Virus record (IMG/VR): IMGVR_UViG_3300012582_000194
Coordinates: 124,001 to 188,000 of that record
Origin: a virus
Length of the DNA stretch: 64,000 bases
Strand: one strand, 5' to 3'
A program made the translations under genes and the position numbers. This document shows positions 1 to 64,000 of this stretch, in pieces; the stretch's first letter is position 1, and every line of letters begins with the position of its first letter. The notes beneath the pieces are model-generated. The model ran no database searches. It saw only the letters and a list, made by a program, of their open reading frames with translations, and had not been told where the DNA came from.

Positions 1-450
1 ATTATTAACAGTATCGTGTCTAAATGTTATTTTACCATTTCTTGGTGTTGACGAATCTTCACAAAGAATATCCTGAAAATCATAATGAATTAAATCAGTG
101 GGGAATAATGTTGAATATGCTTGTTTATGAAAAGTATTTGTAGAAACAGATAGTACAAGTAAAGGCTCTGTAGTACCAGTTTTTATTGTGGTTGTGATAG
201 GTTGTTGATATTTTGTTACATAATCACTTATTGAATAGAATTTACCCACTGATAGATTGCTGTTTGATACTAAAGTCGCTAAATTTGCATACGTTATAGC
301 TTCAGTATTAATTAAATCATTTGAGTTAAGAATGGATGATATTTTACCATTTGTACCAAAAACTGGAATAGTACCCGAAGTACCATTAATGGTTTTTGAA
401 ATTAATTCTTCATTAACGTTATAATTACCAAAAGCTGATTTAAAAGACAT
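1..450 (-). CDS. Tail-fibre-like virion protein, partial
   Basis: An ATG at 450 opens a frame that stays open for 150 codons to the window edge, so the C-terminus lies outside. The visible part starts MSFKSAFGNYNVNEEL, is rich in Ser, Thr, Asn and Gly and has no membrane segment. Late stretches read PTDLIHYDFQD and PRNGKITFRHDT, wording I recall from tail-tip or fibre proteins of Bacteroidetes phages. Virion location, perhaps receptor binding, is inferred; no catalytic motif is visible. Confidence 0.55.
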   Translation of the reverse strand, partial: MSFKSAFGNYNVNEELISKTINGTSGTIPVFGTNGKISSILNSNDLINTEAITYANLATLVSNSNLSVGKFYSISDYVTKYQQPITTTIKTGTTEPLLVLSVSTNTFHKQAYSTLFPTDLIHYDFQDILCEDSSTPRNGKITFRHDTVNN

Positions 451-503
451 TAATTATTAATCTATTTTAGGTATATATTATTTTTCTATACCTTTAAAAA
501 CGA

Positions 504-719
504 TTATAAATTTCGCCATTTTTTAATTTCGTTGACTTTTTGCATTTTGTCCCATGCTCTAGTATTAATACTTGTTAAGTGATATGAACCGCATTTGGTG
601 CAAAGATAAGAGCGTGATTCTTGCTTTTCCTTGGATTTATACACCTTATTATTTTTAATGTTTAAAAGGACTCTATCAGCTTCATGTTTAGTAAAGTATT
701 TTCTTTTGAGGCATCCCAT
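504..719 (-). CDS. Small zinc-ribbon-like protein
   Basis: A 71-residue basic protein with one CxxC pair (LCTKCGSYHLTS, about residues 39-50), after an N-terminal block (KRKYFTKHEADRVL) typical of short phage and Bacteroidetes proteins that pair it with a CxxC-x-x-HLTS knuckle. Only two Cys plus one His are visible, so a zinc site would need a further ligand or dimerisation. The ATG at 719 lies 18 nt after the stop of the HD gene, so the two are probably co-transcribed. Function unknown. Confidence 0.65.
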   Translation of the reverse strand: MGCLKRKYFTKHEADRVLLNIKNNKVYKSKEKQESRSYLCTKCGSYHLTSINTRAWDKMQKVNEIKKWRNL

Positions 720-737
720 AGCTCACAGGGGTTTAGG

Positions 738-1556
738 TTATTTAATTACGTCTTTTCCTAATTCTATCATTCTTTTAAAAACTGCATCCTTATCATTTGG
801 TAAAGTACCATTTACAATTTCATCTTTCAACTTTTTCTTGATAATTCCGATTTCTCTACCTGGTTTTAGATTAAAATAGTCCATTATCTCTTGACCAGAA
901 ACAGGTGGCTCAAATGTACGAACTTTATCGGCTTCTTCTAAAGCTATCATTTTAGATTTTAGTACATCAATACTTTTAATATTACTTTGTTTCCTCTCTT
1001 CATTCTTTGTTGTCATATCACATTTAGCGAAGAGTAGTAAATCATCCAAATCATCACCAATATCTAATTTAAATCTCCTAAGAGCAGAATCAGATACATT
1101 AGGGATACATAATACTTTAACTTGACCATGTAAATTAATTAATTTCTTTACATAGTCTATCTTATCCATTGGTAAACTTAAACGTTTGAAAATGTTATCA
1201 ATCATTCTAGCACCAATTTCTTCGTGTAAATGGAATGTCCAACCTAAAGATTTATCATATCTTTTGGATTTAGCTTTTCCAATATCATGTAATATAGAAA
1301 CACAGATTAACCAAGGGTTATCTGTCATATTTCTTGTATTTCTAACAACTTTTATAGTATGCCAAAAATTGTCTTTATGGCCATTATTACCCACCCTTTC
1401 AACTCCCTTTAAAGCAGTTAATTCGGGTAATAGATAATCTAATACCCCCATTTCATTTAGTTTTTCTAAATCTTCCGCAGGAGTATTTGAATGTAAAATG
1501 TTCAAAAAAATCTTAGTTTCCTCTTTAAATGATTCAAATGTCATAAAATATTTCAT
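738..1556 (-). CDS. HD-domain protein resembling the C-terminal half of CCA-adding enzyme
   Basis: 272 residues. The HD metal-binding motif is intact: H60, H66 and H90-D91 in SILHDIGK. The surrounding text (LLPELTALKGVERVG; a DMTTKN region; a C-terminal PVSGQEIMDYFNLKPGREIG block) is that of bacterial tRNA nucleotidyltransferases of the HD type. The N-terminal nucleotidyltransferase head is absent, so CCA addition is unlikely; a stand-alone phosphohydrolase or tRNA-binding role is inferred. The protein begins MKYFMTFESF, a capsid-targeting-like peptide. Upstream lie both a host-type promoter (1569-1600) and a TATATATA stretch. Confidence 0.8.
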   Translation of the reverse strand: MKYFMTFESFKEETKIFLNILHSNTPAEDLEKLNEMGVLDYLLPELTALKGVERVGNNGHKDNFWHTIKVVRNTRNMTDNPWLICVSILHDIGKAKSKRYDKSLGWTFHLHEEIGARMIDNIFKRLSLPMDKIDYVKKLINLHGQVKVLCIPNVSDSALRRFKLDIGDDLDDLLLFAKCDMTTKNEERKQSNIKSIDVLKSKMIALEEADKVRTFEPPVSGQEIMDYFNLKPGREIGIIKKKLKDEIVNGTLPNDKDAVFKRMIELGKDVIK

Positions 1557-1568
1557 AAACTATATATA

Positions 1569-1600
1569 CAAATTTACTAATTTTTTTGCATTTCTGCAAA
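1569..1600 (-). promoter_or_regulatory. Host-type promoter for the HD gene
   Basis: On the minus strand TTTG (1597-1600), 20 nt, then TAAATTTG (1569-1576): the Bacteroidetes -33/-7 pattern. A TATATATA run at 1561-1568 lies between it and the ATG. Confidence 0.65.
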
Positions 1601-1639
1601 TTTTATGTTATTTTTGTTGTTCATAGTTAAAATAATTAT

Positions 1640-2182
1640 ATGAAAGCACCAATGTTCCGTAGTAGTGGAGATTTTCAGCGAGGAAATCATAATACAACAA
1701 ATCGTAAAAAAAGAATACATTCTTTAATGTCACCTTTACCTTCAAAGAAAACAATAATTAAGATAGGTAATTTTCTATTTAACACAATATTATTAATTTC
1801 TTTTGCATGGCTTCATTATTGGTCAATAGGTAATTTATTTTTCAAAGATATAAAATCTACTGAACTTGTATATGGAACAATTCATAAAGTTTTTGAAAGA
1901 CCTATGCATAATTCGAACACGGGTGATCAAAATGGTGTTGAAAAAATAATAGTGATGAAATATGCAGATGGATATGAAGAGAAAAATGTAAGCGATAAAA
2001 CTTTTTATAAAGCTGTTGCTGGTGAAAGAATGTGTTTTGAAAAACATATTAATGATGGTAAATTATTTCTATCATTTCTTGGTATGATAGTAATTGTTGT
2101 AGTTTATATAATAGTTATTGAAACACATTCAGATAAAATAAAAAAAGCATTTAAATATTTGTGGGACAAACTACCTGACTAA
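1640..2182 (+). CDS. Membrane protein, two segments, unknown function
   Basis: 180 residues. A basic N-terminal tail (about 1-40) precedes a first hydrophobic segment (about 45-65, FLFNTILLISFAWLHYW). A soluble domain of about 80 residues follows, then a second segment (about 140-160, FLSFLGMIVIVVVYIIVI) and a basic tail. The topology suggests a periplasmic loop between two helices. No family recognised. First gene of a short plus-strand run to 2626. Confidence 0.7.
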   Translation: MKAPMFRSSGDFQRGNHNTTNRKKRIHSLMSPLPSKKTIIKIGNFLFNTILLISFAWLHYWSIGNLFFKDIKSTELVYGTIHKVFERPMHNSNTGDQNGVEKIIVMKYADGYEEKNVSDKTFYKAVAGERMCFEKHINDGKLFLSFLGMIVIVVVYIIVIETHSDKIKKAFKYLWDKLPD

Positions 2183-2184
2183 GT

Positions 2185-2463
2185 ATGAAGATTAATAGAG
2201 AACATCCGCAAATAAAACTGTTTGTACAGGAAATGATTAATGAAAAAATTCCTTACTTACCCGATAAATTCGAACAAGAAGATTTTATGTTTCTTGTTAT
2301 TGAACAAATGTGGAATAATAATAATTCACCACAATGTGTATCAGCGGATGGTAATGTCGTGGGTGCAAGACGAACTGAATTATTCAAAAAAATATTCGAT
2401 TACAAAAGAATTTACTTAATTGATGAACTAACAAATGATAAACAAGATAAAAACGTTATTTAA
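2185..2463 (+). CDS. Hypothetical protein
   Basis: 92 residues, soluble, with no signal peptide and no recognised motif. It starts 2 nt after the previous stop, and its 3' end overlaps the next gene by 29 nt in another frame, so translation is probably coupled. Confidence 0.65.
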   Translation: MKINREHPQIKLFVQEMINEKIPYLPDKFEQEDFMFLVIEQMWNNNNSPQCVSADGNVVGARRTELFKKIFDYKRIYLIDELTNDKQDKNVI

Positions 2464-2626
2464 AAGTTTTAGCTTTAGTTGTGAACATAGCTTTGTATCA
2501 GATATTCAACTCAGAATTGTTGAATGTACAAAATGTAATAAAAAATATTGGTACTCTTATGGTGATATTTATTCAAAACCTAATAAAATTCAAGAGAGAA
2601 AAAATAAAATAAAACTACTTAGTTAA
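2435..2626 (+). CDS. Small Cys-containing protein with shared C-terminal tail
   Basis: 63 residues. Cys residues at FSCEHSF and VECTKCNKKYW could form a single zinc knuckle. The end, QERKNKIKLLS, is a variant of the basic-hydrophobic tail common in this window. Its last 12 nt overlap the convergent gene at 2615-2980. Confidence 0.6.
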   Translation: MINKIKTLFKSFSFSCEHSFVSDIQLRIVECTKCNKKYWYSYGDIYSKPNKIQERKNKIKLLS

Positions 2627-2980
2627 GTCTTCTATTTTTATTTCTCTTAAAAGAGGTTTCAAGTCTTCATCAATATGTAGAAAAATATTTTCAAGAAGTA
2701 TATGTATCTGTGATGGGACTTGTGCATGATCTCTTCTATCATAAATAAAGAAAATCATTATATCTTGATTTATACTATCAGTTAGATATGAATATTTAGT
2801 CTGTACTTTATATGGAATTTTTTCATATATGAAGTATTCGGAGAAAGTTTCTACATTGTTTATATACTTAAAAGTAATTGCCTTTCTTTTTACAATATCA
2901 TAAAATAATGATGGAACTCTTAATGGAGTTGTTAAGTTTTTTGTATTTTTAAGTTTAGGTTTATTAACATTTTTAATCAT
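2615..2980 (-). CDS. Hypothetical protein with shared C-terminal tail
   Basis: 121 residues, mixed alpha/beta in appearance, no known family. It ends LREIKIEDLTK, matching the KI-E-D-L core of the shared tail with two extra residues. It is convergent with the preceding plus-strand run. Confidence 0.6.
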   Translation of the reverse strand: MIKNVNKPKLKNTKNLTTPLRVPSLFYDIVKRKAITFKYINNVETFSEYFIYEKIPYKVQTKYSYLTDSINQDIMIFFIYDRRDHAQVPSQIHILLENIFLHIDEDLKPLLREIKIEDLTK

Positions 2981-3003
2981 TTATATAATCCTCTTAAATC
3001 TCA

Positions 3004-3516
3004 TTATTCGAGATTTTCTAATTTTTTTAACAATTTGGTAATCTTACCGAGCATACCACACTGCTTTAAACCTTCGTCTATTTTACATCTAATAAACCTT
3101 TCAGGATAACATTTTAAAGGCATATCATCTAAAATATAGAAGTTTTCTATATTATTATCATTAATGTATTTAGTAATTTCAGTGTCTCTCTTCTCAGCCA
3201 TATCTTCAAATAATTCAAGTTTTCCTGAATCAAGCTTTTTATGAAATATGAAAGGAGTATATTCTGTTGGAATATGACTTACCTTATTCCATAAAAATAT
3301 TTCTTGAATTTCGGGAAGAGAAAAGTGGCTTCTCCAATCAGAAGTTAATACAATATTGGTAGGAGTTAATTTTAACGCCTCATTTAATATATTAACACAC
3401 TTAGGATCAAATGGATATGTAGTTCCATTGAACCAATTCTTTTTACTCCTGCTTTGTCTAAATGACCAGCTAGTTGTTATCACATCATCGATATCTAAAA
3501 ATAGAACTATCATCAC
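3004..3516 (-). CDS. HAD-superfamily protein of RNA-repair type
   Basis: 170 residues. HAD motif I is FLDIDDVI near the N-terminus, motif II is LTSDWR in mid-protein, and FYILDDMP is the late Asp-Asp motif, followed by FIRCKIDEGL. The order FLDIDxV, LTSDWR, DD and FIxxxxxxGL matches the small HAD domains annotated as Swiss-army-knife RNA-repair HADs, so an RNA-end phosphatase is plausible beside the RNA ligase at 9099-9680. A degenerate phage-type promoter (AAACTTT with TAATAA) lies upstream. Confidence 0.75.
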   Translation of the reverse strand: MMIVLFLDIDDVITTSWSFRQSRSKKNWFNGTTYPFDPKCVNILNEALKLTPTNIVLTSDWRSHFSLPEIQEIFLWNKVSHIPTEYTPFIFHKKLDSGKLELFEDMAEKRDTEITKYINDNNIENFYILDDMPLKCYPERFIRCKIDEGLKQCGMLGKITKLLKKLENLE

Positions 3517-3600
3517 TAATTATTAACGAAATATAAGTAGGAAAGTTTTGAAAATTAAAGTAGTTTAGCTATATTTAGCTTTAATTTTAATGTAAAATCA

Positions 3601-3628
3601 AAACTAATTGAAAATCTATTTATATAAG
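3601..3628 (+). promoter_or_regulatory. Phage-type promoter, AAACTAA-N15-TATAAG
   Basis: AAACTAA at 3601-3607 and TATAAG at 3623-3628, just ahead of the NADAR gene; a variant of the motif found upstream of most small-protein operons here. Confidence 0.55.
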
Positions 3629-3632
3629 ATAT

Positions 3633-4097
3633 ATGAAAGTATTCGGAAAAGAAAGAAATTGTATAATTCATGATGAAAACAAAGTATGTGGATTCTTTGG
3701 TGAATATCGCTTCTTATCTAATTATGATTGGTGCGAAATACATTATGATGGATTAGTGTATTCATCTACTGAGGCTGCTTATCAGGCTGCTAAATCATTA
3801 GATAGAGAAACTCAAATTGAATATACAAGAATGGGTCCATCGGAGTCAAAAAAAATAGCATACAAATTACCTATAAGAGAAGATTGGTATGATATAAGAC
3901 TTGATGTGATGTATGCGGTTATTAAAGATAAATTTACACGACACGAAGAATTGAAAACTAAATTACTTCAGACGGGTGATAAATATTTAGAGGAAACTAA
4001 TTATTGGAAAGATGTTTTTTGGGGTGTGTATGATAGAAAAGGTGAGAACAATTTAGGAAAAATATTAATGCGAGTTAGAGAAGAAATTAAAAAATAG
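3633..4097 (+). CDS. NADAR (YbiA/DUF1768) family protein
   Basis: 154 residues, complete. Family hallmarks are visible: FFGEYRFLSNY near residue 22, STEAAYQAAKS near residue 49, RxDVMYAVIKDKF, and a late FWGVYDRKGENNLGKIL. NADAR proteins hydrolyse N-glycosidic bonds, including those of riboflavin intermediates and ADP-ribosylated guanine in DNA. In a phage it could reverse DarT-type DNA ADP-ribosylation or act in NAD metabolism; which applies is inference. The following two genes lie close downstream. Confidence 0.88.
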   Translation: MKVFGKERNCIIHDENKVCGFFGEYRFLSNYDWCEIHYDGLVYSSTEAAYQAAKSLDRETQIEYTRMGPSESKKIAYKLPIREDWYDIRLDVMYAVIKDKFTRHEELKTKLLQTGDKYLEETNYWKDVFWGVYDRKGENNLGKILMRVREEIKK

Positions 4098-4101
4098 AAT
4101 T

Positions 4102-4362
4102 ATGGATATGTTGACAATCTGTATTGATGAATTAGCTCATTCTGATTATAATGACTACATAGAACAGAATTTATCTTTAGAACAATTAAAAAATCTAACT
4201 AAATTCTTTTTTGGTTGGAAAGGAATTACTTCAGATGAATTGTGGCATATATATAATTCTGATAATAAAGAAATTATCACAAATATACCGCTCATTAAAA
4301 GTTTTATTAAATATTGTAAAAACGAACAAGAAATTGAAAATTTAATTAGAAGTTTAGTGTGA
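4102..4362 (+). CDS. Hypothetical protein
   Basis: 86 residues, acidic, predicted helical, no recognised domain. It begins 4 nt after the NADAR stop and so probably belongs to the same transcript. Confidence 0.6.
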   Translation: MDMLTICIDELAHSDYNDYIEQNLSLEQLKNLTKFFFGWKGITSDELWHIYNSDNKEIITNIPLIKSFIKYCKNEQEIENLIRSLV

Positions 4363-4389
4363 CGGTTTAATAAAAATATTAATGCTAAT

Positions 4390-4671
4390 ATGGAAACTAT
4401 ATTGAATTACATAGTCAATAATCGCATAGTCAATGTTGATGGTTGGTATTATTGCCAGAAAAATTGCATTGTTAGTGAACATTCGGTAGAACTTTATTTT
4501 GAAAATACAAATTCATCACTTGATTATTATATTATGATTAATTTAAGTAAACCATTTAAGTTTTCATTATATAGAGGTGAAAAAATACAGAAGAAAGCAT
4601 TTCAAAAAGCTTTTTATAAAAAGTTACCAAGAAATTTAAAAATTCAAAAATTAGTAGGGGGTAGATTATGA
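4390..4671 (+). CDS. Hypothetical protein
   Basis: 93 residues with a very basic second half (RGEKIQKKAFQKAFYKKL). The stop overlaps the start of the SerRS-arm gene (ATGATAC), indicating translational coupling. No family recognised. Confidence 0.6.
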   Translation: METILNYIVNNRIVNVDGWYYCQKNCIVSEHSVELYFENTNSSLDYYIMINLSKPFKFSLYRGEKIQKKAFQKAFYKKLPRNLKIQKLVGGRL

Positions 4672-5030
4672 TACAAATTGATTTTATCCGAGAAAATAAA
4701 GATATGATAATCGAAGAATTAAATAAAAAACATTTTCGTAATGCAAAAAAATATGTGGAAATAATTTTAGAAACCGATGCTAAGAGAATGTCAATTCAAA
4801 AAGAATTGGACGAATCTATATTAAGAATTAACATGAAATCAAATGAAATTGAAGTTTATTTAAGTAATGGTGAAATAGAGGCAGCAGAGGACATTAAAAA
4901 TAAATCTAATATATTAGGAAAGAAGATTAAAGAATTAATTAAAGAATTGAAAGATGTTGAAGAAAAACTTAATGATAAATTAGTTAAGCTTCCTAATATA
5001 CCGCACACCGATGTTCCTGACATACATTGA
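4668..5030 (+). CDS. Stand-alone seryl-tRNA synthetase tRNA-binding arm
   Basis: 120 residues that correspond to the N-terminal helical arm of bacterial SerRS and nothing more. The start (MIQIDFIRENKDMIIEEL), the KKHF turn, two long antiparallel helices rich in Lys and Glu (about 25-105), and the closing LPNIPHTDVP loop match the family, especially Bacteroidetes SerRS (KKHF, IPNIPH). The frame ends at TGA where the catalytic domain would begin, and no class II motifs follow. In SerRS this arm grips the long variable arm of tRNA-Ser; three tRNA-Ser genes lie 1.6-2.7 kb downstream. Confidence 0.87.
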   Translation: MIQIDFIRENKDMIIEELNKKHFRNAKKYVEIILETDAKRMSIQKELDESILRINMKSNEIEVYLSNGEIEAAEDIKNKSNILGKKIKELIKELKDVEEKLNDKLVKLPNIPHTDVPDIH

Positions 5031-5130
5031 ACGGGAGCGCATTAACACTTTCTATAATTATGCATCTCTTTTAGAAAATAATCAAACAGTTTATGATGTT
5101 AAATTACCATATGCACAGGATTTTATTTAA
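5011..5130 (+). CDS. Very small ORF overlapping the SerRS-arm gene
   Basis: A 39-codon frame starting inside the last codons of the SerRS arm and ending LPYAQDFI. Base composition is normal for the window. It is too short for a family call; real expression is uncertain. Confidence 0.35.
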   Translation: MFLTYIERERINTFYNYASLLENNQTVYDVKLPYAQDFI

Positions 5131-5142
5131 TAAATTAAAAAT

Positions 5143-5316
5143 ATGAAATTATTAAAAGTAGAATTATTATCATTATTAATTTACGTAATTTTAACTCTAC
5201 CCCATCTTAGTTATTTAATATTTGATGTTGGTATACAATATTCATTACCTGTTTGTTTATCGGTTGGTATAGTTTCAGTTATAATTGGTAATATAATAAT
5301 GTTTGATAGGAAATAA
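5143..5316 (+). CDS. Small two-helix membrane protein
   Basis: 57 residues with two hydrophobic segments (about 8-28, LLSLLIYVILTLPHLSYLIF, and 34-53) separated by a short polar turn, ending FDRK. Good ATG after an A-rich leader. Function unknown. Confidence 0.55.
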   Translation: MKLLKVELLSLLIYVILTLPHLSYLIFDVGIQYSLPVCLSVGIVSVIIGNIIMFDRK

Positions 5317-5327
5317 TTGATATAAAA

Positions 5328-5359
5328 TTTGGAAGTTTAATTATTTTTGTATATATTTG
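5328..5359 (+). promoter_or_regulatory. Host-type promoter
   Basis: TTTG (5328-5331), 20 nt, TATATTTG (5352-5359), 16 nt ahead of the ATG at 5376. Confidence 0.75.
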
Positions 5360-5375
5360 TGTTAAAATTAAATTT

Positions 5376-5894
5376 ATGGGATATTCAATTTCACAAGGTA
5401 AAACATCTTTTAAAATTAAAGGTGAAAATATTCAAGGAGCATTAAAAGCTATTAAGGATTTTGCATCGAAGCGAACAAAATTAGGATATTTTGATGCTAA
5501 AAAAATTGCAAATGCTAAAACATTAGACGAAGCGTTTAAAGAACTTTGTTGGAAATTTAAGTACACCGAAGTACAAGAAGATGTTTTAACGCTTGATAAA
5601 GCAAAAGTTATGTTAGAGTCTCTTTATGGAAAAATAAAAAATGAAGGTGCTAGTGAACAATATGCGTTGTCTTGCTTAGATGAAATTATTTCTAAATTTC
5701 CTAAAGATAAAGATGTTATAGGTATCACACAACAAGTCGAATATTTAGGCGAAGAAAGAATAATCTTTAATGTTATTGCACCATTTGTTGAAGAAGGTAG
5801 CTTTATTGAAATTGTGGGTGAGGATGGTGAAACATGGCGTTGGGTTTTTGAAGGTGGTAAGTGTGAAGAAAAGAAACCAAAAATAAAATGGTAA
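5376..5894 (+). CDS. Hypothetical protein under a host-type promoter
   Basis: 172 residues, soluble, no signal peptide. The N-terminal part (about 10-120) is helical and Lys-rich; the last 45 residues form a beta-rich acidic section (FIEIVGEDGETWRWVFEGG). Own promoter with correct spacing, so likely early. I do not recognise the family. Confidence 0.7.
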   Translation: MGYSISQGKTSFKIKGENIQGALKAIKDFASKRTKLGYFDAKKIANAKTLDEAFKELCWKFKYTEVQEDVLTLDKAKVMLESLYGKIKNEGASEQYALSCLDEIISKFPKDKDVIGITQQVEYLGEERIIFNVIAPFVEEGSFIEIVGEDGETWRWVFEGGKCEEKKPKIKW

Positions 5895-6016
5895 TATTTG
5901 TAATTGCGATTCAAGCTGGTAAATGTACAATAGAGAAAAATAAATTCAAAATAAGAAAACAATTTCAAAAAATAAACGTTTACTATAATATAACCCATTA
6001 AGGGAACAAATAAGTT

Positions 6017-6026
6017 TAAATATATA
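6017..6026 (+). promoter_or_regulatory. Late-type box TAAATATATA
   Basis: Variant of the decamer found upstream of packaged-type genes, 5 nt before the ATG at 6032. Confidence 0.4.
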
Positions 6027-6031
6027 CTATT

Positions 6032-6121
6032 ATGAAAGCAATGATTTTAAGTTTATGTCTATCGTTATCGCTAAGTTTGCAAAAACTTGGGGTGGTAGGC
6101 GTATGTAAAGTCATTAGTTAA
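6032..6121 (+). CDS. 29-residue hydrophobic peptide or small RNA
   Basis: ATG to TAA encodes a 29-residue peptide with a hydrophobic Leu/Ser-rich core (LSLCLSLSLSLQ). It is followed within 25 nt by a strong intrinsic terminator, so this is a self-contained transcription unit. The GC-rich stretch near 6090-6102 is unusual here. It could be a membrane-active peptide or a non-coding RNA carrying a chance ORF. Confidence 0.4.
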   Translation: MKAMILSLCLSLSLSLQKLGVVGVCKVIS

Positions 6122-6145
6122 TATAAAAGACTTTAAATATCTTAA

Positions 6146-6175
6146 ACCCTAAGTTCAAAAGACTTAGGGTTTTTT
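6146..6175 (+). terminator. Intrinsic terminator
   Basis: Perfect 9-bp stem ACCCTAAGT / ACTTAGGGT (6146-6154 and 6162-6170) with a 7-nt loop and a T run. Confidence 0.8.
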
Positions 6176-6203
6176 GTTTTATATTAAAAAAATTAATGAA
6201 ATT

Positions 6204-6446
6204 ATGGAAAAGATAATGATTAAAGTTGTGGGTATGTTTAGTAATTGTTATATTCCTAAATATGATATGTATTTTGCTACAAAAACAGAACATGGTAATG
6301 ATGCTATAATTAAAAAAGCAAATGCAATGATAACAGTTTCAAATAATTTTAAAAACATTAATGAAGATTATAAAAGACAATTAGAAAATGAAGATGAAAA
6401 AAATAATGAAACGAAGGCTATATTGGATGGATATAAAGTGATGTAG
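6204..6446 (+). CDS. Hypothetical protein preceding the tRNA cluster
   Basis: 80 residues from the ATG at 6204 (an upstream start would lie in the terminator). The N-terminal half is beta-like; the C-terminal half is a charged helix (NEDYKRQLENEDEKNNETKA). No known family. Confidence 0.55.
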   Translation: MEKIMIKVVGMFSNCYIPKYDMYFATKTEHGNDAIIKKANAMITVSNNFKNINEDYKRQLENEDEKNNETKAILDGYKVM

Positions 6447-6454
6447 TTTTTAAT

Positions 6455-6534
6455 GCTCCCATGGTGGAATGGCAGACACGCTCGGCTTAAAATCGAGTGC
6501 CTTGTGCATACAGGTTCAAGTCCTGTTGGGAGTA
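6455..6534 (+). tRNA. tRNA-Leu(TAA)
   Basis: Acceptor GCTCCCA / TGGGAGT (terminal G-U), anticodon stem-loop CTCGG-CTTAAAA-TCGAG, long variable arm, T loop TTCAAGT. CCA is not encoded. Confidence 0.9.
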
Positions 6535-6547
6535 CTAATTATCACAT

Positions 6548-6633
6548 GCCCTTGTGATGTAATGCAGCCATGAACGCCTTAGAAGCGTTTGCGAAGTAAT
6601 AGTAGCGTGTAGGTTCGAGTCCTACCAAGGGTA
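6548..6633 (+). tRNA. tRNA-Leu(TAG)
   Basis: Acceptor GCCCTTG / CAAGGGT, anticodon arm AACGC-CTTAGAA-GCGTT, long variable arm, T loop TTCGAGT. CCA not encoded. Confidence 0.88.
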
Positions 6634-6642
6634 CACAATAAT

Positions 6643-6731
6643 GGAGGGAATCTGGCTGGATGAAGAGCCAATCTTGAAAATTGGTAAATCGGTGATGAAC
6701 TGGTTTGTGGGTTCGAGTCCCACTTCCTCCT
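6643..6731 (+). tRNA. tRNA-Ser(TGA)
   Basis: Acceptor GGAGGGA / TTCCTCC, anticodon arm CCAAT-CTTGAAA-ATTGG, long variable arm as expected for Ser, T loop TTCGAGT. The apparent discriminator is T rather than the usual G. Confidence 0.88.
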
Positions 6732-6737
6732 CAAAAT

Positions 6738-6810
6738 GGTACTATGGCCGAGTGGATATAGGCGCACGTCTGCAAAACGTGATACATCAGTTCGAACCTG
6801 ATTAGTACCT
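6738..6810 (+). tRNA. tRNA-Cys(GCA)
   Basis: Acceptor GGTACTA / TAGTACC, anticodon arm CACGT-CTGCAAA-ACGTG, short variable loop, T loop TTCGAAC. Confidence 0.88.
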
Positions 6811-6817
6811 CAAAAAT

Positions 6818-6904
6818 GGAGAGTAGGCAAATATTGGTTTGTTGCGGCATCCTGCTAAGATGTTCCGTATAAAAGCGGTGAGGGTTCAATTCCCTTGCTC
6901 TCCT
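6818..6904 (+). tRNA. tRNA-Ser(GCT)
   Basis: Acceptor GGAGAGT with GCTCTCC, anticodon arm GCATC-CTGCTAA-GATGT, long variable arm, T loop TTCAATT. Second of three Ser tRNAs. Confidence 0.85.
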
Positions 6905-6983
6905 CAAATAAAGTTCTATTGTGTAAATATTATCACACTTAAACGTAGCCGAACTTTTTGATATATAATATCAAAAAAAAGCT

Positions 6984-7688
6984 ATGAGTTTAAAAAGTGA
7001 GAAAATATTAAAGTATGCTAAAAAAATTAGAGCGATTGAATTATTAGGTGGTTGTTGCATTGAATGTGGTGTTGATAATATACATAAATTATGTTTTCAC
7101 CATATAAATAGAAATGATAAAAAATTTGATATTTCGGATAAATTAGGATTAAAGTGGAACAAAATAAAAGATGAAGTTATAAAATGTGAGTTATTATGTT
7201 TAAATTGTCATACAGAAAAACATTATAATGAAATTTCTGATAAAAAAGATATAAAAAGAAGGAGTGAAAAAAAACTATTTATTTCAATAAAGGGTGATTC
7301 ATGTGAATATTGTAATTATAATAAGTGTGATGCAACATTAGAATTTCATCATCATAATGATAATAAAAATTTCTCTATAGGGAAAAAAAGATTAACTAAA
7401 AATAATTTATTATTATTTATAGAAGAAATAAACAAGTGTACTTTATTATGTAAAAATTGCCATATTCATTTACATAAAGATAGTTTCTATGATGATAATA
7501 AAGATGAAATAATAAAAAAGAAAAATGATTATATTGATTTAAATAAAATTGATTTAGATAAATTTTTTGAATTATATAATGGTGGGTATAAACAAGTTGA
7601 AATATCAAAACTGTTAAATTGTTCAAAAAGTAGAATCTCAGAATTAGTTTCAAAATATTTTAAAGGGAAGAATACTCAAGTGATTTAA
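6984..7688 (+). CDS. HNH homing endonuclease-like protein inside the tRNA cluster
   Basis: 234 residues. Two tandem zinc-HNH units: CCIECGVDN..LCFHHINRND..LLCLNCHTEKH (about 24-78) and CEYCNYN..LEFHHHND..LLCKNCHIHLH (about 105-160). A C-terminal helix-turn-helix (YKQVEISKLLNCSKSRISEL, about 200-220) would read DNA. This is the layout of free-standing phage homing endonucleases. Its last eight codons overlap the 5' part of the next tRNA, so insertion left no gap. A palindrome (TTTTGATAT / ATATCAAAA) precedes the ATG. Confidence 0.85.
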   Translation: MSLKSEKILKYAKKIRAIELLGGCCIECGVDNIHKLCFHHINRNDKKFDISDKLGLKWNKIKDEVIKCELLCLNCHTEKHYNEISDKKDIKRRSEKKLFISIKGDSCEYCNYNKCDATLEFHHHNDNKNFSIGKKRLTKNNLLLFIEEINKCTLLCKNCHIHLHKDSFYDDNKDEIIKKKNDYIDLNKIDLDKFFELYNGGYKQVEISKLLNCSKSRISELVSKYFKGKNTQVI

Positions 7689-7756
7689 GAGGATACATTG
7701 GAAATGTATTAGATCGGGATTAACCTGGTGCGTGAGTTTGAATCTCACTTCTTCCA
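7666..7756 (+). tRNA. tRNA-Ser(GGA), overlapping the HNH gene
   Basis: Acceptor GGAAGAA / TTCTTCC perfect, D arm CTC/GAG, anticodon arm ATACA-TTGGAAA-TGTAT, long variable arm, T stem GTGAG/CTCAC. The first 23 nt are the end of the HNH coding sequence. Confidence 0.82.
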
Positions 7757-7761
7757 CAAAT

Positions 7762-7835
7762 GGCTTAGTGATGTAATTGGTAAACGTGTTCGGTTCAAAC
7801 CCGAAATTTTATAGGTTCGAGTCCTATCTAAGCTA
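7762..7835 (+). tRNA. tRNA with Leu anticodon CAA and short variable loop
   Basis: Acceptor GGCTTAG / CTAAGCT, D stem ATGT/ACGT, anticodon arm TTCGG-TTCAAAC-CCGAA, T stem ATAGG/CCTAT. The 5-nt variable region is atypical for bacterial tRNA-Leu, so amino-acid identity is uncertain. Confidence 0.75.
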
Positions 7836-7846
7836 CAATAATAAAT

Positions 7847-7921
7847 GCCATTGTGGTGGAATTGGTTATACACACTAGTCTAAGAAACTAGGAATTGCAG
7901 GTTCGACTCCTGTCAATGGTA
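7847..7921 (+). tRNA. tRNA with Leu anticodon AAG and short variable loop
   Basis: Acceptor GCCATTG / CAATGGT, anticodon arm CTAGT-CTAAGAA-ACTAG, T stem GCAGG/CCTGT. The D region (GGTGGAATTGGTTATACAC) is like tRNA-Leu, but the variable loop is only 5 nt and A34 is rare in bacteria. Confidence 0.75.
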
Positions 7922-7940
7922 CTAAAAAATATATATTTAT

Positions 7941-8624
7941 GTGATAAAAAAACAAAATGTAAAGGTTAAAATAACAGATATAGCAAATAATATTCTATTA
8001 AATGGTACTTTTAATATAAGAATTAAAAATTATAGAATTGAAATTTTAATTGATTATCCAACATTTAAAAAATTGGAATCTGAGGATAAAGGATATATGT
8101 TATTTAATGATATGGTTATTACAATTAATGATATGAATGTAAAACCAATTATTTATTATTTTCTTTTAGAAGAACCTATATCAGATAATGATAATAGAAG
8201 AGAATTTTTTAAATTTCTAAACGGTAGTGATAAATATATTGAAGAAGAAATGTATATAGTTCATAGAAGAAAGCGTGATTTTACAACAGAGCATTTAACT
8301 ATTGAATTTGATAATATTGAATATTCAATAATTGATTATATAATCTATTGTCAAAAAATTTACGATAAAGCAATTAGACAGAAAATTAATATATTTAAAC
8401 AAAATTTACCAGAAATAATAGAATTTAATTCTACTAAAGAAGTTCTACAACTAAATATTCGTGAAAAAGATGATGATGATGGATTTGTATTTGAATACTT
8501 AGATTGTAATAATAAATCAATTATTAATTTTGAATCGTATGATGATATTAATTCTTATGAGATTTCGGAAATATATGGTAACATGCTTAATATAAATAAA
8601 CAAGTTAAAATATTACAATTTTAG
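7941..8624 (+). CDS. Hypothetical protein, 227 aa
   Basis: GTG start, the only in-frame choice downstream of the last tRNA. Acidic, beta-rich appearance with repeated short strands and Ile/Asn/Asp richness; no transmembrane segment, no motif recognised. Its 3' end is convergent with the gene at 8633-9004. Confidence 0.65.
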   Translation: MIKKQNVKVKITDIANNILLNGTFNIRIKNYRIEILIDYPTFKKLESEDKGYMLFNDMVITINDMNVKPIIYYFLLEEPISDNDNRREFFKFLNGSDKYIEEEMYIVHRRKRDFTTEHLTIEFDNIEYSIIDYIIYCQKIYDKAIRQKINIFKQNLPEIIEFNSTKEVLQLNIREKDDDDGFVFEYLDCNNKSIINFESYDDINSYEISEIYGNMLNINKQVKILQF

Positions 8625-8632
8625 CTTGTTGG

Positions 8633-9004
8633 CTAAATAATTTGCAATTGTATTTTAAGTCCTCTATCATTCAAAGTATTCATGAATGTAATTATATATT
8701 GTGCTAACATAGAGTCATCAGGATTCATATAAATGGATACTAATTCTTCTGTATTAGAACTATATTCATTATTGGTTATAAAATTTAATAGTTTATCAAA
8801 ATCTGAGCGGTATTTTTTACGTCTATCGCTATCATTATACATAAAAGGAGTTCCAATAGGATTACGCAAACCAGGGTATGACATTACTTTCTTTTTTAAA
8901 TAGCTAAGAAGTGATATTTTTCTATATGACATAGGAAATTTTGAAAAACCTTCTTCAAATAGATTTAAGTATTGTTCTCTTAGTTTTTCTATATCGTTAT
9001 TCAT
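8633..9004 (-). CDS. Hypothetical helical protein
   Basis: 123 residues, mostly helical and basic in the middle (YRKISLLSYLKKKV, DRRKKYRSDFDKLL). No signal peptide, no family recognised. It diverges from the RNA ligase gene. Confidence 0.6.
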   Translation of the reverse strand: MNNDIEKLREQYLNLFEEGFSKFPMSYRKISLLSYLKKKVMSYPGLRNPIGTPFMYNDSDRRKKYRSDFDKLLNFITNNEYSSNTEELVSIYMNPDDSMLAQYIITFMNTLNDRGLKIQLQII

Positions 9005-9061
9005 AATTTTGGGACATTTATTCCTATTTCTACTAAATGAGAATCAAAAAGTTTTAAAATG

Positions 9062-9093
9062 TTTGTATTTGTGTATATATTTTGCTATATTTG
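9062..9093 (+). promoter_or_regulatory. Host-type promoter for RNA ligase
   Basis: TTTG (9062-9065), 20 nt, TATATTTG (9086-9093); the ATG follows at 9099. Confidence 0.75.
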
Positions 9094-9098
9094 TGTAT

Positions 9099-9680
9099 AT
9101 GAAAAAAATAAGCACATTATTTAAAAAGGATCCTAAAGATTTGGGTTTAGTAACTACTGAAGTTAGTCCTGAAAATGATTGGGTTATAAAAGGAGAAGGT
9201 ATAGCAACTCGTAAATGGGATGGTATTGCTACTGCTATTATGGACGGTTGTTTATTTAAAAGGTATGATGTAAAAAAAGGAAGAACTGCTCCTATTGGTG
9301 CTATTCCTTGTCAAGAACCTGATGAAATAACAGGACATCATCCACATTGGGTAAAATGTGAAAGAACAAATCCTGCCGATAAATATTTCTTTATGGCATT
9401 TGATAGTTTAGAAGATAAATCTGAGGGAACATATGAATTAATTTCTGATAATTTTCAAGGTAGACATTCTAAAAAGAATCCTGAGAACATTACAGGACAT
9501 AAGCTTATTAAACATGGTGTTGAATCATTTGAATTGAATGATTTAAGCTTTGAAGCTATAAAAGCGTTTATATGCAATCCTGATAATGATGTTGAAGGTA
9601 TTGTATTCCACCATAAGACTGATGGTAGAATGTGTAAAATTAAAAAATCTAATTTTGGAGTCCTTAGATATAAAATATAA
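9099..9680 (+). CDS. RNA ligase (DUF5565-like nucleotidyltransferase)
   Basis: 193 residues from the ATG that follows the promoter; an upstream in-frame start at 9009 would cross it. Ligase motif I is K39-W-D-G in GIATRKWDG, the lysine that would be adenylylated. Later motifs are visible as FMAFDSLED, DVEGIVFHH (motif IV) and CKIKKSNFG (motif V, KxKxxxFG). The order and small size fit the single-domain DUF5565/T4 Rnl-type RNA ligases. Likely role is repair of cleaved tRNA or other RNA during infection, with the HAD protein at 3004-3516 as possible end-healing partner (inferred). Confidence 0.85.
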   Translation: MKKISTLFKKDPKDLGLVTTEVSPENDWVIKGEGIATRKWDGIATAIMDGCLFKRYDVKKGRTAPIGAIPCQEPDEITGHHPHWVKCERTNPADKYFFMAFDSLEDKSEGTYELISDNFQGRHSKKNPENITGHKLIKHGVESFELNDLSFEAIKAFICNPDNDVEGIVFHHKTDGRMCKIKKSNFGVLRYKI

Positions 9681-10036
9681 TGAAAAAGATTAATCATTTA
9701 TCTCTCATAGAATTAGAAGCAGAACTCGCCGAGTTAAAATCTGATACATTGTATATAAAAATACTTGAATTACAGAAACAAATTACTGTAATGAAAAATA
9801 TTAACAATAAAGAAGTTATTGAAGATTTTCTTAAAGAAAATAAAAACAGACTTGTAAAAGTAAAAGGTATTGTAGATAAAGGCATTATTCAAGATGCTTT
9901 TTTAAAAAGAAATGATATAGTTGTAAAAGTTCTTATATATGGTTATAACCGTAGTAAAAGATTTTTTAACTATAAATTAAATGAAATTGATATTATTGGG
10001 AAATATATTCCACCTGTAGTAAAAAATATAAATTAG
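9680..10036 (+). CDS. Coiled-coil hypothetical protein
   Basis: 118 residues. An N-terminal coiled coil (about 5-60, LSLIELEAELAELKSD) is followed by a basic beta-rich section. The ATG shares its A with the ligase TAA, so the two are coupled. Function unknown. Confidence 0.65.
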   Translation: MKKINHLSLIELEAELAELKSDTLYIKILELQKQITVMKNINNKEVIEDFLKENKNRLVKVKGIVDKGIIQDAFLKRNDIVVKVLIYGYNRSKRFFNYKLNEIDIIGKYIPPVVKNIN

Positions 10037-10037
10037 A

Positions 10038-10337
10038 ATGGATTTATCTTTCGAAATGTTATATGATGGTATGGAGTTCTCTGCTCGAATAAATGAAATA
10101 CCTTGTGTTGGTAAAATAGCATTGTTCGATGGTGGTGTATATTTGTGTCAAAATGTAAAATCGGGGGCATATTGTGTTCGTAATAAAAGACATGGATATG
10201 ATTTTAGTTGGGCAATATTAACAAAGAATTGTTATAAGAAAACAATAGAACGTGCATTAAAACAAAATCATGTATCTGAGTTTAAAATTTTAAATAGAAG
10301 AAAGAATAGAATAACTGAATTTTATAATAAAAAATAG
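10038..10337 (+). CDS. Tandem paralogue 1 of 4 (SH3-like small protein)
   Basis: 99 residues. Shared layout: (L/M)SFExLxDGMEFSA, then GxxxxFDGGVYLCQN, a Cys-containing loop (AYCVRNKRHGY), FSW, and a basic end RRKNRITEFYNKK. The beta pattern suggests a small barrel; no function is known. It lies 1 nt after the previous stop. Confidence 0.65.
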   Translation: MDLSFEMLYDGMEFSARINEIPCVGKIALFDGGVYLCQNVKSGAYCVRNKRHGYDFSWAILTKNCYKKTIERALKQNHVSEFKILNRRKNRITEFYNKK

Positions 10338-10338
10338 A

Positions 10339-10638
10339 ATGAATTTAACATTTGAGTCATTGCAAGATGGTATGGAATTTTCCGCACATATAGATGGGAC
10401 ACCATGTGAAGGTAAACTTTGTATGTATGATAACCATGTCTTTTTATGTCAAGACAAGAAAGATGGTATTGATTGTAGACGTGACAGAAGACATGGTTAT
10501 CAATTTAGTTGGATAATTAAAGATCCATATAAAAAAACTACAACACTTGATCAAGCATTGAAGATACATGGTGTAACTGGATTTAAAATTCTGAATAAAA
10601 GAAAAGATAGAATAACTGACTTTTATAATCAAAACTAA
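10339..10638 (+). CDS. Tandem paralogue 2 of 4
   Basis: 99 residues, clearly homologous along its length to its neighbours (DGMEFSAHIDGTPCEGK, VFLCQDK, RRHGYQFSW). Ends KRKDRITDFYNQN. Confidence 0.65.
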   Translation: MNLTFESLQDGMEFSAHIDGTPCEGKLCMYDNHVFLCQDKKDGIDCRRDRRHGYQFSWIIKDPYKKTTTLDQALKIHGVTGFKILNKRKDRITDFYNQN

Positions 10639-10643
10639 TTGAA

Positions 10644-10943
10644 ATGGAATTATCTTTTGAATCATTAACAGATGGTATGGAATTTTCTGCTAACATAGAT
10701 GGAATACCATGTGTTGGTAAAATTGCTGTATTTAGTGGTTTTGTATATTTATGTCAAAATAAAAAATCTGGCGCACTTTGTGGATACGATAAAAGACATG
10801 GTTATAATAGTAGTTGGATAATTAGAAATCCTGCTAAACATGTTCCATCACTATCGGTATCGTTCGCTGAAAACAGAGTAACTGAATTTAAAATTCTGAA
10901 TAAAAGAAAAGATAGAATAACTGAATTTTATAATCAACATTAA
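10644..10943 (+). CDS. Tandem paralogue 3 of 4
   Basis: 99 residues; DGMEFSANIDGIPCVGK, VYLCQNKKSG, KRHGYNSSW. The last 18 codons are nearly identical to copy 2 (ILNKRKDRIT), suggesting recent duplication or gene conversion. Confidence 0.65.
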   Translation: MELSFESLTDGMEFSANIDGIPCVGKIAVFSGFVYLCQNKKSGALCGYDKRHGYNSSWIIRNPAKHVPSLSVSFAENRVTEFKILNKRKDRITEFYNQH

Positions 10944-10944
10944 A

Positions 10945-11250
10945 ATGGATTTATCTTTCGAATTGTTATATGATGGTATAGAATATTCTGCTAACATTGT
11001 TGGAATACCTTGTGTAGGTAAAGTTTCTATGTTTGATAACAGTGTTTATTTATGTCAAGATAAAACAGAAGGTTCTGACTGTGGTGTTGATAGAAGACAT
11101 GGTTATGATTACAGTTGGGTGATTGTAGAAAGTTTGGACGATACTCCATTAGAAGAAGCATTGGATTTAAATGATGTTAAAGATTTTAAAATAATAAATA
11201 GAGTAGCTGATAAAAGAAAAGAAAGAATAAATAAATTAAATTTTGACTAA
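10945..11250 (+). CDS. Tandem paralogue 4 of 4
   Basis: 101 residues; DGIEYSANIVGIPCVGK, VYLCQDKTEG, RRHGYDYSW. The tail is DKRKERINKLNFD, intermediate between the FYN ending of copies 1-3 and the LNI ending of the 60-62 kb family. Confidence 0.65.
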   Translation: MDLSFELLYDGIEYSANIVGIPCVGKVSMFDNSVYLCQDKTEGSDCGVDRRHGYDYSWVIVESLDDTPLEEALDLNDVKDFKIINRVADKRKERINKLNFD

Positions 11251-11259
11251 TATCTATTA

Positions 11260-12849
11260 TTATTTCAAATAGTCAATTAACGAAGAAAGTATTTCTTGTT
11301 TATTTTCTATACCATCAATTTGTTTTACAAAATTTATAAATCTTTTTTTATCATCATCACTTGTAAATTTAATATGTTGATTTCCAATAGAACCATTATC
11401 ATAAACTCTAAATGTTGTAGTATAATTATTATCAACAGTTTCAAAAAAATCATTTATTGAATTATATACCAATGTATTATAATCATCAAATAGTTTACTG
11501 TTTATAAAAATTATATTTAAGAATCCTGCTGATGCTACATAGGTACTAACACCAGAAGTATCAATTACGCATGTTATAGGATTCTCGTATTTACCTACTA
11601 GTAAATTAAAAACTCCCCATTTTTCTTTACTTTTATTGAGATAATAAATAAAATTATTTGCTTCTGAATACACATCATCCTCTTCTTCGTCTTCATCATC
11701 AAAGTCAACATTTTCTCTAATATCTAATGGTTTATCAAAACGAAATGCATTTAGAGGGATATTATTTTCAGTTAAGAATGTTATAACATTTTTTATACTA
11801 TTGGTATCGGTAAATTTTCTATAGATTACATCAGATGTTATATTAACGTATATTCTATATTTAGATTTTTTCCTTTGGTATTTACCCAATCTAACATAAT
11901 CATTATTCTTTGCAATATCTAAAAATTCTTCTCTAATCATAGTAAATTTAATGCTTGACGGAGTTCCCCAAGTACTCGTTTTATTATATTTTAGACTATG
12001 TGGTTCAATAATACATCTACAATTACCTGTTTTTTTATTCCATGTATGTATAATTCCATATTTTTCTTTACTTTTTTCTAAGTCTTCGAAAAATATTTCG
12101 TCTTCTTCTTCCTCGCCATCATCATCGTAATCTAAATATTCATTTAATGTCATAATTTTTTTCAATTCATCATCAAGTTCAATAGTCTTAAATGTCTTTT
12201 CGCATTCTTTTACTAACTCTTTAATATTATTGTATTTTTTAGATATAACCATAATACCTTCTAATTCTATAGATGGTCCATCAACAGATAAAGTTTCAAT
12301 TTCTTTTATATCTTTATTAAGAACAATTGTGTAATAATCACTATCTTGAATTAAATGATACCATATCTTTCTACTATTATCATTAGTGGCATAAGAAGAA
12401 CTTCTAGCATATCCAATTTCATTTATAAGAGCTTTGTACATCTTATACCCTAAACCAATTCCAAATAATTTATCGGATAATCCTATTGCATGTATTCTAT
12501 TTAATGGATGTTCAACTTGAAAAGCTAATTTTAATTTAAGTCTATTTTGTGTAATTTCTTTATATTCATTTACTAATTTAAGTAAATGTATGTTCTCTTT
12601 TACTGATACTGACCATTCATCAGTTTTGTAAACTTTTCTATCTAATACAGCATATAAATCATCTACAGAAATGTATTTTAAAATTGTTCTAATTTCGGTT
12701 AATAATAATTCACCTTTATCATCAGTTTGGGATTCTGGTTTATTTTTTGTAAGTTCTTTATTTTGTATTAGATAAAAGTCCTTATTAGAGTCTATCCATT
12801 GTTTAGACATCTCTTTTTCAAATAAATAGAATTTCTTTAAAAATTTCAT
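11260..12849 (-). CDS. Large packaged-type protein with GNAT-like N-terminal region
   Basis: 529 residues beginning MKFLKKFYLFEKE. Residues about 105-180 (IHAIGLSDKLFGIGLGYKMY, then an IWYHLIQDSDYY block) resemble the acetyl-CoA-binding part of GNAT folds and match the paralogue at 26823-27713. Two Asp/Glu-only linkers (about 243-255 and 380-392) separate three units; the second and third each begin KSKEK(Y/W)G. Enzyme activity is unproven. A decamer TTAATATATA (minus strand) sits 4 nt upstream, so the gene is probably late. Confidence 0.7.
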   Translation of the reverse strand: MKFLKKFYLFEKEMSKQWIDSNKDFYLIQNKELTKNKPESQTDDKGELLLTEIRTILKYISVDDLYAVLDRKVYKTDEWSVSVKENIHLLKLVNEYKEITQNRLKLKLAFQVEHPLNRIHAIGLSDKLFGIGLGYKMYKALINEIGYARSSSYATNDNSRKIWYHLIQDSDYYTIVLNKDIKEIETLSVDGPSIELEGIMVISKKYNNIKELVKECEKTFKTIELDDELKKIMTLNEYLDYDDDGEEEEDEIFFEDLEKSKEKYGIIHTWNKKTGNCRCIIEPHSLKYNKTSTWGTPSSIKFTMIREEFLDIAKNNDYVRLGKYQRKKSKYRIYVNITSDVIYRKFTDTNSIKNVITFLTENNIPLNAFRFDKPLDIRENVDFDDEDEEEDDVYSEANNFIYYLNKSKEKWGVFNLLVGKYENPITCVIDTSGVSTYVASAGFLNIIFINSKLFDDYNTLVYNSINDFFETVDNNYTTTFRVYDNGSIGNQHIKFTSDDDKKRFINFVKQIDGIENKQEILSSLIDYLK

Positions 12850-12853
12850 AGTT

Positions 12854-12863
12854 TATATATTAA
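12854..12863 (-). promoter_or_regulatory. Late-type decamer TTAATATATA
   Basis: Minus strand, 4 nt from the start codon of the 529-residue gene, implying a leaderless or near-leaderless transcript. Confidence 0.55.
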
Positions 12864-12877
12864 TATTACAGCTTTGA

Positions 12878-12887
12878 TTAATATATA
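12878..12887 (+). promoter_or_regulatory. Late-type decamer TTAATATATA, divergent copy
   Basis: Plus-strand copy 24 nt before the GTG at 12912, back to back with the minus-strand copy. Confidence 0.5.
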
Positions 12888-12911
12888 GATTTAGAAAACT
12901 TTTAGTATAGG

Positions 12912-13337
12912 GTGAAGAAACTATTGAATAAAACGTTTAAGGAGATGGCTTTTGAGTTTTCCCTTATGGTTACTTTTAGTACAGGAGTTACTGCATTCTA
13001 TCATGTTGTCTTAGGAATAATTAATGATTATAAACCACATTTTACTAACCACGCATTAATTTATTTAATACTTACATCTTGTTGTATCCTATTACAGTCT
13101 ATCTATGAAGTTATCCAAGAAAAGAACTCTATTGGGAAAGTAATACCATGTTTTATTGATAGAATAATTAACATCGTTGGATTTACCTTCATGTTAGTTC
13201 CAACTGTCTTAATTATCAATAAAGCATTTGGTTATACTGAAATTCTTGGAGATTTTAAGATTCAAGGCGTTGTTTTGAGCTATTTTTTATCATTTATAAC
13301 ATTTTTAGTAAGAACTTACATATTTCATAGAGATTAA
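12912..13337 (+). CDS. Four-helix integral membrane protein
   Basis: 141 residues, GTG start. Four hydrophobic segments at about 14-36, 45-65, 83-103 and 118-137, with short polar loops. No motif is recognised; holin or envelope-modifying roles are possible but unsupported. Confidence 0.65.
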   Translation: MKKLLNKTFKEMAFEFSLMVTFSTGVTAFYHVVLGIINDYKPHFTNHALIYLILTSCCILLQSIYEVIQEKNSIGKVIPCFIDRIINIVGFTFMLVPTVLIINKAFGYTEILGDFKIQGVVLSYFLSFITFLVRTYIFHRD

Positions 13338-13369
13338 TTTGTGAATTCAAGGTTTTTTGTGTAAATTTG
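13338..13369 (+). promoter_or_regulatory. Host-type promoter
   Basis: TTTG (13338-13341), 20 nt, TAAATTTG (13362-13369), 16 nt ahead of the ATG at 13386. Confidence 0.75.
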
Positions 13370-13385
13370 TATTATAATTCAAATT

Positions 13386-13757
13386 ATGGAAAGTATAAGA
13401 ACTACATTAATAGCTAAAACTCTTAAAAATTATCCTTCGCATAAAATAATTTTATATGCTATAGAATTGGGTAAGGGTATGATGTATTCTTTACAGAAAG
13501 CTTTAAGAAATGAAAATATTAGACATTATATGTTGGATATGTGTGACTTACATGTGGATATTTATTTGAATCATATTAAAAGTAGCTCAGAACATTCGGT
13601 TTTTGTATTAGCTGATTTCCATAAATTATCAGAATCAAATAAAAATAAAATTCTAATGTATATGTTCGAAAATGATAAGAAGTTGAATTTTGTTATCTGT
13701 GGATTGGATAGTATAAGCATTGATAATGTGCTATTAAATAAAATGATTACAGTTTAA
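13386..13757 (+). CDS. Small protein resembling a degraded AAA-type ATPase
   Basis: 123 residues. HKIILYAIELGKGMMYSL occupies the place of a Walker A region but lacks GKT/S. HSVFVLADFHKL resembles a Walker B strand, and NFVICGLDSISID a sensor strand. This strand order is that of AAA or clamp-loader domains without the nucleotide-binding residues. The similarity is weak and is my reading; it may be unrelated. Confidence 0.5.
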   Translation: MESIRTTLIAKTLKNYPSHKIILYAIELGKGMMYSLQKALRNENIRHYMLDMCDLHVDIYLNHIKSSSEHSVFVLADFHKLSESNKNKILMYMFENDKKLNFVICGLDSISIDNVLLNKMITV

Positions 13758-13758
13758 A

Positions 13759-13790
13759 TTTGTATTTGTTTACAAATTTTAGTACCTTTG
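13759..13790 (+). promoter_or_regulatory. Host-type promoter
   Basis: TTTG (13759-13762), 20 nt, TACCTTTG (13783-13790); ATG at 13811. Confidence 0.75.
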
Positions 13791-13810
13791 TATTACTAAA
13801 TAATAAAACT

Positions 13811-14065
13811 ATGCTAAAAGTATTTATATCAGATGGTGGACTTGGATATGGGCAAGCAGCATTCTTAATAAAATTGGAAGGTGATGATTATTTGTGTATA
13901 GCAACACATGGTATTGATGAAGATGATACCTACGCAATGTATCGTGTGGGTGAAATTGTAAAAGATTTGGAAGATATTTATGTATCGCCAAGTGATTTTA
14001 AATTGGAGGACTCTCCTTTATTCAAAACATATCTATTCCAACATTTCTTAAAAACTAAAGTATAA
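13811..14065 (+). CDS. Hypothetical protein
   Basis: 84 residues. The start at 13811 is chosen because it follows the promoter; an upstream in-frame TTG at 13760 precedes the -7 box. Contains GGLGYGQAAFLIKLEGDDYLCIATHG, split as a glycine-rich loop and a beta hairpin. Function unknown; stop overlaps the next ATG. Confidence 0.65.
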   Translation: MLKVFISDGGLGYGQAAFLIKLEGDDYLCIATHGIDEDDTYAMYRVGEIVKDLEDIYVSPSDFKLEDSPLFKTYLFQHFLKTKV

Positions 14066-14427
14066 TGTCAAGTTTCAAATTTATAGAAATGAGAGATTGT
14101 GGTTCTACCAATTGTCCACATTGTGGTTCGGAAGGCAGGTATATCTATACTTGGGAACAGGATGGTAAGGTATATTCTGCTATGGCAGGATGCTACAAAG
14201 CATTAACTGGTAAATTAGAGAAAGGCGAAGCTTCTCGTTTCTATGAAATTTTAGCTGAAAAAGTAGTAAAAAATAAAACTCTTAATGGTTGGGATAAAGC
14301 AGTGTTAAGAATGCAGGAATATATTAAAGCAAATATTACGGATGTAAAAAAAGTAATATGGGCAGAAAATAAAATAGGTGAAGCATTGAGTCAAAGAAAA
14401 AAATATTTAGCTAAAAAGAGATATTAG
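14065..14427 (+). CDS. Zinc-finger-like hypothetical protein
   Basis: 120 residues. C12 with C17-PHC-20 (CGSTNCPHCGSEG), plus C43 in MAGCYKAL, could bind one zinc. The rest is helical and ends in a basic tail (SQRKKYLAKKRY). Overlaps the previous stop by 1 nt. Unknown function. Confidence 0.65.
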   Translation: MSSFKFIEMRDCGSTNCPHCGSEGRYIYTWEQDGKVYSAMAGCYKALTGKLEKGEASRFYEILAEKVVKNKTLNGWDKAVLRMQEYIKANITDVKKVIWAENKIGEALSQRKKYLAKKRY

Positions 14428-14428
14428 T

Positions 14429-14632
14429 ATGTGTTTAACTGCATTTAGAAATGGTGACTTAGTGAGAATGCCAAACTGCAAAGATTTTAGATTGACATCT
14501 GATGTATATGAATATAAAATAGGGAGAATGGGATTTAATACTGATAGAGAAAATGATAAGCCAATTTCTTATTTAAAATTACTAGAATCTGCTTACTTAG
14601 TAGAAACTAAAAGTGGAAGAAAAAATAAATAA
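14429..14632 (+). CDS. Hypothetical protein
   Basis: 67 residues, third gene of the 13811-14632 run (1-nt gap). Basic, no motif; ends KSGRKNK. Confidence 0.6.
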   Translation: MCLTAFRNGDLVRMPNCKDFRLTSDVYEYKIGRMGFNTDRENDKPISYLKLLESAYLVETKSGRKNK

Positions 14633-15538
14633 CTATTTTCTTATTATTGCATAGTTCTTGATAAACCAATCAATCGTATTGTTCAACCCTTCTTCTAAGG
14701 ATGTAAATTCAAAATCCTTAAAATCACTCTTAGCTGTTTTTTTAAATTGACCATTTGGTTTTGATGTATCAAACTTCATCTTACTTAATACATTAAATCT
14801 ATCGGCTATTATAACGGCAATATCTTTTATTGAATACTCATTTTCATTGATTGCCATAAAAGGTTCTTCTCTTTTCCAATTATCAATACTCCATAATATA
14901 AGTTTAGATAAATCATCCGAATAGATAAACTGTCTTAATGGTGTACCATCACTCCATACAATAAAATCATTCCCTGTAAGGCTAGCTTCATATGCCTTTC
15001 TAATTAGTGCAGGAATCAAATGTGAATTTTCTAAATGATAGTAATCATTCTTACCGTAGACATTTGTAGGTATTACGCTTATCCAATTCTTACCTGTGAA
15101 ATTTCTATACATCTTAGTTTGATAATATAATAGTCTTTTAGCATATGAATATCCACTGTTGGATGAATGTGGACTTCCTAAATCTAATTGATTTGCAGTT
15201 AATGGATATGAAACATTGTCATTTGGAAATATACAAGTAGATAAAATAGAAATAAAGTTCTCTACATTATTATTCAAAGCGGATTCTAAAATGTTTGAAT
15301 TGATTTTAACGTTCTCGCTAAAAAATCCATTGTTATCTTTCATATTTGAAAATACACCTCCGACTTTTGCAGCACAATGTATGATTGTATCAGGTGCTTC
15401 GGCTTCAATATAATTATTAGTTTGAGTTAAGTCTAATAAATTAGCCTTCTCTCTTGTATGTTCAATAGCATTACTAATATTATTTGCCAAAGAACTACCT
15501 AATAGTCCTTTTGATCCAGTTATCATTATTCGTTGCAT
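14633..15538 (-). CDS. GDP-L-fucose synthase-like nucleotide-sugar epimerase/reductase
   Basis: 301 residues, full-length short-chain dehydrogenase/reductase. Rossmann motif TGSKGLLG near the N-terminus, AAKVGG near residue 57, STCIFP (the Ser-loop of GDP-fucose synthases), the catalytic YSYAK, TNVYGKND, and WSDGTPLRQFIYSDDL late. GDP-fucose synthases epimerise and reduce GDP-4-keto-6-deoxymannose to GDP-fucose. No partner dehydratase is in the window, so it may use a host intermediate or act on another sugar. It may serve glycosylation of virion, DNA or host surface (inferred). Confidence 0.85.
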   Translation of the reverse strand: MQRIMITGSKGLLGSSLANNISNAIEHTREKANLLDLTQTNNYIEAEAPDTIIHCAAKVGGVFSNMKDNNGFFSENVKINSNILESALNNNVENFISILSTCIFPNDNVSYPLTANQLDLGSPHSSNSGYSYAKRLLYYQTKMYRNFTGKNWISVIPTNVYGKNDYYHLENSHLIPALIRKAYEASLTGNDFIVWSDGTPLRQFIYSDDLSKLILWSIDNWKREEPFMAINENEYSIKDIAVIIADRFNVLSKMKFDTSKPNGQFKKTAKSDFKDFEFTSLEEGLNNTIDWFIKNYAIIRK

Positions 15539-15600
15539 AACACATCATTTATCATTACTTTAAGTAAACCAGGTAATTTAGTTTCATATTTCCATCTCAT
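15526..15600 (-). CDS. Very small ORF overlapping the epimerase start
   Basis: A 24-codon frame (ends KVMINDVLCNE) whose stop lies inside the epimerase start region. It could be a coupling leader or the remnant of a longer gene. Confidence 0.3.
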   Translation of the reverse strand: MRWKYETKLPGLLKVMINDVLCNE

Positions 15601-15658
15601 TTTAGTCCTTTATTTACAATTTTATTCATATAAAAATTATAATTTATTAATTATATTC

Positions 15659-15686
15659 AAACTTTCACTTTTGTTTATTATATAAC
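15659..15686 (+). promoter_or_regulatory. Phage-type promoter AAACTTT-N15-TATAAC
   Basis: AAACTTT 15659-15665 and TATAAC 15681-15686, ahead of the ATG at 15699. Confidence 0.6.
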
Positions 15687-15698
15687 AAAATAAAGTAC

Positions 15699-16070
15699 AT
15701 GAATTCTGAGTGGGTAGATAATATTGATGTAAATGAAATGATTTATCTTGCATCATTTGATGATGATTTAGGTGATAGACACACACTCGCATTTTATTAT
15801 AAGGATTATTTATTAGTGATTCAAGAAAATGCTTCTGTGATAGTTGTGTGGAAAAATACAGGTTCGCGTTCGAGCGGTATTTATGATTTTGAATGTGTCT
15901 ATAGTTTTAATTATTTTAATAAAGAAGATAAATCAGAATTTTTAAATTTTAAAGAAAAATATGAAAAAATGGTTAAAAATATCACTTTTATATTTAAAGA
16001 CAAAGAAGAAATTGTAGAAAGATTTAAAATTCAAAAAAGAAAATCAACAATTGAAGAATTTTGTAAATAA
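15699..16070 (+). CDS. Hypothetical protein with shared C-terminal tail
   Basis: 123 residues; beta-rich first half, then helical. Ends IQKRKSTIEEFCK, a variant of the shared tail with Phe in place of the first Leu. Function unknown. Confidence 0.6.
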   Translation: MNSEWVDNIDVNEMIYLASFDDDLGDRHTLAFYYKDYLLVIQENASVIVVWKNTGSRSSGIYDFECVYSFNYFNKEDKSEFLNFKEKYEKMVKNITFIFKDKEEIVERFKIQKRKSTIEEFCK

Positions 16071-16101
16071 GTTTAAAATACACATCTAAATTTAGAAAAA
16101 T

Positions 16102-16737
16102 ATGAAATATGCAATTATAATCTTACTTTTTATCGTATTAGGGTGTAGTAGTACTAAACCTATCATACAAGAACATGTTCACATTAAAAAAAATGATGTT
16201 ACTGATGTTATCACTTTAAAAAGAGGTAATCAACAAATTTTATTGGTTGGTGTAAAACATGTTGGAAGTATTAAATATTATAAACAAATACAAAGTATTT
16301 TAGATACATGTAGCACAGTGTTATATGAAGGAATTGATTTGGGTGATGAAAAGAGTGTTGAATATGAAGAAGCATCAAAAACATTAAAAGAAAGCTATGA
16401 AAAAATAGATGATTCTACTATTGTATATCAAGCAGATTATATAGAATATTCTGATGATTGGTATTTATCTGATTTAAATTCTGATGATATGGTAGCAATT
16501 TTTAATAGTAAGAGTTGGTATTTAGATGTTATGAAGAACAGCCTTTATGATCCTAAAATATATAATGCAGTAATAATTTTAAGAAATAATAAGACTGTTT
16601 TATATAGTATAAGATTGCTTGGGAAACATCACAATAATATTACTATATTATATGGTAATTTACATTTGAAACATTTTATTGAAGAATTTTCTAAATTAGG
16701 ATTTGTGGTAGCTAAAGAAGAGGAAATAACATTATAA
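16102..16737 (+). CDS. TraB/PrgY (Tiki-type) family lipoprotein
   Basis: 211 residues. Lipoprotein signal peptide with lipobox VLG-C15, so it should be membrane-anchored. The body shows the TraB/EreA/Tiki catalytic pattern: GVKHVG (His), VLYEGIDLG (Glu) and GNLHLKHF (His). Related proteins are metal-dependent hydrolases or shedding proteases at the membrane surface. A phage-encoded, envelope-located version could alter the host surface or block superinfection (inferred). The last codons overlap a convergent gene. Confidence 0.75.
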   Translation: MKYAIIILLFIVLGCSSTKPIIQEHVHIKKNDVTDVITLKRGNQQILLVGVKHVGSIKYYKQIQSILDTCSTVLYEGIDLGDEKSVEYEEASKTLKESYEKIDDSTIVYQADYIEYSDDWYLSDLNSDDMVAIFNSKSWYLDVMKNSLYDPKIYNAVIILRNNKTVLYSIRLLGKHHNNITILYGNLHLKHFIEEFSKLGFVVAKEEEITL

Positions 16738-16980
16738 TTTTTCCTCTTCTTTATTAATAATTTTGGCGGTGTTCATTAAAGAGTTATCTTCAAAAAATAA
16801 TTCTATTTTTCTCTTTCTACTGTCCATCCAATCATAATAACAATCGTCATAATAACAATCATCACATTTACAATAAGAATTACACCAATGTTCATATGAT
16901 TCGTCGTAATAACCATAACTCCAATAATCCTCTTTTATCTCATTTTCTACAATTTTCTTAGATGTGTAATTTTTATTCAT
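16732..16980 (-). CDS. Cys/Tyr/Asp-rich small protein
   Basis: 82 residues from the ATG at 16980. The central section packs Cys, Tyr and Asp (HWCNSYCKCDDCYYDDC), which could chelate metal or be disordered. A basic patch (DSRKRKIELFF) resembles the shared tail but lies internal. Function unknown. Confidence 0.5.
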   Translation of the reverse strand: MNKNYTSKKIVENEIKEDYWSYGYYDESYEHWCNSYCKCDDCYYDDCYYDWMDSRKRKIELFFEDNSLMNTAKIINKEEEKL

Positions 16981-16993
16981 GTCTGTATATATC

Positions 16994-17020
16994 AAACTTT
17001 TAACGTATTTTAAATATAAT
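16994..17020 (+). promoter_or_regulatory. Phage-type promoter AAACTTT-N14-TATAAT
   Basis: AAACTTT 16994-17000, TATAAT 17015-17020, ATG at 17025. Confidence 0.7.
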
Positions 17021-17024
17021 TGTT

Positions 17025-17468
17025 ATGAATAGAGAAGAAATAAATAGTATGAGCAATATTTACTATTTAGAAAACTATATAGACATTGATACATCGGGAC
17101 AAGCTTCTTTAAGAATAACTTACTTCAAAAATGATCACCCAGCATTAGAACAGGAAATATTAGACAGAGATATTGCTATTAGAGGTTGTAAATTAACATC
17201 AATGTTATTTGATGCGGAATGGTACATTTATAAATTATGTAATGTTGTAAATATAGTTGAATTCACAACTCAATTAGATAGCTTTATTATTTATACTCTA
17301 ATAGGTAAATCTGTGATATCTGTTAGAGATAAAGGAGTAGTAAGAAAATTAAATATAGATGAATTATTTTTAGAATACGATTTTATAGAAGACGATAAAA
17401 AATTAAGTGAAAATCAAATAGATAATTTTAATATTGACACTTTAAATATTAATAGTAAGAAATTGTGA
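17025..17468 (+). CDS. Hypothetical protein
   Basis: 147 residues, acidic C-terminus, no known motif. The start codon is only 4 nt after the -10 box, so the transcript would be nearly leaderless, unless an internal start such as 17049 is used. Confidence 0.6.
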   Translation: MNREEINSMSNIYYLENYIDIDTSGQASLRITYFKNDHPALEQEILDRDIAIRGCKLTSMLFDAEWYIYKLCNVVNIVEFTTQLDSFIIYTLIGKSVISVRDKGVVRKLNIDELFLEYDFIEDDKKLSENQIDNFNIDTLNINSKKL

Positions 17469-17836
17469 TAGAGCTTAATAAATTTTATATAATGAATATG
17501 CATTTAATCTACATTATATGTGAGCGATCATCTGTTTGGACTAAAAATAATGCACATATGGGATACAATTTTATTGTTTTGGGTGAAATAATAGATGAAA
17601 ATACTTTTGATGTGCGTAATGCATCAGGAAAAATTATATGGTTCAATACACATGATATGAATTTAGATAAACCAACTAAGAAAGAGTTTGATAATTTTTT
17701 TAATTATATTCATACTAAAGAAAAAGAATTTACTGCGAATTTATATGAATTGATAGAACAGGATTATCCAAACATACTATATAAATTTCCAACATTAAAG
17801 CAAATAAGAGGTTCAAAAATTAAATGTCTTTTATAG
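17465..17836 (+). CDS. Hypothetical protein
   Basis: 123 residues, GTG start overlapping the previous TGA (GTGA). SH3-like beta pattern in the first half (YNFIVLGEIIDENTFDVRN), helical second half. Last 17 nt overlap the convergent peptidase gene. Confidence 0.6.
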   Translation: MIELNKFYIMNMHLIYIICERSSVWTKNNAHMGYNFIVLGEIIDENTFDVRNASGKIIWFNTHDMNLDKPTKKEFDNFFNYIHTKEKEFTANLYELIEQDYPNILYKFPTLKQIRGSKIKCLL

Positions 17837-19100
17837 AATAGCCTTTGCCTATTTTTTCTAAACGAATTCCTCTATTTTCCAATTCCTTTTTAACATCTTC
17901 CATATTTTGTGTTTTCAATGTAATTAAATAATTAAATTTGGCATCAGATAGAACACCACCATTTATTTCGAATTCTTTTAATAGCAGATCACAGAACGTT
18001 TTAACATCCATTTTACTAACACCAATAAATGTGAAGAAATCTTCTATAGTATTAAATTCTTTACCATTACATGATATTAACCCGTTGTAAATAGAAACTT
18101 CATATTCTTCATCTTCATGCCACTTAACGAAGTGATACTTCCTATTAACCTTAAATAGTTGTAAATAGTTATTATAGCTCCTTATTTCATGACAGACGAA
18201 ATATAAATCGTCAAACATAGTAAATATTTCTTGGAATAATAGTTGATCATTACTTAATTCACTACCTTCAACATATTTTCTACTGTCAATAGAATAATTA
18301 TTTTCGAGTTTTCTATCGGTTGATAACCCTTCCCAATTTATTTTAGATGCCGCTAAAGCAACATCTTTAATATAAGAAATATCTACATATTCATTTACTG
18401 TATGCTCATTCCAAACACCAACAGAAATATTAACACATTCTGGAATTAAATCTACAAAAAATGCACTATCTGTATAATATCCCGTACTATCTTTATGGAA
18501 TTTCATACCCACATTGTAAAATTCTTTAATTAGATTATCTACAAATATATTAGAACAACATACTCTTCCAAGTTGTCTATTCACAATAGAGCCTTTTTCT
18601 TTTCTATCAAAAGTAATTATCCTTTTAAATTTTTTAAAATATTCAGGTTTCTCTTCTATTGCGTGTATAGAACCATATGGATAATCTCCATGAACTGTTG
18701 ATTCCTCACCTAAGAAGAAATAATAAGTACCTGGTATTCCTTTAGATATTAAATAAAATAGTACAGTACAACCCGCTTTATTATCACCACCTAATATTGT
18801 AGTTTTATCGGTTGATATAATATTACCATTAATTATATGATTTACCTTTTCGTAATTCTTTGAAGCAGTATCTAAATGTGATGTAAATAAAGTTTCACTA
18901 TTATCAATTTCATAATAATAATTACCTATTGCATCCTTTTTCCAACCATTAGGTAATAAGTGTTCTAAAGTATCCTCTTTTCCGAAAGGGATTGTGTAAT
19001 CGGTTAGATTTAAAAATGTTTTTTTAAAGTCGAATCCTCTATTTTCTTGATTTTCAATAGATTCTTTGAAGAAATTTTCATATTTATGGTAATATTTCAC
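17820..19100 (-). CDS. M20/M28-type zinc peptidase with capsid-targeting-like N-terminus
   Basis: 426 residues, GTG start, N-terminus MKYYHKYENF. The co-catalytic zinc site appears complete: H in TSHLDTA, D in GGDNKAG, the Glu pair in FLGEESTVHG, D in TFDRK, and H in NEHTVNEY. The fold is that of M20/M42-type aminopeptidases. The extra C-terminal ~150 residues are not recognised. A late-type decamer 4 nt upstream and the N-terminal peptide suggest packaging in the capsid (inferred). Substrate unknown. Confidence 0.8.
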   Translation of the reverse strand: MKYYHKYENFFKESIENQENRGFDFKKTFLNLTDYTIPFGKEDTLEHLLPNGWKKDAIGNYYYEIDNSETLFTSHLDTASKNYEKVNHIINGNIISTDKTTILGGDNKAGCTVLFYLISKGIPGTYYFFLGEESTVHGDYPYGSIHAIEEKPEYFKKFKRIITFDRKEKGSIVNRQLGRVCCSNIFVDNLIKEFYNVGMKFHKDSTGYYTDSAFFVDLIPECVNISVGVWNEHTVNEYVDISYIKDVALAASKINWEGLSTDRKLENNYSIDSRKYVEGSELSNDQLLFQEIFTMFDDLYFVCHEIRSYNNYLQLFKVNRKYHFVKWHEDEEYEVSIYNGLISCNGKEFNTIEDFFTFIGVSKMDVKTFCDLLLKEFEINGGVLSDAKFNYLITLKTQNMEDVKKELENRGIRLEKIGKGYSIKDI

Positions 19101-19104
19101 AATT

Positions 19105-19114
19105 TATATATTAA
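19105..19114 (-). promoter_or_regulatory. Late-type decamer TTAATATATA
   Basis: Minus strand, 4 nt before the GTG start of the peptidase. Confidence 0.55.
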
Positions 19115-19119
19115 TATTC

Positions 19120-19147
19120 AAACTTTATAAAAAATAAAGCATATAAA
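19120..19147 (+). promoter_or_regulatory. Phage-type promoter AAACTTT-N15-TATAAA
   Basis: AAACTTT 19120-19126, TATAAA 19142-19147, divergent from the late box; serves the gene at 19171. Confidence 0.55.
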
Positions 19148-19170
19148 CATATATAAAAAGAATAATATCA

Positions 19171-19764
19171 ATGATTTACGAGCTTAATGAAAATGAGTTA
19201 AGGGATTACGTTAAAACCTATAAAAGAAAAAGCATTATATCTTCTATAGAAGACGATAGTCCAAATAAAATATATTTAAAAAATGTACCGAGAAGAAAAA
19301 GAAAGCTATTACAATATCTTTCTAATTATGGTGTAATCGGTGGTAGCATGGCATTAAAACTTTATGGTGTATTACAAAGATGTGTATATGATATTGATTT
19401 GTTATGTAATGACTCAGGATATACATATTTAAAAACCAATCATAGAAAACGTAGATATAATGTATATAGTTCATTCTCGCCATTATCCAAACACCATGTA
19501 GATTGTTTGGCTGTTAGTAAACATAACTTATTATGTATGAAAACTGATATATTTATAAAAGAAAATATCAATTACATAGAAATTGATGGAATTAAATTAC
19601 AATCTTTGAATGATATTATAAATGAAAAGACATTAGCAATGAGATATAAAGATGTGGGTGATTTAAAAGAAATTCTTTCAAGAGTAGATTCCGATCAATA
19701 TATTGTTAAAACAAACAGAACAATTTTTAGGAGTATTTTTGAATCATTATATACAACAGTATAA
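19171..19764 (+). CDS. Nucleotidyltransferase-like protein (AbiEii/MNT type)
   Basis: 197 residues. VIGGSMALKLYG (about 53-64) followed by VYDIDLL is the GG-S then D-x-D signature of polymerase-beta-type nucleotidyltransferases. DIINEKTLAMRYKDVGDL near residue 150 matches the helical part of AbiEii-like proteins. Such enzymes act as toxins or modify tRNA. No recognised antitoxin neighbour; the next gene is uncharacterised. Complete for a minimal domain. Confidence 0.65.
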   Translation: MIYELNENELRDYVKTYKRKSIISSIEDDSPNKIYLKNVPRRKRKLLQYLSNYGVIGGSMALKLYGVLQRCVYDIDLLCNDSGYTYLKTNHRKRRYNVYSSFSPLSKHHVDCLAVSKHNLLCMKTDIFIKENINYIEIDGIKLQSLNDIINEKTLAMRYKDVGDLKEILSRVDSDQYIVKTNRTIFRSIFESLYTTV

Positions 19765-19773
19765 AATATTTTT

Positions 19774-20139
19774 ATGAAAATGAACATAAATGAATTAGAT
19801 TTATCACAATTTGAATATATAGGATCGGAAATTGAGCATAACATTTCAAATGTTGGATTTAAAGATTATTTTATATATGATAATTTATTAGTATTAGTAG
19901 TTCCAAGTGTTATTATTAAATTTTATGACAAAAAACTAAGTATGACACATAGTGAAAATCTTTATATGTTGAATAAAATTTTACATTTAATTACAAAGCA
20001 CATTAATTTTACAGAAAATTATTCAAATATGATGAATAATATAAAACAAACCATAGGACGTAATTATATTACATATGATGCTATTAAATTAGCATATCGT
20101 ATATCATTGAGAAGAAGAAAAATTGATGAATTATTATGA
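19774..20139 (+). CDS. Hypothetical protein with shared C-terminal tail
   Basis: 121 residues, beta then helical, ending LRRRKIDELL. Lies 9 nt after the nucleotidyltransferase and overlaps the next start (ATGA). A regulatory partner role for the nucleotidyltransferase is possible but unsupported. Confidence 0.6.
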   Translation: MKMNINELDLSQFEYIGSEIEHNISNVGFKDYFIYDNLLVLVVPSVIIKFYDKKLSMTHSENLYMLNKILHLITKHINFTENYSNMMNNIKQTIGRNYITYDAIKLAYRISLRRRKIDELL

Positions 20140-20585
20140 ACATTGCCAGAAAATTTATAATTTCAGAAGTTTTACAATTACCACCTACAAATTTTTCAGA
20201 GGAAGAGTTAAATACGTTGAATATATTTTATAATTTATTTCTAAAAATAAAAATGTTTACTGAAAATGATATTCAATATTATTTTATGCATAATCATTGT
20301 ATATTTATGTTCAATCCTAAAACAAATGATGTAAAATTTAATGTAATATTTTATTATATATTTATGCGAGATTATAAATTTACAGATAATAGTCTAAAAT
20401 ATTTTTTAAAACTATATTTAACTGCTATTTTTAAATTGGATGTAAAAAATGTTGATTGTTACGAGAAATCATTTTCACACATAGAAGATATGTATTTCAA
20501 ACACTCTTTATGGAATCCTATTAGAAAAATAAATGGTATTTTAGTTTCTATTTATTCTTTTGTTTTAAAAAAATTTAATCATTAA
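20136..20585 (+). CDS. Hypothetical helical protein
   Basis: 149 residues, aromatic-rich (Phe/Tyr), helical, no clear membrane span. Lacks the shared tail although it is in the same operon. 3' end overlaps the convergent ART-like gene by 11 nt. Confidence 0.55.
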   Translation: MNIARKFIISEVLQLPPTNFSEEELNTLNIFYNLFLKIKMFTENDIQYYFMHNHCIFMFNPKTNDVKFNVIFYYIFMRDYKFTDNSLKYFLKLYLTAIFKLDVKNVDCYEKSFSHIEDMYFKHSLWNPIRKINGILVSIYSFVLKKFNH

Positions 20586-21198
20586 TATTTATTTCTATAG
20601 CAGTATTTTTAATTAACGCATTAATATTTTCTATTATATTAATGTATAATTTTTTATAAAAATCTATATCACCAAAATCGGTAAAGTTTAAATTATTATT
20701 GTAAAAGTAATCAGGAAATTCACTATTTTTATAAGATTTTACAAATTCATTAATATTCGGTAATGATACAGAAACAATATATTGTTTTATATTATCTATC
20801 TCATTGGTTAAAACTGCCTCTTCTTGTTCATCTGCTTTTTTCCCAGTTTTTTTCAATATTCTTTTCCCTATTTTATCATCAAAATAATCAACTGATATAA
20901 CTTTATATTTTTGTGATATTTTATTTAAATCTAAATCCATTCTTACTAATAATTCTTGATCCTCAAGTCCCATATTTTTTATATTATTTGGTGTATTTAA
21001 AAATTTGTTTCTTGTTAATGATATGAATTTCATTCTTTTTGAAATGTGTTCTTTTTTATACAAATTAGGAAAGTCGTTATAAAAATATCTGTATGCTTTT
21101 AATTTATTTTCTTCTAAAATGTAATATAAATTTATCATTTCTGTAAAATGATAAACAATATTACTATTAAAATTTTCAAATATTTTTATGTATTTCAT
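20575..21198 (-). CDS. ADP-ribosyltransferase-like protein with capsid-targeting-like N-terminus
   Basis: 207 residues, N-terminus MKYIKIFENF. VYHFTEMINLYYILEENKL (about 15-33) resembles the H-x-T strand and helix of DarT/ART folds. MKFISLTRNK (about 56-65) resembles the S-x-T-R strand, and an acidic EEAVL lies near residue 126. The pattern is shared with 41050-41733. T4 Alt, also packaged, is an ADP-ribosyltransferase. Activity here is inferred from motif order only. It lies 6 nt after the 21205-21882 gene. Confidence 0.6.
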   Translation of the reverse strand: MKYIKIFENFNSNIVYHFTEMINLYYILEENKLKAYRYFYNDFPNLYKKEHISKRMKFISLTRNKFLNTPNNIKNMGLEDQELLVRMDLDLNKISQKYKVISVDYFDDKIGKRILKKTGKKADEQEEAVLTNEIDNIKQYIVSVSLPNINEFVKSYKNSEFPDYFYNNNLNFTDFGDIDFYKKLYINIIENINALIKNTAIEININD

Positions 21199-21204
21199 GT
21201 TTTT

Positions 21205-21882
21205 TCAATTTATTATTTTTACTTTTGTATCTAAATCACAATCACCTGTATCTAATAATTTCCAAAGTTCGACATAATTAAGTTTCGATCTTCCATAAGC
21301 ATTAGAATTTATATTTTGTACCGCGATATCATATTCATAACCTTGAGAATCATTTAATGTGATATTAACGTTATTAACTATATAAGTATTTTCACTATTG
21401 TATTTATAGAATTGAATTTTCTTACCAATTAAAGACATAGCATATTCTTCTGGTATGGTATAACATTTTGGTAATTTTTTTATATTCTCGCTATATAATG
21501 GGAATGCTTCTTTTAATTTAGATATAAAATCATACCATTCATCTTCTTTAAATTGAATATCATTTAAATTGAGCTTTGCTCCAAAATATGTACTTATATT
21601 TAATTGTAAATCATATTTATTAACATTATCGTAAAATTCATCAATATTTTTGAAATGATTGTGTTCTAAATTTAAAACAGTAGATTCACATCCATTAATT
21701 CTAGCTGTTATATTACCATCATTTTCTGAAAAAGAAATATACCTAATACGAAAAGTATTTCCTTGAATATAAACAACTGGTGATTTTCTAATTGAATTGA
21801 AAAAGTTATCAATTTCTATATAAAATTCATCATCTTCTTCATTTTCATCATCAAAGTCTTCAAATAGCTTTAAATATTTCAT
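21205..21882 (-). CDS. Hypothetical protein with capsid-targeting-like N-terminus
   Basis: 225 residues, MKYLKLFEDF followed at once by an acidic run (DDENEEDDEF) and a beta-rich body. No catalytic motif seen. First gene of a two-gene minus-strand unit with the ART-like protein. Confidence 0.65.
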   Translation of the reverse strand: MKYLKLFEDFDDENEEDDEFYIEIDNFFNSIRKSPVVYIQGNTFRIRYISFSENDGNITARINGCESTVLNLEHNHFKNIDEFYDNVNKYDLQLNISTYFGAKLNLNDIQFKEDEWYDFISKLKEAFPLYSENIKKLPKCYTIPEEYAMSLIGKKIQFYKYNSENTYIVNNVNITLNDSQGYEYDIAVQNINSNAYGRSKLNYVELWKLLDTGDCDLDTKVKIIN

Positions 21883-21887
21883 ACGAG

Positions 21888-21897
21888 TATATATTAA
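21888..21897 (-). promoter_or_regulatory. Late-type decamer TTAATATATA
   Basis: Minus strand, 5 nt before the ATG at 21882. Confidence 0.55.
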
Positions 21898-21922
21898 ACT
21901 TTATTTTTAATGTTGGTATAAT
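21896..21922 (+). promoter_or_regulatory. Phage-type promoter AAACTTT-N14-TATAAT
   Basis: AAACTTT 21896-21902, TATAAT 21917-21922; ATG at 21927. Abuts the divergent late box. Confidence 0.7.
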
Positions 21923-21926
21923 TACC

Positions 21927-22193
21927 ATGAGCTTTAATTATATTACTAATCATAAAGAATTAAAATATAAAGTTGGGGATACCGTATTTATCGATTTGCC
22001 TTATATGGATGAAGTTCCAAAGAATTATTCTGATATTGATTACTTAGTAATAGGAATTAAATCATATAAAGAAGGTTTAAGATATTCAATTAAAGCAGAA
22101 TGTGAAAATTTCTATTTACATGGTGTAGAAGAACATAAGTTGGTTACTATGGATGAACTATGGAATAATAAAATAAAATGGTTAGGGAAGTAA
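21927..22193 (+). CDS. Hypothetical SH3-like small protein
   Basis: 88 residues; YKVGDTVFIDLPYMDE followed by alternating strands suggests a small barrel. Monocistronic. Ends MDELWNNKIKWLGK, only loosely like the shared tail. Confidence 0.6.
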   Translation: MSFNYITNHKELKYKVGDTVFIDLPYMDEVPKNYSDIDYLVIGIKSYKEGLRYSIKAECENFYLHGVEEHKLVTMDELWNNKIKWLGK

Positions 22194-22215
22194 AAATGAA
22201 AATTCTCAACAAATT

Positions 22216-22446
22216 TTACCTTTCGAATGAATTAAAAGGTTTGATATAATTGTAAGATTGAATAACTTCATCATCACTAATGTTAGTATTATTAGTGTTT
22301 TTTGGATATAAATTAGTATATGGATTACTATAGAAATTGTTAATTACTTTATTGTTATCTGATTTGGGATAATATTTCTTTCTATTCCTTTTTTTAGCTT
22401 TCTTAGCCTCATTGAGAAAATCATACCACGAAAAAATTTCAATCAT
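22216..22446 (-). CDS. Small basic protein with cleavable-looking N-terminus
   Basis: 76 residues. The N-terminus MIEIFSWYDFLNEAKKAKKR contains L-N-E/A at 11-14, a T4 gp21-type prohead protease site. The remainder is basic then Asn/Tyr-rich and probably disordered, like a packaged internal protein. Confidence 0.6.
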   Translation of the reverse strand: MIEIFSWYDFLNEAKKAKKRNRKKYYPKSDNNKVINNFYSNPYTNLYPKNTNNTNISDDEVIQSYNYIKPFNSFER

Positions 22447-22466
22447 AACAGTATTATAATTTGGTT

Positions 22467-22476
22467 TATATATTAA
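22467..22476 (-). promoter_or_regulatory. Late-type decamer TTAATATATA
   Basis: Minus strand, 20 nt before the ATG at 22446. Confidence 0.5.
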
Positions 22477-22505
22477 AAAAACACCTCTAATTTAGAGATG
22501 TTTAG
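22475..22505 (-). terminator. Intrinsic terminator of the SET operon
   Basis: On the minus strand AAACATCTCTAA pairs with TTAGAGGTGTTT (one mismatch), followed by a T run; lies just after the stop at 22513. Confidence 0.7.
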
Positions 22506-22512
22506 TGATTAG

Positions 22513-22764
22513 TTAAACATAATCTTTTATAATATTTAAAATTTCTTTTGATAAACCTGATTCATCATATTCTAATTCCATTGACCAAAAAACACCATCA
22601 CTAATAAAATAAAGTTCTGCACAATATCTACCACCCTTAGTTCCCATTTTCCATGCCTGTAATCCTTTTAAATCATTATTATTTAATGATATATGTACAA
22701 CATCATTAATAAGAATGTTAGTCCTTTTACCAATGGTTTCTGTAGTTATAATATTTATCCCCAT
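22513..22764 (-). CDS. Hypothetical protein, co-transcribed with SET protein
   Basis: 83 residues, beta-rich (TNILINDVVHISL, GGRYCAELYFI). Its ATG overlaps the last base of the SET stop. Unknown role, possibly a partner of the SET protein. Confidence 0.6.
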   Translation of the reverse strand: MGINIITTETIGKRTNILINDVVHISLNNNDLKGLQAWKMGTKGGRYCAELYFISDGVFWSMELEYDESGLSKEILNIIKDYV

Positions 22765-23171
22765 TATAATATCATTTTATTAAATTCGTAATCAGAATCA
22801 ATAGAACCAAATTTATTATAATCATCGGTTAATTCATCACCAATATTTATATCTACTTTAGCTACAGTAACTCCCATTTCATCATCATTTAAGTTAACAC
22901 TTTCACAATTAGGATCATCCGAATGATTAAAAAATCTTGCGTTATCCACACACATCACATATAAACCTTTATACATGAAGCAATATTTAATGAGAAATTC
23001 CTTATATAATGGATTGGAAACAGATTGATATTCTTCTTCTGTATATAATTTATCGATAAATGTATCGATACGCCATACAATAGTTCCTTTAGGTATAAAT
23101 TCGGCGGCGAATAACCCTATACCAGCACTTTCTATTGGACTTTCACTGAGATATGTTTTTACTTTTAGCAT
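22764..23171 (-). CDS. SET-domain protein
   Basis: 135 residues. SET hallmarks in order: AGIGLFAAEFIPKGTIVW (about 17-34), NARFFNHSDDPNC (the NHS motif, about 80-92), then DINIGDELTDDY (the GxxLxxDY motif). These form the S-adenosylmethionine and lysine site of SET methyltransferases. Lacks pre- and post-SET domains, as in other short microbial SET proteins. Target unknown. Driven by its own phage-type promoter. Confidence 0.85.
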   Translation of the reverse strand: MLKVKTYLSESPIESAGIGLFAAEFIPKGTIVWRIDTFIDKLYTEEEYQSVSNPLYKEFLIKYCFMYKGLYVMCVDNARFFNHSDDPNCESVNLNDDEMGVTVAKVDINIGDELTDDYNKFGSIDSDYEFNKMIL

Positions 23172-23187
23172 AATTCTATTATTTCAT

Positions 23188-23214
23188 ATTATAGATAATG
23201 CCTTTTAAATGTTT
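23188..23214 (-). promoter_or_regulatory. Phage-type promoter AAACATT-N14-TATAAT
   Basis: Minus strand: AAACATT (23208-23214), TATAAT (23188-23193), 16 nt before the SET start. Confidence 0.6.
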
Positions 23215-23215
23215 T

Positions 23216-23242
23216 AAACTTATTGTATATTTTTTGTATAAT
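23216..23242 (+). promoter_or_regulatory. Phage-type promoter AAACTTA-N14-TATAAT
   Basis: AAACTTA 23216-23222, TATAAT 23237-23242. It would transcribe the short frame at 23260 and then the 23358 operon. Confidence 0.6.
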
Positions 23243-23259
23243 TACAAATTCTAATTATT

Positions 23260-23361
23260 GTGAAATATTTAATAAGAAAATTTGAAAATCGTGAGAAAGT
23301 ATGTGCTCTTTTCCCAATTTTTTTAAACTTTTACTTTCTTATTTTCTATAATAACAAATGA
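23260..23361 (+). CDS. 33-residue ORF starting like a packaged protein
   Basis: GTG start; reads MKYLIRKFENREK then a hydrophobic stretch. The stop overlaps the ATG at 23358 (ATGA). It may be a fragment of a capsid-targeted gene, or chance. Confidence 0.3.
   Translation: MKYLIRKFENREKVCALFPIFLNFYFLIFYNNK
23325..23352 (+). promoter_or_regulatory. Phage-type promoter AAACTTT-N15-TATAAT
   Basis: AAACTTT 23325-23331, TATAAT 23347-23352, ATG at 23358; second promoter in series for the small-protein operon. Confidence 0.7.
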
Positions 23362-23663
23362 GAAAAATCTCAAAAGAAATAGTCTATAGTAGAGATGGTA
23401 GCACCTATACAGAATGTTGGATAGGTTTAAATGTTGGTGATAAACTACTATGTATAGATAATACCATTGCTTCAAAATATGTATGTCTTACTGTAGGAAG
23501 AGTGTATACAGTATTTAGATTAGCTCTCATTGATAATAAAAATGTAGCACATATAATAGATAATGGTTGTCTTTCTTGCTTAGTTACAACAGATAGGTTT
23601 TCTATCATAAAGGATAAATTTGAAAAAAGAATTGATAAAATTGCAGGTTTAATTGAAGAATAA
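23358..23663 (+). CDS. Hypothetical SH3-like protein
   Basis: 101 residues; WIGLNVGDKLLCIDN, then VGRVYTVFRLAL: the turn-strand pattern of small barrels in this phage. Ends FEKRIDKIAGLIEE, a loose tail variant. First gene of the 23358-26839 operon. Confidence 0.6.
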   Translation: MRKISKEIVYSRDGSTYTECWIGLNVGDKLLCIDNTIASKYVCLTVGRVYTVFRLALIDNKNVAHIIDNGCLSCLVTTDRFSIIKDKFEKRIDKIAGLIEE

Positions 23664-23705
23664 TGCTACCACACTATCCAGTGTAATTACCAAAAGCGTA
23701 AACTA

Positions 23706-23915
23706 ATGAAATTGTCAAACAATGAATTAAAAGAATTAGGGATAAAATCAATAGGTGTTATCTCAGAAAAGAGTCTTGCTCCTTTATTTTATATTAAATT
23801 CTTAGATGATGAGAAAGACATGGTTAGGTTTAATTCGGTGGAAGATTTTAATGAATATATTAGGGAGTTATATGCTTTAATAAGAAAAATTAAAATAGAT
23901 GATATATTAGAATGA
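23706..23915 (+). CDS. Small paralogue A1 with shared tail
   Basis: 69 residues: LKELGIKSIGV, FYIKFLDDEK, FNSVEDFNEYI, ending IRKIKIDDILE. Homologous to the next gene and more weakly to the two after it. Confidence 0.6.
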   Translation: MKLSNNELKELGIKSIGVISEKSLAPLFYIKFLDDEKDMVRFNSVEDFNEYIRELYALIRKIKIDDILE

Positions 23916-24121
23916 TAGAATCAATTGGTATTTTCAAAGACAAGTATTTTAAAGAATTGCAAATAAAATCAATAGGAACAGTATTTAAAAATTCTAATCC
24001 TGTATATTACATTGAATTTTTAGATAAAGTAAAAAATGTAATTTATTGTAATTCTATAGAAGAATTTAATAGTAATATTATAAGCATGTGTAGAAAAATT
24101 AAGATAAATCAATTATTATAA
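23912..24121 (+). CDS. Small paralogue A2 with shared tail
   Basis: 69 residues: LQIKSIGTVF, YYIEFLDKVK, NSIEEFNSNI, ending CRKIKINQLL. ATGA overlap with A1. Confidence 0.6.
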   Translation: MIESIGIFKDKYFKELQIKSIGTVFKNSNPVYYIEFLDKVKNVIYCNSIEEFNSNIISMCRKIKINQLL

Positions 24122-24342
24122 TGAATAAGTATAAATATAAGTATGAGTATATCACAAAGGAGAATATTAAAAAATTAGGAATATTATATTATACCACGAC
24201 TGATCAATATTTAAAACGAAATTTCTACATTGTATTTGAAGGTGAGAAGAAGAAATTAAAATCTATTGAACATGTGAATGAATTCATAAAAACTATGTTA
24301 ATAGTAGAGCTAAGAAAAAATAAAATAGATGAACTATTATGA
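24121..24342 (+). CDS. Small paralogue A3 with shared tail
   Basis: 73 residues: TKENIKKLGI, FYIVFEGEKK, KSIEHVNEFI, ending LRKNKIDELL. Shares one base with the A2 stop (TAATG). Confidence 0.6.
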   Translation: MNKYKYKYEYITKENIKKLGILYYTTTDQYLKRNFYIVFEGEKKKLKSIEHVNEFIKTMLIVELRKNKIDELL

Positions 24343-24563
24343 AACAATGGTACATTTTAACTAAAGAAGAACTTTTATTATTAGGAATAAACGGTATAGA
24401 AACGAGTCACATAATTTATAGTAATAAACCATCTATATTTTTATATTATATTAAATTTGTAAATGGTACAGAAAATATTCTATATTCATTAAAAGAAATT
24501 GATGATTATATTACAAATTTGCAAATAGACATAAGAAAAAATAAAATACAAGAATTATTATGA
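24339..24563 (+). CDS. Small paralogue A4 with shared tail
   Basis: 74 residues: TKEELLLLGINGI, YYIKFVNGTEN, SLKEIDDYI, ending IRKNKIQELL. ATGA overlaps on both sides. Confidence 0.6.
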   Translation: MKQWYILTKEELLLLGINGIETSHIIYSNKPSIFLYYIKFVNGTENILYSLKEIDDYITNLQIDIRKNKIQELL

Positions 24564-24856
24564 AACCATCATTTAAAAACAGATTGTTTATTATCAATAA
24601 AAGAGTTTCTCGTATAAAAATTATATCTATTTTTCTAATAATAGAACTAATTAACTTGTCGAGTAATTATAATAATTTAGAACGTTTTTTAATATGTACA
24701 AGTGCTGTATTAGCATTGGTTATTTTTATAACACTGAAATTATTATTTCCTGAAGGAGGATTTGTTTATAGTGAAAAAGAAGAAGCAGTAATTGAAGAAC
24801 AACAAATGGAAGAGAAAATAAAATTAAGAAAAAAGAAAATACAAAATTTAATATAG
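24560..24856 (+). CDS. Membrane protein with shared tail
   Basis: 98 residues, two hydrophobic helices (about 19-34 and 44-63) and a cytoplasmic-looking acidic C-terminal helix, ending LRKKKIQNLI. Shows that the tail is attached to membrane proteins as well as soluble ones. Confidence 0.6.
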   Translation: MKPSFKNRLFIINKRVSRIKIISIFLIIELINLSSNYNNLERFLICTSAVLALVIFITLKLLFPEGGFVYSEKEEAVIEEQQMEEKIKLRKKKIQNLI

Positions 24857-24857
24857 A

Positions 24858-25250
24858 ATGATAAAATTACTATCATATAGCACTATTGTTTTTAATGTTG
24901 CTATGACAATAATATCAATAACAAACATATTTGTAGAAAATAATGTATTATCTTATATTATTACCATTGCATTACCAATTCAAATTGTATTAGCAGTATA
25001 TTTTTTAATTATTACTATTAAAAATTATGTAAAAACTAAAAGGCAACACAAATTAATAAATTTTATAAATGAATATAAAATTAAAAAAGGTGATACTGTA
25101 TACATAAATCCAAATGTGTTGAAAGAAACAAACATTACTATATCATCTAATATTAATGGTGTAGAAATAGTATATGATAAATCAATACCAAGCTTTAAAG
25201 TAGAAACTTTATCAGAAAGAAGAAAGAAACGTATTAATAATTTAGTATAA
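24858..25250 (+). CDS. Membrane protein with shared tail
   Basis: 130 residues, two helices (about 5-25 and 34-56), then a soluble domain with an SH3-like start (IKKGDTVYINPN). Ends ERRKKRINNLV. Confidence 0.6.
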   Translation: MIKLLSYSTIVFNVAMTIISITNIFVENNVLSYIITIALPIQIVLAVYFLIITIKNYVKTKRQHKLINFINEYKIKKGDTVYINPNVLKETNITISSNINGVEIVYDKSIPSFKVETLSERRKKRINNLV

Positions 25251-25438
25251 TGAAAAAAATTAAACAAATTACAATTGAAGTTTTAAAATGGATATTATTT
25301 ATATTATTCATTTATAGTATATCTATATTAGCATCACCATTATTTCCATGGCTTCTACTAAGTAAAAAAGCCTGTGGTTATATGGAACGTATTTTAGATT
25401 GGTATGTTGGATTAGGATTTATGCCAAAAATGCCATAA
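25250..25438 (+). CDS. Small membrane protein
   Basis: 62 residues, one to two hydrophobic segments (about 13-40). No shared tail (ends GFMPKMP). TAATG overlap with the previous gene. Confidence 0.55.
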   Translation: MKKIKQITIEVLKWILFILFIYSISILASPLFPWLLLSKKACGYMERILDWYVGLGFMPKMP

Positions 25439-25442
25439 AAAT

Positions 25443-26063
25443 ATGCTAAGAGATTTCTTAAAAGAACCCGTCGTAAACAATAATGGTAAAATTCAACTTG
25501 ATAAAGTAGAGAAGTTTATACAATTTAACTTTGATACCAATGAGAAAATTGGGGGTGTATTCATAATTAATAATTTATTCATTGCATATTCTAAAAAAAA
25601 TGGGTACAAATCAATTATAAATATTGTTAACTCTATTCAGAGGTTTAGTAATAGTAATTTCCACTTAATTAATAGATTATATACTGAAATAGAAAGTGGA
25701 AATAAAATAACAGTAGATAGATTATCTACTGACTATAGTGAGAAGTCTAAATTTATAGAAGATAGAAAAGATTTATGTAATGTTACTAAAATAGGTAGTT
25801 ATAAAAAACATTTGATACATAGAAAGCAATACTTCTACAAGTGTGTATTACAAAGACTTAAATATGTAAAAGTTAGTAGTGTTAATGAACCAATGCCACC
25901 AAAAGCGTATTTTATATCTGATAGCGAGGTATCAAATTATAAAAATATTGGGTTGGGTGGGTTTCTATATCAATCACCAACAAACAAACAAATATTTGTT
26001 GATGAAGAATTGAATATGGTATTTAAACGCGAAAGAAGACTTTCTATAATAAATGAATTATAA
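25443..26063 (+). CDS. Hypothetical protein with shared tail
   Basis: 206 residues, soluble. Helical centre with many Tyr/Lys/Arg, a late FISDSEVSNYKNIGLGGFLY section, and end RERRLSIINEL. No family recognised. Confidence 0.6.
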   Translation: MLRDFLKEPVVNNNGKIQLDKVEKFIQFNFDTNEKIGGVFIINNLFIAYSKKNGYKSIINIVNSIQRFSNSNFHLINRLYTEIESGNKITVDRLSTDYSEKSKFIEDRKDLCNVTKIGSYKKHLIHRKQYFYKCVLQRLKYVKVSSVNEPMPPKAYFISDSEVSNYKNIGLGGFLYQSPTNKQIFVDEELNMVFKRERRLSIINEL

Positions 26064-26383
26064 TGGATACAAATAGAGAAAATGTGATTAGACTCATTGA
26101 GTGCTTAGGGTTTATTAAAAGTCGATATTCTATGATAACCTCACCCGTTTCAAAAAAGAGTTTTTTATCTACATTTGCAGGTGATTCATGGGTTTTGAAA
26201 TATGATGATGTTGAATATGAAATAAAAATATTTAATACTGGTATAAATTTAACTAATTATGAGACTGGTAAATTAGTTTTTTCTATTGTGAACTTAATTG
26301 ATGATGATTATAATGTATTTTATAAAGAATTAAGAAAGCATTTTAAAGTGTTGTTCAGAAAAAAAATTATTGAAGAAATTTAA
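26063..26383 (+). CDS. Hypothetical protein with shared tail
   Basis: 106 residues; helical start (NVIRLIECLGFIKSRY), beta-rich centre, ending FRKKIIEEI. The start (GFIKSRYS) resembles that of 33435-33716 and 30120-30407, hinting at a dispersed family. Confidence 0.6.
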   Translation: MDTNRENVIRLIECLGFIKSRYSMITSPVSKKSFLSTFAGDSWVLKYDDVEYEIKIFNTGINLTNYETGKLVFSIVNLIDDDYNVFYKELRKHFKVLFRKKIIEEI

Positions 26384-26384
26384 T

Positions 26385-26618
26385 ATGGGAAATTTAATAT
26401 TTAAAAGAGTTGGTGAAATGGTAGGTGTTTGTAAAAATGCCGAAATAATAGAAGTACTACAATATAATGTTGATGGTAATGGTGGATTTTTGTATATTGG
26501 TGATGGTGAGCATATAGGTATAGAATCAAAGGAAAATTTAAAAATTATGATAAATTATAAAAGACATTTCACTTGGGATAGTCGTAGTTATAAAATTGAT
26601 AACTTATTAAAAGACTAA
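26385..26618 (+). CDS. Hypothetical protein with shared tail
   Basis: 77 residues from the ATG 1 nt after the previous stop. Gly-rich centre (NVDGNGGFLYIGDGEHIG); ends RSYKIDNLLKD. Unknown function. Confidence 0.55.
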   Translation: MGNLIFKRVGEMVGVCKNAEIIEVLQYNVDGNGGFLYIGDGEHIGIESKENLKIMINYKRHFTWDSRSYKIDNLLKD

Positions 26619-26839
26619 TGTGTGTGGCTTTACAAGGTGGCTGTTGTTATTGTAGTTTAGCTTTTACTAAAGGCATAGACTTTAGTAAAAAGTATAGAAT
26701 ATGGGAAGAGAAATCATTCTTTGGATTATTTACATCCACTTATAATGAAATGAACATGTGTTATCAATGTATAGATAAATTTAAAGAAAAGTATTCCACT
26801 ATAAATATTAGAAAGAGAAGAATTAAAAAGTTGTTGTAA
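26618..26839 (+). CDS. Zinc-knuckle-like protein with shared tail
   Basis: 73 residues; CCYC near residue 9 and CYQC near residue 48 give two CxxC-type pairs, a plausible zinc ribbon. Ends IRKRRIKKLL, the most basic form of the tail. Last gene of the operon; overlaps the convergent gene by 17 nt. Confidence 0.6.
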   Translation: MCVALQGGCCYCSLAFTKGIDFSKKYRIWEEKSFFGLFTSTYNEMNMCYQCIDKFKEKYSTINIRKRRIKKLL

Positions 26840-27713
26840 TTTTATTTTTCTTTATAAACCTATTAACATCTCTCATAACAACATCATATATTGGTCCTTT
26901 TTTAAATATAAAATCATTTTTCCACGTTTTTAATTTTTTATTATAAACAGCAACAGTAGAATCATATAGGTTTAAATATATGTATCTCCCATCAGAAAAA
27001 GAATATTTATCATCATGATTCAAATATTCGGTTGAATATTTTAATTCATCAACAAATGATAAATCTTTTATAAGTTTACTATCTAAAGTAATAGCATTTC
27101 TACTATAATCATTTTCAATTAAATATGTTATAAATTCTTTTTTAACTTCATTTAGATATGGTTTGTAGATAATTCCAACTTTATAATCATCTGCTCTAAA
27201 TTTAACATAAAATGAATAGAAATCCTTATCATGTATTAAATTATTCCATATACTTTTAACCTCATTTGAGGCATCACCTTCAGATGAAATATAATGGAAT
27301 TTCTTTGCTACATATTTGTAAATATAATTACCTAAATTAATACCCTTTAAAAAAGTAGGAATGCCTGCAAAATGAATTCTATTAAAGTTAATCCATTCTA
27401 TTGTAATATAAAAATATGGGTCGTCTGAATTTTCATCACGATCATCACGAACGTAATACAATTTTTTATACATTTTTATTAATTCTTTATACTGTGTCAT
27501 AATATCACCAGTAAAAAATAATATCTCCTTTCTATCATTATACTCAAATTCTAACTTATTACTTTGCATAAGCTTTTGAAGTTTTTCTTTAAACTTATTC
27601 AAATTGCTATAAAAAGCATTTTTTTGTGTATTATAGTTATTAAATTTACCTAATGTTATATTATCAGATGATTTAAATTCTCTCTCTAAAATCAATTTTT
27701 TGATATATTTCAT
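26823..27713 (-). CDS. Packaged-type protein, GNAT-like paralogue
   Basis: 296 residues from the ATG at 27713, N-terminus MKYIKKLILEREF. Residues about 125-175 (FAGIPTFLKGINLGNYIYKY, then IWNNLIHDKDFY) match the GNAT-like part of 11260-12849. An acidic stretch DDRDENSDD precedes it. Acetyltransferase activity is unproven. Confidence 0.65.
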   Translation of the reverse strand: MKYIKKLILEREFKSSDNITLGKFNNYNTQKNAFYSNLNKFKEKLQKLMQSNKLEFEYNDRKEILFFTGDIMTQYKELIKMYKKLYYVRDDRDENSDDPYFYITIEWINFNRIHFAGIPTFLKGINLGNYIYKYVAKKFHYISSEGDASNEVKSIWNNLIHDKDFYSFYVKFRADDYKVGIIYKPYLNEVKKEFITYLIENDYSRNAITLDSKLIKDLSFVDELKYSTEYLNHDDKYSFSDGRYIYLNLYDSTVAVYNKKLKTWKNDFIFKKGPIYDVVMRDVNRFIKKNKITTTF

Positions 27714-27738
27714 AAAAAGTGAATTAGTCAATTTTTAT

Positions 27739-27748
27739 TATATATTAA
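27739..27748 (-). promoter_or_regulatory. Late-type decamer TTAATATATA
   Basis: Minus strand, 25 nt before the ATG at 27713. Confidence 0.5.
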
Positions 27749-27752
27749 TTTG

Positions 27753-27780
27753 AAACTTATTGATTTTGAAACTATATAAT
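27753..27780 (+). promoter_or_regulatory. Phage-type promoter AAACTTA-N15-TATAAT
   Basis: AAACTTA 27753-27759, TATAAT 27775-27780, ATG at 27785. Confidence 0.7.
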
Positions 27781-27784
27781 AAAT

Positions 27785-28177
27785 ATGAAGGATTTGGTAA
27801 AATTAGATATAGTATTTGAAAACTGTGATTTTATTACAATAGAGAAAGATAATATACACAATTTCTTTATTACAGACATTACAGAGAGAATATCATTGGT
27901 ATCAAATGCTTTACTGGTATATAAAAAAGCAGGTACATGTCATCTAACATTGAAATGGGATAATGTTAAAAACTTTTTTATGCAGTTTGTCGATGATTCT
28001 AAAACATTAGAAAATAGAATAAAAATTAAGGATATAACTAATTACCATTTACATCTTACTGATGGCTCTGAATTAGTAATATATGTTCCATGGGAGGGTG
28101 GTGATTATACAAATTCTAAGGAAATCCACGAAGAAGTATTACAAAATGATAGAGAATTTTTTACAATAAACCATTAA
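27785..28177 (+). CDS. Hypothetical protein
   Basis: 130 residues, beta-rich with an acidic end; YVPWEGGDYTN is its most distinctive stretch. Monocistronic, under its own phage-type promoter. No family recognised. Confidence 0.6.
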   Translation: MKDLVKLDIVFENCDFITIEKDNIHNFFITDITERISLVSNALLVYKKAGTCHLTLKWDNVKNFFMQFVDDSKTLENRIKIKDITNYHLHLTDGSELVIYVPWEGGDYTNSKEIHEEVLQNDREFFTINH

Positions 28178-28273
28178 CTTATTGTAAATCAGACAGTTAT
28201 GTAATGTAATAATTACCTTAGAATATTTCTTATTTTAATTTTTTTTAATTATATTTATGCCTAATTAAAAAAT

Positions 28274-28513
28274 ATGGTAGCTAAATTTAGAAATTATAAA
28301 ACATTAACACAGGCTGAATTATCTTTATTTTTATTTAACATATATTATAGATGTATGTTTAAAATACAAAACATAAAGATTGTATCAAATGAATCACATG
28401 TTCGCAGAGAATTTCGTGGTGATAGATATGTAGTTTATTCTAAATTTACAACACAAGAAGAATTTGACAATTTGAAGAAAAAAATTAAAGAATTAAGAGC
28501 GAAGAAAAAATGA
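28274..28513 (+). CDS. Small basic protein
   Basis: 79 residues, helix then strands, ending in KKKIKELRAKKK. Overlaps the next gene (ATGA). Confidence 0.55.
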   Translation: MVAKFRNYKTLTQAELSLFLFNIYYRCMFKIQNIKIVSNESHVRREFRGDRYVVYSKFTTQEEFDNLKKKIKELRAKKK

Positions 28514-28686
28514 CACAGACACTTACGTTTGCTCAATGGTTTGCTAAAGCAAAATTAATATTAGTATCTAAATATGAATGGGATGCTGAAGATATTATGG
28601 CATCCATTGATTCGTTGGAAGACTATTATAATGCTGGTTATACCGTTGTGGATGCAATAACAGATGACAGAACATATTGGAATTAA
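28510..28686 (+). CDS. 58-residue hypothetical protein
   Basis: Starts in the ATGA overlap with the previous stop; sequence begins MTQTLTFAQWFAKAKLIL, acidic in the second half. Its codon use and coupling argue that it is real. Unknown function. Confidence 0.5.
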   Translation: MTQTLTFAQWFAKAKLILVSKYEWDAEDIMASIDSLEDYYNAGYTVVDAITDDRTYWN

Positions 28687-28931
28687 GACTTAGATTTCCT
28701 TTTATTCATTAAGCCCTTAATGAACTCTTTAACATCATCCTGACAATCTGTGGTGGGTAAAAAGGCATAACCTCTTACACGACTTGACCATTTAACTAAA
28801 CCAATAACAGAGCCATCTTTGATTACATTATAAGTATCTGTCTTAGCAGATTCCTTTTTAGGTTGTTTCTCAAACTTAATACCATCCTTAGCAGATTCCA
28901 ATAAACTAAATAATGCAAAATGTAATATCAT
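28683..28931 (-). CDS. Small protein with prohead-protease-like site
   Basis: 82 residues. The N-terminus MILHFALFSLLESAKDG carries L-L-E/S at 10-13, at the position seen in other packaged-type proteins here. Body: a short beta domain (VIGLVKWSSRVRGYAFL), ending NKRKSKS. Confidence 0.6.
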   Translation of the reverse strand: MILHFALFSLLESAKDGIKFEKQPKKESAKTDTYNVIKDGSVIGLVKWSSRVRGYAFLPTTDCQDDVKEFIKGLMNKRKSKS

Positions 28932-28935
28932 AATC

Positions 28936-28945
28936 TATATATTAG
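28936..28945 (-). promoter_or_regulatory. Late-type decamer CTAATATATA
   Basis: Minus strand, 4 nt before the ATG at 28931. Confidence 0.55.
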
Positions 28946-28958
28946 ATTGGTAGATACT

Positions 28959-28986
28959 AAACTTTTTACTTTTTAGATTCTATAAT
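28959..28986 (+). promoter_or_regulatory. Phage-type promoter AAACTTT-N15-TATAAT
   Basis: AAACTTT 28959-28965, TATAAT 28981-28986, ATG at 29005. Confidence 0.7.
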
Positions 28987-29004
28987 ACAAAAGTCTTAAA
29001 ATAA

Positions 29005-29541
29005 ATGATTGAGATTAAATCTTACCAAATAGATGGAATAATTCGCAACTGGACTTCTGTTGCAGTTCAATTAGGAGCAATAGATATTCCTAACTGGTGT
29101 CTATGTTTAGAACAATCGTGTATATATTATACAAATTATATTCAAGCCAATGTTACGAGAACTAATAACATTCCATTAGTTGCTTCTATATTAAGCAAAC
29201 TAATTAAGAATGATATTCAGATTAGACATAATTATGATACAATCGTAAAGAGAAATTTTACTATCAATAATATTAATACTAATATTACATATGAGGAATA
29301 TTTATTATCCATTAAAGAAACGCATTATTATAGCTATAAAATAGAAAAAGATATTGAAGTAGAACAAATATATAAAATTGAAAATGCATATTCACACTTA
29401 GCTAATGAATTTATAAATGATATTAAAGTTAAAGCTAATGGTAGAAATATGTTAACATTTAATCTAATTGATTCTATAGAAATTTCTGAAATAGATGGAT
29501 TTAACACAGTTGAAATGAAATGTACTTATGGATTTGTTTAA
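29005..29541 (+). CDS. Hypothetical protein, paralogue of 41755-42309
   Basis: 178 residues. Shared with the paralogue: W(T/x)S, CLEQSCIYYT versus CMEQASMYIS, LSKLIKNDIQIRHNYD, RNFTINN, KANGR, and the identical ending YGFV. The conserved IQIRHNYD block is the best candidate functional site. Family unknown to me. Confidence 0.65.
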   Translation: MIEIKSYQIDGIIRNWTSVAVQLGAIDIPNWCLCLEQSCIYYTNYIQANVTRTNNIPLVASILSKLIKNDIQIRHNYDTIVKRNFTINNINTNITYEEYLLSIKETHYYSYKIEKDIEVEQIYKIENAYSHLANEFINDIKVKANGRNMLTFNLIDSIEISEIDGFNTVEMKCTYGFV

Positions 29542-29746
29542 ATATTTAAATATGGAAAATTCAAAATCTCAAAAGAAATTAAATAGAATCAAAAGTAAAT
29601 GTACTAATATGTATAGAGTAAATCTATTACGTAAGTATCAGATAACTCAATTTAATCTTTTGATTAGAAAATTATTAAGTGAAGGTAGAATAACTAAAGA
29701 AGAAGTTAATTTCTACATTAAAAATAAAAATGATATTATAATATGA
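29528..29746 (+). CDS. Small basic helical protein
   Basis: 72 residues, starting inside the last codons of the previous gene; a start at 29552 is also possible. Basic helices (KKLNRIKSKCTNMYRVN). Possible nucleic-acid binder. Confidence 0.5.
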   Translation: MDLFKYLNMENSKSQKKLNRIKSKCTNMYRVNLLRKYQITQFNLLIRKLLSEGRITKEEVNFYIKNKNDIII

Positions 29747-29784
29747 AAAAGTTAATTAACTGTGCTATTAAAGATTTTATTTAA
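29743..29784 (+). CDS. 13-residue ORF
   Basis: ATGA overlap with the previous stop; ends AIKDFI. Too short to judge; may be a remnant of the shared tail. Confidence 0.2.
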   Translation: MKKLINCAIKDFI

Positions 29785-29788
29785 AAAT

Positions 29789-29816
29789 AAACTTTTTGCT
29801 TTTTAGATCATATAAT
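29789..29816 (+). promoter_or_regulatory. Phage-type promoter AAACTTT-N15-TATAAT
   Basis: AAACTTT 29789-29795, TATAAT 29811-29816, upstream of 29855. Confidence 0.7.
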
Positions 29817-29854
29817 AGTATATGATTACAAAAACATTCTATAAATAATAAAAA

Positions 29855-30109
29855 ATGGCTATATACAGATTAGGATTTACACAGATTAAATCAATACAAG
29901 GAAATACATTCATATATAAAATTCTTATTAAGAATGAATTCGAAAAAAATTATGAAATTGAGTATTTATCATTAATACGTATTTATGGTGAACAAGATGC
30001 GGTTTTAGAAATACACAAAAATCAAACAACATTAATTTCCAAAGATAGAGTATTTGACATCCACAATAAAGAGGTGACATGGTTCAAAAAAATATGGTCA
30101 GGATTATAA
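29855..30109 (+). CDS. Hypothetical protein
   Basis: 84 residues, beta-rich, ending TWFKKIWSGL. No family recognised. First of a two-gene unit. Confidence 0.6.
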   Translation: MAIYRLGFTQIKSIQGNTFIYKILIKNEFEKNYEIEYLSLIRIYGEQDAVLEIHKNQTTLISKDRVFDIHNKEVTWFKKIWSGL

Positions 30110-30119
30110 ATTGAACATT

Positions 30120-30407
30120 ATGGATTCTAATTTACATAATATTTTAAATAGAATTGGATTCGAAAAAGTTTATACATATTCAGAAAATTTTGTAAATACT
30201 GTTTATAAATACAAACTCTATTGTCTTAGTGTATATGTTTATAGCAACAGTGAAATTTATTATAACTTTTATATTGATGAACATCTTTATTTTATTGATG
30301 ATAATAATACTATATTATTTGGAGATAATAGAAATAGTCTATTAAAAATATTATTAAGCGAATTTAAAGTAGAATTAAGAAAAAGTAGAATAGAAGAACT
30401 ACTTTAA
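30120..30407 (+). CDS. Hypothetical protein with shared tail
   Basis: 95 residues from the ATG at 30120. Pattern: ILNRIGFEKVYTYSE then a YKYKLYCLSVYVYS strand, as in 33435-33716, ending LRKSRIEELL. A convergent gene follows, so here the tail cannot be a by-product of coupling to a downstream start. Confidence 0.6.
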   Translation: MDSNLHNILNRIGFEKVYTYSENFVNTVYKYKLYCLSVYVYSNSEIYYNFYIDEHLYFIDDNNTILFGDNRNSLLKILLSEFKVELRKSRIEELL

Positions 30408-30420
30408 TATGTATTCTATT

Positions 30421-30657
30421 CTATAGTACACATAATTCTTTAATTAAGGTGTCTAATTTTTTAATTCTAATAAATGTTCTAATTTCTTTAAAATTAGCAT
30501 TTTTTGTAATAAAAGTTCTAACGTTAGTAATTTTGTATTCACCATCATAAGTTTTTGTTATAATAAACTCGTGGAAAGAATGGTATGTATATTCTCTATC
30601 ACTACCATAAAATTTAGCAGTTTGTTTATCAATACCTAGAGAATCTAATTCGCTCAC
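30421..30657 (-). CDS. Hypothetical protein, related to 33713-33979
   Basis: GTG start chosen because the -10 box lies 4 nt upstream; 78 residues. LDSLGID, FHEFIITKTYDGEY and the end FIRIKKLDTLIKELCVL parallel LESLGL, FREFVIAKVHE and FIRSKKLESFI of the 33713-33979 protein. Confidence 0.6.
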   Translation of the reverse strand: MSELDSLGIDKQTAKFYGSDREYTYHSFHEFIITKTYDGEYKITNVRTFITKNANFKEIRTFIRIKKLDTLIKELCVL

Positions 30658-30661
30658 ATTA

Positions 30662-30688
30662 ATTATATTCTCTATTTTTACTAAGTTT
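30662..30688 (-). promoter_or_regulatory. Phage-type promoter AAACTTA-N14-TATAAT
   Basis: Minus strand: AAACTTA (30682-30688), TATAAT (30662-30667). Confidence 0.65.
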
Positions 30689-30699
30689 GAAAATAATTC

Positions 30700-30709
30700 T
30701 AAATATATA
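30700..30709 (+). promoter_or_regulatory. Late-type box TAAATATATA
   Basis: 4 nt before the ATG of the glycoside hydrolase; one-base variant of the decamer. Confidence 0.45.
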
Positions 30710-30713
30710 CAAC

Positions 30714-32573
30714 ATGGAATTAAAGAAGATAACAATTACAAAAGATATGATCATATCATTGGTAAATAGTGATGGTGATGCTATGAAAATGTTTGATAAT
30801 AATATTAGTACCAATTGGTTTCCTGGTTGGAATGATATATATTATCCAGCATCAATAATTATTGATTTAAAAGGTAGTTTTTCTATAAAAAAAATAAGAT
30901 TATTTGATGGTGAAGCTACACCACAATTAAAAATATTAGCTGGTATAGATGATGTTTTTAATACAAAAGAGCTTCTAAATATAAATTTAGATAAATATAA
31001 TCAATGGAGAGAATTTAATGTAGATGTTATTGTAAAATATTTAATAATTCAGCTTCCAAAAACTAAAACATTTTCGGCAAATGAGATAGAGTTCTATAGT
31101 GATAGTGGTGTTTTAAATGATATAATAGAGTCAAAATTTAAATTACAAGATAATGTTAATGGTATTTTTGGTGTTAATTCATTTCACTGGGTTGATAGTA
31201 GTTTATTAGAACCCTTTAAGTATATAAGAGAATATCAGTATTGGGAATGGATGGAAAATACTAAAGGTAAATATACTTTTGAGCCTACTAGGTCGGGTGC
31301 TGGTAATTTTGATACGCATTATCAAAAAATGAAAGATGATGGTTTTGTAGTTGTACCGTGTATTAATCAATCTCCAAAGTGGTTTAATGTTAATAATGAT
31401 GCTTCTTTTAATAAAGATTGGAAACCCATTTTACCTGGTTCGGATTCATTAAGCCCATCATCATATATTGACTTTGCTAAATTTTTATTTCAATTAAGTG
31501 CTAGATATGGTACTGAAATTGTTAGTGATAGTTTACTTGATATTGATAGTATTCCTTTTTGGACTGGATCACCTAAAAATACCAAAAAAACTGGTCTAAA
31601 TTTATTACAATATATAGAAGTTTGGAATGAACCCGATAAAACATGGAAGGGTGCTCAAGCATACTTCTCACCATTTGAATTTGCTGCTATGATGTCTGCT
31701 TGCTATGATGGACACTGTGGTACATTAGGTCCCAATGTGGGGATTAAAACGGCCAATCCTAATATGAAAGTAGTGATGGGTGGTTTAGCTAGATTATCTA
31801 TTGATTATATTAAAGCAATGGACTTATGGTTTAAAACATATAGAACAGATAAGATATTCGCATCAGATGTAATTAACTTTCATCACTATTCTAATTCTAT
31901 TGATATACAACAATATAATAATACAAATTCTTTTGGTATATCACCAGAAGAAGATGATATTTGTGGAAAAATGATAGAATTAAAAACTTATATTAATACT
32001 AATTATACAGACAAAGAAATGTGGCTTTCTGAATATGGATATGATACAAATAATTCATCTCAAAGAGTGCCAGATAACACAAATACAATGAATAATAAAG
32101 AAGTTATTCAAGCATCATGGTTAACAAGAACTATGTTATCATTAATGAAATCTAATATTGATAAATCTTTTTTATACATGATTTATGATGAAAGTATTAA
32201 TGATAAAGGATTATATTCTATGTCAGGTGTTGTAAAAGATAAGTCACTAAATTTTGATAAAAAAATAGCTTGGGATTATATCAATAATTTATTTAAAGCA
32301 CTTTATAATAGTAAATTAGATACTTATAATGATGATTTAAATGGTAATATAAATTATGTTTTTAAAAATAACGATTCATATAATAGTATCTACTTTAATA
32401 GAAATAATAATTCTGATATAAAGTATTATATTTCTAATAGTTCTGATATTACAATTGTAAAAGGTAATGAACAACCAGTTAAAATAATTAGTAATGATTT
32501 AAACAAATATATAAAAATGATAAATTTTAATATAGATGAAATACCATTAATTATAACATCTTATAAAAAATAA
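30714..32573 (+). CDS. Virion-type glycoside hydrolase with N-terminal discoidin-like domain
   Basis: 619 residues. The first ~115 form a discoidin/F5-8C-like carbohydrate-binding domain (DNNISTNWFPGW, IIIDLKGSFSIKKIRLFDG). Then comes a TIM-barrel hydrolase of clan GH-A: acid/base E306 in EVWNEPDKTW, nucleophile E440 in MWLSEYGYD, and INFHHYS between them. The C-terminal ~90 residues look like a beta sandwich. No signal peptide. The late-type box and downstream packaged-type gene suggest a virion or lysis enzyme acting on host polysaccharide (inferred). Confidence 0.82.
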   Translation: MELKKITITKDMIISLVNSDGDAMKMFDNNISTNWFPGWNDIYYPASIIIDLKGSFSIKKIRLFDGEATPQLKILAGIDDVFNTKELLNINLDKYNQWREFNVDVIVKYLIIQLPKTKTFSANEIEFYSDSGVLNDIIESKFKLQDNVNGIFGVNSFHWVDSSLLEPFKYIREYQYWEWMENTKGKYTFEPTRSGAGNFDTHYQKMKDDGFVVVPCINQSPKWFNVNNDASFNKDWKPILPGSDSLSPSSYIDFAKFLFQLSARYGTEIVSDSLLDIDSIPFWTGSPKNTKKTGLNLLQYIEVWNEPDKTWKGAQAYFSPFEFAAMMSACYDGHCGTLGPNVGIKTANPNMKVVMGGLARLSIDYIKAMDLWFKTYRTDKIFASDVINFHHYSNSIDIQQYNNTNSFGISPEEDDICGKMIELKTYINTNYTDKEMWLSEYGYDTNNSSQRVPDNTNTMNNKEVIQASWLTRTMLSLMKSNIDKSFLYMIYDESINDKGLYSMSGVVKDKSLNFDKKIAWDYINNLFKALYNSKLDTYNDDLNGNINYVFKNNDSYNSIYFNRNNNSDIKYYISNSSDITIVKGNEQPVKIISNDLNKYIKMINFNIDEIPLIITSYKK

Positions 32574-32580
32574 AAACAAA

Positions 32581-32967
32581 ATGAAGTATTTAAAATTATA
32601 CGAAGATTTTTCAGATGAATGGGATGATGAACCAGAAGAAGATGATACTGATGTAGAAACATGTTTTAACTATAATGATGATGAAAAGACTCTTGGTGTA
32701 GATATAAAAAGTCTAAAAGCTTATTTCGAAGAAAAGGGTATTAATATCGTATATTCTATTTTTGATATGACAGATTATGATTATGGTATTCATTGTGAGT
32801 ATGAACTTAAAATATCCATAGAATTTAATAATATAGTAAACTATCTCCCACAAAAACAATCATTAATAGATGACTTTCGAAGATTGCCTTTTGTAGAAAT
32901 CACTGATGGGAATAAGTACTTCTTTATTGTTAAATTTAAAGAAGGTATATTCGTTGAGGAAAATTAA
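32581..32967 (+). CDS. Packaged-type acidic protein
   Basis: 128 residues, MKYLKLYEDF followed by an acidic run (SDEWDDEPEEDDTDVE), then an alpha/beta body. It is the plus-strand member of the MK(Y/H)LK set and follows the hydrolase by 7 nt. Confidence 0.65.
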   Translation: MKYLKLYEDFSDEWDDEPEEDDTDVETCFNYNDDEKTLGVDIKSLKAYFEEKGINIVYSIFDMTDYDYGIHCEYELKISIEFNNIVNYLPQKQSLIDDFRRLPFVEITDGNKYFFIVKFKEGIFVEEN

Positions 32968-33012
32968 AATATAAAATATGAAACATTTAGTAAAAATCAT
33001 ATATTATATGAT

Positions 33013-33360
33013 ATGGATTTTGAAACTAAAAGTAATTCCAATTCTGATAGACTCGAAAAGGAGAGAAAAATAAAAGAAGAATTTAATACATTATTAAAAG
33101 AAAATAAGTTAACTTATATTGATGAATTTATTTATGGTTTTGATAATGAACAATATTCTACTACAACTTACTATTTTAAAAATAATGATGTAGATACTAT
33201 ATTCAAACACATATTATATCACAAAAAAAATAAAGTGATAATTAATTATACAACACTATATGTAATATGGTATTATAATGAAGATTTAGCCTTACGTTTA
33301 AAGACTTTAATGTATAAAATCATAAATCGTAGAAAAATTTGTGATGAATTATCTGTATAA
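33013..33360 (+). CDS. Hypothetical protein with tail variant
   Basis: 115 residues, charged helix first (DRLEKERKIKEEFNTLLKEN), then beta strands, ending NRRKICDELSV, a shifted form of the shared tail. An overlapping frame at 32980 (MKHLVKIIYYM) is probably chance. Confidence 0.55.
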   Translation: MDFETKSNSNSDRLEKERKIKEEFNTLLKENKLTYIDEFIYGFDNEQYSTTTYYFKNNDVDTIFKHILYHKKNKVIINYTTLYVIWYYNEDLALRLKTLMYKIINRRKICDELSV

Positions 33361-33366
33361 TTTAGT

Positions 33367-33438
33367 CTATTGAAATAAATCTAACCTCTGTTCAAAAAAC
33401 GATTTCTGTTCTAATTCTAAATATTCCAACTTACTCAT
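33367..33438 (-). CDS. 23-residue ORF at operon end
   Basis: ATGA overlap with the 33435-33716 stop; sequence MSKLEYLELEQKSFFEQRLD. Possibly real, possibly a decayed gene. Confidence 0.3.
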   Translation of the reverse strand: MSKLEYLELEQKSFFEQRLDLFQ

Positions 33439-33716
33439 TCTATTATACCTTTAATTTTATGTTGTCTAATTATATCCTTAAACTCTTCATTTAAGAATTC
33501 ATATACTTTTGAAGAAGTTTTATTCCATAGTAAACATCTATCATCTTTAAATATCTGAAATCTGGTATTTACTTTTATTTCTGAATCCTCTCTAAACAAT
33601 GGTGAACTTATTATTAAAATAAGATAATCTTTATATCTATACGATATAGCATCCGTATTTTCGGTTCTATAATAAACGAAACCAATAATATTCATAAGCT
33701 TCTTAACATTACTCAT
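33435..33716 (-). CDS. Hypothetical protein with shared tail
   Basis: 93 residues; LMNIIGFVYYRTEN, YRYKDYLILIISS strands, ending IIRQHKIKGIIE. Resembles 30120-30407 and 26063-26383 in its IGF(V/E)xxx start. ATGA overlap with the gene before it. Confidence 0.6.
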   Translation of the reverse strand: MSNVKKLMNIIGFVYYRTENTDAISYRYKDYLILIISSPLFREDSEIKVNTRFQIFKDDRCLLWNKTSSKVYEFLNEEFKDIIRQHKIKGIIE

Positions 33717-33979
33717 ATAAAAGATTCTAATTTTTTACTTCTAATAAAAACTTTTAGTTCATCAAGTGTTAAATATTCTAATTTACTAATATCTTTTATT
33801 TCATATTTAGTAGTATCTTTAACATAATACTCTTTAAGATGGAATAATTTTTTATGAGCTTCGTGAACTTTAGCTATTACAAATTCACGAAAAATATATT
33901 CAACAGTATATCTTTCTATAGCTGCATGTTGTTTAGTTTTTACTTTACTTACTACTAATCCTAAAGATTCTAATCTCAT
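33713..33979 (-). CDS. Hypothetical protein with tail variant
   Basis: 88 residues; RLESLGLVV, YIFREFVIAKVHE, ending FIRSKKLESFI. Paralogue of 30421-30657. First gene of a three-ORF minus-strand unit. Confidence 0.6.
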   Translation of the reverse strand: MRLESLGLVVSKVKTKQHAAIERYTVEYIFREFVIAKVHEAHKKLFHLKEYYVKDTTKYEIKDISKLEYLTLDELKVFIRSKKLESFI

Positions 33980-33984
33980 GTTTA

Positions 33985-34011
33985 ATTATACACTAATATA
34001 AAAAAAAGTTT
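33985..34011 (-). promoter_or_regulatory. Phage-type promoter AAACTTT-N14-TATAAT
   Basis: Minus strand: AAACTTT (34005-34011), TATAAT (33985-33990), 5 nt before the ATG. Confidence 0.7.
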
Positions 34012-34034
34012 GATTTTAAAACATTTAACCATAG

Positions 34035-34056
34035 TTTCCCATAAATGTATGGGAAA
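34035..34056. terminator. Hairpin, possible terminator
   Basis: Perfect 9-bp stem TTTCCCATA / TATGGGAAA with a 4-nt loop between two minus-strand transcription units. No strong T run on either strand, so termination is uncertain. Confidence 0.4.
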
Positions 34057-34111
34057 ATTTAAAGAGGTATATCATATACATGAAAATAGAATGTTGGTGT
34101 TTCATCAATAA

Positions 34112-34654
34112 TCATGACTTTTTACCTGTACCATGAATAGTAAATTTTTCTTCATGTTCTGTACCAGGTGCAACTATAACATCAAAAGTAATGTCTTTAT
34201 TGACTAAGCTTTCTACAGAAGAATTCATCTTTCCAACTTCGGATTCCATGTTTACCATTACTGAACCACCTTCGTTAATTGTTTTAGACTCATTTAGATG
34301 GTTTAAATCTTCTAATGATAATTTACCTTTAAATATGATTTCTTTAGCACCTTTCTTCTTATCAAATGAGTGTTTTTCTAAACCAATACTTTCTAAAAAA
34401 TCTATTATAGGTTCTACTTTCTCTAAAGTAAATCTTGCTGTACCGCTACCATGAAATTCAATACCAAACTTATTGGAAATAATGCTTTTTAATTTAAAAT
34501 TAGGCTTATTGTCAAATGATTGTTCCATAAAAACATCATTACCAAAAATATTAATATGTATCCATATAGGCTCTTGTAAAGTACCCGTTATATCTCTTTT
34601 CCATTGATTTTTTAAGTTATCAATGAAACCTTCGAATGTTTTCATATTTTTCAT
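34112..34654 (-). CDS. Packaged-type protein with T4-like N-terminus
   Basis: 180 residues from the ATG at 34654; 34645 is an alternative. N-terminus MKNMKTFEGFIDNL is close in style to the T4 CTS (MKTYQEFI). Body: alpha/beta with FHGSGTARFTLEKVEPIIDF, then a Ser/Glu-rich linker (LNESKTINEGG) and a beta domain (TFDVIVAPGTEHEEKFTIHG). Function unknown. Confidence 0.65.
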   Translation of the reverse strand: MKNMKTFEGFIDNLKNQWKRDITGTLQEPIWIHINIFGNDVFMEQSFDNKPNFKLKSIISNKFGIEFHGSGTARFTLEKVEPIIDFLESIGLEKHSFDKKKGAKEIIFKGKLSLEDLNHLNESKTINEGGSVMVNMESEVGKMNSSVESLVNKDITFDVIVAPGTEHEEKFTIHGTGKKS

Positions 34655-34671
34655 AGTTATTATCATTTTTC

Positions 34672-34681
34672 TATATATTAG
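34672..34681 (-). promoter_or_regulatory. Late-type decamer CTAATATATA
   Basis: Minus strand, 17 nt before the chosen ATG. Confidence 0.5.
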
Positions 34682-34755
34682 ATATTTTATTGGCATTTTT
34701 AAAACTATTTATTTTCAAAAACATATAAGCATTATTAACCATAATAATTTAAACT

Positions 34756-35124
34756 ATGATAATTACTTTATCTTTCTTTGTCGTTATAACATCATTAATA
34801 GCAATTGCTATTTATATTACTAAACATCAACAAAAAGCTTTTATATTGAAAATATCCAAATATAAAATTGGAGATACCATTAAATTTGGTGATTATAAAT
34901 ATGATGGACATATAGTAAATATAGTCAATATTAAAGAAGGTACATTAAAAAAGTGGTCAGAAACTCATTTTATTGCTATTAGCTCAGATAAAGAATATTA
35001 CAGAACATGGGATAATTTTAAAACAAATGTAAGTTATGAACAGAGAATAACCGAACGCGAAGAAATTAAAATAAAATCAAAATGTTCTGAATATATGTCT
35101 AAAAACAATAAATATATTAATTAA
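34756..35124 (+). CDS. Membrane-anchored protein with SH3-like domain
   Basis: 122 residues; N-terminal helix (about 2-21) then YKIGDTIKFGDYKYDGH, a small barrel-like domain, and a basic tail. Similar architecture to 24858-25250. Confidence 0.6.
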   Translation: MIITLSFFVVITSLIAIAIYITKHQQKAFILKISKYKIGDTIKFGDYKYDGHIVNIVNIKEGTLKKWSETHFIAISSDKEYYRTWDNFKTNVSYEQRITEREEIKIKSKCSEYMSKNNKYIN

Positions 35125-35136
35125 ATTTAGAAATAT

Positions 35137-35406
35137 ATGATTATAGATAATTGGAAAACTGGTGATAAATTTATTGCAAAAATACGTGATGTGGAAGTAG
35201 AAGGTAAAATTTATATTACTGGTGCTCATATATTTCTATGTCAAAATACTTTTCGTGGTATGCCTTCTCCCGATAAATTAGGATATGATGGATCGTGGAT
35301 TATTCATATATCAGATGTTAAATATGATAAAGTACCATATTTAACTAACTTAAAAGTATTCAATACTTTGAATAGAAAAGAAAGAATACAAAATTTATCT
35401 TTATAA
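35137..35406 (+). CDS. Dispersed member of the 10-11 kb paralogue family
   Basis: 89 residues; KTGDKFIAKIRDVEVEGK, IFLCQNTFRG, GYDGSWIIH, ending NRKERIQNLSL. The LCQN and GSW positions match the tandem family at 10038-11250. Follows the membrane protein by 12 nt. Confidence 0.6.
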   Translation: MIIDNWKTGDKFIAKIRDVEVEGKIYITGAHIFLCQNTFRGMPSPDKLGYDGSWIIHISDVKYDKVPYLTNLKVFNTLNRKERIQNLSL

Positions 35407-35410
35407 TTTA

Positions 35411-35437
35411 AAACATTTTGAAAGTCTTGGGTATAAT
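35411..35437 (+). promoter_or_regulatory. Phage-type promoter AAACATT-N14-TATAAT
   Basis: AAACATT 35411-35417, TATAAT 35432-35437, ahead of the polymerase-like gene. Confidence 0.6.
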
Positions 35438-35442
35438 ACACG

Positions 35443-35476
35443 AGATAACTTCAAAAAAACTAAAGATAACTTCAAA
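35443..35476 (+). repeat. Direct repeat AGATAACTTCAAA in mRNA leader
   Basis: Two exact 13-nt copies at 35443-35455 and 35464-35476, period 21 nt. The second abuts the ATG of the polymerase-like gene. Confidence 0.6.
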
Positions 35477-36351
35477 TGAATAAACTACCTAACGACACGT
35501 TAGCTATTATAGCTGATGTTTTTTCCCTGTACAATGTTACAGATGAATCATTCCGATATAAATTGAATGATAAAAATCCAAATAGATTTAGCCTTAATGA
35601 TTGGAATTATTTAACAGATATTCTACTATCAAAATTGTCAACAAATTATCCCGAAGAAAACCCTGCCTATATAGAAAGTATATCTAAAACTATCATTATA
35701 CCAGTAGGGAATCTATCAGTTAAAGAAGCTAGAAAGAAAATAAATGAAGCTAGAAAGAAAATAAACGAAGAACACTTAGAAAGACAACACACAGGATTCT
35801 TCGTGGATATTAATCCTGATTATACTAATACATGGTTTGATAATATTATTAAAATAGAATTAAATCAAGTTATACAAACTATATTGATAGATTACATAGA
35901 TAGAAACACAATATATTTTAATCATATAGACTATGGAGTAATATTTAAAACCATAGTAGAGAATAGAAGTATACTATCTCAAATGAGACCAGAAATTGCA
36001 ATTACTATTAAAGCTTATATCAATTTCTTATATGGTGCATTATCTAATAGAGAATCTATTATTCGCTGTGATGTCTATACAGGAGACATTATTGCTAAAT
36101 TTAATAAGTTCACTCAAACAATATTCGATGATTTTAGACATTATGTTATATACATAGATATCGATACAATATACATGAGAAATTATCATAATGTTGTAAA
36201 TGATATAATAAGAGTATTAACTTCTAAATATGATTTTACATATAATGTTGAAGATGGATATAGTGGTATGTTCTTAGCTAAAAAGAAATTTGTATTATCT
36301 AAAGATGGTGTGGGAGTAAAGGTTAAAGGTATGAAACATTATGAAGGATAA
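35476..36351 (+). CDS. Stand-alone fragment of family B DNA polymerase (palm)
   Basis: 291 residues. IKAYINFLYGALSN (about 178-191) matches the fingers motif KxxxNSxYGALGN of T4/RB69-type PolB. VIYIDIDTIYM (about 229-239) matches the catalytic YGDTDSVY motif with both Asp retained. LAKKKFVLSKDGVGVKVKGM near the end matches the KKRY...KG block. The exonuclease domain is absent and I cannot identify the first palm motif (DxxSLYPS). The order of the three motifs is correct, so homology is convincing, but polymerase activity is doubtful. Confidence 0.75.
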   Translation: MNKLPNDTLAIIADVFSLYNVTDESFRYKLNDKNPNRFSLNDWNYLTDILLSKLSTNYPEENPAYIESISKTIIIPVGNLSVKEARKKINEARKKINEEHLERQHTGFFVDINPDYTNTWFDNIIKIELNQVIQTILIDYIDRNTIYFNHIDYGVIFKTIVENRSILSQMRPEIAITIKAYINFLYGALSNRESIIRCDVYTGDIIAKFNKFTQTIFDDFRHYVIYIDIDTIYMRNYHNVVNDIIRVLTSKYDFTYNVEDGYSGMFLAKKKFVLSKDGVGVKVKGMKHYEG

Positions 36352-36357
36352 TAATTT

Positions 36358-36386
36358 AAAACTTTTTGTAATCGTTTTCATATAAT
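36358..36386 (+). promoter_or_regulatory. Phage-type promoter AAACTTT-N16-TATAAT
   Basis: AAACTTT 36358-36364, TATAAT 36381-36386. The ATG at 36390 is only 3 nt away. Confidence 0.65.
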
Positions 36387-36389
36387 AGT

Positions 36390-36797
36390 ATGATAGAATA
36401 TAAATTTATTATAGTTGGCGGTACGACTGATTGTTTTACAATAGATGTAGAAGATAGTGAAAAATATAATAATAGTATTATATGGAATAAAGCCATTGAA
36501 CATGCGAAAAGAAAGAACCTTCGTATTGGTTCTAGGGGAATGGGAATATATTGTTATGGTTGGGAAAAAGATGGTGAATATGAAGATTCTGGATTTGAAA
36601 AAACAGTTGCCCATTCCTATCAACGAGGAGTAGCATTTAAAATGTTAAAGAATTTAAAAGATCCTATACCATATCTAAAAATGATAGCTGAAGCAGAAGG
36701 TGAGCCTAATAAATTTAATTACTTAATTTTTAATATAATTGGAATGCCTGAATATAAAAAAGTTAAAAGAATTTCCATAATAAATGATATAATATAA
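36390..36797 (+). CDS. Hypothetical protein with tail variant
   Basis: 135 residues; FIIVGGTTDCFTIDVED, AIEHAKRKNLRIGSRGMGIYCYG, ending KVKRISIINDII. No family recognised. First gene of a four-gene unit to 37224. Confidence 0.6.
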   Translation: MIEYKFIIVGGTTDCFTIDVEDSEKYNNSIIWNKAIEHAKRKNLRIGSRGMGIYCYGWEKDGEYEDSGFEKTVAHSYQRGVAFKMLKNLKDPIPYLKMIAEAEGEPNKFNYLIFNIIGMPEYKKVKRISIINDII

Positions 36798-36934
36798 TGT
36801 TGACAAATAAAGAAAAAGAAAAATTCGAACTAATAATTAAAGATAAAACATATCTTAAAAAAATGAATCTTATAAGAAGAATAAAATTCTTTTTTATTTC
36901 TATGTGTTATCGAATATTTAAGAAAAGCTTATAA
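36797..36934 (+). CDS. 45-residue membrane-proximal basic peptide
   Basis: TAATG overlap with the previous stop. Charged N-terminal half, then IKFFFISMCYRIFKKSL, an amphipathic or membrane-associated end. Function unknown. Confidence 0.5.
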   Translation: MLTNKEKEKFELIIKDKTYLKKMNLIRRIKFFFISMCYRIFKKSL

Positions 36935-36939
36935 ATAAT

Positions 36940-37224
36940 ATGAAACCTAAACCATTTAATAAATCAGATAGCATAAGTAATGAAGAACTTACAAAATATG
37001 CTACTAATTTAGTAATGATGCAACTTAAAGATAGTATATCAGAAGATACTTACAATAAATTCTTTGATAAATTTACTATCGAAGTAAATCTATTTTCAGC
37101 TACTACAATAACTATTGTAAATAGAAATACAAATGAAGTATCATTTTGTTTTAATAACATAGGATTATTAATAATAGAAATTAAAAAGCTATTAAGAATA
37201 GATATTATAGAAGATTTATTGTAA
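36940..37224 (+). CDS. Small protein related to 38426/38824, shared tail
   Basis: 94 residues; DTYNKFFDKFTIEVNLF and end LLRIDIIEDLL align with the soluble parts of the two membrane proteins at 38.4-39.2 kb, but no membrane helix is present. Confidence 0.6.
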   Translation: MKPKPFNKSDSISNEELTKYATNLVMMQLKDSISEDTYNKFFDKFTIEVNLFSATTITIVNRNTNEVSFCFNNIGLLIIEIKKLLRIDIIEDLL

Positions 37225-37305
37225 AAAGTTATGCTAACACACTTTCACACCATGCCTATTACACATAATATAAACAGAATTTAAACAATGTAAAATGAAA
37301 TCTAT

Positions 37306-37914
37306 ATGAAGTACATAGCAGCTATTTTAATATTAATTTCAATTAAAGGATTTATCCCTGTGGAAGTATCATGTAGTAAACAGATTCAAACAGATACATC
37401 TCTTTATAAAATATCCTATGTAAAAAAATGTACTTACATATCTATAACTGATGATATGGTTCTAAATGATAGTGTAAGATTTAATAAATTAAAACAAGAA
37501 TATAATAATATAATAATTCAAAAATTTACACCAAACCAAATTAGAAGTATTAAAGAAATATGTATATCCAACTCGGAATCATTTGATTACGAAGGTTCTA
37601 ATTTTGTTGGTTTATGTATAGCAATGAATTATAATAATTCATATATTCTAATAGCTTCTAACGATGATGATCATTTATCTAATTTATTACACGAATGTTG
37701 TCATGCGTTATATTTTGACAATATAGAGTTATTTAATAGTAAATATAAAGATAGATGGGAAAAATTAAATAATCAATTCGTATCCAATTATGCAAAGTGT
37801 TCTATAAAAGAAGATTTTGCCGAAACTGGTGAAACATATCTATGCAAATATAAAATAGTTGGATGCAAAGAGAAGTTAAAATTATTTGAGGAATTCTATA
37901 ATGAAACTAAATGA
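37306..37914 (+). CDS. Secreted zinc metalloprotease-like protein, copy 1
   Basis: 202 residues. N-terminal signal peptide (about 1-22) ending before a Cys (EVSCSKQ), so possibly a lipoprotein. HECCH in NLLHECCHALYF is an HExxH zinc site, and EDFAETG about 45 residues later gives the third ligand, as in gluzincin-like/ATLF-type peptidases. Paralogue at 46199-46837. Predicted to act outside the cytoplasm on an unknown substrate. Confidence 0.75.
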   Translation: MKYIAAILILISIKGFIPVEVSCSKQIQTDTSLYKISYVKKCTYISITDDMVLNDSVRFNKLKQEYNNIIIQKFTPNQIRSIKEICISNSESFDYEGSNFVGLCIAMNYNNSYILIASNDDDHLSNLLHECCHALYFDNIELFNSKYKDRWEKLNNQFVSNYAKCSIKEDFAETGETYLCKYKIVGCKEKLKLFEEFYNETK

Positions 37915-37915
37915 T

Positions 37916-38257
37916 ATGAATAAATTTAAATATTGTATAGAATATCTACAGTCTATATCATATGATGATTTAGTTAATATATCATTTGATTTCTATGAAG
38001 ATGATTCTAATTTTAATAACAAAGGCATTCATTTTGCGGTTGATGTAAAAGATATTAGTAGAATCTATACCGATGAAAATAACATATCTATTTATATGAC
38101 TAATAAAGTATTCCCGTTTTTTGATATAACATCTGTTAAAACAGGAAGATTTGTGTATAACACAAATACTAAAAAAGGTATAGAAGCTAAAATAGATAAT
38201 CTATATGCATATATTAATAAGTATAGAAGAGATAAAATTATAAATGATTTGATATGA
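37916..38257 (+). CDS. Hypothetical protein with shared tail
   Basis: 113 residues from the ATG 1 nt after the protease stop; 37901 is an alternative. Ends YRRDKIINDLI. No family recognised. Confidence 0.55.
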   Translation: MNKFKYCIEYLQSISYDDLVNISFDFYEDDSNFNNKGIHFAVDVKDISRIYTDENNISIYMTNKVFPFFDITSVKTGRFVYNTNTKKGIEAKIDNLYAYINKYRRDKIINDLI

Positions 38258-38424
38258 TGATATTTATTTACATATTAGCAGGGATAGGTTTTCTATCTTT
38301 AATATACTTATTCCTATTTATTGTAATGAGTATAGGTGGAGGTGGAGGTGGTGGAAATAGTAGAAGTAATAGAAGATTTGAATATATTAAAGATAAGTTC
38401 TCAAACTATAACGAAATAGATTAA
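38254..38424 (+). CDS. Small membrane protein with glycine run
   Basis: 56 residues: one long hydrophobic helix (about 3-26), a run of seven Gly, then a basic tail. ATGA overlap with the previous gene. Confidence 0.5.
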   Translation: MMIFIYILAGIGFLSLIYLFLFIVMSIGGGGGGGNSRSNRRFEYIKDKFSNYNEID

Positions 38425-38425
38425 T

Positions 38426-38827
38426 ATGATAGTATTTTTTGGTTGGTTCGGTTTAATTGCTGTTATGGTTGCTTTATTATATATTGTAATATCTAAGTGG
38501 TGTGAATTATTAGATATAAGTATGAACAATAGAAGAACAAGTTTACCTAGTTATAGAATGTCACCTAAAGAAAAAAAAGAGTGGGAACAGAGAATGGAGC
38601 AAATTATTAATAATAATTTAATGAACGAAATTAAAGATAAGTTGTCTTCAAAAGATTATAATAAGTTCTTTAGTAGGTTTACTATAAAAACAGATGATGT
38701 TTTTATTAATATCTATATTGAAGATAATATTACAAAAGAAACATATAATACCATGGATGATTTAGATGTTATATTAAATAAGATTAAAATTAAACTAAGA
38801 AAAGAAACTATTGAAGAATTATTATGA
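38426..38827 (+). CDS. Membrane protein paralogue B1 with shared tail
   Basis: 133 residues; N-terminal helix (GWFGLIAVMVALLYIVI), MNNRRTSLP, KDYNKFFSRFTIK, ending LRKETIEELL. Closely similar to the next gene. Confidence 0.65.
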   Translation: MIVFFGWFGLIAVMVALLYIVISKWCELLDISMNNRRTSLPSYRMSPKEKKEWEQRMEQIINNNLMNEIKDKLSSKDYNKFFSRFTIKTDDVFINIYIEDNITKETYNTMDDLDVILNKIKIKLRKETIEELL

Positions 38828-39216
38828 TAGAAGTTTTAGGTTGGCTAGCTTTAATAGCAGTTATGGTTTTTTTATTATATTTTACAATAACTAAGGGTTG
38901 TGAAATATTAGATATAGATATGAATAATGGAAGAACAAGTTTACCATTATCTTCTAAAGAAATGGCGGAATGGGAAAAGGGGTATATATCAAACCGTATT
39001 AATATAGCGACAGAACAAATTAAAAATAAGATGTCTGTAGAGAATTATAATAAGTTCTCTAATAGATTTACAATAAAAGCAAATATAGCATATACATTCA
39101 TTGAAGATAATATTACAAAAGATGCTTATTCCCCTACAACTTCTATAGGCTTAGATGAAACATTAAACATCATTAAAATTAAACTAAGGAAAGAAACTAT
39201 TGAAGAATTATTATGA
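38824..39216 (+). CDS. Membrane protein paralogue B2 with shared tail
   Basis: 130 residues; helix GWLALIAVMVFLLYFTI, MNNGRTSLP, ENYNKFSNRFTIK, ending LRKETIEELL, identical to B1. Tandem duplication with ATGA overlap. Confidence 0.65.
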   Translation: MIEVLGWLALIAVMVFLLYFTITKGCEILDIDMNNGRTSLPLSSKEMAEWEKGYISNRINIATEQIKNKMSVENYNKFSNRFTIKANIAYTFIEDNITKDAYSPTTSIGLDETLNIIKIKLRKETIEELL

Positions 39217-39641
39217 AAAAGAATTACAAAGATATTCTCAATAATCATAAGATTATGAGGGAAAAACAAAATGATACATTTACTGAGTTTTGTTTAAAAC
39301 TTAATAAGAATGTAGTAGATTGTAAATCGAGAAGTAATAAAATATCCGATATACTATCAGAGGATGAACATAATACAGAAACAATAAAAGTGTGTTTAGA
39401 TATTTTTATTGGGGGTTATTTATTCGAAGATTTTATTCCAAATTATACAAAATGTGGCATAGATAACGAAGTTGGTAAAAGTACCTATAAAATAGGTTAT
39501 TATATATTAGACGATTATATAAATGTTGAATTATATATTGACATATTTAAACGAACAGATATTCATAATTATGATATTATTAATGAAAATGGAATAACAT
39601 CAACATTTGATATAATTAATGAAGAATTAAGATCTATGTGA
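39213..39641 (+). CDS. Hypothetical protein
   Basis: 142 residues, soluble, last gene of the operon. Beta-rich second half; ends FDIINEELRSM. Overlaps the convergent gene by 15 nt. Confidence 0.55.
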   Translation: MKKNYKDILNNHKIMREKQNDTFTEFCLKLNKNVVDCKSRSNKISDILSEDEHNTETIKVCLDIFIGGYLFEDFIPNYTKCGIDNEVGKSTYKIGYYILDDYINVELYIDIFKRTDIHNYDIINENGITSTFDIINEELRSM

Positions 39642-39959
39642 TAAATCGAATATTGCATGTTTAATTCCTCCTTCTACCGCTTCTGTGTAAGAAGGATATC
39701 CACCTTTATGATCATTTTTTGTAATGATACCATTACTCATTGTATCTTTAAAAACATAAAAATAATTTATTTTACCATCGCTATAAGTGGAAACTACACT
39801 AATAGTTAATCTATATTGATCTGAAATATACGTTAATTGTTCTATTAAAGACATAGTCGATAATTTCTCTTTTAATTGTTCAATTTTAAATTCGTGAGAT
39901 TTATCATTATCAAAGAGATTATCAAATGCTTTATTTTCAAATTTTTTAATATGTTTCAT
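39627..39959 (-). CDS. Packaged-type small protein
   Basis: 110 residues, MKHIKKFENKAFDNL, then a compact beta domain (YRLTISVVSTYSDGKINYFYVF). Function unknown. Confidence 0.6.
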   Translation of the reverse strand: MKHIKKFENKAFDNLFDNDKSHEFKIEQLKEKLSTMSLIEQLTYISDQYRLTISVVSTYSDGKINYFYVFKDTMSNGIITKNDHKGGYPSYTEAVEGGIKHAIFDLSHRS

Positions 39960-39979
39960 AAAATATATAAATTTTATTA

Positions 39980-39989
39980 TATATATTAA
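39980..39989 (-). promoter_or_regulatory. Late-type decamer TTAATATATA
   Basis: Minus strand, 20 nt before the ATG at 39959; overlaps the stop of 39986-40189. Confidence 0.5.
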
Positions 39990-40189
39990 CTATCTTTTAC
40001 AGAATTTTCACACCACGTTTTAAAATCATCTACAGCATTAGCAGAACCAATTCCTATCTCTTTATAATAAAGTAGATTGCTCATATTATCAGCCTTCTTA
40101 AATTTGTTAGGTATAGGATTCCATGAATATGGTGAGTTTAATGCTAAAACCTCTTCGTGTGAATCGTTAAATTTTTTCAAATGCTTCAT
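39986..40189 (-). CDS. Packaged-type small protein
   Basis: 67 residues, MKHLKKFNDSHEEVLAL, otherwise without features. An ATTATATATA variant box lies at 40194-40203. Confidence 0.55.
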   Translation of the reverse strand: MKHLKKFNDSHEEVLALNSPYSWNPIPNKFKKADNMSNLLYYKEIGIGSANAVDDFKTWCENSVKDS

Positions 40190-40263
40190 AACTTATATAT
40201 AATTTTTTAACTATAAAAATTATATTCATAAAATAACACCTAAATTGTATGTAAAGTTTTTTG

Positions 40264-40336
40264 AGCAGGAGAAATGGACTTGAACCAATATATTAATACA
40301 GGATTGTATTACATTTTACTTTAAACTATCTCCGCT
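40264..40336 (-). tRNA. Decayed tRNA, probably from tRNA-Gly(TCC)
   Basis: 73 nt with tRNA layout: D region ATAGTTTAAAGTAAAAT, anticodon stem TAATA/TATTA, T loop TTCAAGT. But the acceptor has mismatches at positions 1-2, the anticodon loop has 8 nt (CAATCCTG, no proper U33) and the T stem has a mismatch. Backbone resembles tRNA-Gly. Probably non-functional. Confidence 0.5.
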
Positions 40337-40469
40337 TGTTTATATTGTATTTAAAAAATAAAATTAGTTTTAATTTAGTTGATTGTTATATTCTTAAAAT
40401 ATTTTTACTTATCGTTCTAAGGTAGAGCCTCTTTTTTATCTGAAGAATAGATAATCTACTATATAATGA

Positions 40470-40841
40470 ATGGAAACAGTAATACTACCCGTAAAAGTTG
40501 TAGCTAATAACACAATAGTTAATGAGTTTAAAATCTTATATACATCTAATCTATTAATAGCGCACGACTTATACATTCATTTTAATTTCAATGATTATCA
40601 CCAAGTAAAAAAGGATATTTTAAATATTCTAAATTATAACCCAGTTGGCGCATATTTCGGTGATTGTAGTGTGAGCTATCTAATTAAACAAACCACCACA
40701 AAAGACATACACGAATATAACACATTATCAATTTTAATATTAGAATCAGTAGATGTAAGATTCTATACTGATGAATCATATGAAAAATGGTCAAGTAAGT
40801 ATAAAACTTTTAAAAGAAAGAATTTTATAGATAACTTTTAA
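40470..40841 (+). CDS. Hypothetical protein with tail variant
   Basis: 123 residues, beta-rich, ending TFKRKNFIDNF. No family recognised. The leader contains TATAAT at 40462-40467 but no clear upstream box. Confidence 0.55.
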   Translation: METVILPVKVVANNTIVNEFKILYTSNLLIAHDLYIHFNFNDYHQVKKDILNILNYNPVGAYFGDCSVSYLIKQTTTKDIHEYNTLSILILESVDVRFYTDESYEKWSSKYKTFKRKNFIDNF

Positions 40842-40846
40842 ATTTA

Positions 40847-40878
40847 TTTGTATATTTCATTTTTTATTGCTATATTTG
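40847..40878 (+). promoter_or_regulatory. Host-type promoter
   Basis: TTTG (40847-40850), 20 nt, TATATTTG (40871-40878); ATG at 40884. Confidence 0.75.
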
Positions 40879-40883
40879 TAGGT

Positions 40884-41084
40884 ATGAAAAAATTCAATGA
40901 TTGGATAGAATATCTAAAGGAAAATGTGGAAAATAACGCATTTTTGATACAACCATTGGAATTATACAATTTAGGCATTTATAATGAATCTGACTTAGAT
41001 GATGTAATTACTAAAGAAGATAGCAATATTTTAACTTCATATACGTTTCTTAAAAAGAAGCAGATTGATAGCTTTTTAGACTAA
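40884..41084 (+). CDS. Small protein with tail variant
   Basis: 66 residues from the ATG after the promoter. MKKFNDWIEYLKENV then an acidic middle, ending LKKKQIDSFLD. Overlaps the convergent ART-like gene by 35 nt. Confidence 0.55.
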   Translation: MKKFNDWIEYLKENVENNAFLIQPLELYNLGIYNESDLDDVITKEDSNILTSYTFLKKKQIDSFLD

Positions 41085-41733
41085 TAAGAGTACCAGGCTT
41101 CCATAAATTTTCTTCATCAATTAATCTAACTTCTATCTGTGGATAGATTTTTAAAAATTTTAAAAATTCTTCTTTCCCCAAATATGTATTTAAAGTTGTT
41201 TCATAGCAAAATTCTATAGCTATTAAATATTTACCAACATTTTTTATAGGTTTGTATATTCTCTCTTCGTATTCAATTTCAAGTCCATTCGGATCTCTTT
41301 CTAAACCAACATTATTTATTGCCAATCTTTTACTATTAGTAATATCTGCTTTATGATAACTATTTTTCTTTGGATTTAAAACATCTCCAATTGTCTTGGA
41401 TATAATATTTTTGTTTTTACTTTCTTGATTTTTAGCATAGGCAACTTCATCAAATGGTTTATTTGTATATCCATCATTTTTTAGTTTATCGCTATCAAAA
41501 ACAAGACGAACAGAACGCATACCATCCATAGAATAATACCTGGACCTAGTGAATGATATAGATTTAATTGTTTCACCATTATCATCAAGATATCCATATG
41601 CAGGAGTATTAAGCTTTAATAAATTAGAAGTAATAACACCTTCCAATTTAGATGTCCAATGATACAATGGTTGTTTACTACCTTTTAAATAAGATTCATT
41701 TAAATGCTCAGTAAAACTCTTAATGTGCTTCAT
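41050..41733 (-). CDS. ADP-ribosyltransferase-like packaged-type protein
   Basis: 227 residues, MKHIKSFTEHLNES with L-N-E/S at 11-14 as a prohead-protease-like site. PLYHWTSKLEGVI (about 22-34) and SISFTRSRYY (about 58-67) give the H and S-x-T-R strands of an ART-like fold. LEIEYEERIY, before a YLIAIEF strand, gives candidate catalytic Glu residues. Parallels 20575-21198. Activity and target unproven. Confidence 0.6.
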   Translation of the reverse strand: MKHIKSFTEHLNESYLKGSKQPLYHWTSKLEGVITSNLLKLNTPAYGYLDDNGETIKSISFTRSRYYSMDGMRSVRLVFDSDKLKNDGYTNKPFDEVAYAKNQESKNKNIISKTIGDVLNPKKNSYHKADITNSKRLAINNVGLERDPNGLEIEYEERIYKPIKNVGKYLIAIEFCYETTLNTYLGKEEFLKFLKIYPQIEVRLIDEENLWKPGTLISLKSYQSASF

Positions 41734-41737
41734 GAAC

Positions 41738-41747
41738 TATATATTAG
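41738..41747 (-). promoter_or_regulatory. Late-type decamer CTAATATATA
   Basis: Minus strand, 4 nt before the ATG at 41733. Confidence 0.55.
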
Positions 41748-41754
41748 AATTATT

Positions 41755-42309
41755 CTATACAAAACCATACTTACACTTAACTAATATCGTACCATCATAA
41801 TCCATCACAGCTTTAATAAAACTAAAAGGCATAAAAATCCTACCATTAGCATTTTCTACAATATCATTGAAAATATTATTACATAATCTATCGTAAAATT
41901 TACCATTCTCTTCTAAAGTATTTTTATTTATAGTTTCTCTATATGTATTATTCACCTGAATAGATTCTAAAAAATCTTCATAGTCCAAATCATTATCTAA
42001 GTTCTCTATCGTAAACTTTCTAACAATTCCTCTATCGTAGTTATGTCTAATTTGAATACCATGCTTAATTAGCTTACTCAATACTAACCATGTTAAATGT
42101 GTACCATCAAAAGTTTTGTATGTTAAAGAAGAATCTTTGTATATAGTCGTTGAATTATCTAAAGAACTTATATACATAGATGCTTGCTCCATACATATAG
42201 AGAAATTGGTAATATCTTCTATACTTGTAGTATTTGCTAAAGGTGTCCATTTATTAATTATATTACCAATAATATTTTTATCAGCTAATATATGTCTCAT
42301 TGCGCTCAT
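41755..42309 (-). CDS. Hypothetical protein, paralogue of 29005-29541
   Basis: 184 residues; CMEQASMYIS, LSKLIKHGIQIRHNYDRG, VRKFTIEN, ENANGR, ending CKYGFV. ATGA overlap ties it to the C-terminal-tail array upstream; it is the last gene of that transcript. Confidence 0.65.
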   Translation of the reverse strand: MSAMRHILADKNIIGNIINKWTPLANTTSIEDITNFSICMEQASMYISSLDNSTTIYKDSSLTYKTFDGTHLTWLVLSKLIKHGIQIRHNYDRGIVRKFTIENLDNDLDYEDFLESIQVNNTYRETINKNTLEENGKFYDRLCNNIFNDIVENANGRIFMPFSFIKAVMDYDGTILVKCKYGFV

Positions 42310-42731
42310 AATAGTCTTTCAATTTTCTCTGCCCTAATATCAGTAGCTATATCAATAAGTATATTATAAAATTTGGGTACATTTAATGTAGAGTATATTT
42401 CATTGCATTTGTCATAATATAATGAATATAAATTGTATTCATTTTTATCACTCTCAGATATTAATCTATATGTACCACATATATTATATTTTCTATTATA
42501 ATCAATAGGAATATTATATCTAACAATTGTTATAACTAATTGATGCCTAACTTCATTATTCCATATATATAATTGTGGGTATAAAATAATATCAACTTTA
42601 TCATTAATTTTAATTGTAATCCCATCATTATACATTATTGTATAATCACCATTATCTAATTTATTATCAATAACTGTGCTATAAGTATCAAAAAAACTTT
42701 TTAATATTACAGTTTTATCTTTAATTTCCAT
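42306..42731 (-). CDS. Array paralogue C1 (142-aa family), shared tail
   Basis: 141 residues. Family pattern: FFDTYSTVIDNKLDNGDY, ITIKINDKVDIILYP, IVRYNIP, YNLYSLYYDKCNEIYSTLN, ending IRAEKIERLL. The most diverged copy (ITGYARK replaced by PIDYNRK). Confidence 0.65.
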   Translation of the reverse strand: MEIKDKTVILKSFFDTYSTVIDNKLDNGDYTIMYNDGITIKINDKVDIILYPQLYIWNNEVRHQLVITIVRYNIPIDYNRKYNICGTYRLISESDKNEYNLYSLYYDKCNEIYSTLNVPKFYNILIDIATDIRAEKIERLL

Positions 42732-43156
42732 TATAATAATTCGTTTATTTTCTCTATCCTAATATCAGTAGTAATATTATTGAATAAAGTAGCTGCGAGA
42801 AATGTATTCTTTTCGGGGATATTAATAGTAGTGTATATATCATTAGATTTATTATAGTATAATGAATATAAATTCCACATGTTATTATTTTCTGAACATG
42901 ATAAAACATAACTGCTATAAATTTCATATTTTCTAGCATATCCTGTAACATCAGTATATCTATTAATAGATATTCCTATTGTCCCAGTATCTCCAATATA
43001 TGAATATGGAATTAATCTAACATCATACCTATCATTTATTCTAATATAAATTCCAACTAAATTTAATTTATAATCACCATTATTTAACTTAGCATTTATG
43101 ATACTATTATAAGCATTAAAGAAGTTCCTTATAACTTTTTTATCTTTTTCGTTCAT
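42731..43156 (-). CDS. Array paralogue C2, shared tail
   Basis: 141 residues; FFNAYNSIINAKLNNGDY, RYTDVTGYARKYEIY, NLYSLYYNKSNDIYTTINIP, ending IRIEKINELL. TAATG-type 1-nt overlaps on both sides. Confidence 0.65.
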   Translation of the reverse strand: MNEKDKKVIRNFFNAYNSIINAKLNNGDYKLNLVGIYIRINDRYDVRLIPYSYIGDTGTIGISINRYTDVTGYARKYEIYSSYVLSCSENNNMWNLYSLYYNKSNDIYTTINIPEKNTFLAATLFNNITTDIRIEKINELL

Positions 43157-43566
43157 TATATTAAATTCTCAATTTTACTTTTTCTTAAATCTGTATTAAC
43201 ATCATCAAAATTAATAGATATTGAAACATGTCCATTAAATGTAGAATATATTTTATTTAATATCCCATAATATAAAGTAAATAATTTAAACTTACTATTG
43301 ATTTCATTGCTATAAAATCCATAAGTATCGTAAATATCATATTTCCTAGCATGACCTGTAATATCTGTATATCTAATAATAGAAACACTTAATGTCTTAG
43401 TAGAAGATGAATTAAATGGATATAATAAAACATCATATCTATCATTTATTATAATAGTAACATATCTATTTTTTAATTTATAATCACCATTATTCAATTT
43501 GTCCTGTATAATATTATTATACTCACTAAAAAATGATGCTATAATTTTTTCCTCTTTTTCACTCAT
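43156..43566 (-). CDS. Array paralogue C3, shared tail
   Basis: 136 residues; FFSEYNNIIQDKLNNGDY, RYTDITGHARKYDIY, KLFTLYYGILNKIYSTFN, ending LRKSKIENLI. Confidence 0.65.
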   Translation of the reverse strand: MSEKEEKIIASFFSEYNNIIQDKLNNGDYKLKNRYVTIIINDRYDVLLYPFNSSSTKTLSVSIIRYTDITGHARKYDIYDTYGFYSNEINSKFKLFTLYYGILNKIYSTFNGHVSISINFDDVNTDLRKSKIENLI

Positions 43567-43808
43567 TACATTAAATTCTCAATTTTAGTTACTCTATACT
43601 CAGCAGGTGTTTGAAAGTTATTTAGTATCTGCATATCAGTTTTAAATACACTATAAAAATACATATCATTTAAAGTTAATATCATTTCATCATTAGATAA
43701 TAAACATGTATATCTTTCTCCCTTATTAAATAATTTATAATAAGGATAGTTAATAGTGTTAACACATATTAAGTAATCAATACCTCTATATTTAGAAAAA
43801 ACTCCCAT
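43566..43808 (-). CDS. Unrelated small protein in the array, shared tail
   Basis: 80 residues, not homologous to its neighbours (FSKYRGIDYLICVNTINYPY...), yet ends YRVTKIENLM. A useful case: a different body with the same tail inside the array. Confidence 0.6.
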   Translation of the reverse strand: MGVFSKYRGIDYLICVNTINYPYYKLFNKGERYTCLLSNDEMILTLNDMYFYSVFKTDMQILNNFQTPAEYRVTKIENLM

Positions 43809-44245
43809 TACTCTAATAAGTTATCTATTTTTTGTAATCTAATATCATTCTTAATGTCATCGAATAACATAAACTTAAATTGGTCATTAAAAATATTATT
43901 AGATGGTATATTAAGTGTGGAATATATCTCGTTAGATTTACTATAATATAATTTATATTCATCATCACCATCATTGATCGAAAATGAATAACTATTGTGA
44001 ATATCATGTAATCTAGCATATCCTGTAATATCAGTATACCTAACAATAGTTGTTTCTAACATAGATGCCATACCCTTATTTGCTTTATATGAGAATGGAA
44101 AGAACATAACATCAAATCGCTCATTAATTTTAATAATGATATGTCTCAATTTTAACTCATAATCACCACTATCTAATTTAGTATCTATTATAACATTATA
44201 AGTATCGAAGAAGTCTGCTATAGTCTTTCTATCCTTTTTTATCAT
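43808..44245 (-). CDS. Array paralogue C4, shared tail
   Basis: 145 residues; FFDTYNVIIDTKLDSGDY, RYTDITGYARLHDIH, KLYYSKSNEIYSTLNIP, ending IRLQKIDNLLE. Confidence 0.65.
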   Translation of the reverse strand: MIKKDRKTIADFFDTYNVIIDTKLDSGDYELKLRHIIIKINERFDVMFFPFSYKANKGMASMLETTIVRYTDITGYARLHDIHNSYSFSINDGDDEYKLYYSKSNEIYSTLNIPSNNIFNDQFKFMLFDDIKNDIRLQKIDNLLE

Positions 44246-44259
44246 ATTCCCAATTCCTA

Positions 44260-44688
44260 TTATAATAGTCTATCTATTTTCTCTACCCTAATATCACTAT
44301 AAATTTCTTTGAATAAACTAAACCCATCACTTTTAGGTATATTAAGTGTAGAATATATCTCATTAGATTTATTATAGTATAAGGAATATAAATTATATTC
44401 ATCATCATTTTCTCTACAATTAAATCCATAACTTCTAATAATATTATGTTTCCTAGCATACCCAGTAATATCAGCATATCTAATAATAGTTATTTCTATC
44501 AATGGTGTATCACCATTACCATACCAAATTGTTGTATGTGGATACATCTTAATATCAAATCTATCACTTACTCTAATAGTAATATCCATCTGCTTTAATT
44601 CATAATCACCATTATCCAATTTAGCATTTATTATACTATTATAAGTATTGAAGAAGCTTGCTACAATCTTTTTATCTCCCGTTAACAT
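44260..44688 (-). CDS. Array paralogue C5, shared tail
   Basis: 142 residues; FFNTYNSIINAKLDNGDY, RYADITGYARKHNII, NLYSLYYNKSNEIYSTLNIP, ending IRVEKIDRLL. First gene of the array after the promoter. Confidence 0.65.
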   Translation of the reverse strand: MLTGDKKIVASFFNTYNSIINAKLDNGDYELKQMDITIRVSDRFDIKMYPHTTIWYGNGDTPLIEITIIRYADITGYARKHNIIRSYGFNCRENDDEYNLYSLYYNKSNEIYSTLNIPKSDGFSLFKEIYSDIRVEKIDRLL

Positions 44689-44707
44689 ATTAATAATTCA
44701 TATTATC

Positions 44708-44735
44708 ATTATAGCGGAATTATATGGGAAAGTTT
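44708..44735 (-). promoter_or_regulatory. Phage-type promoter AAACTTT-N15-TATAAT
   Basis: Minus strand: AAACTTT (44729-44735), TATAAT (44708-44713); drives the paralogue array. Confidence 0.7.
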
Positions 44736-44740
44736 TATTT

Positions 44741-44767
44741 AAACTATTAAGAATATTTATGTATAAT
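44741..44767 (+). promoter_or_regulatory. Phage-type promoter AAACTAT-N14-TATAAT
   Basis: AAACTAT 44741-44747, TATAAT 44762-44767, divergent from the array promoter; ATG at 44785. Confidence 0.6.
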
Positions 44768-44784
44768 AAGTAAACTATAAATAC

Positions 44785-44964
44785 ATGGATATAAAGAATA
44801 TTGTATGTAGTAATTGCAATTCTACAAATATAACAATTACAAAAAAAAGAAAAAGAACAAGTGGTAAATTAGTTCATGGTAGAAAAATGAGCTATGGATA
44901 TTGTTACAATGAACATGTTTGTAATAACTGTCAGAATACATGGAAAAAAGAAACAAGCTTATAA
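44785..44964 (+). CDS. Zinc-ribbon protein
   Basis: 59 residues with two CxxC pairs, VCSNCNS (8-11) and VCNNCQN (46-49), flanking a basic loop (TKKRKRTSGK). Typical compact zinc ribbon, nucleic-acid binding likely. A decayed copy lies at 46046-46115. TAATG overlap with the next gene. Confidence 0.65.
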   Translation: MDIKNIVCSNCNSTNITITKKRKRTSGKLVHGRKMSYGYCYNEHVCNNCQNTWKKETSL

Positions 44965-45269
44965 TGACAAAATTCGAACAATATCAAAAGTACTCAAAAT
45001 CTATAGTAGATGAATTTATAGACAAATGCTCTATGAAACATGATTACCTGGATTATTGTAATGCTCTTAGAATAGATAGTAATACATATTATACTTTCTA
45101 TACAGCTAATACTAAAAGCCTTTTGGAATTATCATTTGATACAAATCCACACACTTTATCCAAAGCAAATGTATATACTTCTAAAAGACGTAAGGAAGCT
45201 ACTAAATGGCTAATAACAAATCATCTTAGTTATGAACAATGGTTATTGAAAAATAAAATATCACTATAA
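44964..45269 (+). CDS. Hypothetical protein
   Basis: 101 residues from the ATG overlapping the zinc-ribbon stop. Helical and basic; ends YEQWLLKNKISL. The 3' end of this gene is duplicated near 47085-47117. Confidence 0.6.
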   Translation: MTKFEQYQKYSKSIVDEFIDKCSMKHDYLDYCNALRIDSNTYYTFYTANTKSLLELSFDTNPHTLSKANVYTSKRRKEATKWLITNHLSYEQWLLKNKISL

Positions 45270-45695
45270 TAGATTTTCTATTTTATCTATTCTAATATCA
45301 TTGTTAATATCCTTAAATATCTCTTCCGATCTAAATGGAATAATGTAAGGGATATTAAGTGTAGAATATATCTCATTAAATTTTTCATAATATGAATATA
45401 AATTAAATTTATCATTATTTTCATTACAAGTAAATGCATGAATATTATGAATATTATATTTTCTAGCATATCCCGTAACATCCTTATATCTAACAATAGT
45501 TACTTCCAACAATGGTATATCGCCATTACCATTCCAATTAGCTATATACGGATAAAATTTAACATCGAATCTATCATTTATTTTAATGGTAATATACCTC
45601 TGCTTTAATTCATAATCACCATTATCTAACTTATTATCTATTATACCCTTATAGGTATCGAAGAAGTTTGCTATAACATCACCATTCGTTTTCAT
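45264..45695 (-). CDS. Dispersed paralogue C6 of the 142-aa family, shared tail
   Basis: 143 residues; FFDTYKGIIDNKLDNGDY, RYKDVTGYARKYNIH, YEKFNEIYSTLNIP, ending IRIDKIENLL. Own promoter. Confidence 0.65.
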   Translation of the reverse strand: MKTNGDVIANFFDTYKGIIDNKLDNGDYELKQRYITIKINDRFDVKFYPYIANWNGNGDIPLLEVTIVRYKDVTGYARKYNIHNIHAFTCNENNDKFNLYSYYEKFNEIYSTLNIPYIIPFRSEEIFKDINNDIRIDKIENLL

Positions 45696-45701
45696 ATACT
45701 A

Positions 45702-45729
45702 TTATAGGGAAATTATAAGGGAAAGTTTT
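45702..45729 (-). promoter_or_regulatory. Phage-type promoter AAACTTT-N15-TATAAT
   Basis: Minus strand: AAACTTT (45723-45729), TATAAT (45702-45707). Confidence 0.7.
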
Positions 45730-45740
45730 ATATAAAACAA

Positions 45741-45764
45741 AAAAGAGGCTATTACACCTCTTTA
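45741..45764 (-). terminator. Intrinsic terminator
   Basis: Minus strand AAAGAGG / CCTCTTT stem, 8-nt loop, then a T run; ends the 45797-46012 transcript. Confidence 0.75.
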
Positions 45765-45796
45765 TTCTTCTTAATTGATTGACTCTTAGTTTTAAG

Positions 45797-46012
45797 CTAC
45801 CATTTTTTTAGTAAAAGATATTGAAGTAATAAATCAGTTTCTTTATAACCTGTATTATTCCCACCAGGAACACCTATCCCTGTTATATATCCATGTCCTT
45901 CGACACTATTAAAAACGAAGTTGATTTTAGATTTAACTAAAATTTCTTCTGTTTCTTTTAACAAATTTTCTTTTTCTGTTTTACCGAGATTTATTATATC
46001 ATTTATATTCAT
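45797..46012 (-). CDS. Hypothetical protein
   Basis: 71 residues from the ATG at 46012, preceded by ATATATATAT. An upstream in-frame start at 46105 would run through the decayed zinc-ribbon copy, so I prefer the shorter form. Contains NSVEGHGYITGIGVPGGNN. Unknown function. Confidence 0.5.
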   Translation of the reverse strand: MNINDIINLGKTEKENLLKETEEILVKSKINFVFNSVEGHGYITGIGVPGGNNTGYKETDLLLQYLLLKKW

Positions 46013-46045
46013 AATATATATATCATGAGAATTATTCTTCCTTTT

Positions 46046-46115
46046 TATTTCATGAAAAAATGAGCTATGGTTATCACTATTGAACATATCTGTAATAATT
46101 GCCATAATAAATGGA
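46046..46115 (+). pseudogene. Decayed 3' copy of the zinc-ribbon gene
   Basis: Nucleotides from AAAATGAGCTATGG onwards match 44885-44964, including GAACAT, TGTAATAA and AAATGGAAA. A 2-nt deletion relative to the intact gene shifts the frame; the second CxxC (ICNNCHNKW) is still readable in another frame. Confidence 0.6.
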
Positions 46116-46139
46116 AATAAAAAACAAATTTATAAATAA

Positions 46140-46171
46140 TTTGTATTTCTCATTATTTTTTAATATATTTG
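46140..46171 (+). promoter_or_regulatory. Host-type promoter
   Basis: TTTG (46140-46143), 20 nt, TATATTTG (46164-46171); protease ATG at 46199. Confidence 0.75.
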
Positions 46172-46198
46172 TATGAATAGTAAAAACCATCAAATAAC

Positions 46199-46837
46199 AT
46201 GAAATTTTATTTTATTGTACTAATATCACTGCTTATTTTTTCTATAGTAAACATTGACACCGTAGATATTGGTATAGAAGAAAATATACAACAATCTGAA
46301 AATATAGATATTTCCTCGTATAAGATATTCTATGTAAAAAATACTAAAATAGTAAATATTGAGGAATCTATGATTCTACATGATAATGATGAATTCTCAG
46401 AATATGAACATTTATATAAAGTATTGATAGCACAGAAATTCACCCCCAAACAAATTAAAACAATTAAAGAAATAGTTATAACTAATACAGAATCATTTAG
46501 TATAGATGGCGTTAGTGATATATTAGGTGTATGTCTAAATAAAAGAAGAGATGAATATAGTTCTACTATTCTAATAGCATCTAAACACGATGATCATTTA
46601 TACACGCTATTACATGAATGTTGTCATGCTCTATATTTTAATAATTCTGAACTATTCGATAGTAAATATAAAAATAGATGGATTGAATTAAATCAATATG
46701 TATCTAATTATGCTCACACAAGTATAAAAGAAGATTTCGCCGAAACTGGCGCAAGTTATCTATCAAAAAGAACAGTGAGTGATGATTGTAAAGAAAAATT
46801 GAAATTATTCGAAGAATTCTATAATGAGACTAAATAA
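46199..46837 (+). CDS. Secreted zinc metalloprotease-like protein, copy 2
   Basis: 212 residues; signal peptide (about 1-19, hydrophobic, no lipobox Cys), LLHECCHALYF zinc motif, then SNYAHTSIKEDFAETGASYL with the third ligand, and C-terminus EKLKLFEEFYNETK, identical to copy 1. Copy 1 has a different promoter context, so the two may be expressed at different times. Confidence 0.75.
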   Translation: MKFYFIVLISLLIFSIVNIDTVDIGIEENIQQSENIDISSYKIFYVKNTKIVNIEESMILHDNDEFSEYEHLYKVLIAQKFTPKQIKTIKEIVITNTESFSIDGVSDILGVCLNKRRDEYSSTILIASKHDDHLYTLLHECCHALYFNNSELFDSKYKNRWIELNQYVSNYAHTSIKEDFAETGASYLSKRTVSDDCKEKLKLFEEFYNETK

Positions 46838-46895
46838 ATTTGTATTATTTTGAATTTCTCTATTATTTATATTACATTAACAAAAAGACGTAAAG

Positions 46896-47096
46896 ATGCT
46901 TAAATTCAAAATTAAAAGTGTTATAGAAGTTAGTGATTGGGATAAATTAGTTAGTGAAACCTATGGTAGACCATATAACTTTCAACAACAAGATGGCACT
47001 CAAGATAGATGAAGAGTTAATATATCTGTACCTCAACCATATACTAATGATGATCAAATGTACGATTTTATTCCTGAATTAGTTAATGGTTATTGA
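46896..47096 (+). pseudogene. Gene broken by in-frame TGA and a fused 3' end
   Basis: The frame opens at ATG 46896, reads ETYGRPYNFQQQDGTQDR, meets TGA at 47010-47012, then continues RVNISVPQPYTNDDQM to a stop at 47094-47096. Reading continues in frame without shift, so one GGA-to-TGA change would explain it. The last ~12 nt come from a duplicated neighbouring gene, so the true C-terminus is lost. TGA is a normal stop elsewhere in the window. Confidence 0.6.
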
Positions 47097-47110
47097 AAAA
47101 TGAAATATCA

Positions 47111-47539
47111 CTATAATAGATTTTCTATTTTCTCTATTCTAATATCATTAGAGATATTATCGAATATACTGAATAGGGTATTATTCATATTCTTAGGTAT
47201 ATTAAGTGTGGAATATATCTCTTTAGATTTGCTATAATACAGTGAATATAAATTAAATTCGTCATTATCTTTTTGAGATAAAAATCTATAATTATTATAA
47301 ATATCATATTTTCTAGCATATCCAGTAATATCAGCATATCTAATAATAGTTATTTCTAGCATAGGTATTTCATCACTATTAAAATAAGCAAAAAATGGAT
47401 ACAACTTAATATCGAATTTATCATTTATTTTAATAGTGATATATTTATACTTTATTGTATAATCACCATTATTTAACTTAGCATCTATGATACTATTATA
47501 AGTATTGAAGAAGTTTGTTATTTTATAATTTATATTCAT
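47111..47539 (-). CDS. Dispersed paralogue C7 of the 142-aa family, shared tail
   Basis: 142 residues; FFNTYNSIIDAKLNNGDY, RYADITGYARKYDIY, NLYSLYYSKSKEIYSTLNIP, ending IRIEKIENLL. Its 3' flank is nearly identical to that of C6, showing a segmental duplication. Confidence 0.65.
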   Translation of the reverse strand: MNINYKITNFFNTYNSIIDAKLNNGDYTIKYKYITIKINDKFDIKLYPFFAYFNSDEIPMLEITIIRYADITGYARKYDIYNNYRFLSQKDNDEFNLYSLYYSKSKEIYSTLNIPKNMNNTLFSIFDNISNDIRIEKIENLL

Positions 47540-47559
47540 ACTACATCAAAATATTGACT

Positions 47560-47808
47560 TTATTTAGTTTCGTCTTTATGATCAAATCCTAAGCTCGCTA
47601 ATTTAGCGTAAAAATTTATCATCATATTTAAATAGTTTGTTTTTAATGGACCTTTTTTAACATTTTTAAGTAAATCTCTAACTCGGCTTATTTCAAGTAT
47701 TAAATTATCTAGTGTTTCTATATTTTCTTTCATATCATCTCTATGAGACATTACTTCTTGTTTTTCATTAAGTGTCTCATTTATTTTAAATTTTTTTAAA
47801 TGCTTCAT
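47560..47808 (-). CDS. Packaged-type helical protein
   Basis: 82 residues, MKHLKKFKINETLNEKQE with I-N-E/T and L-N-E/K sites, then a helical, coiled-coil-like body (IETLDNLILEISRVRDLLKN). Looks like a small internal protein. Confidence 0.6.
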   Translation of the reverse strand: MKHLKKFKINETLNEKQEVMSHRDDMKENIETLDNLILEISRVRDLLKNVKKGPLKTNYLNMMINFYAKLASLGFDHKDETK

Positions 47809-47828
47809 ACTAATTTAATATTTACATA

Positions 47829-47838
47829 TATATATTAA
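47829..47838 (-). promoter_or_regulatory. Late-type decamer TTAATATATA
   Basis: Minus strand, 20 nt before the ATG at 47808. Confidence 0.5.
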
Positions 47839-47930
47839 TATAAAAAGAACACTTATATACACATATAGAAATAAAATATATGCTTCAAAAAGATAATTTG
47901 GTATATGTTGTCAAAAAAAATTAAGATTTA

Positions 47931-47962
47931 TTTGGATAGTTTAAATATTCTTTGTATCTTTG
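47931..47962 (+). promoter_or_regulatory. Host-type promoter
   Basis: TTTG (47931-47934), 20 nt, TATCTTTG (47955-47962); ATG at 47978. Confidence 0.75.
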
Positions 47963-47977
47963 TACAAATTATTCTAT

Positions 47978-48418
47978 ATGAGGCTAACAGATTCAGTAAA
48001 AGAAAGCTTTTTTAAATATCCATCCTTATTCTATAATAAGGATTATGATAGAATTAAGCATTCTGTGTGCCATCATATGTTTATTGTATTGGGTAATGAA
48101 TATGATTGGGCTGAAACTAAAGATACAAAAAAAGCAGGTTATCTAATTGAACCAAAATCAAGAAAAGTTAACGGTGATTGGGTAAGAATCATAGATAAAC
48201 CCTATGGTAAGAAAACTATAGATTTGGATATTGATATGTACCTGAAAGCTGATAAAATGTATCAACTTCAAATTGTTGACCATCAACGTACAAATGAACA
48301 TATTCAAAACAATATCAATATGTTTAAAGAGATGGGTAAAGAAATTGACTCTAATCTTATAGAAATACTATCAAAAAGAATCCTATCAAAAAGTTATCGT
48401 GAAGGTAGTCGCCCCTAA
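47978..48418 (+). CDS. Frameshifted gene, 5' part
   Basis: 146 residues from the ATG after the promoter (MRLTDSVKESFFKYPSLFY...). The frame closes at TAA immediately after CGC-CCC. The -1 frame is open from there through 48888, so the two parts make one protein of about 303 residues. Soluble, mixed alpha/beta, no family recognised. Either a one-base change in the CCCC run or a programmed -1 shift. Confidence 0.6.
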   Translation: MRLTDSVKESFFKYPSLFYNKDYDRIKHSVCHHMFIVLGNEYDWAETKDTKKAGYLIEPKSRKVNGDWVRIIDKPYGKKTIDLDIDMYLKADKMYQLQIVDHQRTNEHIQNNINMFKEMGKEIDSNLIEILSKRILSKSYREGSRP

Positions 48419-48888
48419 ATACCTTATTACCTGGAGAAAAACTTACAGATAAACATGAATACTTTTTGGAAGAAATTGGTAGTAGAGTATTAGAAGGAGG
48501 TGATTCTCCATATCCTAATTTTTCTAAACAGTATAGTAAATTTTGGCAAAAAGGCTCAGAATACATTCAAGATGATTGGAGAGAAGAAGGGATAAATCAT
48601 TTAAACTATTGGAGAGAATACTTCAATGATGAAGAAAGAATCAAAACTTATTCTCACTACCCATTTAGTAACGATGGTAAAAGTTTTAATAATGTATTGG
48701 ATGCTATTAGAAAACAAGTTAAAGCAGGTAATAATAAAGAATCAGTATTGAAGAATTATTGGCTACCAGATTTTGACATAAATGATGATAACGCATATAA
48801 AGATGCTGTTAAACAAAGATGGGATAATAACCTCAATAAAACAAAATCATTCATTGAAGAAACTACTAATAGATTAATTACATTATAA
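48409..48888 (+). CDS. Frameshifted gene, 3' part
   Basis: The frame is open from 48409, but the only start codon is a TTG at 48466; without the shift it would lack a good start. Continuation after the shift reads LNTLLPGEKLTDKHEYFLEE. Acidic, Trp/Tyr-rich centre (YWREYFNDEERIKTYSHYPF). Unknown function. Confidence 0.6.
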   Translation, partial: SPLNTLLPGEKLTDKHEYFLEEIGSRVLEGGDSPYPNFSKQYSKFWQKGSEYIQDDWREEGINHLNYWREYFNDEERIKTYSHYPFSNDGKSFNNVLDAIRKQVKAGNNKESVLKNYWLPDFDINDDNAYKDAVKQRWDNNLNKTKSFIEETTNRLITL

Positions 48889-48898
48889 ATATAAATTT

Positions 48899-49171
48899 AT
48901 GAAATTAAGATACATCGTAATCGGATTCTTCGCTATTGTTATTCTACACTATACAGTAGTATTAACCTTTGGTTCATATGTAAAGTCTTCTAAAGGTATA
49001 AAAGACACAGGACATACTTATATCATTACTGTAGATGATAGAAACAATTCTGCTACTCATATATCAGATTCTATATTATCACAGACAGAAAGATGTGTAG
49101 AATTTAGAAATGAGTTTGGTATGATACAAACCGAATGCGGAGATAGAATATCTAAAATTCAGATTAAATAG
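48899..49171 (+). CDS. Exported or membrane-anchored small protein
   Basis: 90 residues; N-terminal hydrophobic segment (about 4-24) and a periplasmic-type domain with two Cys (ERCVEFRNEFGMIQTECGD) that could form a disulfide. Unknown function. Confidence 0.6.
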   Translation: MKLRYIVIGFFAIVILHYTVVLTFGSYVKSSKGIKDTGHTYIITVDDRNNSATHISDSILSQTERCVEFRNEFGMIQTECGDRISKIQIK

Positions 49172-49174
49172 GCT

Positions 49175-49369
49175 ATGAATAAAGATTTTAAATTACTTGC
49201 ACCTAACGGTAGAATATGTTATTTGAGAGATATGATACCATCCGATACAAAATACATTAAAGGAATGGTGGCTATTTTTGATTTAGAAACAGATGAAATG
49301 ATAATGAGACATTTCGATAATGTGTATTACAATGCTATTAAAAAAGGATATAAAGATTTAAGAAATTAA
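49175..49369 (+). CDS. Hypothetical protein
   Basis: 64 residues, follows the exported protein by 3 nt. Beta-rich (GMVAIFDLETDEMIMRHFD). No family recognised. Confidence 0.55.
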   Translation: MNKDFKLLAPNGRICYLRDMIPSDTKYIKGMVAIFDLETDEMIMRHFDNVYYNAIKKGYKDLRN

Positions 49370-49434
49370 AGGTGTAGTTAATAACCTTAAAAGATAGTAG
49401 GAACAACTTCTATGGATACCAATTGTAAATAGTC

Positions 49435-49812
49435 ATGCTAATTTTATTAAGCGAAATTGAACGATCTAAATATATCTATGATTTAGATGATAATTGGGAC
49501 GATGAAGGTTCTATTGGATATACTTTTGAAACTTGGGAGAAAGCTATTAATTTTATAACCAAATTATATAACCATATAAAATCTAAGCATTCTATAATAA
49601 TGGATACTCCAACAGTCTCACATGGCCCTATGGGTTCAATTGATATTCTATGGGAAAATTCTAATTATAGACTACTTATAAATGTTCCAAAAGATTCAAA
49701 TACCATTAAATACTATGGTGATAATTATAAGAATAAATCGTATAAAGGAACACATAGCTTAAAAAAATTAAATTTTATATCTAATATATTGTTTAATTTG
49801 ATAACTACATAA
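49435..49812 (+). CDS. Conserved hypothetical protein (DDNWDDEGS type)
   Basis: 125 residues. LDDNWDDEGSIGYTFETWEKA near residue 17 is wording I know from a widespread family of unknown function; GSIDILWENSNYRLLINVP forms a central sheet. Complete. Confidence 0.6.
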   Translation: MLILLSEIERSKYIYDLDDNWDDEGSIGYTFETWEKAINFITKLYNHIKSKHSIIMDTPTVSHGPMGSIDILWENSNYRLLINVPKDSNTIKYYGDNYKNKSYKGTHSLKKLNFISNILFNLITT

Positions 49813-49814
49813 CC

Positions 49815-50111
49815 ATGAAAAAAATCCTAATTAGAGTATACTGCGGAATTATTATAGAAGATAAGTGCGGTAAACAATTACATCCATTAAATGATGTTAA
49901 AGAAGCACAGAAAATCATTATGGCTAAGAAGTCAGTAGATTGCTATAGTAATAGCCCAGACTTCGTAAGTACTATAAAATACTTAGGTGAAAAGGAAAAT
50001 GTTCAAACTGAGTTCTTCCTAAATGGATTATCCTTTGGTAATAACATTGATCCAATTTTTGGAGACTTTAATAAAGCTATGGATTATATGGCTGATATGA
50101 ATCTATTGTAA
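49815..50111 (+). CDS. Hypothetical protein
   Basis: 98 residues, 2 nt after the previous gene; helical and beta mix, no motif. No shared tail (ends MADMNLL). Confidence 0.55.
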   Translation: MKKILIRVYCGIIIEDKCGKQLHPLNDVKEAQKIIMAKKSVDCYSNSPDFVSTIKYLGEKENVQTEFFLNGLSFGNNIDPIFGDFNKAMDYMADMNLL

Positions 50112-50112
50112 T

Positions 50113-50382
50113 ATGAAAAATAAGAATACTTTAACAATTGAGGAAATTATAGATGGTATTAAATCTAAGTTTTCTGACTACTACTCTAATGTATATATAG
50201 ATGATAAAGATACCATAGTCTACTTTTTATTCTTTTTAAAAGAGAATACTATTGAGATTAGATCTGAGTTTTATGACTACGAAGAATACGTTAATGAGAG
50301 AACATCCAAAGAAATTTCTTTTAAGTTCATGAGTTCAAAACTTAAAGAAAGTGATTTATTAACTGCTATAAAAATAGATTAA
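50113..50382 (+). CDS. Hypothetical protein
   Basis: 89 residues, acidic, 1-nt gap from the previous gene. No family recognised. Confidence 0.55.
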   Translation: MKNKNTLTIEEIIDGIKSKFSDYYSNVYIDDKDTIVYFLFFLKENTIEIRSEFYDYEEYVNERTSKEISFKFMSSKLKESDLLTAIKID

Positions 50383-50384
50383 CT

Positions 50385-50558
50385 ATGACACCAAACACAG
50401 AAAAAGAACTAAAAGAATTAGCCGAAGAAAATGGCTATGACTCTATAAGAATATTCATTGCACCCGATAAAGAAGTATCTACAGAATCAGTAATGGAAGA
50501 TATGAAGGAAGCAATCAAAGAAGCTAGGACTGCTACACCTAAATATACTTTAGAATAA
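50385..50558 (+). CDS. 57-residue acidic helical protein
   Basis: MTPNTEKELKELAEENGYDS, then IRIFIAPDKEVSTES and a charged helix. 2 nt after the previous stop; last gene of the run. Confidence 0.55.
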   Translation: MTPNTEKELKELAEENGYDSIRIFIAPDKEVSTESVMEDMKEAIKEARTATPKYTLE

Positions 50559-50579
50559 CTTTAACGTAGAGATTCTAAG

Positions 50580-51026
50580 TTAAACAGGTTCTTTTTTACC
50601 TGATAGAATCTCTATTAATTTACTAATAACTTCTTCTAAGTCTTCTATATTAGAAATTTCTACATCGTAAATCTCAGCATATTCTGTAGTTTTTTCATCA
50701 GTTTTTCTATTAGTAATAAACTCACCGATAGTATTAAATATTGATAAATCTTCGGGTGCATCACCTACAGTAAATACTTTCTCAAATATCGTAATGAAAT
50801 GATTATCTTCCGATATATTTATATAACCTTTACCATATCCTATAGAACCAACATAGTTTATTTTATCTGATATTAGTTTAGATATATTAGGCATTCTATG
50901 ATTCTGATTATCAATAAAGCTAATATACATAACACGATTCTTATATTCAAAGTAATCCATCGTACATAATTGAGCATTCAATTTTAATGGAAACGGGGAT
51001 AGCATTTTTTCTATTTCTTCTTTCAT
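50580..51026 (-). CDS. Hypothetical protein
   Basis: 148 residues, alpha/beta, with an acidic C-terminal helix pair (NIEDLEEVISKLIEIL) ending GKKEPV. Own phage-type promoter. Convergent with the 50385 gene. Confidence 0.6.
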   Translation of the reverse strand: MKEEIEKMLSPFPLKLNAQLCTMDYFEYKNRVMYISFIDNQNHRMPNISKLISDKINYVGSIGYGKGYINISEDNHFITIFEKVFTVGDAPEDLSIFNTIGEFITNRKTDEKTTEYAEIYDVEISNIEDLEEVISKLIEILSGKKEPV

Positions 51027-51043
51027 AAGAGATTACATTTTTT

Positions 51044-51070
51044 ATTATACGATAATTGTACAGAAAGTTT
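51044..51070 (-). promoter_or_regulatory. Phage-type promoter AAACTTT-N14-TATAAT
   Basis: Minus strand: AAACTTT (51064-51070), TATAAT (51044-51049). Confidence 0.7.
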
Positions 51071-51074
51071 ATTT

Positions 51075-51101
51075 AAACTTATTAGAAAGTTATTCTATAA
51101 T
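51075..51101 (+). promoter_or_regulatory. Phage-type promoter AAACTTA-N14-TATAAT
   Basis: AAACTTA 51075-51081, TATAAT 51096-51101; ATG at 51109. Back to back with the minus-strand copy. Confidence 0.7.
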
Positions 51102-51108
51102 TAGAAGT

Positions 51109-51684
51109 ATGATTTACGTAATAGGATATAGAGATAAAGTTCCTGAAGGAAGCTTAGTAATTAATACAACTTCAAGGTGTACTAATTGGAGTAGAGGGTT
51201 ATCTCCTTTCTTCTTAAATCCAGGTAAACTATATGGTAATCACTCTGCTAAGAACGTAGAAAATGCGTGGCAGTATTCTAAAGTCTATAAAGAACATTTA
51301 GATGATAAAGGTAATATCACTGATGAATACTTCTATTGGGCTAAAGAAGGTTGGAACTTAGATTCAGCAGTAAGGTATCCTATGGGGAAAGATAGAAAAC
51401 CTGAATTCTCTTATTGGGATGGAAATAGGTATGACTATATTACAGCAAGAAAGAAAATCTATGCTCCTCTATATTCAAATGCTGTTAAACTATACCCTGC
51501 TTATAATACCCTAAAAGATATATGTAGGAAAGCTAAAGAACAAAATGAAGATGTTTATCTATTAGACTTCGATGGCTATAATCATATCAAAGAAGGTACA
51601 GACTTTAAAGATGTAGTTAATAACCCTGATAGAAAGATGGGACACGCTTTCGTATTGTGGTATATGTTGAGTAAGGAGATTTAA
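51109..51684 (+). CDS. Conserved phage hypothetical protein
   Basis: 191 residues. NTTSRCTNWSRGLSPFFLNP, NVENAWQYSKVYKEH, RYPMGKDRKP and MGHAFVLWYML form a pattern I recall from many large phages as a conserved protein of unknown function; the Trp/Tyr/His content suggests a small-molecule or nucleic-acid site. No known activity. Confidence 0.65.
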   Translation: MIYVIGYRDKVPEGSLVINTTSRCTNWSRGLSPFFLNPGKLYGNHSAKNVENAWQYSKVYKEHLDDKGNITDEYFYWAKEGWNLDSAVRYPMGKDRKPEFSYWDGNRYDYITARKKIYAPLYSNAVKLYPAYNTLKDICRKAKEQNEDVYLLDFDGYNHIKEGTDFKDVVNNPDRKMGHAFVLWYMLSKEI

Positions 51685-51710
51685 AACTATTTAAAAAAAA
51701 TCTCTATAAT
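51684..51710 (+). promoter_or_regulatory. Phage-type promoter AAACTAT-N14-TATAAT
   Basis: AAACTAT 51684-51690, TATAAT 51705-51710; ATG at 51718. Confidence 0.6.
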
Positions 51711-51717
51711 ACTTAGA

Positions 51718-52485
51718 ATGAAAGAATATTTAGAAAATATAGGGAAAAAGTTTTTTGATGCTGAGTATTTAAAAACATCAGTAAAATCTGTTGTAATTAT
51801 TTTTTGTGATGGTGAGCCAATGGGAAGTGGTGTTTTTATTAACAGTAATACAATATTAACTGCTAAACATGTAGTAGAAAACTATAAAATAATTACAGCT
51901 ATTCAAGAATTAAATGAAGTTAGTGAAGATGATATACTTACTATCGGAAATGAATATACTGTTCATACCTGCAATATTTCGGAAAATTCGGATTTAGCTC
52001 TTTTGTTAACAGTAGAGCCTTATAAAAATATTGTACCAAGAATAAATTTTAATTATCCTAATGTGAATGATTATTGCATGACTTATTCATATCAAAAATT
52101 TAAAAATGAGGATGATATTTTATTTAGAAATTTTGTCGGCTCAAATGGTAAAATTTTAGAATTATATCCATACAGTAGAGATTCTAAATGGATTAATTAT
52201 CCTAGTTTCTGTATAAATACTAAGTTCACACCTGGTATGAGTGGTGGTCCTATTTTTGATATTGATGGATGTTTATGTGGTATTGTATGTACTGGTAGTG
52301 ATGGTGATGATGAAAATGAATATGCAGTAGGTTCTTTATTACATCCATTACTTGGAATAAAATTACAGTTATCAGATGATAGAGCTTTTACTTTAATTGA
52401 AATGTTAAAAACTAGAAATCTAATTAATACTTTAAATCTTGATATAGGTATAGAATTATATAATGAATATTTAAAAATAAAATAA
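51718..52485 (+). CDS. Trypsin-like serine protease
   Basis: 255 residues, no signal peptide. Catalytic triad visible: H51 in LTAKHVV, D92 in ENSDLALL, S175 in TPGMSGGPIF. The GxGxF turn (MGSGVFI) and the oxyanion Gly-rich loop are intact. No PDZ domain. It should act in the host cytoplasm unless packaged. Substrate unknown; host-factor cleavage or processing of phage proteins are both possible. Confidence 0.85.
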   Translation: MKEYLENIGKKFFDAEYLKTSVKSVVIIFCDGEPMGSGVFINSNTILTAKHVVENYKIITAIQELNEVSEDDILTIGNEYTVHTCNISENSDLALLLTVEPYKNIVPRINFNYPNVNDYCMTYSYQKFKNEDDILFRNFVGSNGKILELYPYSRDSKWINYPSFCINTKFTPGMSGGPIFDIDGCLCGIVCTGSDGDDENEYAVGSLLHPLLGIKLQLSDDRAFTLIEMLKTRNLINTLNLDIGIELYNEYLKIK

Positions 52486-52491
52486 TATAAT

Positions 52492-52752
52492 ATGATAATA
52501 ATTAAAGTGAATGGTAATGAATATAAATATAATGATAATAGTAATTATACATTATTAGAAAATGGCAATAAAATACAGTTACAGTCGTCTACTAATGATA
52601 TTATGAGTATATTGAGAAATGCTAATAATTATTCTAATTTTTCTATAGAATGTGAGGAAGATGCTTCATATAATGGTGTGTATAATCTTGATACACCAAC
52701 ATCAGAAAGTTCAAGAGATTATATTAAACAAATGATAACTTTTACAAAATGA
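52492..52752 (+). CDS. Hypothetical protein
   Basis: 86 residues, 6 nt after the protease and probably co-transcribed. Asn-rich, beta-like; no motif. It could be a protease partner, but nothing in the sequence shows it. Confidence 0.55.
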   Translation: MIIIKVNGNEYKYNDNSNYTLLENGNKIQLQSSTNDIMSILRNANNYSNFSIECEEDASYNGVYNLDTPTSESSRDYIKQMITFTK

Positions 52753-52760
52753 TTGATTGA

Positions 52761-53303
52761 ATGTGTAAATGTTTTCTATGTGATAAACCTTTTAAAAAGA
52801 AAGCTGGTAAGAAGTTTTGTTCAAGTTTATGTAATGGTAGATATAACTCTAAAAAGAATAGAGAAACTATTAAAGAAGTACAATATTTTGATTGTCCTGA
52901 ATGTTCTATAAAATTTATTAAGAATAAACATAATCAAAAGTTTTGTAGTAAAGAATGTAATAATATTCATCATAAGAAGTATTATATAGAGAATAAAAAA
53001 GCTACACATTTTTTAATATTTAAAAGAGATGATTTTAAGTGCATTTATTGTGGAAAGTCTTCTATAGAGGATAGTATTAAATTACATATAGATCATGTAT
53101 ATCCAGTTGATAAAGGCGGTAGTAATGATTTGATGAATTTGGTAACATCTTGTGAAGAATGTAATACGAGAAAATCTCATAAGTATTTATCAAAAGAAGT
53201 TCTATTTAGGATATGGAATAGAAATAAAGAACTGAATAAAATTTTATTCGATGAAAGTACCTATACTAAATTAGTTGATGAATTTAATAAAATAGTAAGA
53301 TAG
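52761..53303 (+). CDS. HNH endonuclease with zinc fingers
   Basis: 180 residues. Two N-terminal Cys clusters (CKCFLCDK..FCSSLC and FDCPEC..FCSKEC) form zinc fingers; the HNH core is FKCIYCGKSS, LHIDHVYPVDKGG, then LMNLVTSCEECNTRK. Typical free-standing homing endonuclease. It lies beside the terminase-like fragment, a common neighbourhood for such genes. Confidence 0.85.
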   Translation: MCKCFLCDKPFKKKAGKKFCSSLCNGRYNSKKNRETIKEVQYFDCPECSIKFIKNKHNQKFCSKECNNIHHKKYYIENKKATHFLIFKRDDFKCIYCGKSSIEDSIKLHIDHVYPVDKGGSNDLMNLVTSCEECNTRKSHKYLSKEVLFRIWNRNKELNKILFDESTYTKLVDEFNKIVR

Positions 53304-53326
53304 TATGTATGTATTTTATACACATA

Positions 53327-54019
53327 TCATTTTTTCTTGGTTGAAAAGGATAGGTTATATTTTCTTTCAAACTCAGCTTCACCTATAGTATTAATAGTAT
53401 CACTAATCCATTTAGTATCTCTCTTAGCTGGGTCATACCAATAGTAAAGTCTTAATGGATTAAAGATGTTCTTCTTTAACTCAGCTTGTCTGAATACATC
53501 ATAGAATAAATTATGACCATTAGGGGCAGAGTTAATAAAAAATCTTGCATCAGATTTAGAACTTTGAACAACTGTACATAATTTAAAAAAGGTTTCAATA
53601 TTATGAGGTGAACCGAAACCCATGTCCATAAATATTACGACATCTATATCATCATTGATATAAGAATACCTATGAGTCTTATACATATTTACTTCAGAAC
53701 CGTTAGATAGTTGAATACCTTTTACCTTACTTTGGTTATTAGTTATTTCTATCTCAGGGAAGAATCTAAGGATTCTTTTAAAACGATAGTTCAATTCTAT
53801 AAGAAGCTCTTCACAGTTTTCCCATATAGGAGAAGACACTACAATTTTTTTATTAGGATTGGTAAGTAGGTAATGAAGGATAAAGTACGTATAAGCCTTT
53901 ATCATATCTGTCCCTTCCGAGTTCATTACTATGTTAAAACGATTGCTCCACGTGTCTATAATGGGGCTTAAATAGGCACTATTCTCCTCTTTAAAGTAAG
54001 ATTTGATCCAATTTAACAT
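53327..54019 (-). CDS. Terminase large-subunit-like fragment (ATPase half)
   Basis: 230 residues. NPNKKIVVSSPIWENCEELL, VVIFMDMGFG (Walker B position), ARFFINSAPNGHNLFYDVF and RDTKWISDTINTIGEAEF follow the order of T4 gp17-type terminase ATPase domains. The Walker A position reads NSEGTDM instead of a GKT/S loop and the catalytic Glu after the Walker B Asp is replaced, so ATPase activity is unlikely. The nuclease domain is absent. A decayed or repurposed paralogue. Confidence 0.75.
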   Translation of the reverse strand: MLNWIKSYFKEENSAYLSPIIDTWSNRFNIVMNSEGTDMIKAYTYFILHYLLTNPNKKIVVSSPIWENCEELLIELNYRFKRILRFFPEIEITNNQSKVKGIQLSNGSEVNMYKTHRYSYINDDIDVVIFMDMGFGSPHNIETFFKLCTVVQSSKSDARFFINSAPNGHNLFYDVFRQAELKKNIFNPLRLYYWYDPAKRDTKWISDTINTIGEAEFERKYNLSFSTKKK

Positions 54020-54044
54020 TGATAGCGATTTTATTTTTATATAT

Positions 54045-54158
54045 CTTAATTTCGATGTTCAATCTAAAAGTTTGAAATAGAAAACTTGAAATTAAGATTC
54101 AAAATTCCCCGTTTGAATAGTGAACTTGGGGAAATTGATTTTCCTGCGCCCCGAAAAT
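54045..54158 (+). ncRNA. Candidate structured RNA with alternative CCCC/GGGG pairing
   Basis: Three consecutive hairpins: CTTAATTTC/GAAATTAAG (54045-54053 with 54088-54096), TTCCCC/GGGGAA (54105-54110 with 54128-54133) and ATTTTC/GAAAAT (54138-54143 with 54153-54158, loop CTGCGCCCC). The GGGG can pair with either CCCC run, giving exclusive folds. Strand is uncertain; the plus strand leads into the 54214 operon. Confidence 0.45.
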
Positions 54159-54180
54159 TAGAAATAGATTCTCTATAGTA

Positions 54181-54208
54181 AAACTATTTGGGATAGATTA
54201 ACTATAAT
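54181..54208 (+). promoter_or_regulatory. Phage-type promoter AAACTAT-N15-TATAAT
   Basis: AAACTAT 54181-54187, TATAAT 54203-54208; ATG at 54214. It lies downstream of the hairpins, so the RNA is not simply this operon's leader. Confidence 0.65.
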
Positions 54209-54213
54209 GAAAT

Positions 54214-54450
54214 ATGAAATATAGTGTGGATGATATTCTAATTTGTAAGAAAGTAGGTTTAGATATACTATTAGGAAAGAAGTTTTCTATAGTAGATATA
54301 TCTGTTGACAATTTTAATATTTGTATTTGTTCTATACAATCTGAAGATTCAATAGAATATCCTATAATGTATTTCCCTGAAACATTAGATGAATATTTCT
54401 ATAATTTACAAGAACATAGAAAAGCTATCATAGACAACCTCCTTTCTTAA
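54214..54450 (+). CDS. Small SH3-like protein, group D, shared tail
   Basis: 78 residues; YSVDDILICKKVG, a beta core, ETLDEYFYNLQEHRKAIIDNLLS. The tail codons for NLLS are the first ACCTCCTTTCT copy in this region. Group D proteins share a GDxL start and a (F/Y)xxxxE(Y/H)RK ending. Confidence 0.6.
   Translation: MKYSVDDILICKKVGLDILLGKKFSIVDISVDNFNICICSIQSEDSIEYPIMYFPETLDEYFYNLQEHRKAIIDNLLS
54437..54447 (+). repeat. ACCTCCTTTCT copy 1
   Basis: Matches the 3' tail of Bacteroidetes 16S rRNA. Lies in the last codons of 54214-54450, 15 nt before the next ATG. Confidence 0.6.
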
Positions 54451-54462
54451 AATTAAACTATA

Positions 54463-54708
54463 ATGAAAATGAAATATATTAAAGTCGGTGATTATTTATT
54501 TTGTATTAAAAGATATAAGTTTGATAATGATACGATTGATTTTTACGTTGGTGAAAAGTGTAAAGTTATAACTAAATGGATTAGTGGAATAACTATTGGT
54601 AAAGCTAAAGATTACGCTTACGGTATTCCTTTTTCTTTAGTAGGAGTTCACCTTTATTTTGAAACAGTTGAGGAACATAGAAAAAAATTAATAGCAAGTA
54701 TTCTATGA
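54463..54708 (+). CDS. Group D small protein, shared tail
   Basis: 81 residues; IKVGDYLFCIKRYKF, VGEKCKVI, ending EEHRKKLIASIL. Start at 54463 or 54469. ATGA overlap with the next gene. Confidence 0.6.
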   Translation: MKMKYIKVGDYLFCIKRYKFDNDTIDFYVGEKCKVITKWISGITIGKAKDYAYGIPFSLVGVHLYFETVEEHRKKLIASIL

Positions 54709-54968
54709 TAGAAATGATTAGTGAATCTGACCAAGAGTATACAAATGGTTATCGAATATCTGCTTGGATAGAATATCCTGTTAGAAGTTATCTATGTGGT
54801 GCAATAAGAATAGAATACTTTTATAACAATGTGAAAAGACATGAATGTATTTTTCCACCTATAGAAGGATATTATTTACCGTATACTGAATTATTAAAGT
54901 TGGCAAAAGATAATGCTCCTAAAAGCGTGAGTGAATTACGAAAGGAGATAATAGAAGACTTATTATAA
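54705..54968 (+). CDS. Hypothetical protein with shared tail
   Basis: 87 residues; YRISAWIEYPVRSYLCGAIR, a different body from group D, ending LRKEIIEDLL. Confidence 0.6.
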   Translation: MIEMISESDQEYTNGYRISAWIEYPVRSYLCGAIRIEYFYNNVKRHECIFPPIEGYYLPYTELLKLAKDNAPKSVSELRKEIIEDLL

Positions 54969-54978
54969 ATTCTCTATA

Positions 54979-54989
54979 CCTCCTTTCTT
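54979..54989 (+). repeat. ACCTCCTTTCT copy 2
   Basis: Intergenic, 15 nt before the ATG at 55005. Confidence 0.6.
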
Positions 54990-55004
54990 TATAGATATAA
55001 GTTT

Positions 55005-55250
55005 ATGAATGATTTTAAAACAGGTGATAAATTATACAGTAATAAACACAATATGTGGTTTACTATAATTTATATTTTTGAAGATATAACAACATCAACG
55101 AATTTACATATAAGAAGTGATGAAAAAGTAAAGGGTATTCATATTCATATAGGTAAAGGAATAAGATATAGTGATATTGGTGTAGAGTATTTAACAAAAG
55201 TTCAATATAAAGCAAAAAGAAGGAATTCTATAATACGCGATTTATTATAA
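55005..55250 (+). CDS. Small protein, group E1, shared tail
   Basis: 81 residues; FKTGDKLYSNKHNMWFTIIYI, YLTKVQYKAKRRNSIIRDLL. Paralogue of the next gene. Confidence 0.6.
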   Translation: MNDFKTGDKLYSNKHNMWFTIIYIFEDITTSTNLHIRSDEKVKGIHIHIGKGIRYSDIGVEYLTKVQYKAKRRNSIIRDLL

Positions 55251-55251
55251 T

Positions 55252-55557
55252 ATGGATAAAGAACTTTTCAATTTAAAACCAGGTGATAAGTTGTATAGTC
55301 ATAAGTATGAAATATGGCTTACAATATTTTCTGTATCTACGTGTATTGGATATATTCAAAATAATATATTTACTATGGAGCTTGTTACAAAAAGTGTTCC
55401 TGATAGTGAGTTATATTTTAGTGCAAATTGTAGAGAACGTCTTAATTTAACACTTGCACATATAGGAATTAATGATATAGGATTGGATAAGAAATTCTTA
55501 ACTGAGGTACAATATAAATTTAAAAAGAGGAATGCTATAATAAATGATTTACTATAA
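55252..55557 (+). CDS. Small protein, group E2, shared tail
   Basis: 101 residues; LKPGDKLYSHKYEIWLTIFSV, FLTEVQYKFKKRNAIINDLL. Carries a ~20-residue insertion relative to E1. Confidence 0.6.
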   Translation: MDKELFNLKPGDKLYSHKYEIWLTIFSVSTCIGYIQNNIFTMELVTKSVPDSELYFSANCRERLNLTLAHIGINDIGLDKKFLTEVQYKFKKRNAIINDLL

Positions 55558-55820
55558 TGGAAATAGGAGATATATTAATAGTTAAAAATAAAATAATTAA
55601 AGACGGTAATCTTTATGCTATACCTAAGTATACTAAGGTTATTATTTGGAGTAAATGTAATATGAATAAATTTTATAAAAATAACTCACATATAGCCTAT
55701 GGAATTAAAACTAAAGATACTGCAAGGATACTTACAGATGATGAAATAGCACTTAATTTTTGGACATTAGCTGAATATAGAAAAATTAAAATAGAAGACT
55801 TGATTACAGAATGTATTTAA
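55557..55820 (+). CDS. Group D small protein, extended tail
   Basis: 87 residues; MEIGDILIVKNKI, IPKYTKVIIW, FWTLAEYRKIKIEDLITECI, so five residues follow the usual end. Overlaps the convergent gene. Confidence 0.6.
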   Translation: MEIGDILIVKNKIIKDGNLYAIPKYTKVIIWSKCNMNKFYKNNSHIAYGIKTKDTARILTDDEIALNFWTLAEYRKIKIEDLITECI

Positions 55821-56136
55821 ATACGTGATTCTCAATTTCTCTATTTTTTAGCATTTTTGTATAGTCTTTAATATCCACTGAGATTTTTTTTAATCTATAA
55901 GTATCTTCATGCATACTTTTAGGATCCTTCAATTCTTCAATGAATCTTTCTATCATATTATCGAAAGAATTGAATCTCCTTTCGCAATAAAATTCAAGTT
56001 CTTTAATATAGGCTTTTTTATCTTCTTTAATAGAATCATCATCATTGCGTAGTATTACCCAACGAACATTTTTTATAATGTCATCTTCGGTTTCTATTTT
56101 ATCAAGTTCGGCTTTTGATTTGAATAGTTCATTCAT
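55804..56136 (-). CDS. Charged helical protein
   Basis: 110 residues, strongly charged and helical (EDKKAYIKELEFYCERRFNS), possible coiled coil. Follows the lipoprotein gene on the same strand. Unknown function. Confidence 0.55.
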   Translation of the reverse strand: MNELFKSKAELDKIETEDDIIKNVRWVILRNDDDSIKEDKKAYIKELEFYCERRFNSFDNMIERFIEELKDPKSMHEDTYRLKKISVDIKDYTKMLKNREIENHVFKYIL

Positions 56137-56146
56137 AATATAAAAT

Positions 56147-56401
56147 TTACTTAATTTTACCGTATTTTAATTTACCGTTTAAATAATCAGAAACATTAAA
56201 TGTGATATTTTCGGCTTTGATAGTTGCAGACCAATGTTCTGATGTAGCAATAGTATCACCACATTGACTTATGTATTTTATGTTGATTCTTGTTGCATGA
56301 AATGGTTGAACTTCCAATACTGTTTTATAATCATAACATTTCGGACCATTACATGAATAAAATAAACATATAATTATTAGATAAATGATAGTATTTTTCA
56401 T
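56147..56401 (-). CDS. Small lipoprotein
   Basis: 84 residues; signal peptide MKNTIIYLIIICLFYS-C17 gives a lipobox. Two further Cys in the mature part (PKCYDY, SQCGDT). Predicted membrane-anchored on the periplasmic side. Under a host-type promoter, so probably early. Confidence 0.65.
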   Translation of the reverse strand: MKNTIIYLIIICLFYSCNGPKCYDYKTVLEVQPFHATRINIKYISQCGDTIATSEHWSATIKAENITFNVSDYLNGKLKYGKIK

Positions 56402-56405
56402 AATA

Positions 56406-56437
56406 CAAAGATAGTGAATTTTGTATTCAAATGCAAA
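56406..56437 (-). promoter_or_regulatory. Host-type promoter
   Basis: Minus strand TTTG (56434-56437), 20 nt, TATCTTTG (56406-56413). Confidence 0.75.
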
Positions 56438-56457
56438 TAATCTTATGTAAAATAATG

Positions 56458-56485
56458 AAACATTATGGTATATTTTTTCTATAAT
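56458..56485 (+). promoter_or_regulatory. Phage-type promoter AAACATT-N15-TATAAT
   Basis: AAACATT 56458-56464, TATAAT 56480-56485; ATG at 56492. Confidence 0.65.
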
Positions 56486-56491
56486 TAGTCT

Positions 56492-56722
56492 ATGGATGAA
56501 GGTGATATATTAATAGTTAAAACTGATATGTTTTTAGGTATACCTAAACATAGTAAAGTTATTATACATAATCGTCATACAACTATAATTAGTAGCTATA
56601 GAATTAATAGTTATATACTTAAATATGGTGATGATTATTCAAGGGTAATTAGTGATAGCGAATTATGTAATTTTTGGACTGCTATAGAATACAGAAAATT
56701 TAAAATAGAAGAACTATTATGA
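56492..56722 (+). CDS. Group D small protein, shared tail
   Basis: 76 residues; MDEGDILIVKTDMFLGIPKHSKVII, FWTAIEYRKFKIEELL. Starts the second small-protein operon. Confidence 0.6.
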   Translation: MDEGDILIVKTDMFLGIPKHSKVIIHNRHTTIISSYRINSYILKYGDDYSRVISDSELCNFWTAIEYRKFKIEELL

Positions 56723-56934
56723 TAGAAGGTGATATACTAATACTTAAATGTGATATGTTTTTAGATATACCTAAGTATACTAAGGTTACTATTTATAGAT
56801 GTTTAACAACAATTAATCGTTGTATAATTGATATTGATAATGGTGCTATGAAAGCTATGATACAAGAAAAAGAATTAAGTTATTTCTGGAAATTAGCAGA
56901 GTATAGACAACATAAAATAAAAGATTTAATATAA
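56719..56934 (+). CDS. Group D small protein, shared tail
   Basis: 71 residues; MIEGDILILKCDMFLDIPKYTKVTI, FWKLAEYRQHKIKDLI. Very close to its upstream neighbour. Confidence 0.6.
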   Translation: MIEGDILILKCDMFLDIPKYTKVTIYRCLTTINRCIIDIDNGAMKAMIQEKELSYFWKLAEYRQHKIKDLI

Positions 56935-57293
56935 TGACTAGTATAGAGCTTATAGAGAAAATGAAAGGATTTAAATATTTAGAAGAAATATTAAATCAAG
57001 AAATAGAAAAAATGAATCGTTTTTTTGCATATGTTATATTAGATAATCAATGGAATCAAATAGAGTTTAGTCATTATAATGTTGATGATAGAAATTGTAA
57101 TAATTATTTAAGTATATACCTAAATTGTTTAATACAAAATGACTGTATGAATGATGACGAATTACCACATATGATTATATTATTAGATTATACTAACGAA
57201 GAATCTTTTAACGAAAAATATCATATCATGTTAATGAATAAGGAGTCTATAATAAAGGCTTATAAGAGGAAGTATATTATAGAGAATGTTTAA
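56934..57293 (+). CDS. Hypothetical protein with tail variant
   Basis: 119 residues, helical, different body; ends KAYKRKYIIENV. TAATG overlap at its start. Confidence 0.6.
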   Translation: MTSIELIEKMKGFKYLEEILNQEIEKMNRFFAYVILDNQWNQIEFSHYNVDDRNCNNYLSIYLNCLIQNDCMNDDELPHMIILLDYTNEESFNEKYHIMLMNKESIIKAYKRKYIIENV

Positions 57294-57303
57294 CCTCCTT
57301 TCT
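57293..57303 (+). repeat. ACCTCCTTTCT copy 3
   Basis: Overlaps the TAA of the preceding gene and ends 2 nt before the next ATG (57306). Confidence 0.6.
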
Positions 57304-57305
57304 AT

Positions 57306-57641
57306 ATGGAAATAAATTTACACATCTCTTACAATTTGGGTATAAACTATAACTATAAAAGAAGTGATACTATAGTAAAAGTTATTGACTATCCTTTGAA
57401 TAAGGGTTTAAATGATAAAGGATATTATATAGATGTTTATAGCTATAATGTATGTAGAGAAACAATTATGGACATATTGAAGCTTGATAATATAAAATAT
57501 ACTACAATTAGAATTATGGCTAATAAGCTTCTAATAAACAATAAATCAACATCAATATTAAAGTATGTAACTGTTTATATTAGTAATATTGATTATTACA
57601 GAACTTGGAATAGAAAAACTATAATAGAAGAACTAATATGA
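57306..57641 (+). CDS. Hypothetical protein with shared tail
   Basis: 111 residues, beta-rich with many Tyr; ends WNRKTIIEELI. Its ATG lies 2 nt after the 16S-tail-like repeat and has no purine-rich leader. Alternative start not evident. Confidence 0.6.
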   Translation: MEINLHISYNLGINYNYKRSDTIVKVIDYPLNKGLNDKGYYIDVYSYNVCRETIMDILKLDNIKYTTIRIMANKLLINNKSTSILKYVTVYISNIDYYRTWNRKTIIEELI

Positions 57642-57871
57642 ATGTTGGAGATATACTAATAGCTAAAGATAATGAATTATTTATAAAAGGGTTATCGAAA
57701 TATGATAAACTTATCATATTAGATAAGTATTCTACATTTTCATTATATAGACTTGATAGCATTAATATGGATGTAAGTATTTTTTCTATGATATTTACTA
57801 AAAGTGAATTAGAATTTCATTTTTGGACATTAGCAGAATATAGAAAACTTATTATAGAAGACTTAATATGA
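57638..57871 (+). CDS. Group D small protein, shared tail
   Basis: 77 residues; MNVGDILIAKDNELF, LSKYDKLIIL, FWTLAEYRKLIIEDLI. Confidence 0.6.
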   Translation: MNVGDILIAKDNELFIKGLSKYDKLIILDKYSTFSLYRLDSINMDVSIFSMIFTKSELEFHFWTLAEYRKLIIEDLI

Positions 57872-58086
57872 AATATGGTGATGTATTAATAGCTAAAGAT
57901 ACAGAATTACCTGGTATATCTAAATATGATAAAGTTGTTATTACTTATATGTATTCTGATAATACTAATTTTTATTATAAAATTGAATGTGACGTGGATA
58001 CTATGATACTTCATGAGAAAGATATACCATATTATTTTTGGACATTATCAGAGTATCGAAAACTTATCATAAAAGATTTAATATAG
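57868..58086 (+). CDS. Group D small protein, shared tail
   Basis: 72 residues; MKYGDVLIAKDTELPGISKYDKVVI, FWTLSEYRKLIIKDLI. The pair with its neighbour indicates recent tandem duplication. Confidence 0.6.
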   Translation: MKYGDVLIAKDTELPGISKYDKVVITYMYSDNTNFYYKIECDVDTMILHEKDIPYYFWTLSEYRKLIIKDLI

Positions 58087-58093
58087 AGAAATT

Positions 58094-58321
58094 ATGTACA
58101 AGAAAGGAGATGTTCTATTATATAAATTGGATAGTAGAGGAATTAAGAAAGGTGAGAGATTCTATATAAAAGATGTCACTATAAGTAGTGGAGGAGGAGT
58201 ATATTACCATGTTTCTGATAAAGGTAGTTATACGTATACATTTACCGATGAAAATATTCATGATAAATTTATTACATTAGAGGAGCATAGAAAACTTATT
58301 ATTAAAGAGATAATAGATTAG
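58094..58321 (+). CDS. Group D small protein, shared tail
   Basis: 75 residues; MYKKGDVLLYKLDSRG, IKKGERFYIKDV, ending EEHRKLIIKEIID. AAGGAGAT inside its first codons is one of few SD-like strings. Confidence 0.6.
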   Translation: MYKKGDVLLYKLDSRGIKKGERFYIKDVTISSGGGVYYHVSDKGSYTYTFTDENIHDKFITLEEHRKLIIKEIID

Positions 58322-58370
58322 CAGAAAACTTAATTAAATAATACAGTATAATAATAAAGATAAAAAAGAT

Positions 58371-58631
58371 ATGAGTAAGTTAAAATTTAAAAGCGACATT
58401 AATTCTATAGTTAAGAATGATAGAATTACATTTTGGGTAAATGCTGCATGTTCAGTAGTTGGTACAATTCTTTTGTTAAAAGGGCATTTCTATATTTTAC
58501 CTTATATACTTGTAATGGTATTAGGTATATTTTTAGATAAAGAAAATACTGATAAAAAATATGTGAGAATGTATAATATTGCTTTATGTTTAGTAATTGG
58601 TTTAACAATGGTTTATCAATTATTATTTTAA
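58371..58631 (+). CDS. Two-helix membrane protein
   Basis: 86 residues; helices at about 20-36 and 40-55 plus a third near the C-terminus (ALCLVIGLTMVYQLLF). No shared tail. Unknown function. Confidence 0.6.
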   Translation: MSKLKFKSDINSIVKNDRITFWVNAACSVVGTILLLKGHFYILPYILVMVLGIFLDKENTDKKYVRMYNIALCLVIGLTMVYQLLF

Positions 58632-58705
58632 TGACTACATTAGAAAACATAGTAAATATTAGCAATACTTTATCATGGCGAGATATAGATAAATTTTACA
58701 GGTAG
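58631..58705 (+). CDS. 24-residue ORF
   Basis: TAATG overlap with the previous stop; ends SWRDIDKFYR. Possibly a truncated gene. Confidence 0.3.
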   Translation: MTTLENIVNISNTLSWRDIDKFYR

Positions 58706-58742
58706 AATAGTTTAAGTATAAGTGATTCTAAGAAATGATATT

Positions 58743-59063
58743 ATGATTGAAAAAGGAGATATAGTAATATCATATTCAAATGTATATGTTTATTTGAGAA
58801 GTATAGAAAATACAATGGGTGTTATTTATGATTACTTATATATTGCAGAATTTAATTCTACATTTACAGATGTTTCATTATCAACATTAAGAACGTATGA
58901 ATTACGTGATGATAAGTTATCTGATACTGAAATATTAGAATTATCAAAATTTCTATTTAAAACAAAGAAATATATGGAAGTTTCGAGTGCTATAGAATAT
59001 CATGATGTTCCTAATAAATTGATTAATATTAGAGAGAGAAATTTAAAATGGTTATTAGAATAA
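58743..59063 (+). CDS. Hypothetical protein with tail variant
   Basis: 106 residues from the ATG at 58743. MIEKGDIVISYSN start like group D, then a longer body; ends IRERNLKWLLE. Confidence 0.6.
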   Translation: MIEKGDIVISYSNVYVYLRSIENTMGVIYDYLYIAEFNSTFTDVSLSTLRTYELRDDKLSDTEILELSKFLFKTKKYMEVSSAIEYHDVPNKLINIRERNLKWLLE

Positions 59064-59067
59064 AGGT

Positions 59068-59298
59068 ATGTTTAAAAAAGTATTCTATTTTAAGGATAAT
59101 ATTAAATCAGAAGTTAACTGTGAATCTATTTTTCATAGTATAATAATAAAATATTTTAATAAGGATATTGAGTTTTATGAAACATCTATAGATAGTTATC
59201 CTTTTGTATATACTGATGCTGGATTATTTGATTTGGCTTATAATAATATTCCAAGAGTTCACATAAAAAGAAAGAAAATAATAGAAGACTTGTTATGA
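59068..59298 (+). CDS. Hypothetical protein with shared tail
   Basis: 76 residues; MFKKVFYFKDNIKSEVN, ending IKRKKIIEDLL. ATGA overlap with the next gene. Confidence 0.6.
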   Translation: MFKKVFYFKDNIKSEVNCESIFHSIIIKYFNKDIEFYETSIDSYPFVYTDAGLFDLAYNNIPRVHIKRKKIIEDLL

Positions 59299-59564
59299 TA
59301 GAGAGAAGATTTAATTCAGGTTTTAAACCAGGTGATAGAGTTAAAGTAAACTATAAGATGGTTAGTAAAGGACAATTACTAACTGTTAGAGATAAAATTT
59401 TAACAGTGAAAGAGGTTAAGCATCACATTAGTCATTATTGGATAGTTTACTTTGTAGAGGAAAATAAATTTTATGAATTGGATAAAGGGTTATTAAATAT
59501 TCTATTAATTAAAGTAGATATTAGAGATGATAGAAGATTAAGAATTAGTTCATTGAAATTATAG
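59295..59564 (+). CDS. SH3-like small protein with tail variant
   Basis: 89 residues; FKPGDRVKVNYKMVSKGQLLTV, a KOW/SH3-like beginning, ending DDRRLRISSLKL. Resembles the opposite-strand family at 59.8-62.6 kb in its GDRV turn. Confidence 0.6.
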   Translation: MIERRFNSGFKPGDRVKVNYKMVSKGQLLTVRDKILTVKEVKHHISHYWIVYFVEENKFYELDKGLLNILLIKVDIRDDRRLRISSLKL

Positions 59565-59608
59565 TTTCCAATTCTTTATTTAGTCTATCTGTTGCTCCAA
59601 GTATGTAA

Positions 59609-59619
59609 ACCTCCTTTCT
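59609..59619 (+). repeat. ACCTCCTTTCT copy 4
   Basis: Intergenic, 45 nt after the last gene of the operon; no plus-strand gene follows. Confidence 0.6.
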
Positions 59620-59635
59620 TTTTATGTGATATATA

Positions 59636-59815
59636 TTATTTTAAATTTTTTCTATCATATTCATCTCTTTTCTTTAGTGAATATTTAATAACAAAATACT
59701 GCATAATTGGAAATATTGTAAGTTCAATACCTAGCATTATATAATTCTTCTGTGATAGCATAGGTATTGCACAGTAAATAGTTGTTAGTATTATTACTGG
59801 GTAGAAATGTTTCAT
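59636..59815 (-). CDS. 59-residue membrane protein
   Basis: Two hydrophobic segments (MKHFYPVIILTTIYCAIPML and IELTIFPIMQYFVI), then a basic tail ending KKRDEYDRKNLK. Last gene of the long minus-strand run from 63817. Confidence 0.5.
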   Translation of the reverse strand: MKHFYPVIILTTIYCAIPMLSQKNYIMLGIELTIFPIMQYFVIKYSLKKRDEYDRKNLK

Positions 59816-59819
59816 ATTA

Positions 59820-60116
59820 TTAAATATTTAGATTGTTTATTTTAGATAATCTATTATTTAGAGTATTGTTTATTTGGAATATATCTTCAGAGTATTTACA
59901 AATTGACCAACCATAACCATTTGTATCTTGTATAGCGAAATGTGGTGTATAACCTTCTTTGTGAATATACTCTATATTTTTTATAGTTAGAGTATACGGA
60001 TATTTGACTTTATTCATACCGTATATACCACCAGCACAATTTGACCAACTATATGGATATTTTAGTATAGTTACTCTATCACCTGCTTTTAAATCTGCAA
60101 ATTTTAAATAACTCAT
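59820..60116 (-). CDS. Family F protein 1 (GDRVTIL type)
   Basis: 98 residues from the ATG at 60116. FADLKAGDRVTILKYPYSW, KYPYTLTIKNI, HFAIQDTNGYGWSI, ending NRLSKINNLNI. Family F comprises five such proteins; SH3-like beta pattern, function unknown. Confidence 0.65.
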   Translation of the reverse strand: MSYLKFADLKAGDRVTILKYPYSWSNCAGGIYGMNKVKYPYTLTIKNIEYIHKEGYTPHFAIQDTNGYGWSICKYSEDIFQINNTLNNRLSKINNLNI

Positions 60117-60117
60117 A

Positions 60118-60534
60118 TTAGTCAATTAATTTCCATTTTTTAATTTCGAACTGTTTGAATTCTGTAGCTGTATCTTCGGTTATATTAATTTTTCTCCATT
60201 GATAAGTACTGCTATAAATAAACCAAGCCACATCATAGTTATTACCATCAGATACAAGTACATCTATTCCTTCAGGTGGATAAGTATCATAGTTATTGAT
60301 TTCAATATCAATCCATTTAACAATATCTTTTTTAAGGATTTGTTGTTTCTTGTCTTTGATGATAGAGTATGTAGTTCTATAAGGTTGATAGTTTACGTGA
60401 GCATCAACACGTTCATCATCAATATAGAATTCGGGAAGGACTTTTCTAATACCTTCAGGTAAACCAGGTGATTGTTTATAAACCTCTAATAGGATTCTAT
60501 TATCAGGTAGATTATGTGTGATAGTGAAATTCAT
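60118..60534 (-). CDS. DUF551-like C-terminal domain protein
   Basis: 138 residues. The C-terminal half (YPPEGIDVLVSDGNNYDVAW, then WRKINI and KKWKLI) has the pattern of DUF551-type proteins of phages and prophages; the N-terminal half is a beta domain. Function unknown. Confidence 0.6.
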   Translation of the reverse strand: MNFTITHNLPDNRILLEVYKQSPGLPEGIRKVLPEFYIDDERVDAHVNYQPYRTTYSIIKDKKQQILKKDIVKWIDIEINNYDTYPPEGIDVLVSDGNNYDVAWFIYSSTYQWRKINITEDTATEFKQFEIKKWKLID

Positions 60535-60535
60535 A

Positions 60536-60700
60536 TTAGTATTCCCAAATGGTTAATATATCGTCTAATTTATCATCAATTTTGTATAGCGTTCTATTAT
60601 CCAATTTTTCTTCAAATTCTTCGGATAGATATTTTTTTATTTTATCTAATTTATTGTTGATGATGAACAATTTGATTTGTTCTTCTTTAGTTAGTGCCAT
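60536..60700 (-). CDS. 54-residue helical protein
   Basis: MALTKEEQIKLFIINNKLDK, highly charged helices, ends LTIWEY. Short gaps to both neighbours support it as a real gene. Confidence 0.5.
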   Translation of the reverse strand: MALTKEEQIKLFIINNKLDKIKKYLSEEFEEKLDNRTLYKIDDKLDDILTIWEY

Positions 60701-60701
60701 A

Positions 60702-60995
60702 TTATATGTTTAAGTTCTCTATTCTATTTTTTCTATTAATTAAAATATTGTTTCTTTGAAATAAAAATACAGTTTCACTATTAATAGCCCAACCAAAACC
60801 ATTAGTATCTTTTATAGCAATATGTGGCATCCAAGCATATCTATTATACGTTATATTATCTATCGTTAGTAGATATGGATATTTAACTTTATATCGTTTA
60901 TCTATACCACCAGCTGCACTAGACCAACTATTTGGATAATTTAAGATAGTTACACTATCCCCAACTTTTAAGTCTTTAAAATGTAAATAGTTCAT
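60702..60995 (-). CDS. Family F protein 2
   Basis: 97 residues; FKDLKVGDSVTILNYPNSW, KYPYLLTIDNI, HIAIKDTNGFGWAI, ending INRKNRIENLNI. Confidence 0.65.
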   Translation of the reverse strand: MNYLHFKDLKVGDSVTILNYPNSWSSAAGGIDKRYKVKYPYLLTIDNITYNRYAWMPHIAIKDTNGFGWAINSETVFLFQRNNILINRKNRIENLNI

Positions 60996-61279
60996 TCTTC
61001 AATATTTAAGTTGTCTATTCTATTTTTTCTATCGTTTAGAACATCGTTCTTTTCAAATAGATGATATGTTCTTCTATTAATTGACCAACAATAACCATCT
61101 GTGTCATCTATGGATATAGCTAAATGTGTACCACCACATCCTATATCACATATTTTATTTATAATAAAGGTGTATGGATATTTTAACTTTCCATTATTAA
61201 ACCAATCCCATAAAGGAGGTTCACATAGAATAGTTACTCTATCGCCTACTTTTAAATCGGTGCAATTTAAATCTATCAT
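60992..61279 (-). CDS. Family F protein 3
   Basis: 95 residues; CTDLKVGDRVTILCEPP, KYPYTFIINKI, HLAISIDDTDGYCWSI, ending NDRKNRIDNLNIEE. ATGA overlap with copy 2. Confidence 0.65.
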   Translation of the reverse strand: MIDLNCTDLKVGDRVTILCEPPLWDWFNNGKLKYPYTFIINKICDIGCGGTHLAISIDDTDGYCWSINRRTYHLFEKNDVLNDRKNRIDNLNIEE

Positions 61280-61530
61280 TTATTTGAATTCTTTTGAATA
61301 ATTCTTTCTAACTTTTTAAAATTTTTTACAATAGTTCTTTCTACTTGAGATAATGCGGTATCAATTTTAGAATCATCCATGTTATCTACAACTTGATGGT
61401 AGGTAAGTTCATCTATATTATCAGAAGGCTTTTTATACATTCGTTTAAATAGATTTATTTGTGGTTCTGTACATTGGAATAGTAATCTCTTTAGAGTATC
61501 CTTTCCAAATTTAGCTAATGTTTGATTCAT
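61276..61530 (-). CDS. Helical hypothetical protein
   Basis: 84 residues, all-helical, with two basic ends (KFGKDTLKRLLFQ, NFKKLERIIQKNSNK). Sits between family F members but is unrelated to them. Confidence 0.55.
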   Translation of the reverse strand: MNQTLAKFGKDTLKRLLFQCTEPQINLFKRMYKKPSDNIDELTYHQVVDNMDDSKIDTALSQVERTIVKNFKKLERIIQKNSNK

Positions 61531-61792
61531 TTAAGTTGTTTATTCTATTTTTTCTATCATTTAAAACATTATTTTTTCCAACTAGATTGTAATTAATTTC
61601 ATCAATTAACCAACTACGATTATCATTATCTTTAACAAGTATTCTCGTTTCATTAAAAGTATTTACACGTAATATATATTCTATAATAAATGTATAAGGA
61701 TAAACTAATACATTTCCATAGAAAGTAGGTTTGTTTGGGATAGTTACTCTATCACCAATTTTTAAATCATTAATAAAGTTTGAATATGTCAT
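61511..61792 (-). CDS. Family F protein 4
   Basis: 93 residues; INDLKIGDRVTIPNKP, VYPYTFIIEYI, ILVKDNDNRSWLI, ending NDRKNRINNLNESNIS. The extra codons overlap the start of 61276-61530. Confidence 0.65.
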   Translation of the reverse strand: MTYSNFINDLKIGDRVTIPNKPTFYGNVLVYPYTFIIEYILRVNTFNETRILVKDNDNRSWLIDEINYNLVGKNNVLNDRKNRINNLNESNIS

Positions 61793-61793
61793 A

Positions 61794-62273
61794 TTAAAAT
61801 AGTCTAACTTCGTCTATTGGAACTTTATAGAAATCTTTTAGAATACCTTTTACAATTAAATCAAATTTTCTATTACCACCATAAAGTTCTATATCAGTTT
61901 TTTGATTTAAAGACGTAGTATCAATACCCATTCTTCTTGGATGTAAATAGAATTTCTTTTCTTGTATAAGATATTCCATAACGATAACACCATTCTTTCT
62001 ATATTCTTTTACAATATAAGGCTCTTCACCTTCATCAGTTATTTCTTCATCTCTTTCTGTAATAACTAAGTCTTTGATTAATTTAATGAAATAATTTTTG
62101 AAGGATTCTTTCTCATTATCTTCAACAACAACTTCTTCTGTTTTAGGCACATCTTTAGAATTGATGTTTTGTAATTCAGATATAACTTGTTTTATTGCAA
62201 GTTTAGCAGTTTCTAAATCACCATCTTCAATTCTTTTAATAGATATATTTAATATTTTAGTTAGATGTTTCAT
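61794..62273 (-). CDS. Hypothetical protein, N-terminus loosely packaged-type
   Basis: 159 residues; MKHLTKILNISIKRIEDGD lacks the Phe-Glu core, so capsid targeting is doubtful. An acidic middle (ERDEEITDEGEEPY) precedes a beta-rich end. Overlaps family F copy 5 by 17 nt. Confidence 0.55.
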   Translation of the reverse strand: MKHLTKILNISIKRIEDGDLETAKLAIKQVISELQNINSKDVPKTEEVVVEDNEKESFKNYFIKLIKDLVITERDEEITDEGEEPYIVKEYRKNGVIVMEYLIQEKKFYLHPRRMGIDTTSLNQKTDIELYGGNRKFDLIVKGILKDFYKVPIDEVRLF

Positions 62274-62568
62274 TGTTTATATTATTTATTTTATTTTTTC
62301 TATTTTCAATAATAGAATTTCTTGTGAAGATTTCTGCATTATCATTAATTATTGCCCAACCAAAACCATTAGTATCTTGTATAGCTAAATGAGGTAAGTA
62401 TTGCTTATTTCTATTTTGGTGAGATACACTTTTTATAGTTAATGTATATGGGTATTCAACTTTATCAACACCATATGTTCCACCATCAAGATGTGAATAT
62501 ACGTATGGTTCTTTTAGTATAGTTACTCTATCACCTGGTTTTAAGTCTATAAAACTTAAATAGCTCAT
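62257..62568 (-). CDS. Family F protein 5
   Basis: 103 residues; FIDLKPGDRVTILKEPYVY, EYPYTLTIKSV, HLAIQDTNGFGWAI, then ENRKNKINNINNETSN. Confidence 0.65.
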   Translation of the reverse strand: MSYLSFIDLKPGDRVTILKEPYVYSHLDGGTYGVDKVEYPYTLTIKSVSHQNRNKQYLPHLAIQDTNGFGWAIINDNAEIFTRNSIIENRKNKINNINNETSN

Positions 62569-62569
62569 A

Positions 62570-62980
62570 TTATTTAATTAAGTTGAGTGCTTCATATAAT
62601 GCTTTTTCTAATGCTTCTTCATAGCTATTAAAGCCAATTTCATTTTCTCTATTAATAAAAGCGAAGAACATTTTAGGATTAATAAAATAATGAAAATATG
62701 CTTTTGAATTTTCATCCATGCTATCTTCCGCAAACGGTATAATTACTATTTGAATATCATGGACATCTCTTAGATATGCTTGTAGTACTGATTGTACAGG
62801 TGCTAAATATCTAAAATCTATTCTATAATCTTCTTCTTGTATTTCACCATTTTTATACGTACCATTTTCTTCGTCTTCATAATATCCAGGTACATAATCC
62901 GTAGAAGGCTTACCATTTGGTTTAAAACCTTTTTCTTTAGCTAATTTAGCTGTTTGAAATGATGTTAATTTTTCACTCAT
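62570..62980 (-). CDS. Conserved phage hypothetical protein (TAKLAKEKGF type)
   Basis: 136 residues from the ATG at 62980. LTSFQTAKLAKEKGF at the N-terminus, LAPVQSVLQAYLRDVHDIQI mid-protein and YEEALEKALYEALNLI at the end form a pattern common in phages of Bacteroidetes. Function unknown. Confidence 0.65.
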   Translation of the reverse strand: MSEKLTSFQTAKLAKEKGFKPNGKPSTDYVPGYYEDEENGTYKNGEIQEEDYRIDFRYLAPVQSVLQAYLRDVHDIQIVIIPFAEDSMDENSKAYFHYFINPKMFFAFINRENEIGFNSYEEALEKALYEALNLIK

Positions 62981-62982
62981 AA

Positions 62983-63339
62983 TTACATTAAATAGTCTAA
63001 CAATTTGTATACACATCTTTCGTTTGCAATGATTCTCAAATCATGAATGTCTAAGATGGTAATATTATATTCTTTGGAGAGTCTTTCTTTTAGAAGAACT
63101 GTATTAGTATAGACTAATGTTTTATAGCCTCTAAGCTTACAGAAGTTAATACCACGAAGAATATTATAATGAGTCATTCTAGGTTGATTCCATGACTTAA
63201 TTTGTTCTTCTTGTCGTATTCTATAACCTGCTTTAGTTAAAGCTTCTATAATTAAAGGAATAGCATCACCTTTATGATAATAGTCTAAATGTGTTTTCAT
63301 AATTAATCCAACTTTTGAAATTAAATGTGGTGTAATCAT
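62983..63339 (-). CDS. Hypothetical protein
   Basis: 118 residues if the ATG at 63339 is used (3 nt after the upstream stop); 63300 (MKTHLDYYHKGDAIPL) is an alternative. Basic alpha/beta protein, no family recognised. Confidence 0.55.
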   Translation of the reverse strand: MITPHLISKVGLIMKTHLDYYHKGDAIPLIIEALTKAGYRIRQEEQIKSWNQPRMTHYNILRGINFCKLRGYKTLVYTNTVLLKERLSKEYNITILDIHDLRIIANERCVYKLLDYLM

Positions 63340-63342
63340 AGT

Positions 63343-63591
63343 TTACTTATTAAGTTTTCTATATTCACAAAATTTACAATTTCCTTTATGGGTAAAAGTT
63401 GTATGAGATGATCCTGGGTCAGATAGTAAATATTCACAGCTATCATAGTCAATGACTTTAGTATCCTTGATAAAATCATTGACTATTTTTTGTTTACGTT
63501 CAATTTTTTCTTTTTCAATATCTCTTTCGACATCCTGTCCACAGGAAATTAAAGTTGTGATGATTCCTATTATTAATAGTAGTTTTTTCAT
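63343..63591 (-). CDS. Small lipoprotein
   Basis: 82 residues from the ATG at 63591: MKKLLLIIGIITTLIS-C gives a lipobox. The C-terminus has paired Cys (GNCKFCEYRKL). Predicted periplasmic, membrane-anchored. Confidence 0.65.
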   Translation of the reverse strand: MKKLLLIIGIITTLISCGQDVERDIEKEKIERKQKIVNDFIKDTKVIDYDSCEYLLSDPGSSHTTFTHKGNCKFCEYRKLNK

Positions 63592-63604
63592 AATGCTATT
63601 TGAT

Positions 63605-63817
63605 TTATTTTTTATCAATTAACCATAGTAATACTATGAATAAGGGAACATACAAGAAAAGGAATAGATTACTTAGATGAAAAGTATCTATCATAAATGG
63701 TATTAAAAAAAGAACTAATACAAATAGAGCAACTATAGCAATAATTGCCATTGCTGTAAATAATATACCTATGGATGTTTTTGTAGAATCATAGAGTGAG
63801 TTGAGTATATTTTTCAT
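63605..63817 (-). CDS. Two-helix membrane protein
   Basis: 70 residues; helices at about 16-40 and 49-66, basic end WLIDKK. First gene of the minus-strand run 63817-59636. Confidence 0.6.
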   Translation of the reverse strand: MKNILNSLYDSTKTSIGILFTAMAIIAIVALFVLVLFLIPFMIDTFHLSNLFLFLYVPLFIVLLWLIDKK

Positions 63818-63843
63818 ATTTTAGTTATAGTTTATCTAATATA

Positions 63844-63875
63844 CAAATATAAGTATTTTTTTAGTTAAATACAAA
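63844..63875 (-). promoter_or_regulatory. Host-type promoter of the long minus-strand operon
   Basis: Minus strand TTTG (63872-63875), 20 nt, TATATTTG (63844-63851), 26 nt before the ATG at 63817. Confidence 0.7.
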
Positions 63876-63887
63876 TTATTTTAAATG

Positions 63888-63933
63888 AAAAACCACAGCT
63901 ATATAGTTCTTGTTAGAATCTAAAGCTGTGGTT
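63888..63933 (-). terminator. Intrinsic terminator after a minus-strand tRNA
   Basis: Perfect 10-bp stem AACCACAGCT / AGCTGTGGTT with a 23-nt loop, then TTTTT on the minus strand. Confidence 0.7.
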
Positions 63934-63950
63934 ATTGCTGTACATGGGAT

Positions 63951-64000
63951 AGTAGCGTGTATGGGATTCGAACCACATGTCTTTTACCTGAATAGATAAT
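63951..64000 (-). tRNA. tRNA, 3' half, runs past the window
   Basis: Minus strand: T loop GG-TTCGAAT-CC followed by an acceptor-like ATACACGCTAC and, 20 nt on, a terminator. The T stem shows a mismatch and the anticodon is not confidently inside the window, so identity is unknown. Confidence 0.55.

Follow-up and report, generated by a model that had tools for sequence, protein, structure and literature searches.

A short C-terminal tail common to many otherwise unrelated small proteins of a huge Bacteroidetes phage

Results

A recurrent ending of small ORFs

The window, by which we mean the whole 64-kb stretch of DNA analyzed here, lies in the 636-kb genome of a Bacteroidetes "Mahaphage" (LR756504; 974 ORFs). 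Many of its small ORFs finish in a tail of about nine residues with the consensus R-K-x-[KIR]-I-x-x-[LI]-[LI], the motif ending 0–6 residues from the C-terminus (Table 1). Tails were scored chiefly by a weight matrix of 12 columns that had been trained on the genome itself, with a cut-off of >7 bits. By this measure 55/157 selected window ORFs carry the tail, in keeping with the figure of about 55 given by a previous sequence-only reading, whose seven quoted tails were all found at the ORFs to which it had assigned them. Clipped forms (RKKIIEEI, RKNFIDNF, RKYIIENV, RRLSIINEL, RSKKLESFI and RERNLKWLLE) occur on at most six further window ORFs.

Table 1. Positions of tailed ORFs in the window, with matrix scores.
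Protein	C-terminal sequence	Position	Strand	Score (bits)	Remark
63-aa ORF	ERKNKIKLLS	2435..2626	+	12.1	
121-aa ORF	LREIKIEDLTK	2615..2980	-	13.6	
93-aa ORF	PRNLKIQKLVGGRL	4390..4671	+	12.1	weaker
99-aa ORF	RRKNRITEFYNKK	10038..10337	+	16.3	
99-aa ORF	KRKDRITDFYNQN	10339..10638	+	16.0	
99-aa ORF	KRKDRITEFYNQH	10644..10943	+	15.8	
101-aa ORF	KRKERINKLNFD	10945..11250	+	21.9	
123-aa ORF	KRKSTIEEFCK	15699..16070	+	17.2	
123-aa ORF	IRGSKIKCLL	17465..17836	+	16.1	
121-aa ORF	LRRRKIDELL	19774..20139	+	19.0	
101-aa ORF	KRIDKIAGLIEE	23358..23663	+	13.8	weaker
69-aa ORF	IRKIKIDDILE	23706..23915	+	19.7	
69-aa ORF	CRKIKINQLL	23912..24121	+	18.9	
73-aa ORF	LRKNKIDELL	24121..24342	+	23.4	
74-aa ORF	IRKNKIQELL	24339..24563	+	21.7	
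98-aa ORF	LRKKKIQNLI	24560..24856	+	19.5	
130-aa ORF	RRKKRINNLV	24858..25250	+	22.3	
206-aa ORF	RERRLSIINEL	25443..26063	+		clipped; relaxed match only
106-aa ORF	FRKKIIEEI	26063..26383	+		clipped; relaxed match only
82-aa ORF	SRSYKIDNLLKD	26370..26618	+	17.8	
73-aa ORF	IRKRRIKKLL	26618..26839	+	21.6	
98-aa ORF	LRKSRIEELL	30111..30407	+	25.5	next gene on opposite strand
115-aa ORF	NRRKICDELSV	33013..33360	+	12.2	weaker
93-aa ORF	IRQHKIKGIIE	33435..33716	-	12.9	
88-aa ORF	IRSKKLESFI	33713..33979	-	3.0	divergent; relaxed match
89-aa ORF	NRKERIQNLSL	35137..35406	+	21.0	
135-aa ORF	KRISIINDII	36390..36797	+	14.3	
94-aa ORF	LRIDIIEDLL	36940..37224	+	18.6	
123-aa ORF	RRDKIINDLI	37886..38257	+	15.4	
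Membrane protein, 133 aa	LRKETIEELL	38426..38827	+	19.8	
Membrane protein paralog, 130 aa	LRKETIEELL	38824..39216	+	19.8	
123-aa ORF	KRKNFIDNF	40470..40841	+		clipped; relaxed match only
142-aa family	IRAEKIERLL	42306..42731	-	17.6	
142-aa family	IRIEKINELL	42731..43156	-	19.7	
142-aa family	LRKSKIENLI	43156..43566	-	22.7	
80-aa ORF	YRVTKIENLM	43566..43808	-	19.1	unrelated, within 142-aa cluster
142-aa family	IRLQKIDNLLE	43808..44245	-	17.1	
142-aa family	IRVEKIDRLL	44260..44688	-	17.8	
142-aa family	IRIDKIENLL	45264..45695	-	19.5	
142-aa family	IRIEKIENLL	47111..47539	-	20.3	modelled tail helix
78-aa ORF	HRKAIIDNLLS	54214..54450	+	25.2	
81-aa ORF	HRKKLIASIL	54463..54708	+	15.0	
87-aa ORF	LRKEIIEDLL	54705..54968	+	24.6	
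81-aa ORF	RRNSIIRDLL	55005..55250	+	16.7	
101-aa ORF	KRNAIINDLL	55252..55557	+	16.6	
SH3-like family, 87 aa	YRKIKIEDLITECI	55557..55820	+	23.6	
SH3-like family, 76 aa	YRKFKIEELL	56492..56722	+	23.4	
SH3-like family, 71 aa	YRQHKIKDLI	56719..56934	+	22.7	
119-aa ORF	KRKYIIENV	56934..57293	+		clipped; relaxed match only
111-aa ORF	NRKTIIEELI	57306..57641	+	21.9	
SH3-like family, 77 aa	YRKLIIEDLI	57638..57871	+	23.6	confident modelled helix
SH3-like family, 72 aa	YRKLIIKDLI	57868..58086	+	21.3	
SH3-like family, 75 aa	HRKLIIKEIID	58094..58321	+	18.6	
113-aa ORF	RERNLKWLLE	58722..59063	+		doubtful; relaxed match only
76-aa ORF	KRKKIIEDLL	59068..59298	+	22.4	
89-aa ORF	RRLRISSLKL	59295..59564	+	10.8	weaker
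KVGDRVTI family, 101 aa	NRLSKINNLNI	59820..60125	-	17.4	
KVGDRVTI family, 97 aa	NRKNRIENLNI	60702..60995	-	22.5	
KVGDRVTI family, 95 aa	DRKNRIDNLNIEE	60992..61279	-	21.6	
KVGDRVTI family, 93 aa	DRKNRINNLNESNIS	61511..61792	-	21.1	
KVGDRVTI family, 103 aa	NRKNKINNINNETSN	62257..62568	-	20.2	

Across the genome 150/974 ORFs score above 7 bits and 140 above 12 bits, an extent beyond that first claimed. The tail is not a chance ending of random AT-rich ORFs: none of 109 out-of-frame ORFs in the window passed the matrix, and genome-wide the controls passed at about 0.3% (3/1183 out-of-frame ORFs, 10/2829 internal stretches and 12/2922 shuffled tails). N-terminal windows gave background-level scores. 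Because the matrix was trained on the genome that it scored, a fixed core, R-xxx-[IL]-xx-[ILV] within the last 16 residues, was run as well; it occurs at 162/974 C-termini, compared to 16/927 internal and 19/1183 out-of-frame sequences. The tail arginine is conserved in 97% of cases and lysine is essentially absent from that position, which suggests that a guanidinium contact, and not charge alone, is read.

Conservation of the peptide

In 31 tail genes that either face a convergent neighbor or are followed by no gene for at least 100 nt, the consensus is the same (R 97%, I 94%, L 87%). The tail is therefore a peptide signal and does not depend on translational coupling to a following gene; the sequence-only reading had noted one such case, and it is confirmed (LRKSRIEELL in Table 1). 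That reading had also taken variation at synonymous sites as a sign of selection on the peptide. Codons for R, K, E and L do follow genome usage; exceptions are a small excess of AGG at R (p=0.006) and a bias at the conserved isoleucine, where ATA makes up 67% of codons versus 43% in the genome and 46% in matched context. Positions 3' of the stop codons of tail genes hold no information, the peptide is retained where its offset from the C-terminus is shifted, and relatives of 36–44% GC conserve the tail with other codons. Overlap with the preceding gene is commoner for tail genes (46–55%) than for other genes (19–29%). Codon usage, persistence without a next gene and retention in orthologs (below) together bear out selection on the peptide.

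Diversity of the tailed proteins

Trimmed of their tails, the proteins fall genome-wide into 105 unrelated groups, 85 of them singletons, as the sequence-only reading had supposed; within the window the bodies belong in part to paralog families (142-aa, SH3-like and KVGDRVTI). Membrane proteins and fragments of capsid protein are found among the tailed bodies, and Pfam matches among candidate tailed proteins of relatives include riboflavin kinase, PhoH-like, NUDIX and L7/L12 CTD. Profile-profile comparison (hhalign) of two tailed families aligned the tail alone. The predicted folds of the SH3-like and 142-aa families differ: in the modelled SH3-like protein the tail is a confident helix, ordered and joined to the fold, while in the 142-aa protein a predicted helix follows a low-confidence, possibly flexible stretch. 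Proline and glycine are depleted just before the tail. The tail profile matched no solved protein, and a Foldseek search with two tailed bodies gave no confident match.

Among the tagged bodies are some that resemble parts of the capsid protein of this phage, one such stretch aligning with the region of T4 gp23 in which the Lit-triggering Gol peptide lies.

Relationship to capsid targeting and a late-promoter-like motif

The tail is not itself a T4-type capsid-targeting sequence, being C-terminal where that signal is N-terminal. The two are almost mutually exclusive: a T4-like N-terminal capsid-targeting motif and a tail fall on one protein in 2 cases versus about 27 expected, and both cases were judged by eye to be false positives. 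The two sets also differ in promoter class. A late-promoter-like motif, found 5' of 51/61 capsid genes and 52/58 prohead-protease genes, precedes 74–83% of operons led by capsid-motif genes but only 8–15% of tail operons (four genomes, p 1e-10 to 1e-13). Proteins with the T4-type signal enter the head and are cut by the gp21-type protease; the present phage encodes an S77-like protease.

Tails in related phages

Relatives of the phage in environmental DNA bear the tail too. In three huge ones it takes a variant form, R-[DE]-x-K-[IL]-x-x-[IL]-L, and is found on 18–21% of ORFs; the fixed core ends 17–21% of ORFs in four huge phages. Enrichment is clear in genomes W01, W02, W03, G003 and G004; in W04–W07 the fixed core is not enriched at C-termini. 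Comparisons of W02 and W03 orthologs show the tail retained in 29/35 and 20/23 cases (49/58) at about 44% body identity; the figure for other pairs is 23/377.

In a 735-kb relative a different tail, DPYGEExW, sits on comparable mini-capsid and mini-protease proteins; where one lineage ends its mini-capsid, mini-scaffold and mini-protease bodies in RxxxIxxLL, another ends them in DPYGEExW. Such lineage-specific replacement suggests coevolution of tag and receptor. DPYGEExW may nevertheless be no equivalent of RxxxIxxLL, since in W04 the alternative tail coincides with a capsid-targeting-like N-terminus (8/24 versus 71/643); C-terminal tails and the N-terminal motif occur together in W04 and W05.

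Clp components

ClpP is encoded in every clearly tail-enriched genome and a Clp ATPase in W01–W03 and G003, the ATPases of W01–W03 retaining the VGF loop for ClpP docking. ClpS is present in W01–W03, G003 and, by one of two counts, G004, and absent from W04–W07. A cognate protease for a degron or an adaptor docking tail is thus at hand, although host Clp would serve too. These genes make Clp a candidate partner, by co-occurrence within one clade; G009, which has ClpP and a Clp ATPase yet few or no tails, argues against the link, as do the usual N-degron residues, which the phage ClpS retains.

Discussion

The sequence-only reading proposed a common address, docking or degradation signal. Address or docking fits best, given a single expression class, near-exclusivity with the capsid-targeting motif, conservation among orthologs and replacement by a different tail elsewhere; a C-degron that needs a free carboxylate is disfavored. 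On balance we lean towards a C-terminal tag by which dozens of unrelated phage proteins, all non-late and non-virion, are brought to the same single partner. The tag would form a turn of amphipathic helix, R-x-x-x-[I/L]-x-x-[I/L]-[L], one face of which carries the invariant arginine and the aliphatic residues, two or three in number. We infer both the docking and a single, clade-specific partner, which is probably phage-encoded because the tag differs between related phages. The tagged proteins would then form a class apart from those with T4-like capsid targeting. If the partner is the phage's own Clp machinery, they may be its substrates, or adaptors that combine a bait with a docking tail. 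A bolder version, which we regard as a long shot, is an arsenal of such adaptors: each body would bind a different host, rival-phage or defense protein, some of them as mimics of capsid-protein pieces, and the tails, varied by lineage, would deliver the bound protein to one phage machine such as the phage's Clp protease.

Were the tail a degron that marks early and middle proteins for removal by phage or host Clp at the onset of the late phase, its confinement to non-late genes, the distribution of ClpP, the VGF-bearing ATPases and ClpS, and the possibly flexible stretch before the tail in the 142-aa family would all follow. We nevertheless think this unlikely. An ssrA-like C-degron lies at the extreme C-terminus and is recognized by its carboxylate; the 0–6 residues beyond the motif indicate that a free carboxylate is not read. 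Depletion of proline and glycine and the ordered SH3-like tail helix would make a poor start for an unfoldase, tagging 15% of ORFs would be costly, and the ClpS and ClpP pattern is confounded with phylogeny. A C-terminal packaging signal parallel to the N-terminal one is improbable. In its favor, redundant signals might exclude each other, a number of tagged bodies look like parts of capsid protein or prohead protease, and W04 and W05 combine both ends. Against it, the late-promoter-like motif is rare before tail operons, and the conserved capsid-like tagged family comes after a 316-aa methylase-like ORF rather than a capsid gene, with the late motif absent in 10/10 members checked.

Shared ancestry, with the C-terminus as the last recognizable part of one fast-evolving family, seems to us equally improbable. 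Several families do have weakly similar GDxVxI/SH3-like starts, and tagged proteins are lineage-specific (homologs in other genomes for 4/150 in W01 versus 260/824 untagged). The range of bodies, the unlike folds and the alignment of tails alone speak against it, and a near-invariant R and I amid otherwise full divergence would still require a function. As for a nucleotide-level coupling or termination signal that encodes the peptide by coincidence, overlap with the preceding gene and the preference for ATA are what it would predict; it is hardly credible, being already contradicted by tails that have no gene downstream, by R and L codons that follow the usage of the genome, by uninformative sequence after the stop, by relatives of other GC-content and by shifted offsets.

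In the literature we found no phage whose non-virion proteins share a terminal tag proteome-wide, and this looks like the first. Through its sequence the tag gives a hold on small genes, hundreds of them, that otherwise resist annotation in the largest known phages, and predicts for each a class (non-late, not packaged) and a common partner. That partner, once found, would reveal how proteins are sorted in cells infected by huge phages, or how proteolysis is controlled or weaponized.

Comparison with known systems

Encapsulin cargo-loading and bacterial-microcompartment encapsulation peptides are short, terminal and amphipathic, occur on unrelated proteins and dock to one shell protein. The phage tail is a short, terminal, amphipathic peptide too and is likewise spread over unrelated proteins, but it has far more clients (about 150 ORFs) and needs no linker. 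Bacterial C-degrons (ssrA, MuA) and the ClpX-binding tail of SspB are short peptides at the C-terminus as well, recognized by Clp unfoldases, and these phages encode Clp parts; unlike them, the phage tail is not tied to the last residue, and it does not resemble ssrA.

Import into the phage nucleus of Chimalliviridae sorts a set of phage proteins selectively during infection (PMC11087766), as we propose here, although that is a different phage group and we found no report there of a comparable short tag. The T4-type capsid-targeting sequence is a short terminal peptide on unrelated phage proteins that sets their destination (PMC9958956). The tail is alike in kind, and a motif like the T4 signal is present on other proteins of these same phages; the tail differs in being C-terminal and helical (RxxxIxxLL), in belonging to non-late genes and in almost never meeting that motif. 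Poxvirus ankyrin/F-box (PRANC) proteins join variable N-terminal bodies to a common C-terminal module that docks to one machine (PMC9414399, PMC4353913). Here the tail is some nine residues and not a domain, and the bodies are not one repeat family; the likeness lies in a large viral arsenal of variable bodies with a common C-terminal module, which in these phages, too, would lead to a single machine.

Source genome and gene set

The window matches LR756504.1, an uncultured phage of 636,363 bp, at 100%; it corresponds to 582,371-636,363 plus 1 to about 10,008, spanning the record ends. LR756504 is the 636-kb Mahaphage-clade genome of Al-Shayeb et al. 2020 (PMC7162821), who predicted Bacteroidetes hosts for their five genomes larger than 634 kb. 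Because the record is without annotation, we called ORFs ourselves (at least 40 aa, greedy non-overlap; n = 974). The genome encodes a T4-type major capsid protein, a portal, and an S77 prohead-protease-like domain that here falls below Pfam's cut-off. Eight tRNA genes, for Leu, Ser and Cys only, lie at 6455-7922 of the window.

A shared C-terminal tail on small, unrelated proteins

C-termini were scored with a weight matrix built from those of LR756504, a partly circular procedure, which gave the consensus x-x-x-R(97%)-K(61%)-x-[K38 I28 R27]-I(98%)-[E D N K]-[N D E]-[L73 I15]-[L39 I20]. The score distribution has two modes, with 150 of the 974 ORFs above 7 bits and 140 above 12 bits. Of the controls, 7 bits is passed by 3 of 1183 ORFs read out of frame, 10 of 2829 stretches internal to ORFs, 12 of 2922 shuffled tails and, among N-termini, 5 of 974. 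Given the circularity, we added a fixed core not fitted to LR756504, R-xxx-[IL]-xx-[ILV] within the last 16 residues, which occurs at 162 of 974 C-termini and internally in 16 of 927. The sequence-only reading had reported about 55 tailed ORFs in the window; 55 of 157 pass, with up to six further clipped or divergent forms, as against 0 of 109 out-of-frame window ORFs. The shared tail is therefore a confirmed observation: the controls rule out chance in AT-rich ORFs, the explanation against which that reading had asked for it to be checked. With a median of 99 aa, the tagged ORFs are small; they are present in almost every 20-kb bin of LR756504 and densest from about 580 kb through the origin to 80 kb.

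The bodies are, as had been claimed, otherwise unrelated: with tails removed, phmmer places the tagged ORFs of LR756504 in 105 components, 85 of them singletons, and hhalign of the 142-aa family against an SH3-like family aligns the tail alone. Pfam, PHROGs and PADLOC recognised almost nothing among 143 tagged LR756504 proteins, the Pfam exceptions being a CCA-adding enzyme (a weak tail match) and DUF7695; Foldseek gave no confident match for two tagged-body models, and the 142-aa family found no match in the phage and IMG/VR records searched besides those of its own genome. Longer tailed candidates of relatives include a riboflavin kinase whose tail lies beyond the kinase domain; Pfam tallies add PhoH-like, NUDIX and L7/L12 C-terminal domains, for which the tail is putative per protein, the member being unnamed. 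Four tandem tagged paralogs with the body LCQN...HGY..SW occupy window 10038-11250, and related sequence begins proteins of about 380 aa in relatives.

Conservation of the peptide

Synonymous variation had been taken as a sign of selection on the peptide, and this is borne out: at the conserved R, K, E and L positions codon choice matches that of the genome (AGA is 79% in each), apart from a slight excess of AGG at R; p>0.1 for other codon comparisons. At the conserved Ile, tails genome-wide use ATA in 67% of cases, versus 46% in matched contexts. In relatives at 36-44% GC the peptide is retained but encoded by other codons, CGT, GAC and CTC among them. The tail had also been noted where no gene follows; the consensus is kept (R 97%, I 94%, L 87%) in 31 tails that either lack any gene in the next 100 nt or face a convergent neighbour, which rules out translation coupling. 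There is no sequence information downstream of the stop; with nothing conserved there and codons free, a DNA-level recombination site or repeat is likewise ruled out.

Relatives were located by capsid-protein searches. A variant, R-[DE]-x-[K]-[IL]-x-x-[IL]-[LG], is found in LR745206 (635 kb), LR756502 (642 kb) and IMG/VR 3300049793_000366 (508 kb), where the core ends 182 of 983, 188 of 1028 and 149 of 700 ORFs, respectively, and occurs internally in 1-2%. Among further IMG/VR records, partly sampled, the tail is clear in G004 (16/165 versus 1/151) and its enrichment weak in G013; most of the others are too short for a tail call. No enrichment was seen in LR756501 (735 kb), LR756500 (462 kb), Lak-B5 (these three sampled in part) or Tenacibaculum phage pT24. 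Between LR745206 and LR756502, the core survives in 29/35 and 20/23 reciprocal-best-hit comparisons, whose bodies are about 44% identical; the figure for other pairs is 23/377.

Candidate functions of the tail

In AlphaFold2 models the tail forms a C-terminal helix, confidently in the SH3-like family (pLDDT 86-92 over the last blocks) and with low confidence in the 142-aa family, where the stretch leading into it is also of low confidence. R, I, L and L, at i, i+4, i+7 and i+8, share one helical face, and Pro and Gly are depleted immediately before the tail. A PDB search with the tail profile found no solved relative at E<10, and searches of the literature turned up no earlier report of a C-terminal tag in phages. 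A membrane anchor is disfavoured, as Lys cannot replace Arg and E/D/N come after Ile. Of the alternatives proposed from sequence, an address or docking signal or a degradation signal, the former is the best reading: we think it somewhat probable that the tail is a docking or address tag for a common putative partner. That it is a degron is the main rival, and an unlikely one; an ssrA-like degron is ruled out because the motif is not placed at the last residue (0 to 6 residues separate it from the stop in 65, 37, 23, 13, 7, 3 and 2 cases).

Clp proteins are candidate partners only. LR756504 encodes three ClpP homologs (one match runs across a stop codon), a ClpX-like protein, ClpS, and a ClpC-like ATPase that lacks the N-domain but has a VGF loop. 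ClpP occurs in every genome with clear tail enrichment, yet few or no tails are seen in G009, another of the records searched, despite its ClpP and ATPase, and Clp gene presence tracks phylogeny. ClpS is present in LR756504 and the three large tailed relatives and absent from LR756501, LR756500, Lak-B5 and pT24. As tail receptor it was rejected: by eye it retains NDD and His, as ordinary N-degron adaptors do, and its presence tracks clade.

Two classes of protein and lineage-specific tails

A second motif, MK[YH][LI]K-x-[FY]E, recurs at the N-terminus of unrelated proteins (43, 69, 80 and 36 ORFs in LR756504, LR745206, LR756502 and 3300049793_000366). It coincides with the tail 1, 0, 1 and 0 times, against 6.7, 7.8, 8.6 and 3.8 expected, and both co-occurrences look false. 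The sequence [TA]ATATATA lies upstream of 51/61 capsid and 52/58 prohead-protease genes, and hence we call it late-promoter-like. It precedes 24/29, 35/47, 38/49 and 23/29 operons with an N-terminal-motif gene versus 8/84, 12/78, 9/66 and 4/49 tail operons in the four genomes (p 1e-10 to 1e-13 in each). From this contrast we infer that the tail may mark a non-late class, presumably non-virion.

Two relatives have C-terminal tails of their own: DPYGEExW in LR756501 (24/643 sampled ORFs) and NADDFGFxDN in LR756500 (10/460 ORFs, about seven families). Like bodies bear each lineage's tail. Mini-capsids (about residues 502-552) end in RKRKIENIF in LR745206, RKDKIEKIL in LR756502 and DPYGEEDW in LR756501; mini-scaffold repeats in RKKKIKNLF (LR745206), RETKIDELL (3300049793_000366) and DPYGEEDW (LR756501); mini-proteases in RDSKIDEIL (IMG/VR piece L142) and DPYGEENW (LR756501). 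This suggests interchangeable, lineage-specific tags. Counter to full equivalence, the LR756501 and LR756500 tails co-occur with the N-terminal motif. The DPYGEExW string also follows that motif within some LR756501 proteins, and most NADDFGFxDN proteins have a capsid-targeting-like N-terminus.

Coordinates of features in the window and searched genomes (L-numbers are pieces of searched genomes)
Feature	Genome	Position
Clp set (ClpP, ClpC-like, ClpX-like, ClpS)	LR756504	291825-292514, 370660-371439, ~146269-146691, 534497-536443, 37587-38744, 200028-200312
N-terminal motif ORFs	window	20575-21198(-), 21205-21882(-), 32581-32967(+), 39627-39959(-), 39986-40189(-), 41050-41733(-), 47560-47808(-)
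DPYGEExW examples	LR756501	L098:9642-13452, L089:15582-16127, L016:11314-11850
NADDFGFxDN loci	LR756500	L017:11601-17016, L110:8758, L113:3382 and 12613
Capsid-like tagged protein, conserved, 233-261 aa		L034:17176-17907; orthologs L145, L150, L161, L176, L182, L193, L201, L205, L065

Capsid-like proteins and comparison with T4

Half of the distinct small capsid-like ORFs (15/30) are tagged versus a 12.3% background; most belong to one orthologous family, and about four families are independent. Tagged proteins show no general enrichment in fragments of larger proteins (12/504 versus 81/2203), the enrichment being confined to capsid-like pieces. The conserved 233-261-aa family is encoded some 5 kb away from the capsid gene and, in LR745206, comes directly after a 316-aa methylase-like ORF.

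A 65-aa ORF of LR756504 (415901-416098; L009:15901-16098) matches capsid residues 86-130 and ends in two tandem tail-like motifs. Near these residues the capsid profile aligns weakly with T4 gp23 106-135, and we take the Lit-triggering Gol peptide to be gp23 93-122. Gol lies within gp23 and activates Lit (PMC9712102). Because this capsid-mimic ORF near the Gol region carries tail-like motifs, it may be speculated that tagged proteins constitute a bait-plus-tail arrangement. At the other terminus, when compared with the T4 capsid-targeting sequence described in PMC9958956, the MK[YH][LI]K-x-[FY] motif of these phages resembles it.

Follow-up and report, generated by a model that had tools for sequence, protein, structure and literature searches.

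The window (the whole 64,000-nucleotide stretch of DNA that was analysed) belongs to an uncultured huge phage (record LR756504.1, 636,363 bp). Within it, a run of genes on one strand opens with a NADAR gene and closes with a short frame that encodes the tRNA-binding arm of seryl-tRNA synthetase (SerRS), and is followed by an array of tRNA genes:

3633..4097, + strand: NADAR-domain protein, 154 residues (PF08719, E 3.5e-23)
4390..4671, + strand: 93-residue reading frame with no significant family match, sharing four bases (ATGA) with the start of the arm gene
4656..4661, + strand: AGGGGG, a Shine-Dalgarno-like motif 6 nt 5' of the arm's ATG (read from the sequence)
4668..5030, + strand: stand-alone SerRS N-terminal tRNA-binding arm, 120 residues (PF02403; AlphaFold2; Foldseek)
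5011..5130, + strand: 39-codon frame overlapping the 3' end of the arm gene in the +1 frame (read from the sequence)
6144..6172, + strand: terminator-like hairpin between the arm gene run and the tRNA array (12-pair stem, then a T run; a consensus match only)
6455..6535, + strand: tRNA-Leu(TAA), class II body (ARAGORN)
6548..6634, + strand: tRNA-Leu(TAG), class II body (ARAGORN)
6641..6730, + strand: tRNA-Ser(TGA), 22-nt long variable arm (ARAGORN; acceptor stem pairs from 6643)
6738..6811, + strand: tRNA-Cys(GCA) (ARAGORN)
6818..6905, + strand: tRNA-Ser(GCT), 16-nt long variable arm (ARAGORN)
6984..7688, + strand: HNH endonuclease, a probable homing insert between tRNA-Ser genes (phrog_2255, E 2.3e-31)
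7666..7757, + strand: tRNA-Ser(GGA), 22-nt long variable arm (ARAGORN)

The ATGA overlap suggests that the 93-residue frame and the arm are probably co-translated. The 39-codon frame that overlaps the other end of the arm gene has no similarity to SerRS, and its last 33 codons match no Pfam family. ARAGORN agrees with the three tRNA-Ser genes (TGA, GCT and GGA) that an earlier note on this DNA had placed at 6643, 6818 and 7666, and finds no others in the 636,363 bp of LR756504.1; all three lie within 3 kb downstream of the arm. The Leu and Cys tRNA genes of the same array had not been mentioned in that note. The phage also encodes a T4-type RNA ligase.

Identity and fold of the arm

The product of 4668-5030 matches the Seryl_tRNA_N family (PF02403) over its full length (1-108 of 108; E 4.7e-16; 59.4 bits, where the cut-off is 28.2 bits) and also matches positions 1-115 of 418 of the TIGR00414 serS model. 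Its reading frame stops immediately past an LPNIPHxxVP linker, where the catalytic domain would start, in agreement with the earlier description of an orphan arm that ends where catalysis would begin. Structure prediction, proposed at the time as a check, was carried out with the same result: AlphaFold2 returns a confident coiled coil (pLDDT 88.7; helices at residues 4-9, 11-20, 26-66 and 70-107), and of the top 30 PDB matches found by Foldseek, nearly all are SerRS chains (for example, 2dq0 with a TMq of 0.87 and 6x94 with an rmsd of 1.2 Å). A structure search of BFVD gave no match with E of 0.001 or less. By both family match and fold, the frame encodes the coiled-coil arm of SerRS, intact and isolated, in the genome of a huge phage.

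In a tree of arms, its affinity is with the SerRS of Bacteroidota (SH-aLRT 85-92; the branching order among phage arms is without resolution). Identity to Bacteroidota arms is 30-38%, and the alignment with Bacteroides runs without gaps across 117 residues. The whole N-terminal domain, its helices, the KKHFxNAK signature and the PNIPxxxVP linker are held in common; the differences are that the window phage has no catalytic domain anywhere, and that the tip of its arm is acidic rather than basic. Residues 55-72 carry a net charge of -3, compared to a mean of +1.4 for 103 cellular arms (sd 0.6, minimum 0) and +2 for the arms of two other phages described below. Lysine 66, which is 97% conserved, is replaced by serine, and glycine 62 by glutamate, while helix 2 is more basic than its cellular counterparts. 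Because basic tip residues have been lost, binding may be weak or altered, and the evidence for the predicted recognition of tRNA is mixed, with the modelled fold kept and the basic residues of the tip gone.

The missing catalytic domain and other phage arms

No SerRS catalytic domain is present in the whole 636,363 bp of LR756504.1. The class II core (PF00587, motifs 1-3) is absent from the arm frame and from all six frames of the window’s 268-kb record, and its two matches in LR756504.1 are a ThrRS without N-terminal domains and a GlyRS-like fragment. The suspicion that an error might hide a catalytic domain downstream of the arm has thus been put to rest; a masking frameshift or sequencing error is ruled out, and the orphan status of the arm stands. 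Without a catalytic core, to judge from its sequence, the protein is not expected to serylate tRNA.

A second stand-alone SerRS arm (150 residues; PF02403, E 2.8e-9; model pLDDT 87.7) is found in L050, a 146-kb phage contig that looks unrelated to the window phage. It likewise ends just past the domain, keeps the same LPNIPHxxVP linker as the window arm, and lies within a run of small same-strand reading frames of the kind typical of phage takeover genes; PF00587 is absent from the 146-kb contig, and no tRNA gene was detected in it. In a third phage, L302 (45 tRNAs), the gene directly upstream of tRNA-Ser genes encodes a full-length SerRS, the arm of which is 38% identical to the window arm. 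Directly after that gene lies an 81-residue, stand-alone N-terminal coiled coil of PheRS-alpha (PF02912, E 3.5e-13), and PF01409 is absent from the 190-kb record, so that the coiled coil is present without PheRS. Together, the SerRS arm of L050 and the PheRS-alpha arm of L302 indicate that orphan synthetase arms recur. No intact stand-alone arm was found in 396 Bacteroidota genomes.

Additional candidates did not hold up: of the matches labelled as ‘phage’ from Brevundimonas, Listeria, Enterococcus, Staphylococcus and fecal sources, those examined are full-length SerRS and the rest resemble host DNA, and a PheRS-arm match from a Pseudomonas phage adjoins infC (IF-3) and resembles the host pheS operon. 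Full-length SerRS is itself encoded by phages (L302, and Brevundimonas phages such as vB_BpoS-Domovoi), as complete enzymes that differ in this respect from the window arm; that of L302 adjoins tRNA-Ser genes, as the window arm does, and this layout is likely to be ancestral.

One of the two main rivals to the reading favoured below is that of a decaying remnant, in which the catalytic part of a full-length phage SerRS was recently deleted and the N-terminal stump, expressed or not, has no selected role. The complete enzyme in a comparable place in L302, the conserved tip residues missing from the window arm, and the failure to see conservation of the stump in any relative are all consistent with such a history. 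A search for diverged relatives through the 1248-residue putative tail-sheath protein of the window phage led only to contigs of 4-20 kb and, besides these, to a copy of the phage itself; the available copies of this phage are identical in sequence, and no diverged relative with the arm was found. However, a SerRS pseudogene would be marked by a broken frame and by traces of the missing part, whereas here the frame ends cleanly and exactly at the domain boundary, with no trace of PF00587 in any of the six frames of the window’s record. In addition, the arm gene is furnished with an ATGA overlap and a Shine-Dalgarno-like motif, and the arms of L050 and L302 are cut at equivalent places. A remnant is rather unlikely.

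Possible roles of a free arm

The reading that we favour, tentatively and at somewhat less than even confidence, is that the free arm occupies the variable-arm face of tRNA-Ser and so shields or sequesters it from host systems that target tRNA. By comparison with L302, the arm is likely to derive from a complete phage SerRS, encoded next to tRNA-Ser genes, that was stripped of its catalytic part where the two domains meet. The remaining arm would fold alone and would bind tRNA-Ser, of the phage or of the host, in the groove flanked by the T-arm and the long variable arm, as it does within SerRS. It would then act by occupancy: enzymes that recognise the same feature would be denied access to tRNA-Ser, such that serine codons would remain readable during infection. 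The most plausible of these are enzymes of host defence that single out tRNA-Ser according to how long its variable arm is and how that arm is oriented. MenT3 prefers tRNA-Ser through variable-loop length and orientation, making this tRNA a known target via the very feature that the arm reads (PMC11541572).

Occupancy is supported by the complete domain and fold, the cases in L050 and L302, the lack of such arms among the 396 Bacteroidota genomes, the Bacteroidota affinity of the arm, the proximity (within 3 kb) of the tRNA-Ser genes, the preference of MenT3 and the presence of an RNA ligase. Against it stand the acidic tip of the window arm, the failure to find a diverged relative of the window phage with the arm, and the case of L050, whose arm has no phage tRNA to protect; moreover, no system targeting tRNA-Ser is known in these hosts. 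SerRS has no grip on the anticodon, so the arm would not directly cover the cut site of an anticodon nuclease. Given the L050 contig, phage-encoded tRNA is a dispensable part of the idea. That contig, together with the counts of unpaired bases after the variable stem (four in the tRNA-Tyr-like Lys and Asn tRNAs and three in Thr, versus one or two in Ser), also led to the class II-bodied Asn, Lys and Thr tRNAs of the window phage being set aside as special ligands of the arm.

The earlier note had offered shielding, competition with the host enzyme and delivery to it, and the first two are both possible. As an inhibitor, the other main rival reading, the arm would take tRNA-Ser away from host SerRS by competition, so that host translation would slow or the balance of charged tRNA would shift during takeover. 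A free arm and the arm of SerRS would use the same tRNA surface (as seen in a SerRS complex structure, PMC11479938), and the L050 arm lies in a takeover-type run without phage tRNA; but the window phage itself needs Ser-tRNA, encodes three tRNA-Ser, and has no SerRS of its own with which to bypass the block. Inhibition is improbable.

Pairing with a host subunit, as a means of delivery to host SerRS, is unlikely, and is the weakest of the three proposals, because SerRS dimerises through its catalytic domain (PMC10817482), which is missing here, and because the free and host arms would need the same tRNA groove. A related scheme, in which the phage supplies the arm in trans as a helper subunit of host SerRS or of a truncated synthetase, recalls SLIMP with SerRS2-alpha in the mitochondria of flies, and must be considered highly improbable. 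Binding and catalysis are naturally split in that insect system onto separate chains, as here (PMC10817482), and the linker is kept in the window and L050 arms; however, SLIMP is a heterodimer-forming paralogue with a defunct catalytic site, unlike an arm alone (PMC10817482), and host SerRS has its own arm, while the phage has no armless SerRS to be completed. It is also very unlikely that the arm hands tRNA-Ser to another protein, such as a phage tRNA-modifying or repair enzyme. METTL6, which uses SerRS as a selection factor for tRNA-Ser, provides a precedent (PMC11479938), and the T4-type RNA ligase a conceivable recipient, but the arm is neither fused to a partner nor flanked by a gene for one, the neighbours being the NADAR gene and ORFans.

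Free tRNA-binding proteins derived from synthetases, such as Trbp111/CsaA and Arc1p, are related in concept; neither these nor DALRD3 is a SerRS arm, and none is known to us to be encoded by a phage. In DALRD3, too, a synthetase-derived tRNA-binding module is detached from catalysis (PMC11479938). The window arm shares that concept, as a tRNA-binding module without a catalytic one, but the modules of these proteins are OB-fold or anticodon-binding domains.

The recurrence of loose arms in phages suggests proteins whose task during infection is to hold a particular tRNA or to stand guard over it. The broader proposition is doubtful, namely that stand-alone tRNA-binding coiled-coil arms of synthetases (Ser twice, Phe once) form a class in huge phages and serve to shield or chaperone specific tRNAs against immunity that targets tRNA. 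Resistant tRNAs and RNA repair are known phage responses to tRNA-targeting defence, and a protein that simply keeps hold of one particular tRNA would constitute a third. The window arm, being small, predicted to fold alone and provided with a defined candidate ligand, is easily tested. That such arms recur, for Ser and for Phe, suggests a searchable class: short reading frames comprising only the tRNA-binding arm of a synthetase.

A free-standing SerRS arm

The earlier note had read one short ORF of the window as the N-terminal, tRNA-binding arm of SerRS, stopping where catalysis would begin, and had proposed structure prediction as a check; sequence and predicted fold both bear this out.

4668-5030, + strand: window arm ORF, 120 aa, PF02403

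The SerRS N-terminal domain model PF02403 spans the whole of this ORF (E 4.7e-16), which also matches the first 115 of the 418 positions of TIGR00414 (serS) and, by phmmer against the PDB, SerRS chains (best 2dq3, E 1e-6). An AlphaFold2 model, for which 41 aligned arms served as input, has the SerRS arm topology (pLDDT 88.7), and of its 30 top Foldseek hits in the PDB nearly all are SerRS (2dq0, TM 0.87; 6x94, rmsd 1.2 A). Its C-terminal end is LPNIPHTDVPDIH, the linker that in SerRS leads to the catalytic domain. An SD-like AGGGGG lies 6 nt upstream of the ATG, and the start shares an ATGA overlap with a 93-aa ORF directly 5'. The gene's end is overlapped by a 39-codon ORF of protein-like composition (5011-5130, +1 frame), of which no relative was found elsewhere in the genome. 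A NADAR-family protein (3633-4097), weakly resembling the NCBIfam anti-phage NADAR model, heads the gene run that includes the arm.

The missing catalytic domain and the phage's tRNAs

The window (bases 124001-188000) belongs to a viral record of 267,884 bp; the first 25 kb agree at 100% with LR756504.1, a 636,363-bp uncultured phage genome of a kind described by Al-Shayeb et al. 2020 (PMC7162821); the overlap of 53,993 bp holds zero differences. One sample may have yielded both assemblies, which therefore do not count as independent. The class II core PF00587 was sought in six frames, with all control genomes positive: the window's record gave no match, and LR756504.1 gave two genes, a ThrRS whose N-terminal domains are missing and a GlyRS-like fragment of 225 aa. 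Within the sensitivity of this search, therefore, neither record holds a SerRS catalytic domain, whole or broken, and the arm is the ‘orphan’ it had been called. LR756504.1 also encodes MetRS, EF-G, a T4-type RNA ligase and, among tRNA-Lys genes, a class II synthetase-like ORF that is putatively LysRS-like by position and motifs. Three of these genes lie in tRNA clusters that include matching tRNAs:

LR756504.1 c134215-135375: ThrRS without N-terminal domains
LR756504.1 c220859-221536: GlyRS-like core, 225 aa
LR756504.1 c398.7-399.9 kb: putative LysRS-like ORF, 378 aa

ARAGORN finds 38 tRNAs in LR756504.1, and the three tRNA-Ser genes noticed earlier near the arm, 1.6-2.7 kb downstream of it, are the only ones for serine. 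Arm and tRNAs are probably on separate transcripts, because a terminator-like hairpin (6144-6172) intervenes. Two window tRNAs called Leu (CAA, AAG; 7762-7836 and 7847-7922) have 5-nt variable loops and thus class I bodies, unlike normal tRNA-Leu.

Relatives in cells and in other phages

The best matches to the window arm are Bacteroides and Parabacteroides SerRS in plasmid records and, for the best 80 in GTDB contigs, Bacteroidota SerRS at 29-38% identity, in a search biased by patterns partly derived from Bacteroidales. In a tree it groups with Bacteroidota (SH-aLRT 85-92), with no resolution within them. PF02403 is present in 392 of 396 Bacteroidota genomes; the matches (those listed from the 396, and every match in the 36 genomes with two or more) belong to enzyme-length frames, save apparent contig-break short frames and weak coiled-coil hits.

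Non-exhaustive IMG/VR pattern scans gave a second stand-alone arm, of 150 aa, in the phage contig IMGVR_UViG_3300010167_000014 (L050; PF02403 E 2.8e-9, model pLDDT 87.7). It ends 23 residues past the linker VP and belongs to a series of small ORFs, all on one strand; neither PF00587 nor a tRNA was detected in this 146-kb contig. IMGVR_UViG_3300027749_000039 (L302; 45 tRNAs) carries a full-length SerRS, with tRNA-Ser genes about 0.4 kb downstream of it and an arm 38% identical to the window arm. Both contigs may be fragments. By loss of the catalytic part, the window arm could be derived from a layout like that of L302. Overlapping the end of the L302 SerRS gene is an 81-aa ORF (4256-4501) consisting of the PheRS-alpha N-terminal coiled coil only (PF02912 E 3.5e-13), with tRNA-Phe 2.8 kb away; the PheRS core PF01409 was not found in that 190-kb record.

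Possible roles, and tRNAs with unusual bodies

The window arm retains the SerRS fold, K21, R40, N55, S58, I61, PNIPH and VP, and carries the substitutions G62 to E, K66 (K in 97% of cellular arms) to S, and K69/K70 to E/I. The charge of its tip (55-72) is -3, where 103 cellular arms have +1.4 +/- 0.6 and the L302 and L050 arms +2; that of helix 2 (70-104) is 0, versus -3.5 +/- 1.4 in cellular arms. Judged by sequence, charge is redistributed rather than simply lost, which neither proves nor excludes tRNA binding.

In SerRS complexes the arm helix lies between the T-arm and the variable arm of the tRNA (PMC11479938), and serine identity resides mainly in the variable arm, not the anticodon (PMC9976931). 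Since the arm reads this region, a free arm could mark tRNA-Ser, and could not cover the anticodon. MenT3 picks tRNA-Ser through variable-loop length and orientation (PMC11541572), so that an arm competing for the same surface would directly counteract a MenT3-like enzyme, if the phage's hosts have one. We tentatively favor shielding or sequestration of tRNA-Ser, at somewhat below an even chance; that the arm is a remnant is less likely, if far from negligible, inhibition of host SerRS is improbable, and a recruiter would be distinctly improbable and a helper subunit more so still, with other readings taking what is left.

Three other tRNAs of LR756504.1 combine a class II body, its variable arm 17 nt long, with an anticodon that usually goes with a short arm:

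LR756504.1 c134028-134115: tRNA-Thr(TGT)
LR756504.1 c134121-134208: tRNA-Asn(GTT)
LR756504.1 c399979-400067: tRNA-Lys(TTT)

The PARIS nuclease AriB chiefly cleaves tRNAs with just these three anticodons (PMC12409363). Among 968 ARAGORN tRNAs in the IMG/VR loci listed, gathered by a scan for class II-spaced Asn/Lys tRNAs, at least 132 have class II bodies with anticodons other than Leu/Ser/Tyr, and they occur in many phages (L175-L254) among the matches listed. Among those matches, 14 of 101 tRNAs in the AriB set and 34 of 628 outside it have class II bodies (Fisher P 0.004). This post hoc comparison excludes the tRNAs which recruited loci and may include artefactual class II calls. These class II-bodied tRNAs with AriB-target anticodons are separate from the arm's story, and may be the more general discovery. 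In LR756504.1, 6-nt anticodon loops also occur in three tRNA-like genes that resemble one another (ggccc[g/a]ttcgtcta...; c136122-136197, c402360-402435, c461088-461164), and an 8-nt loop in one (c281045-281120).
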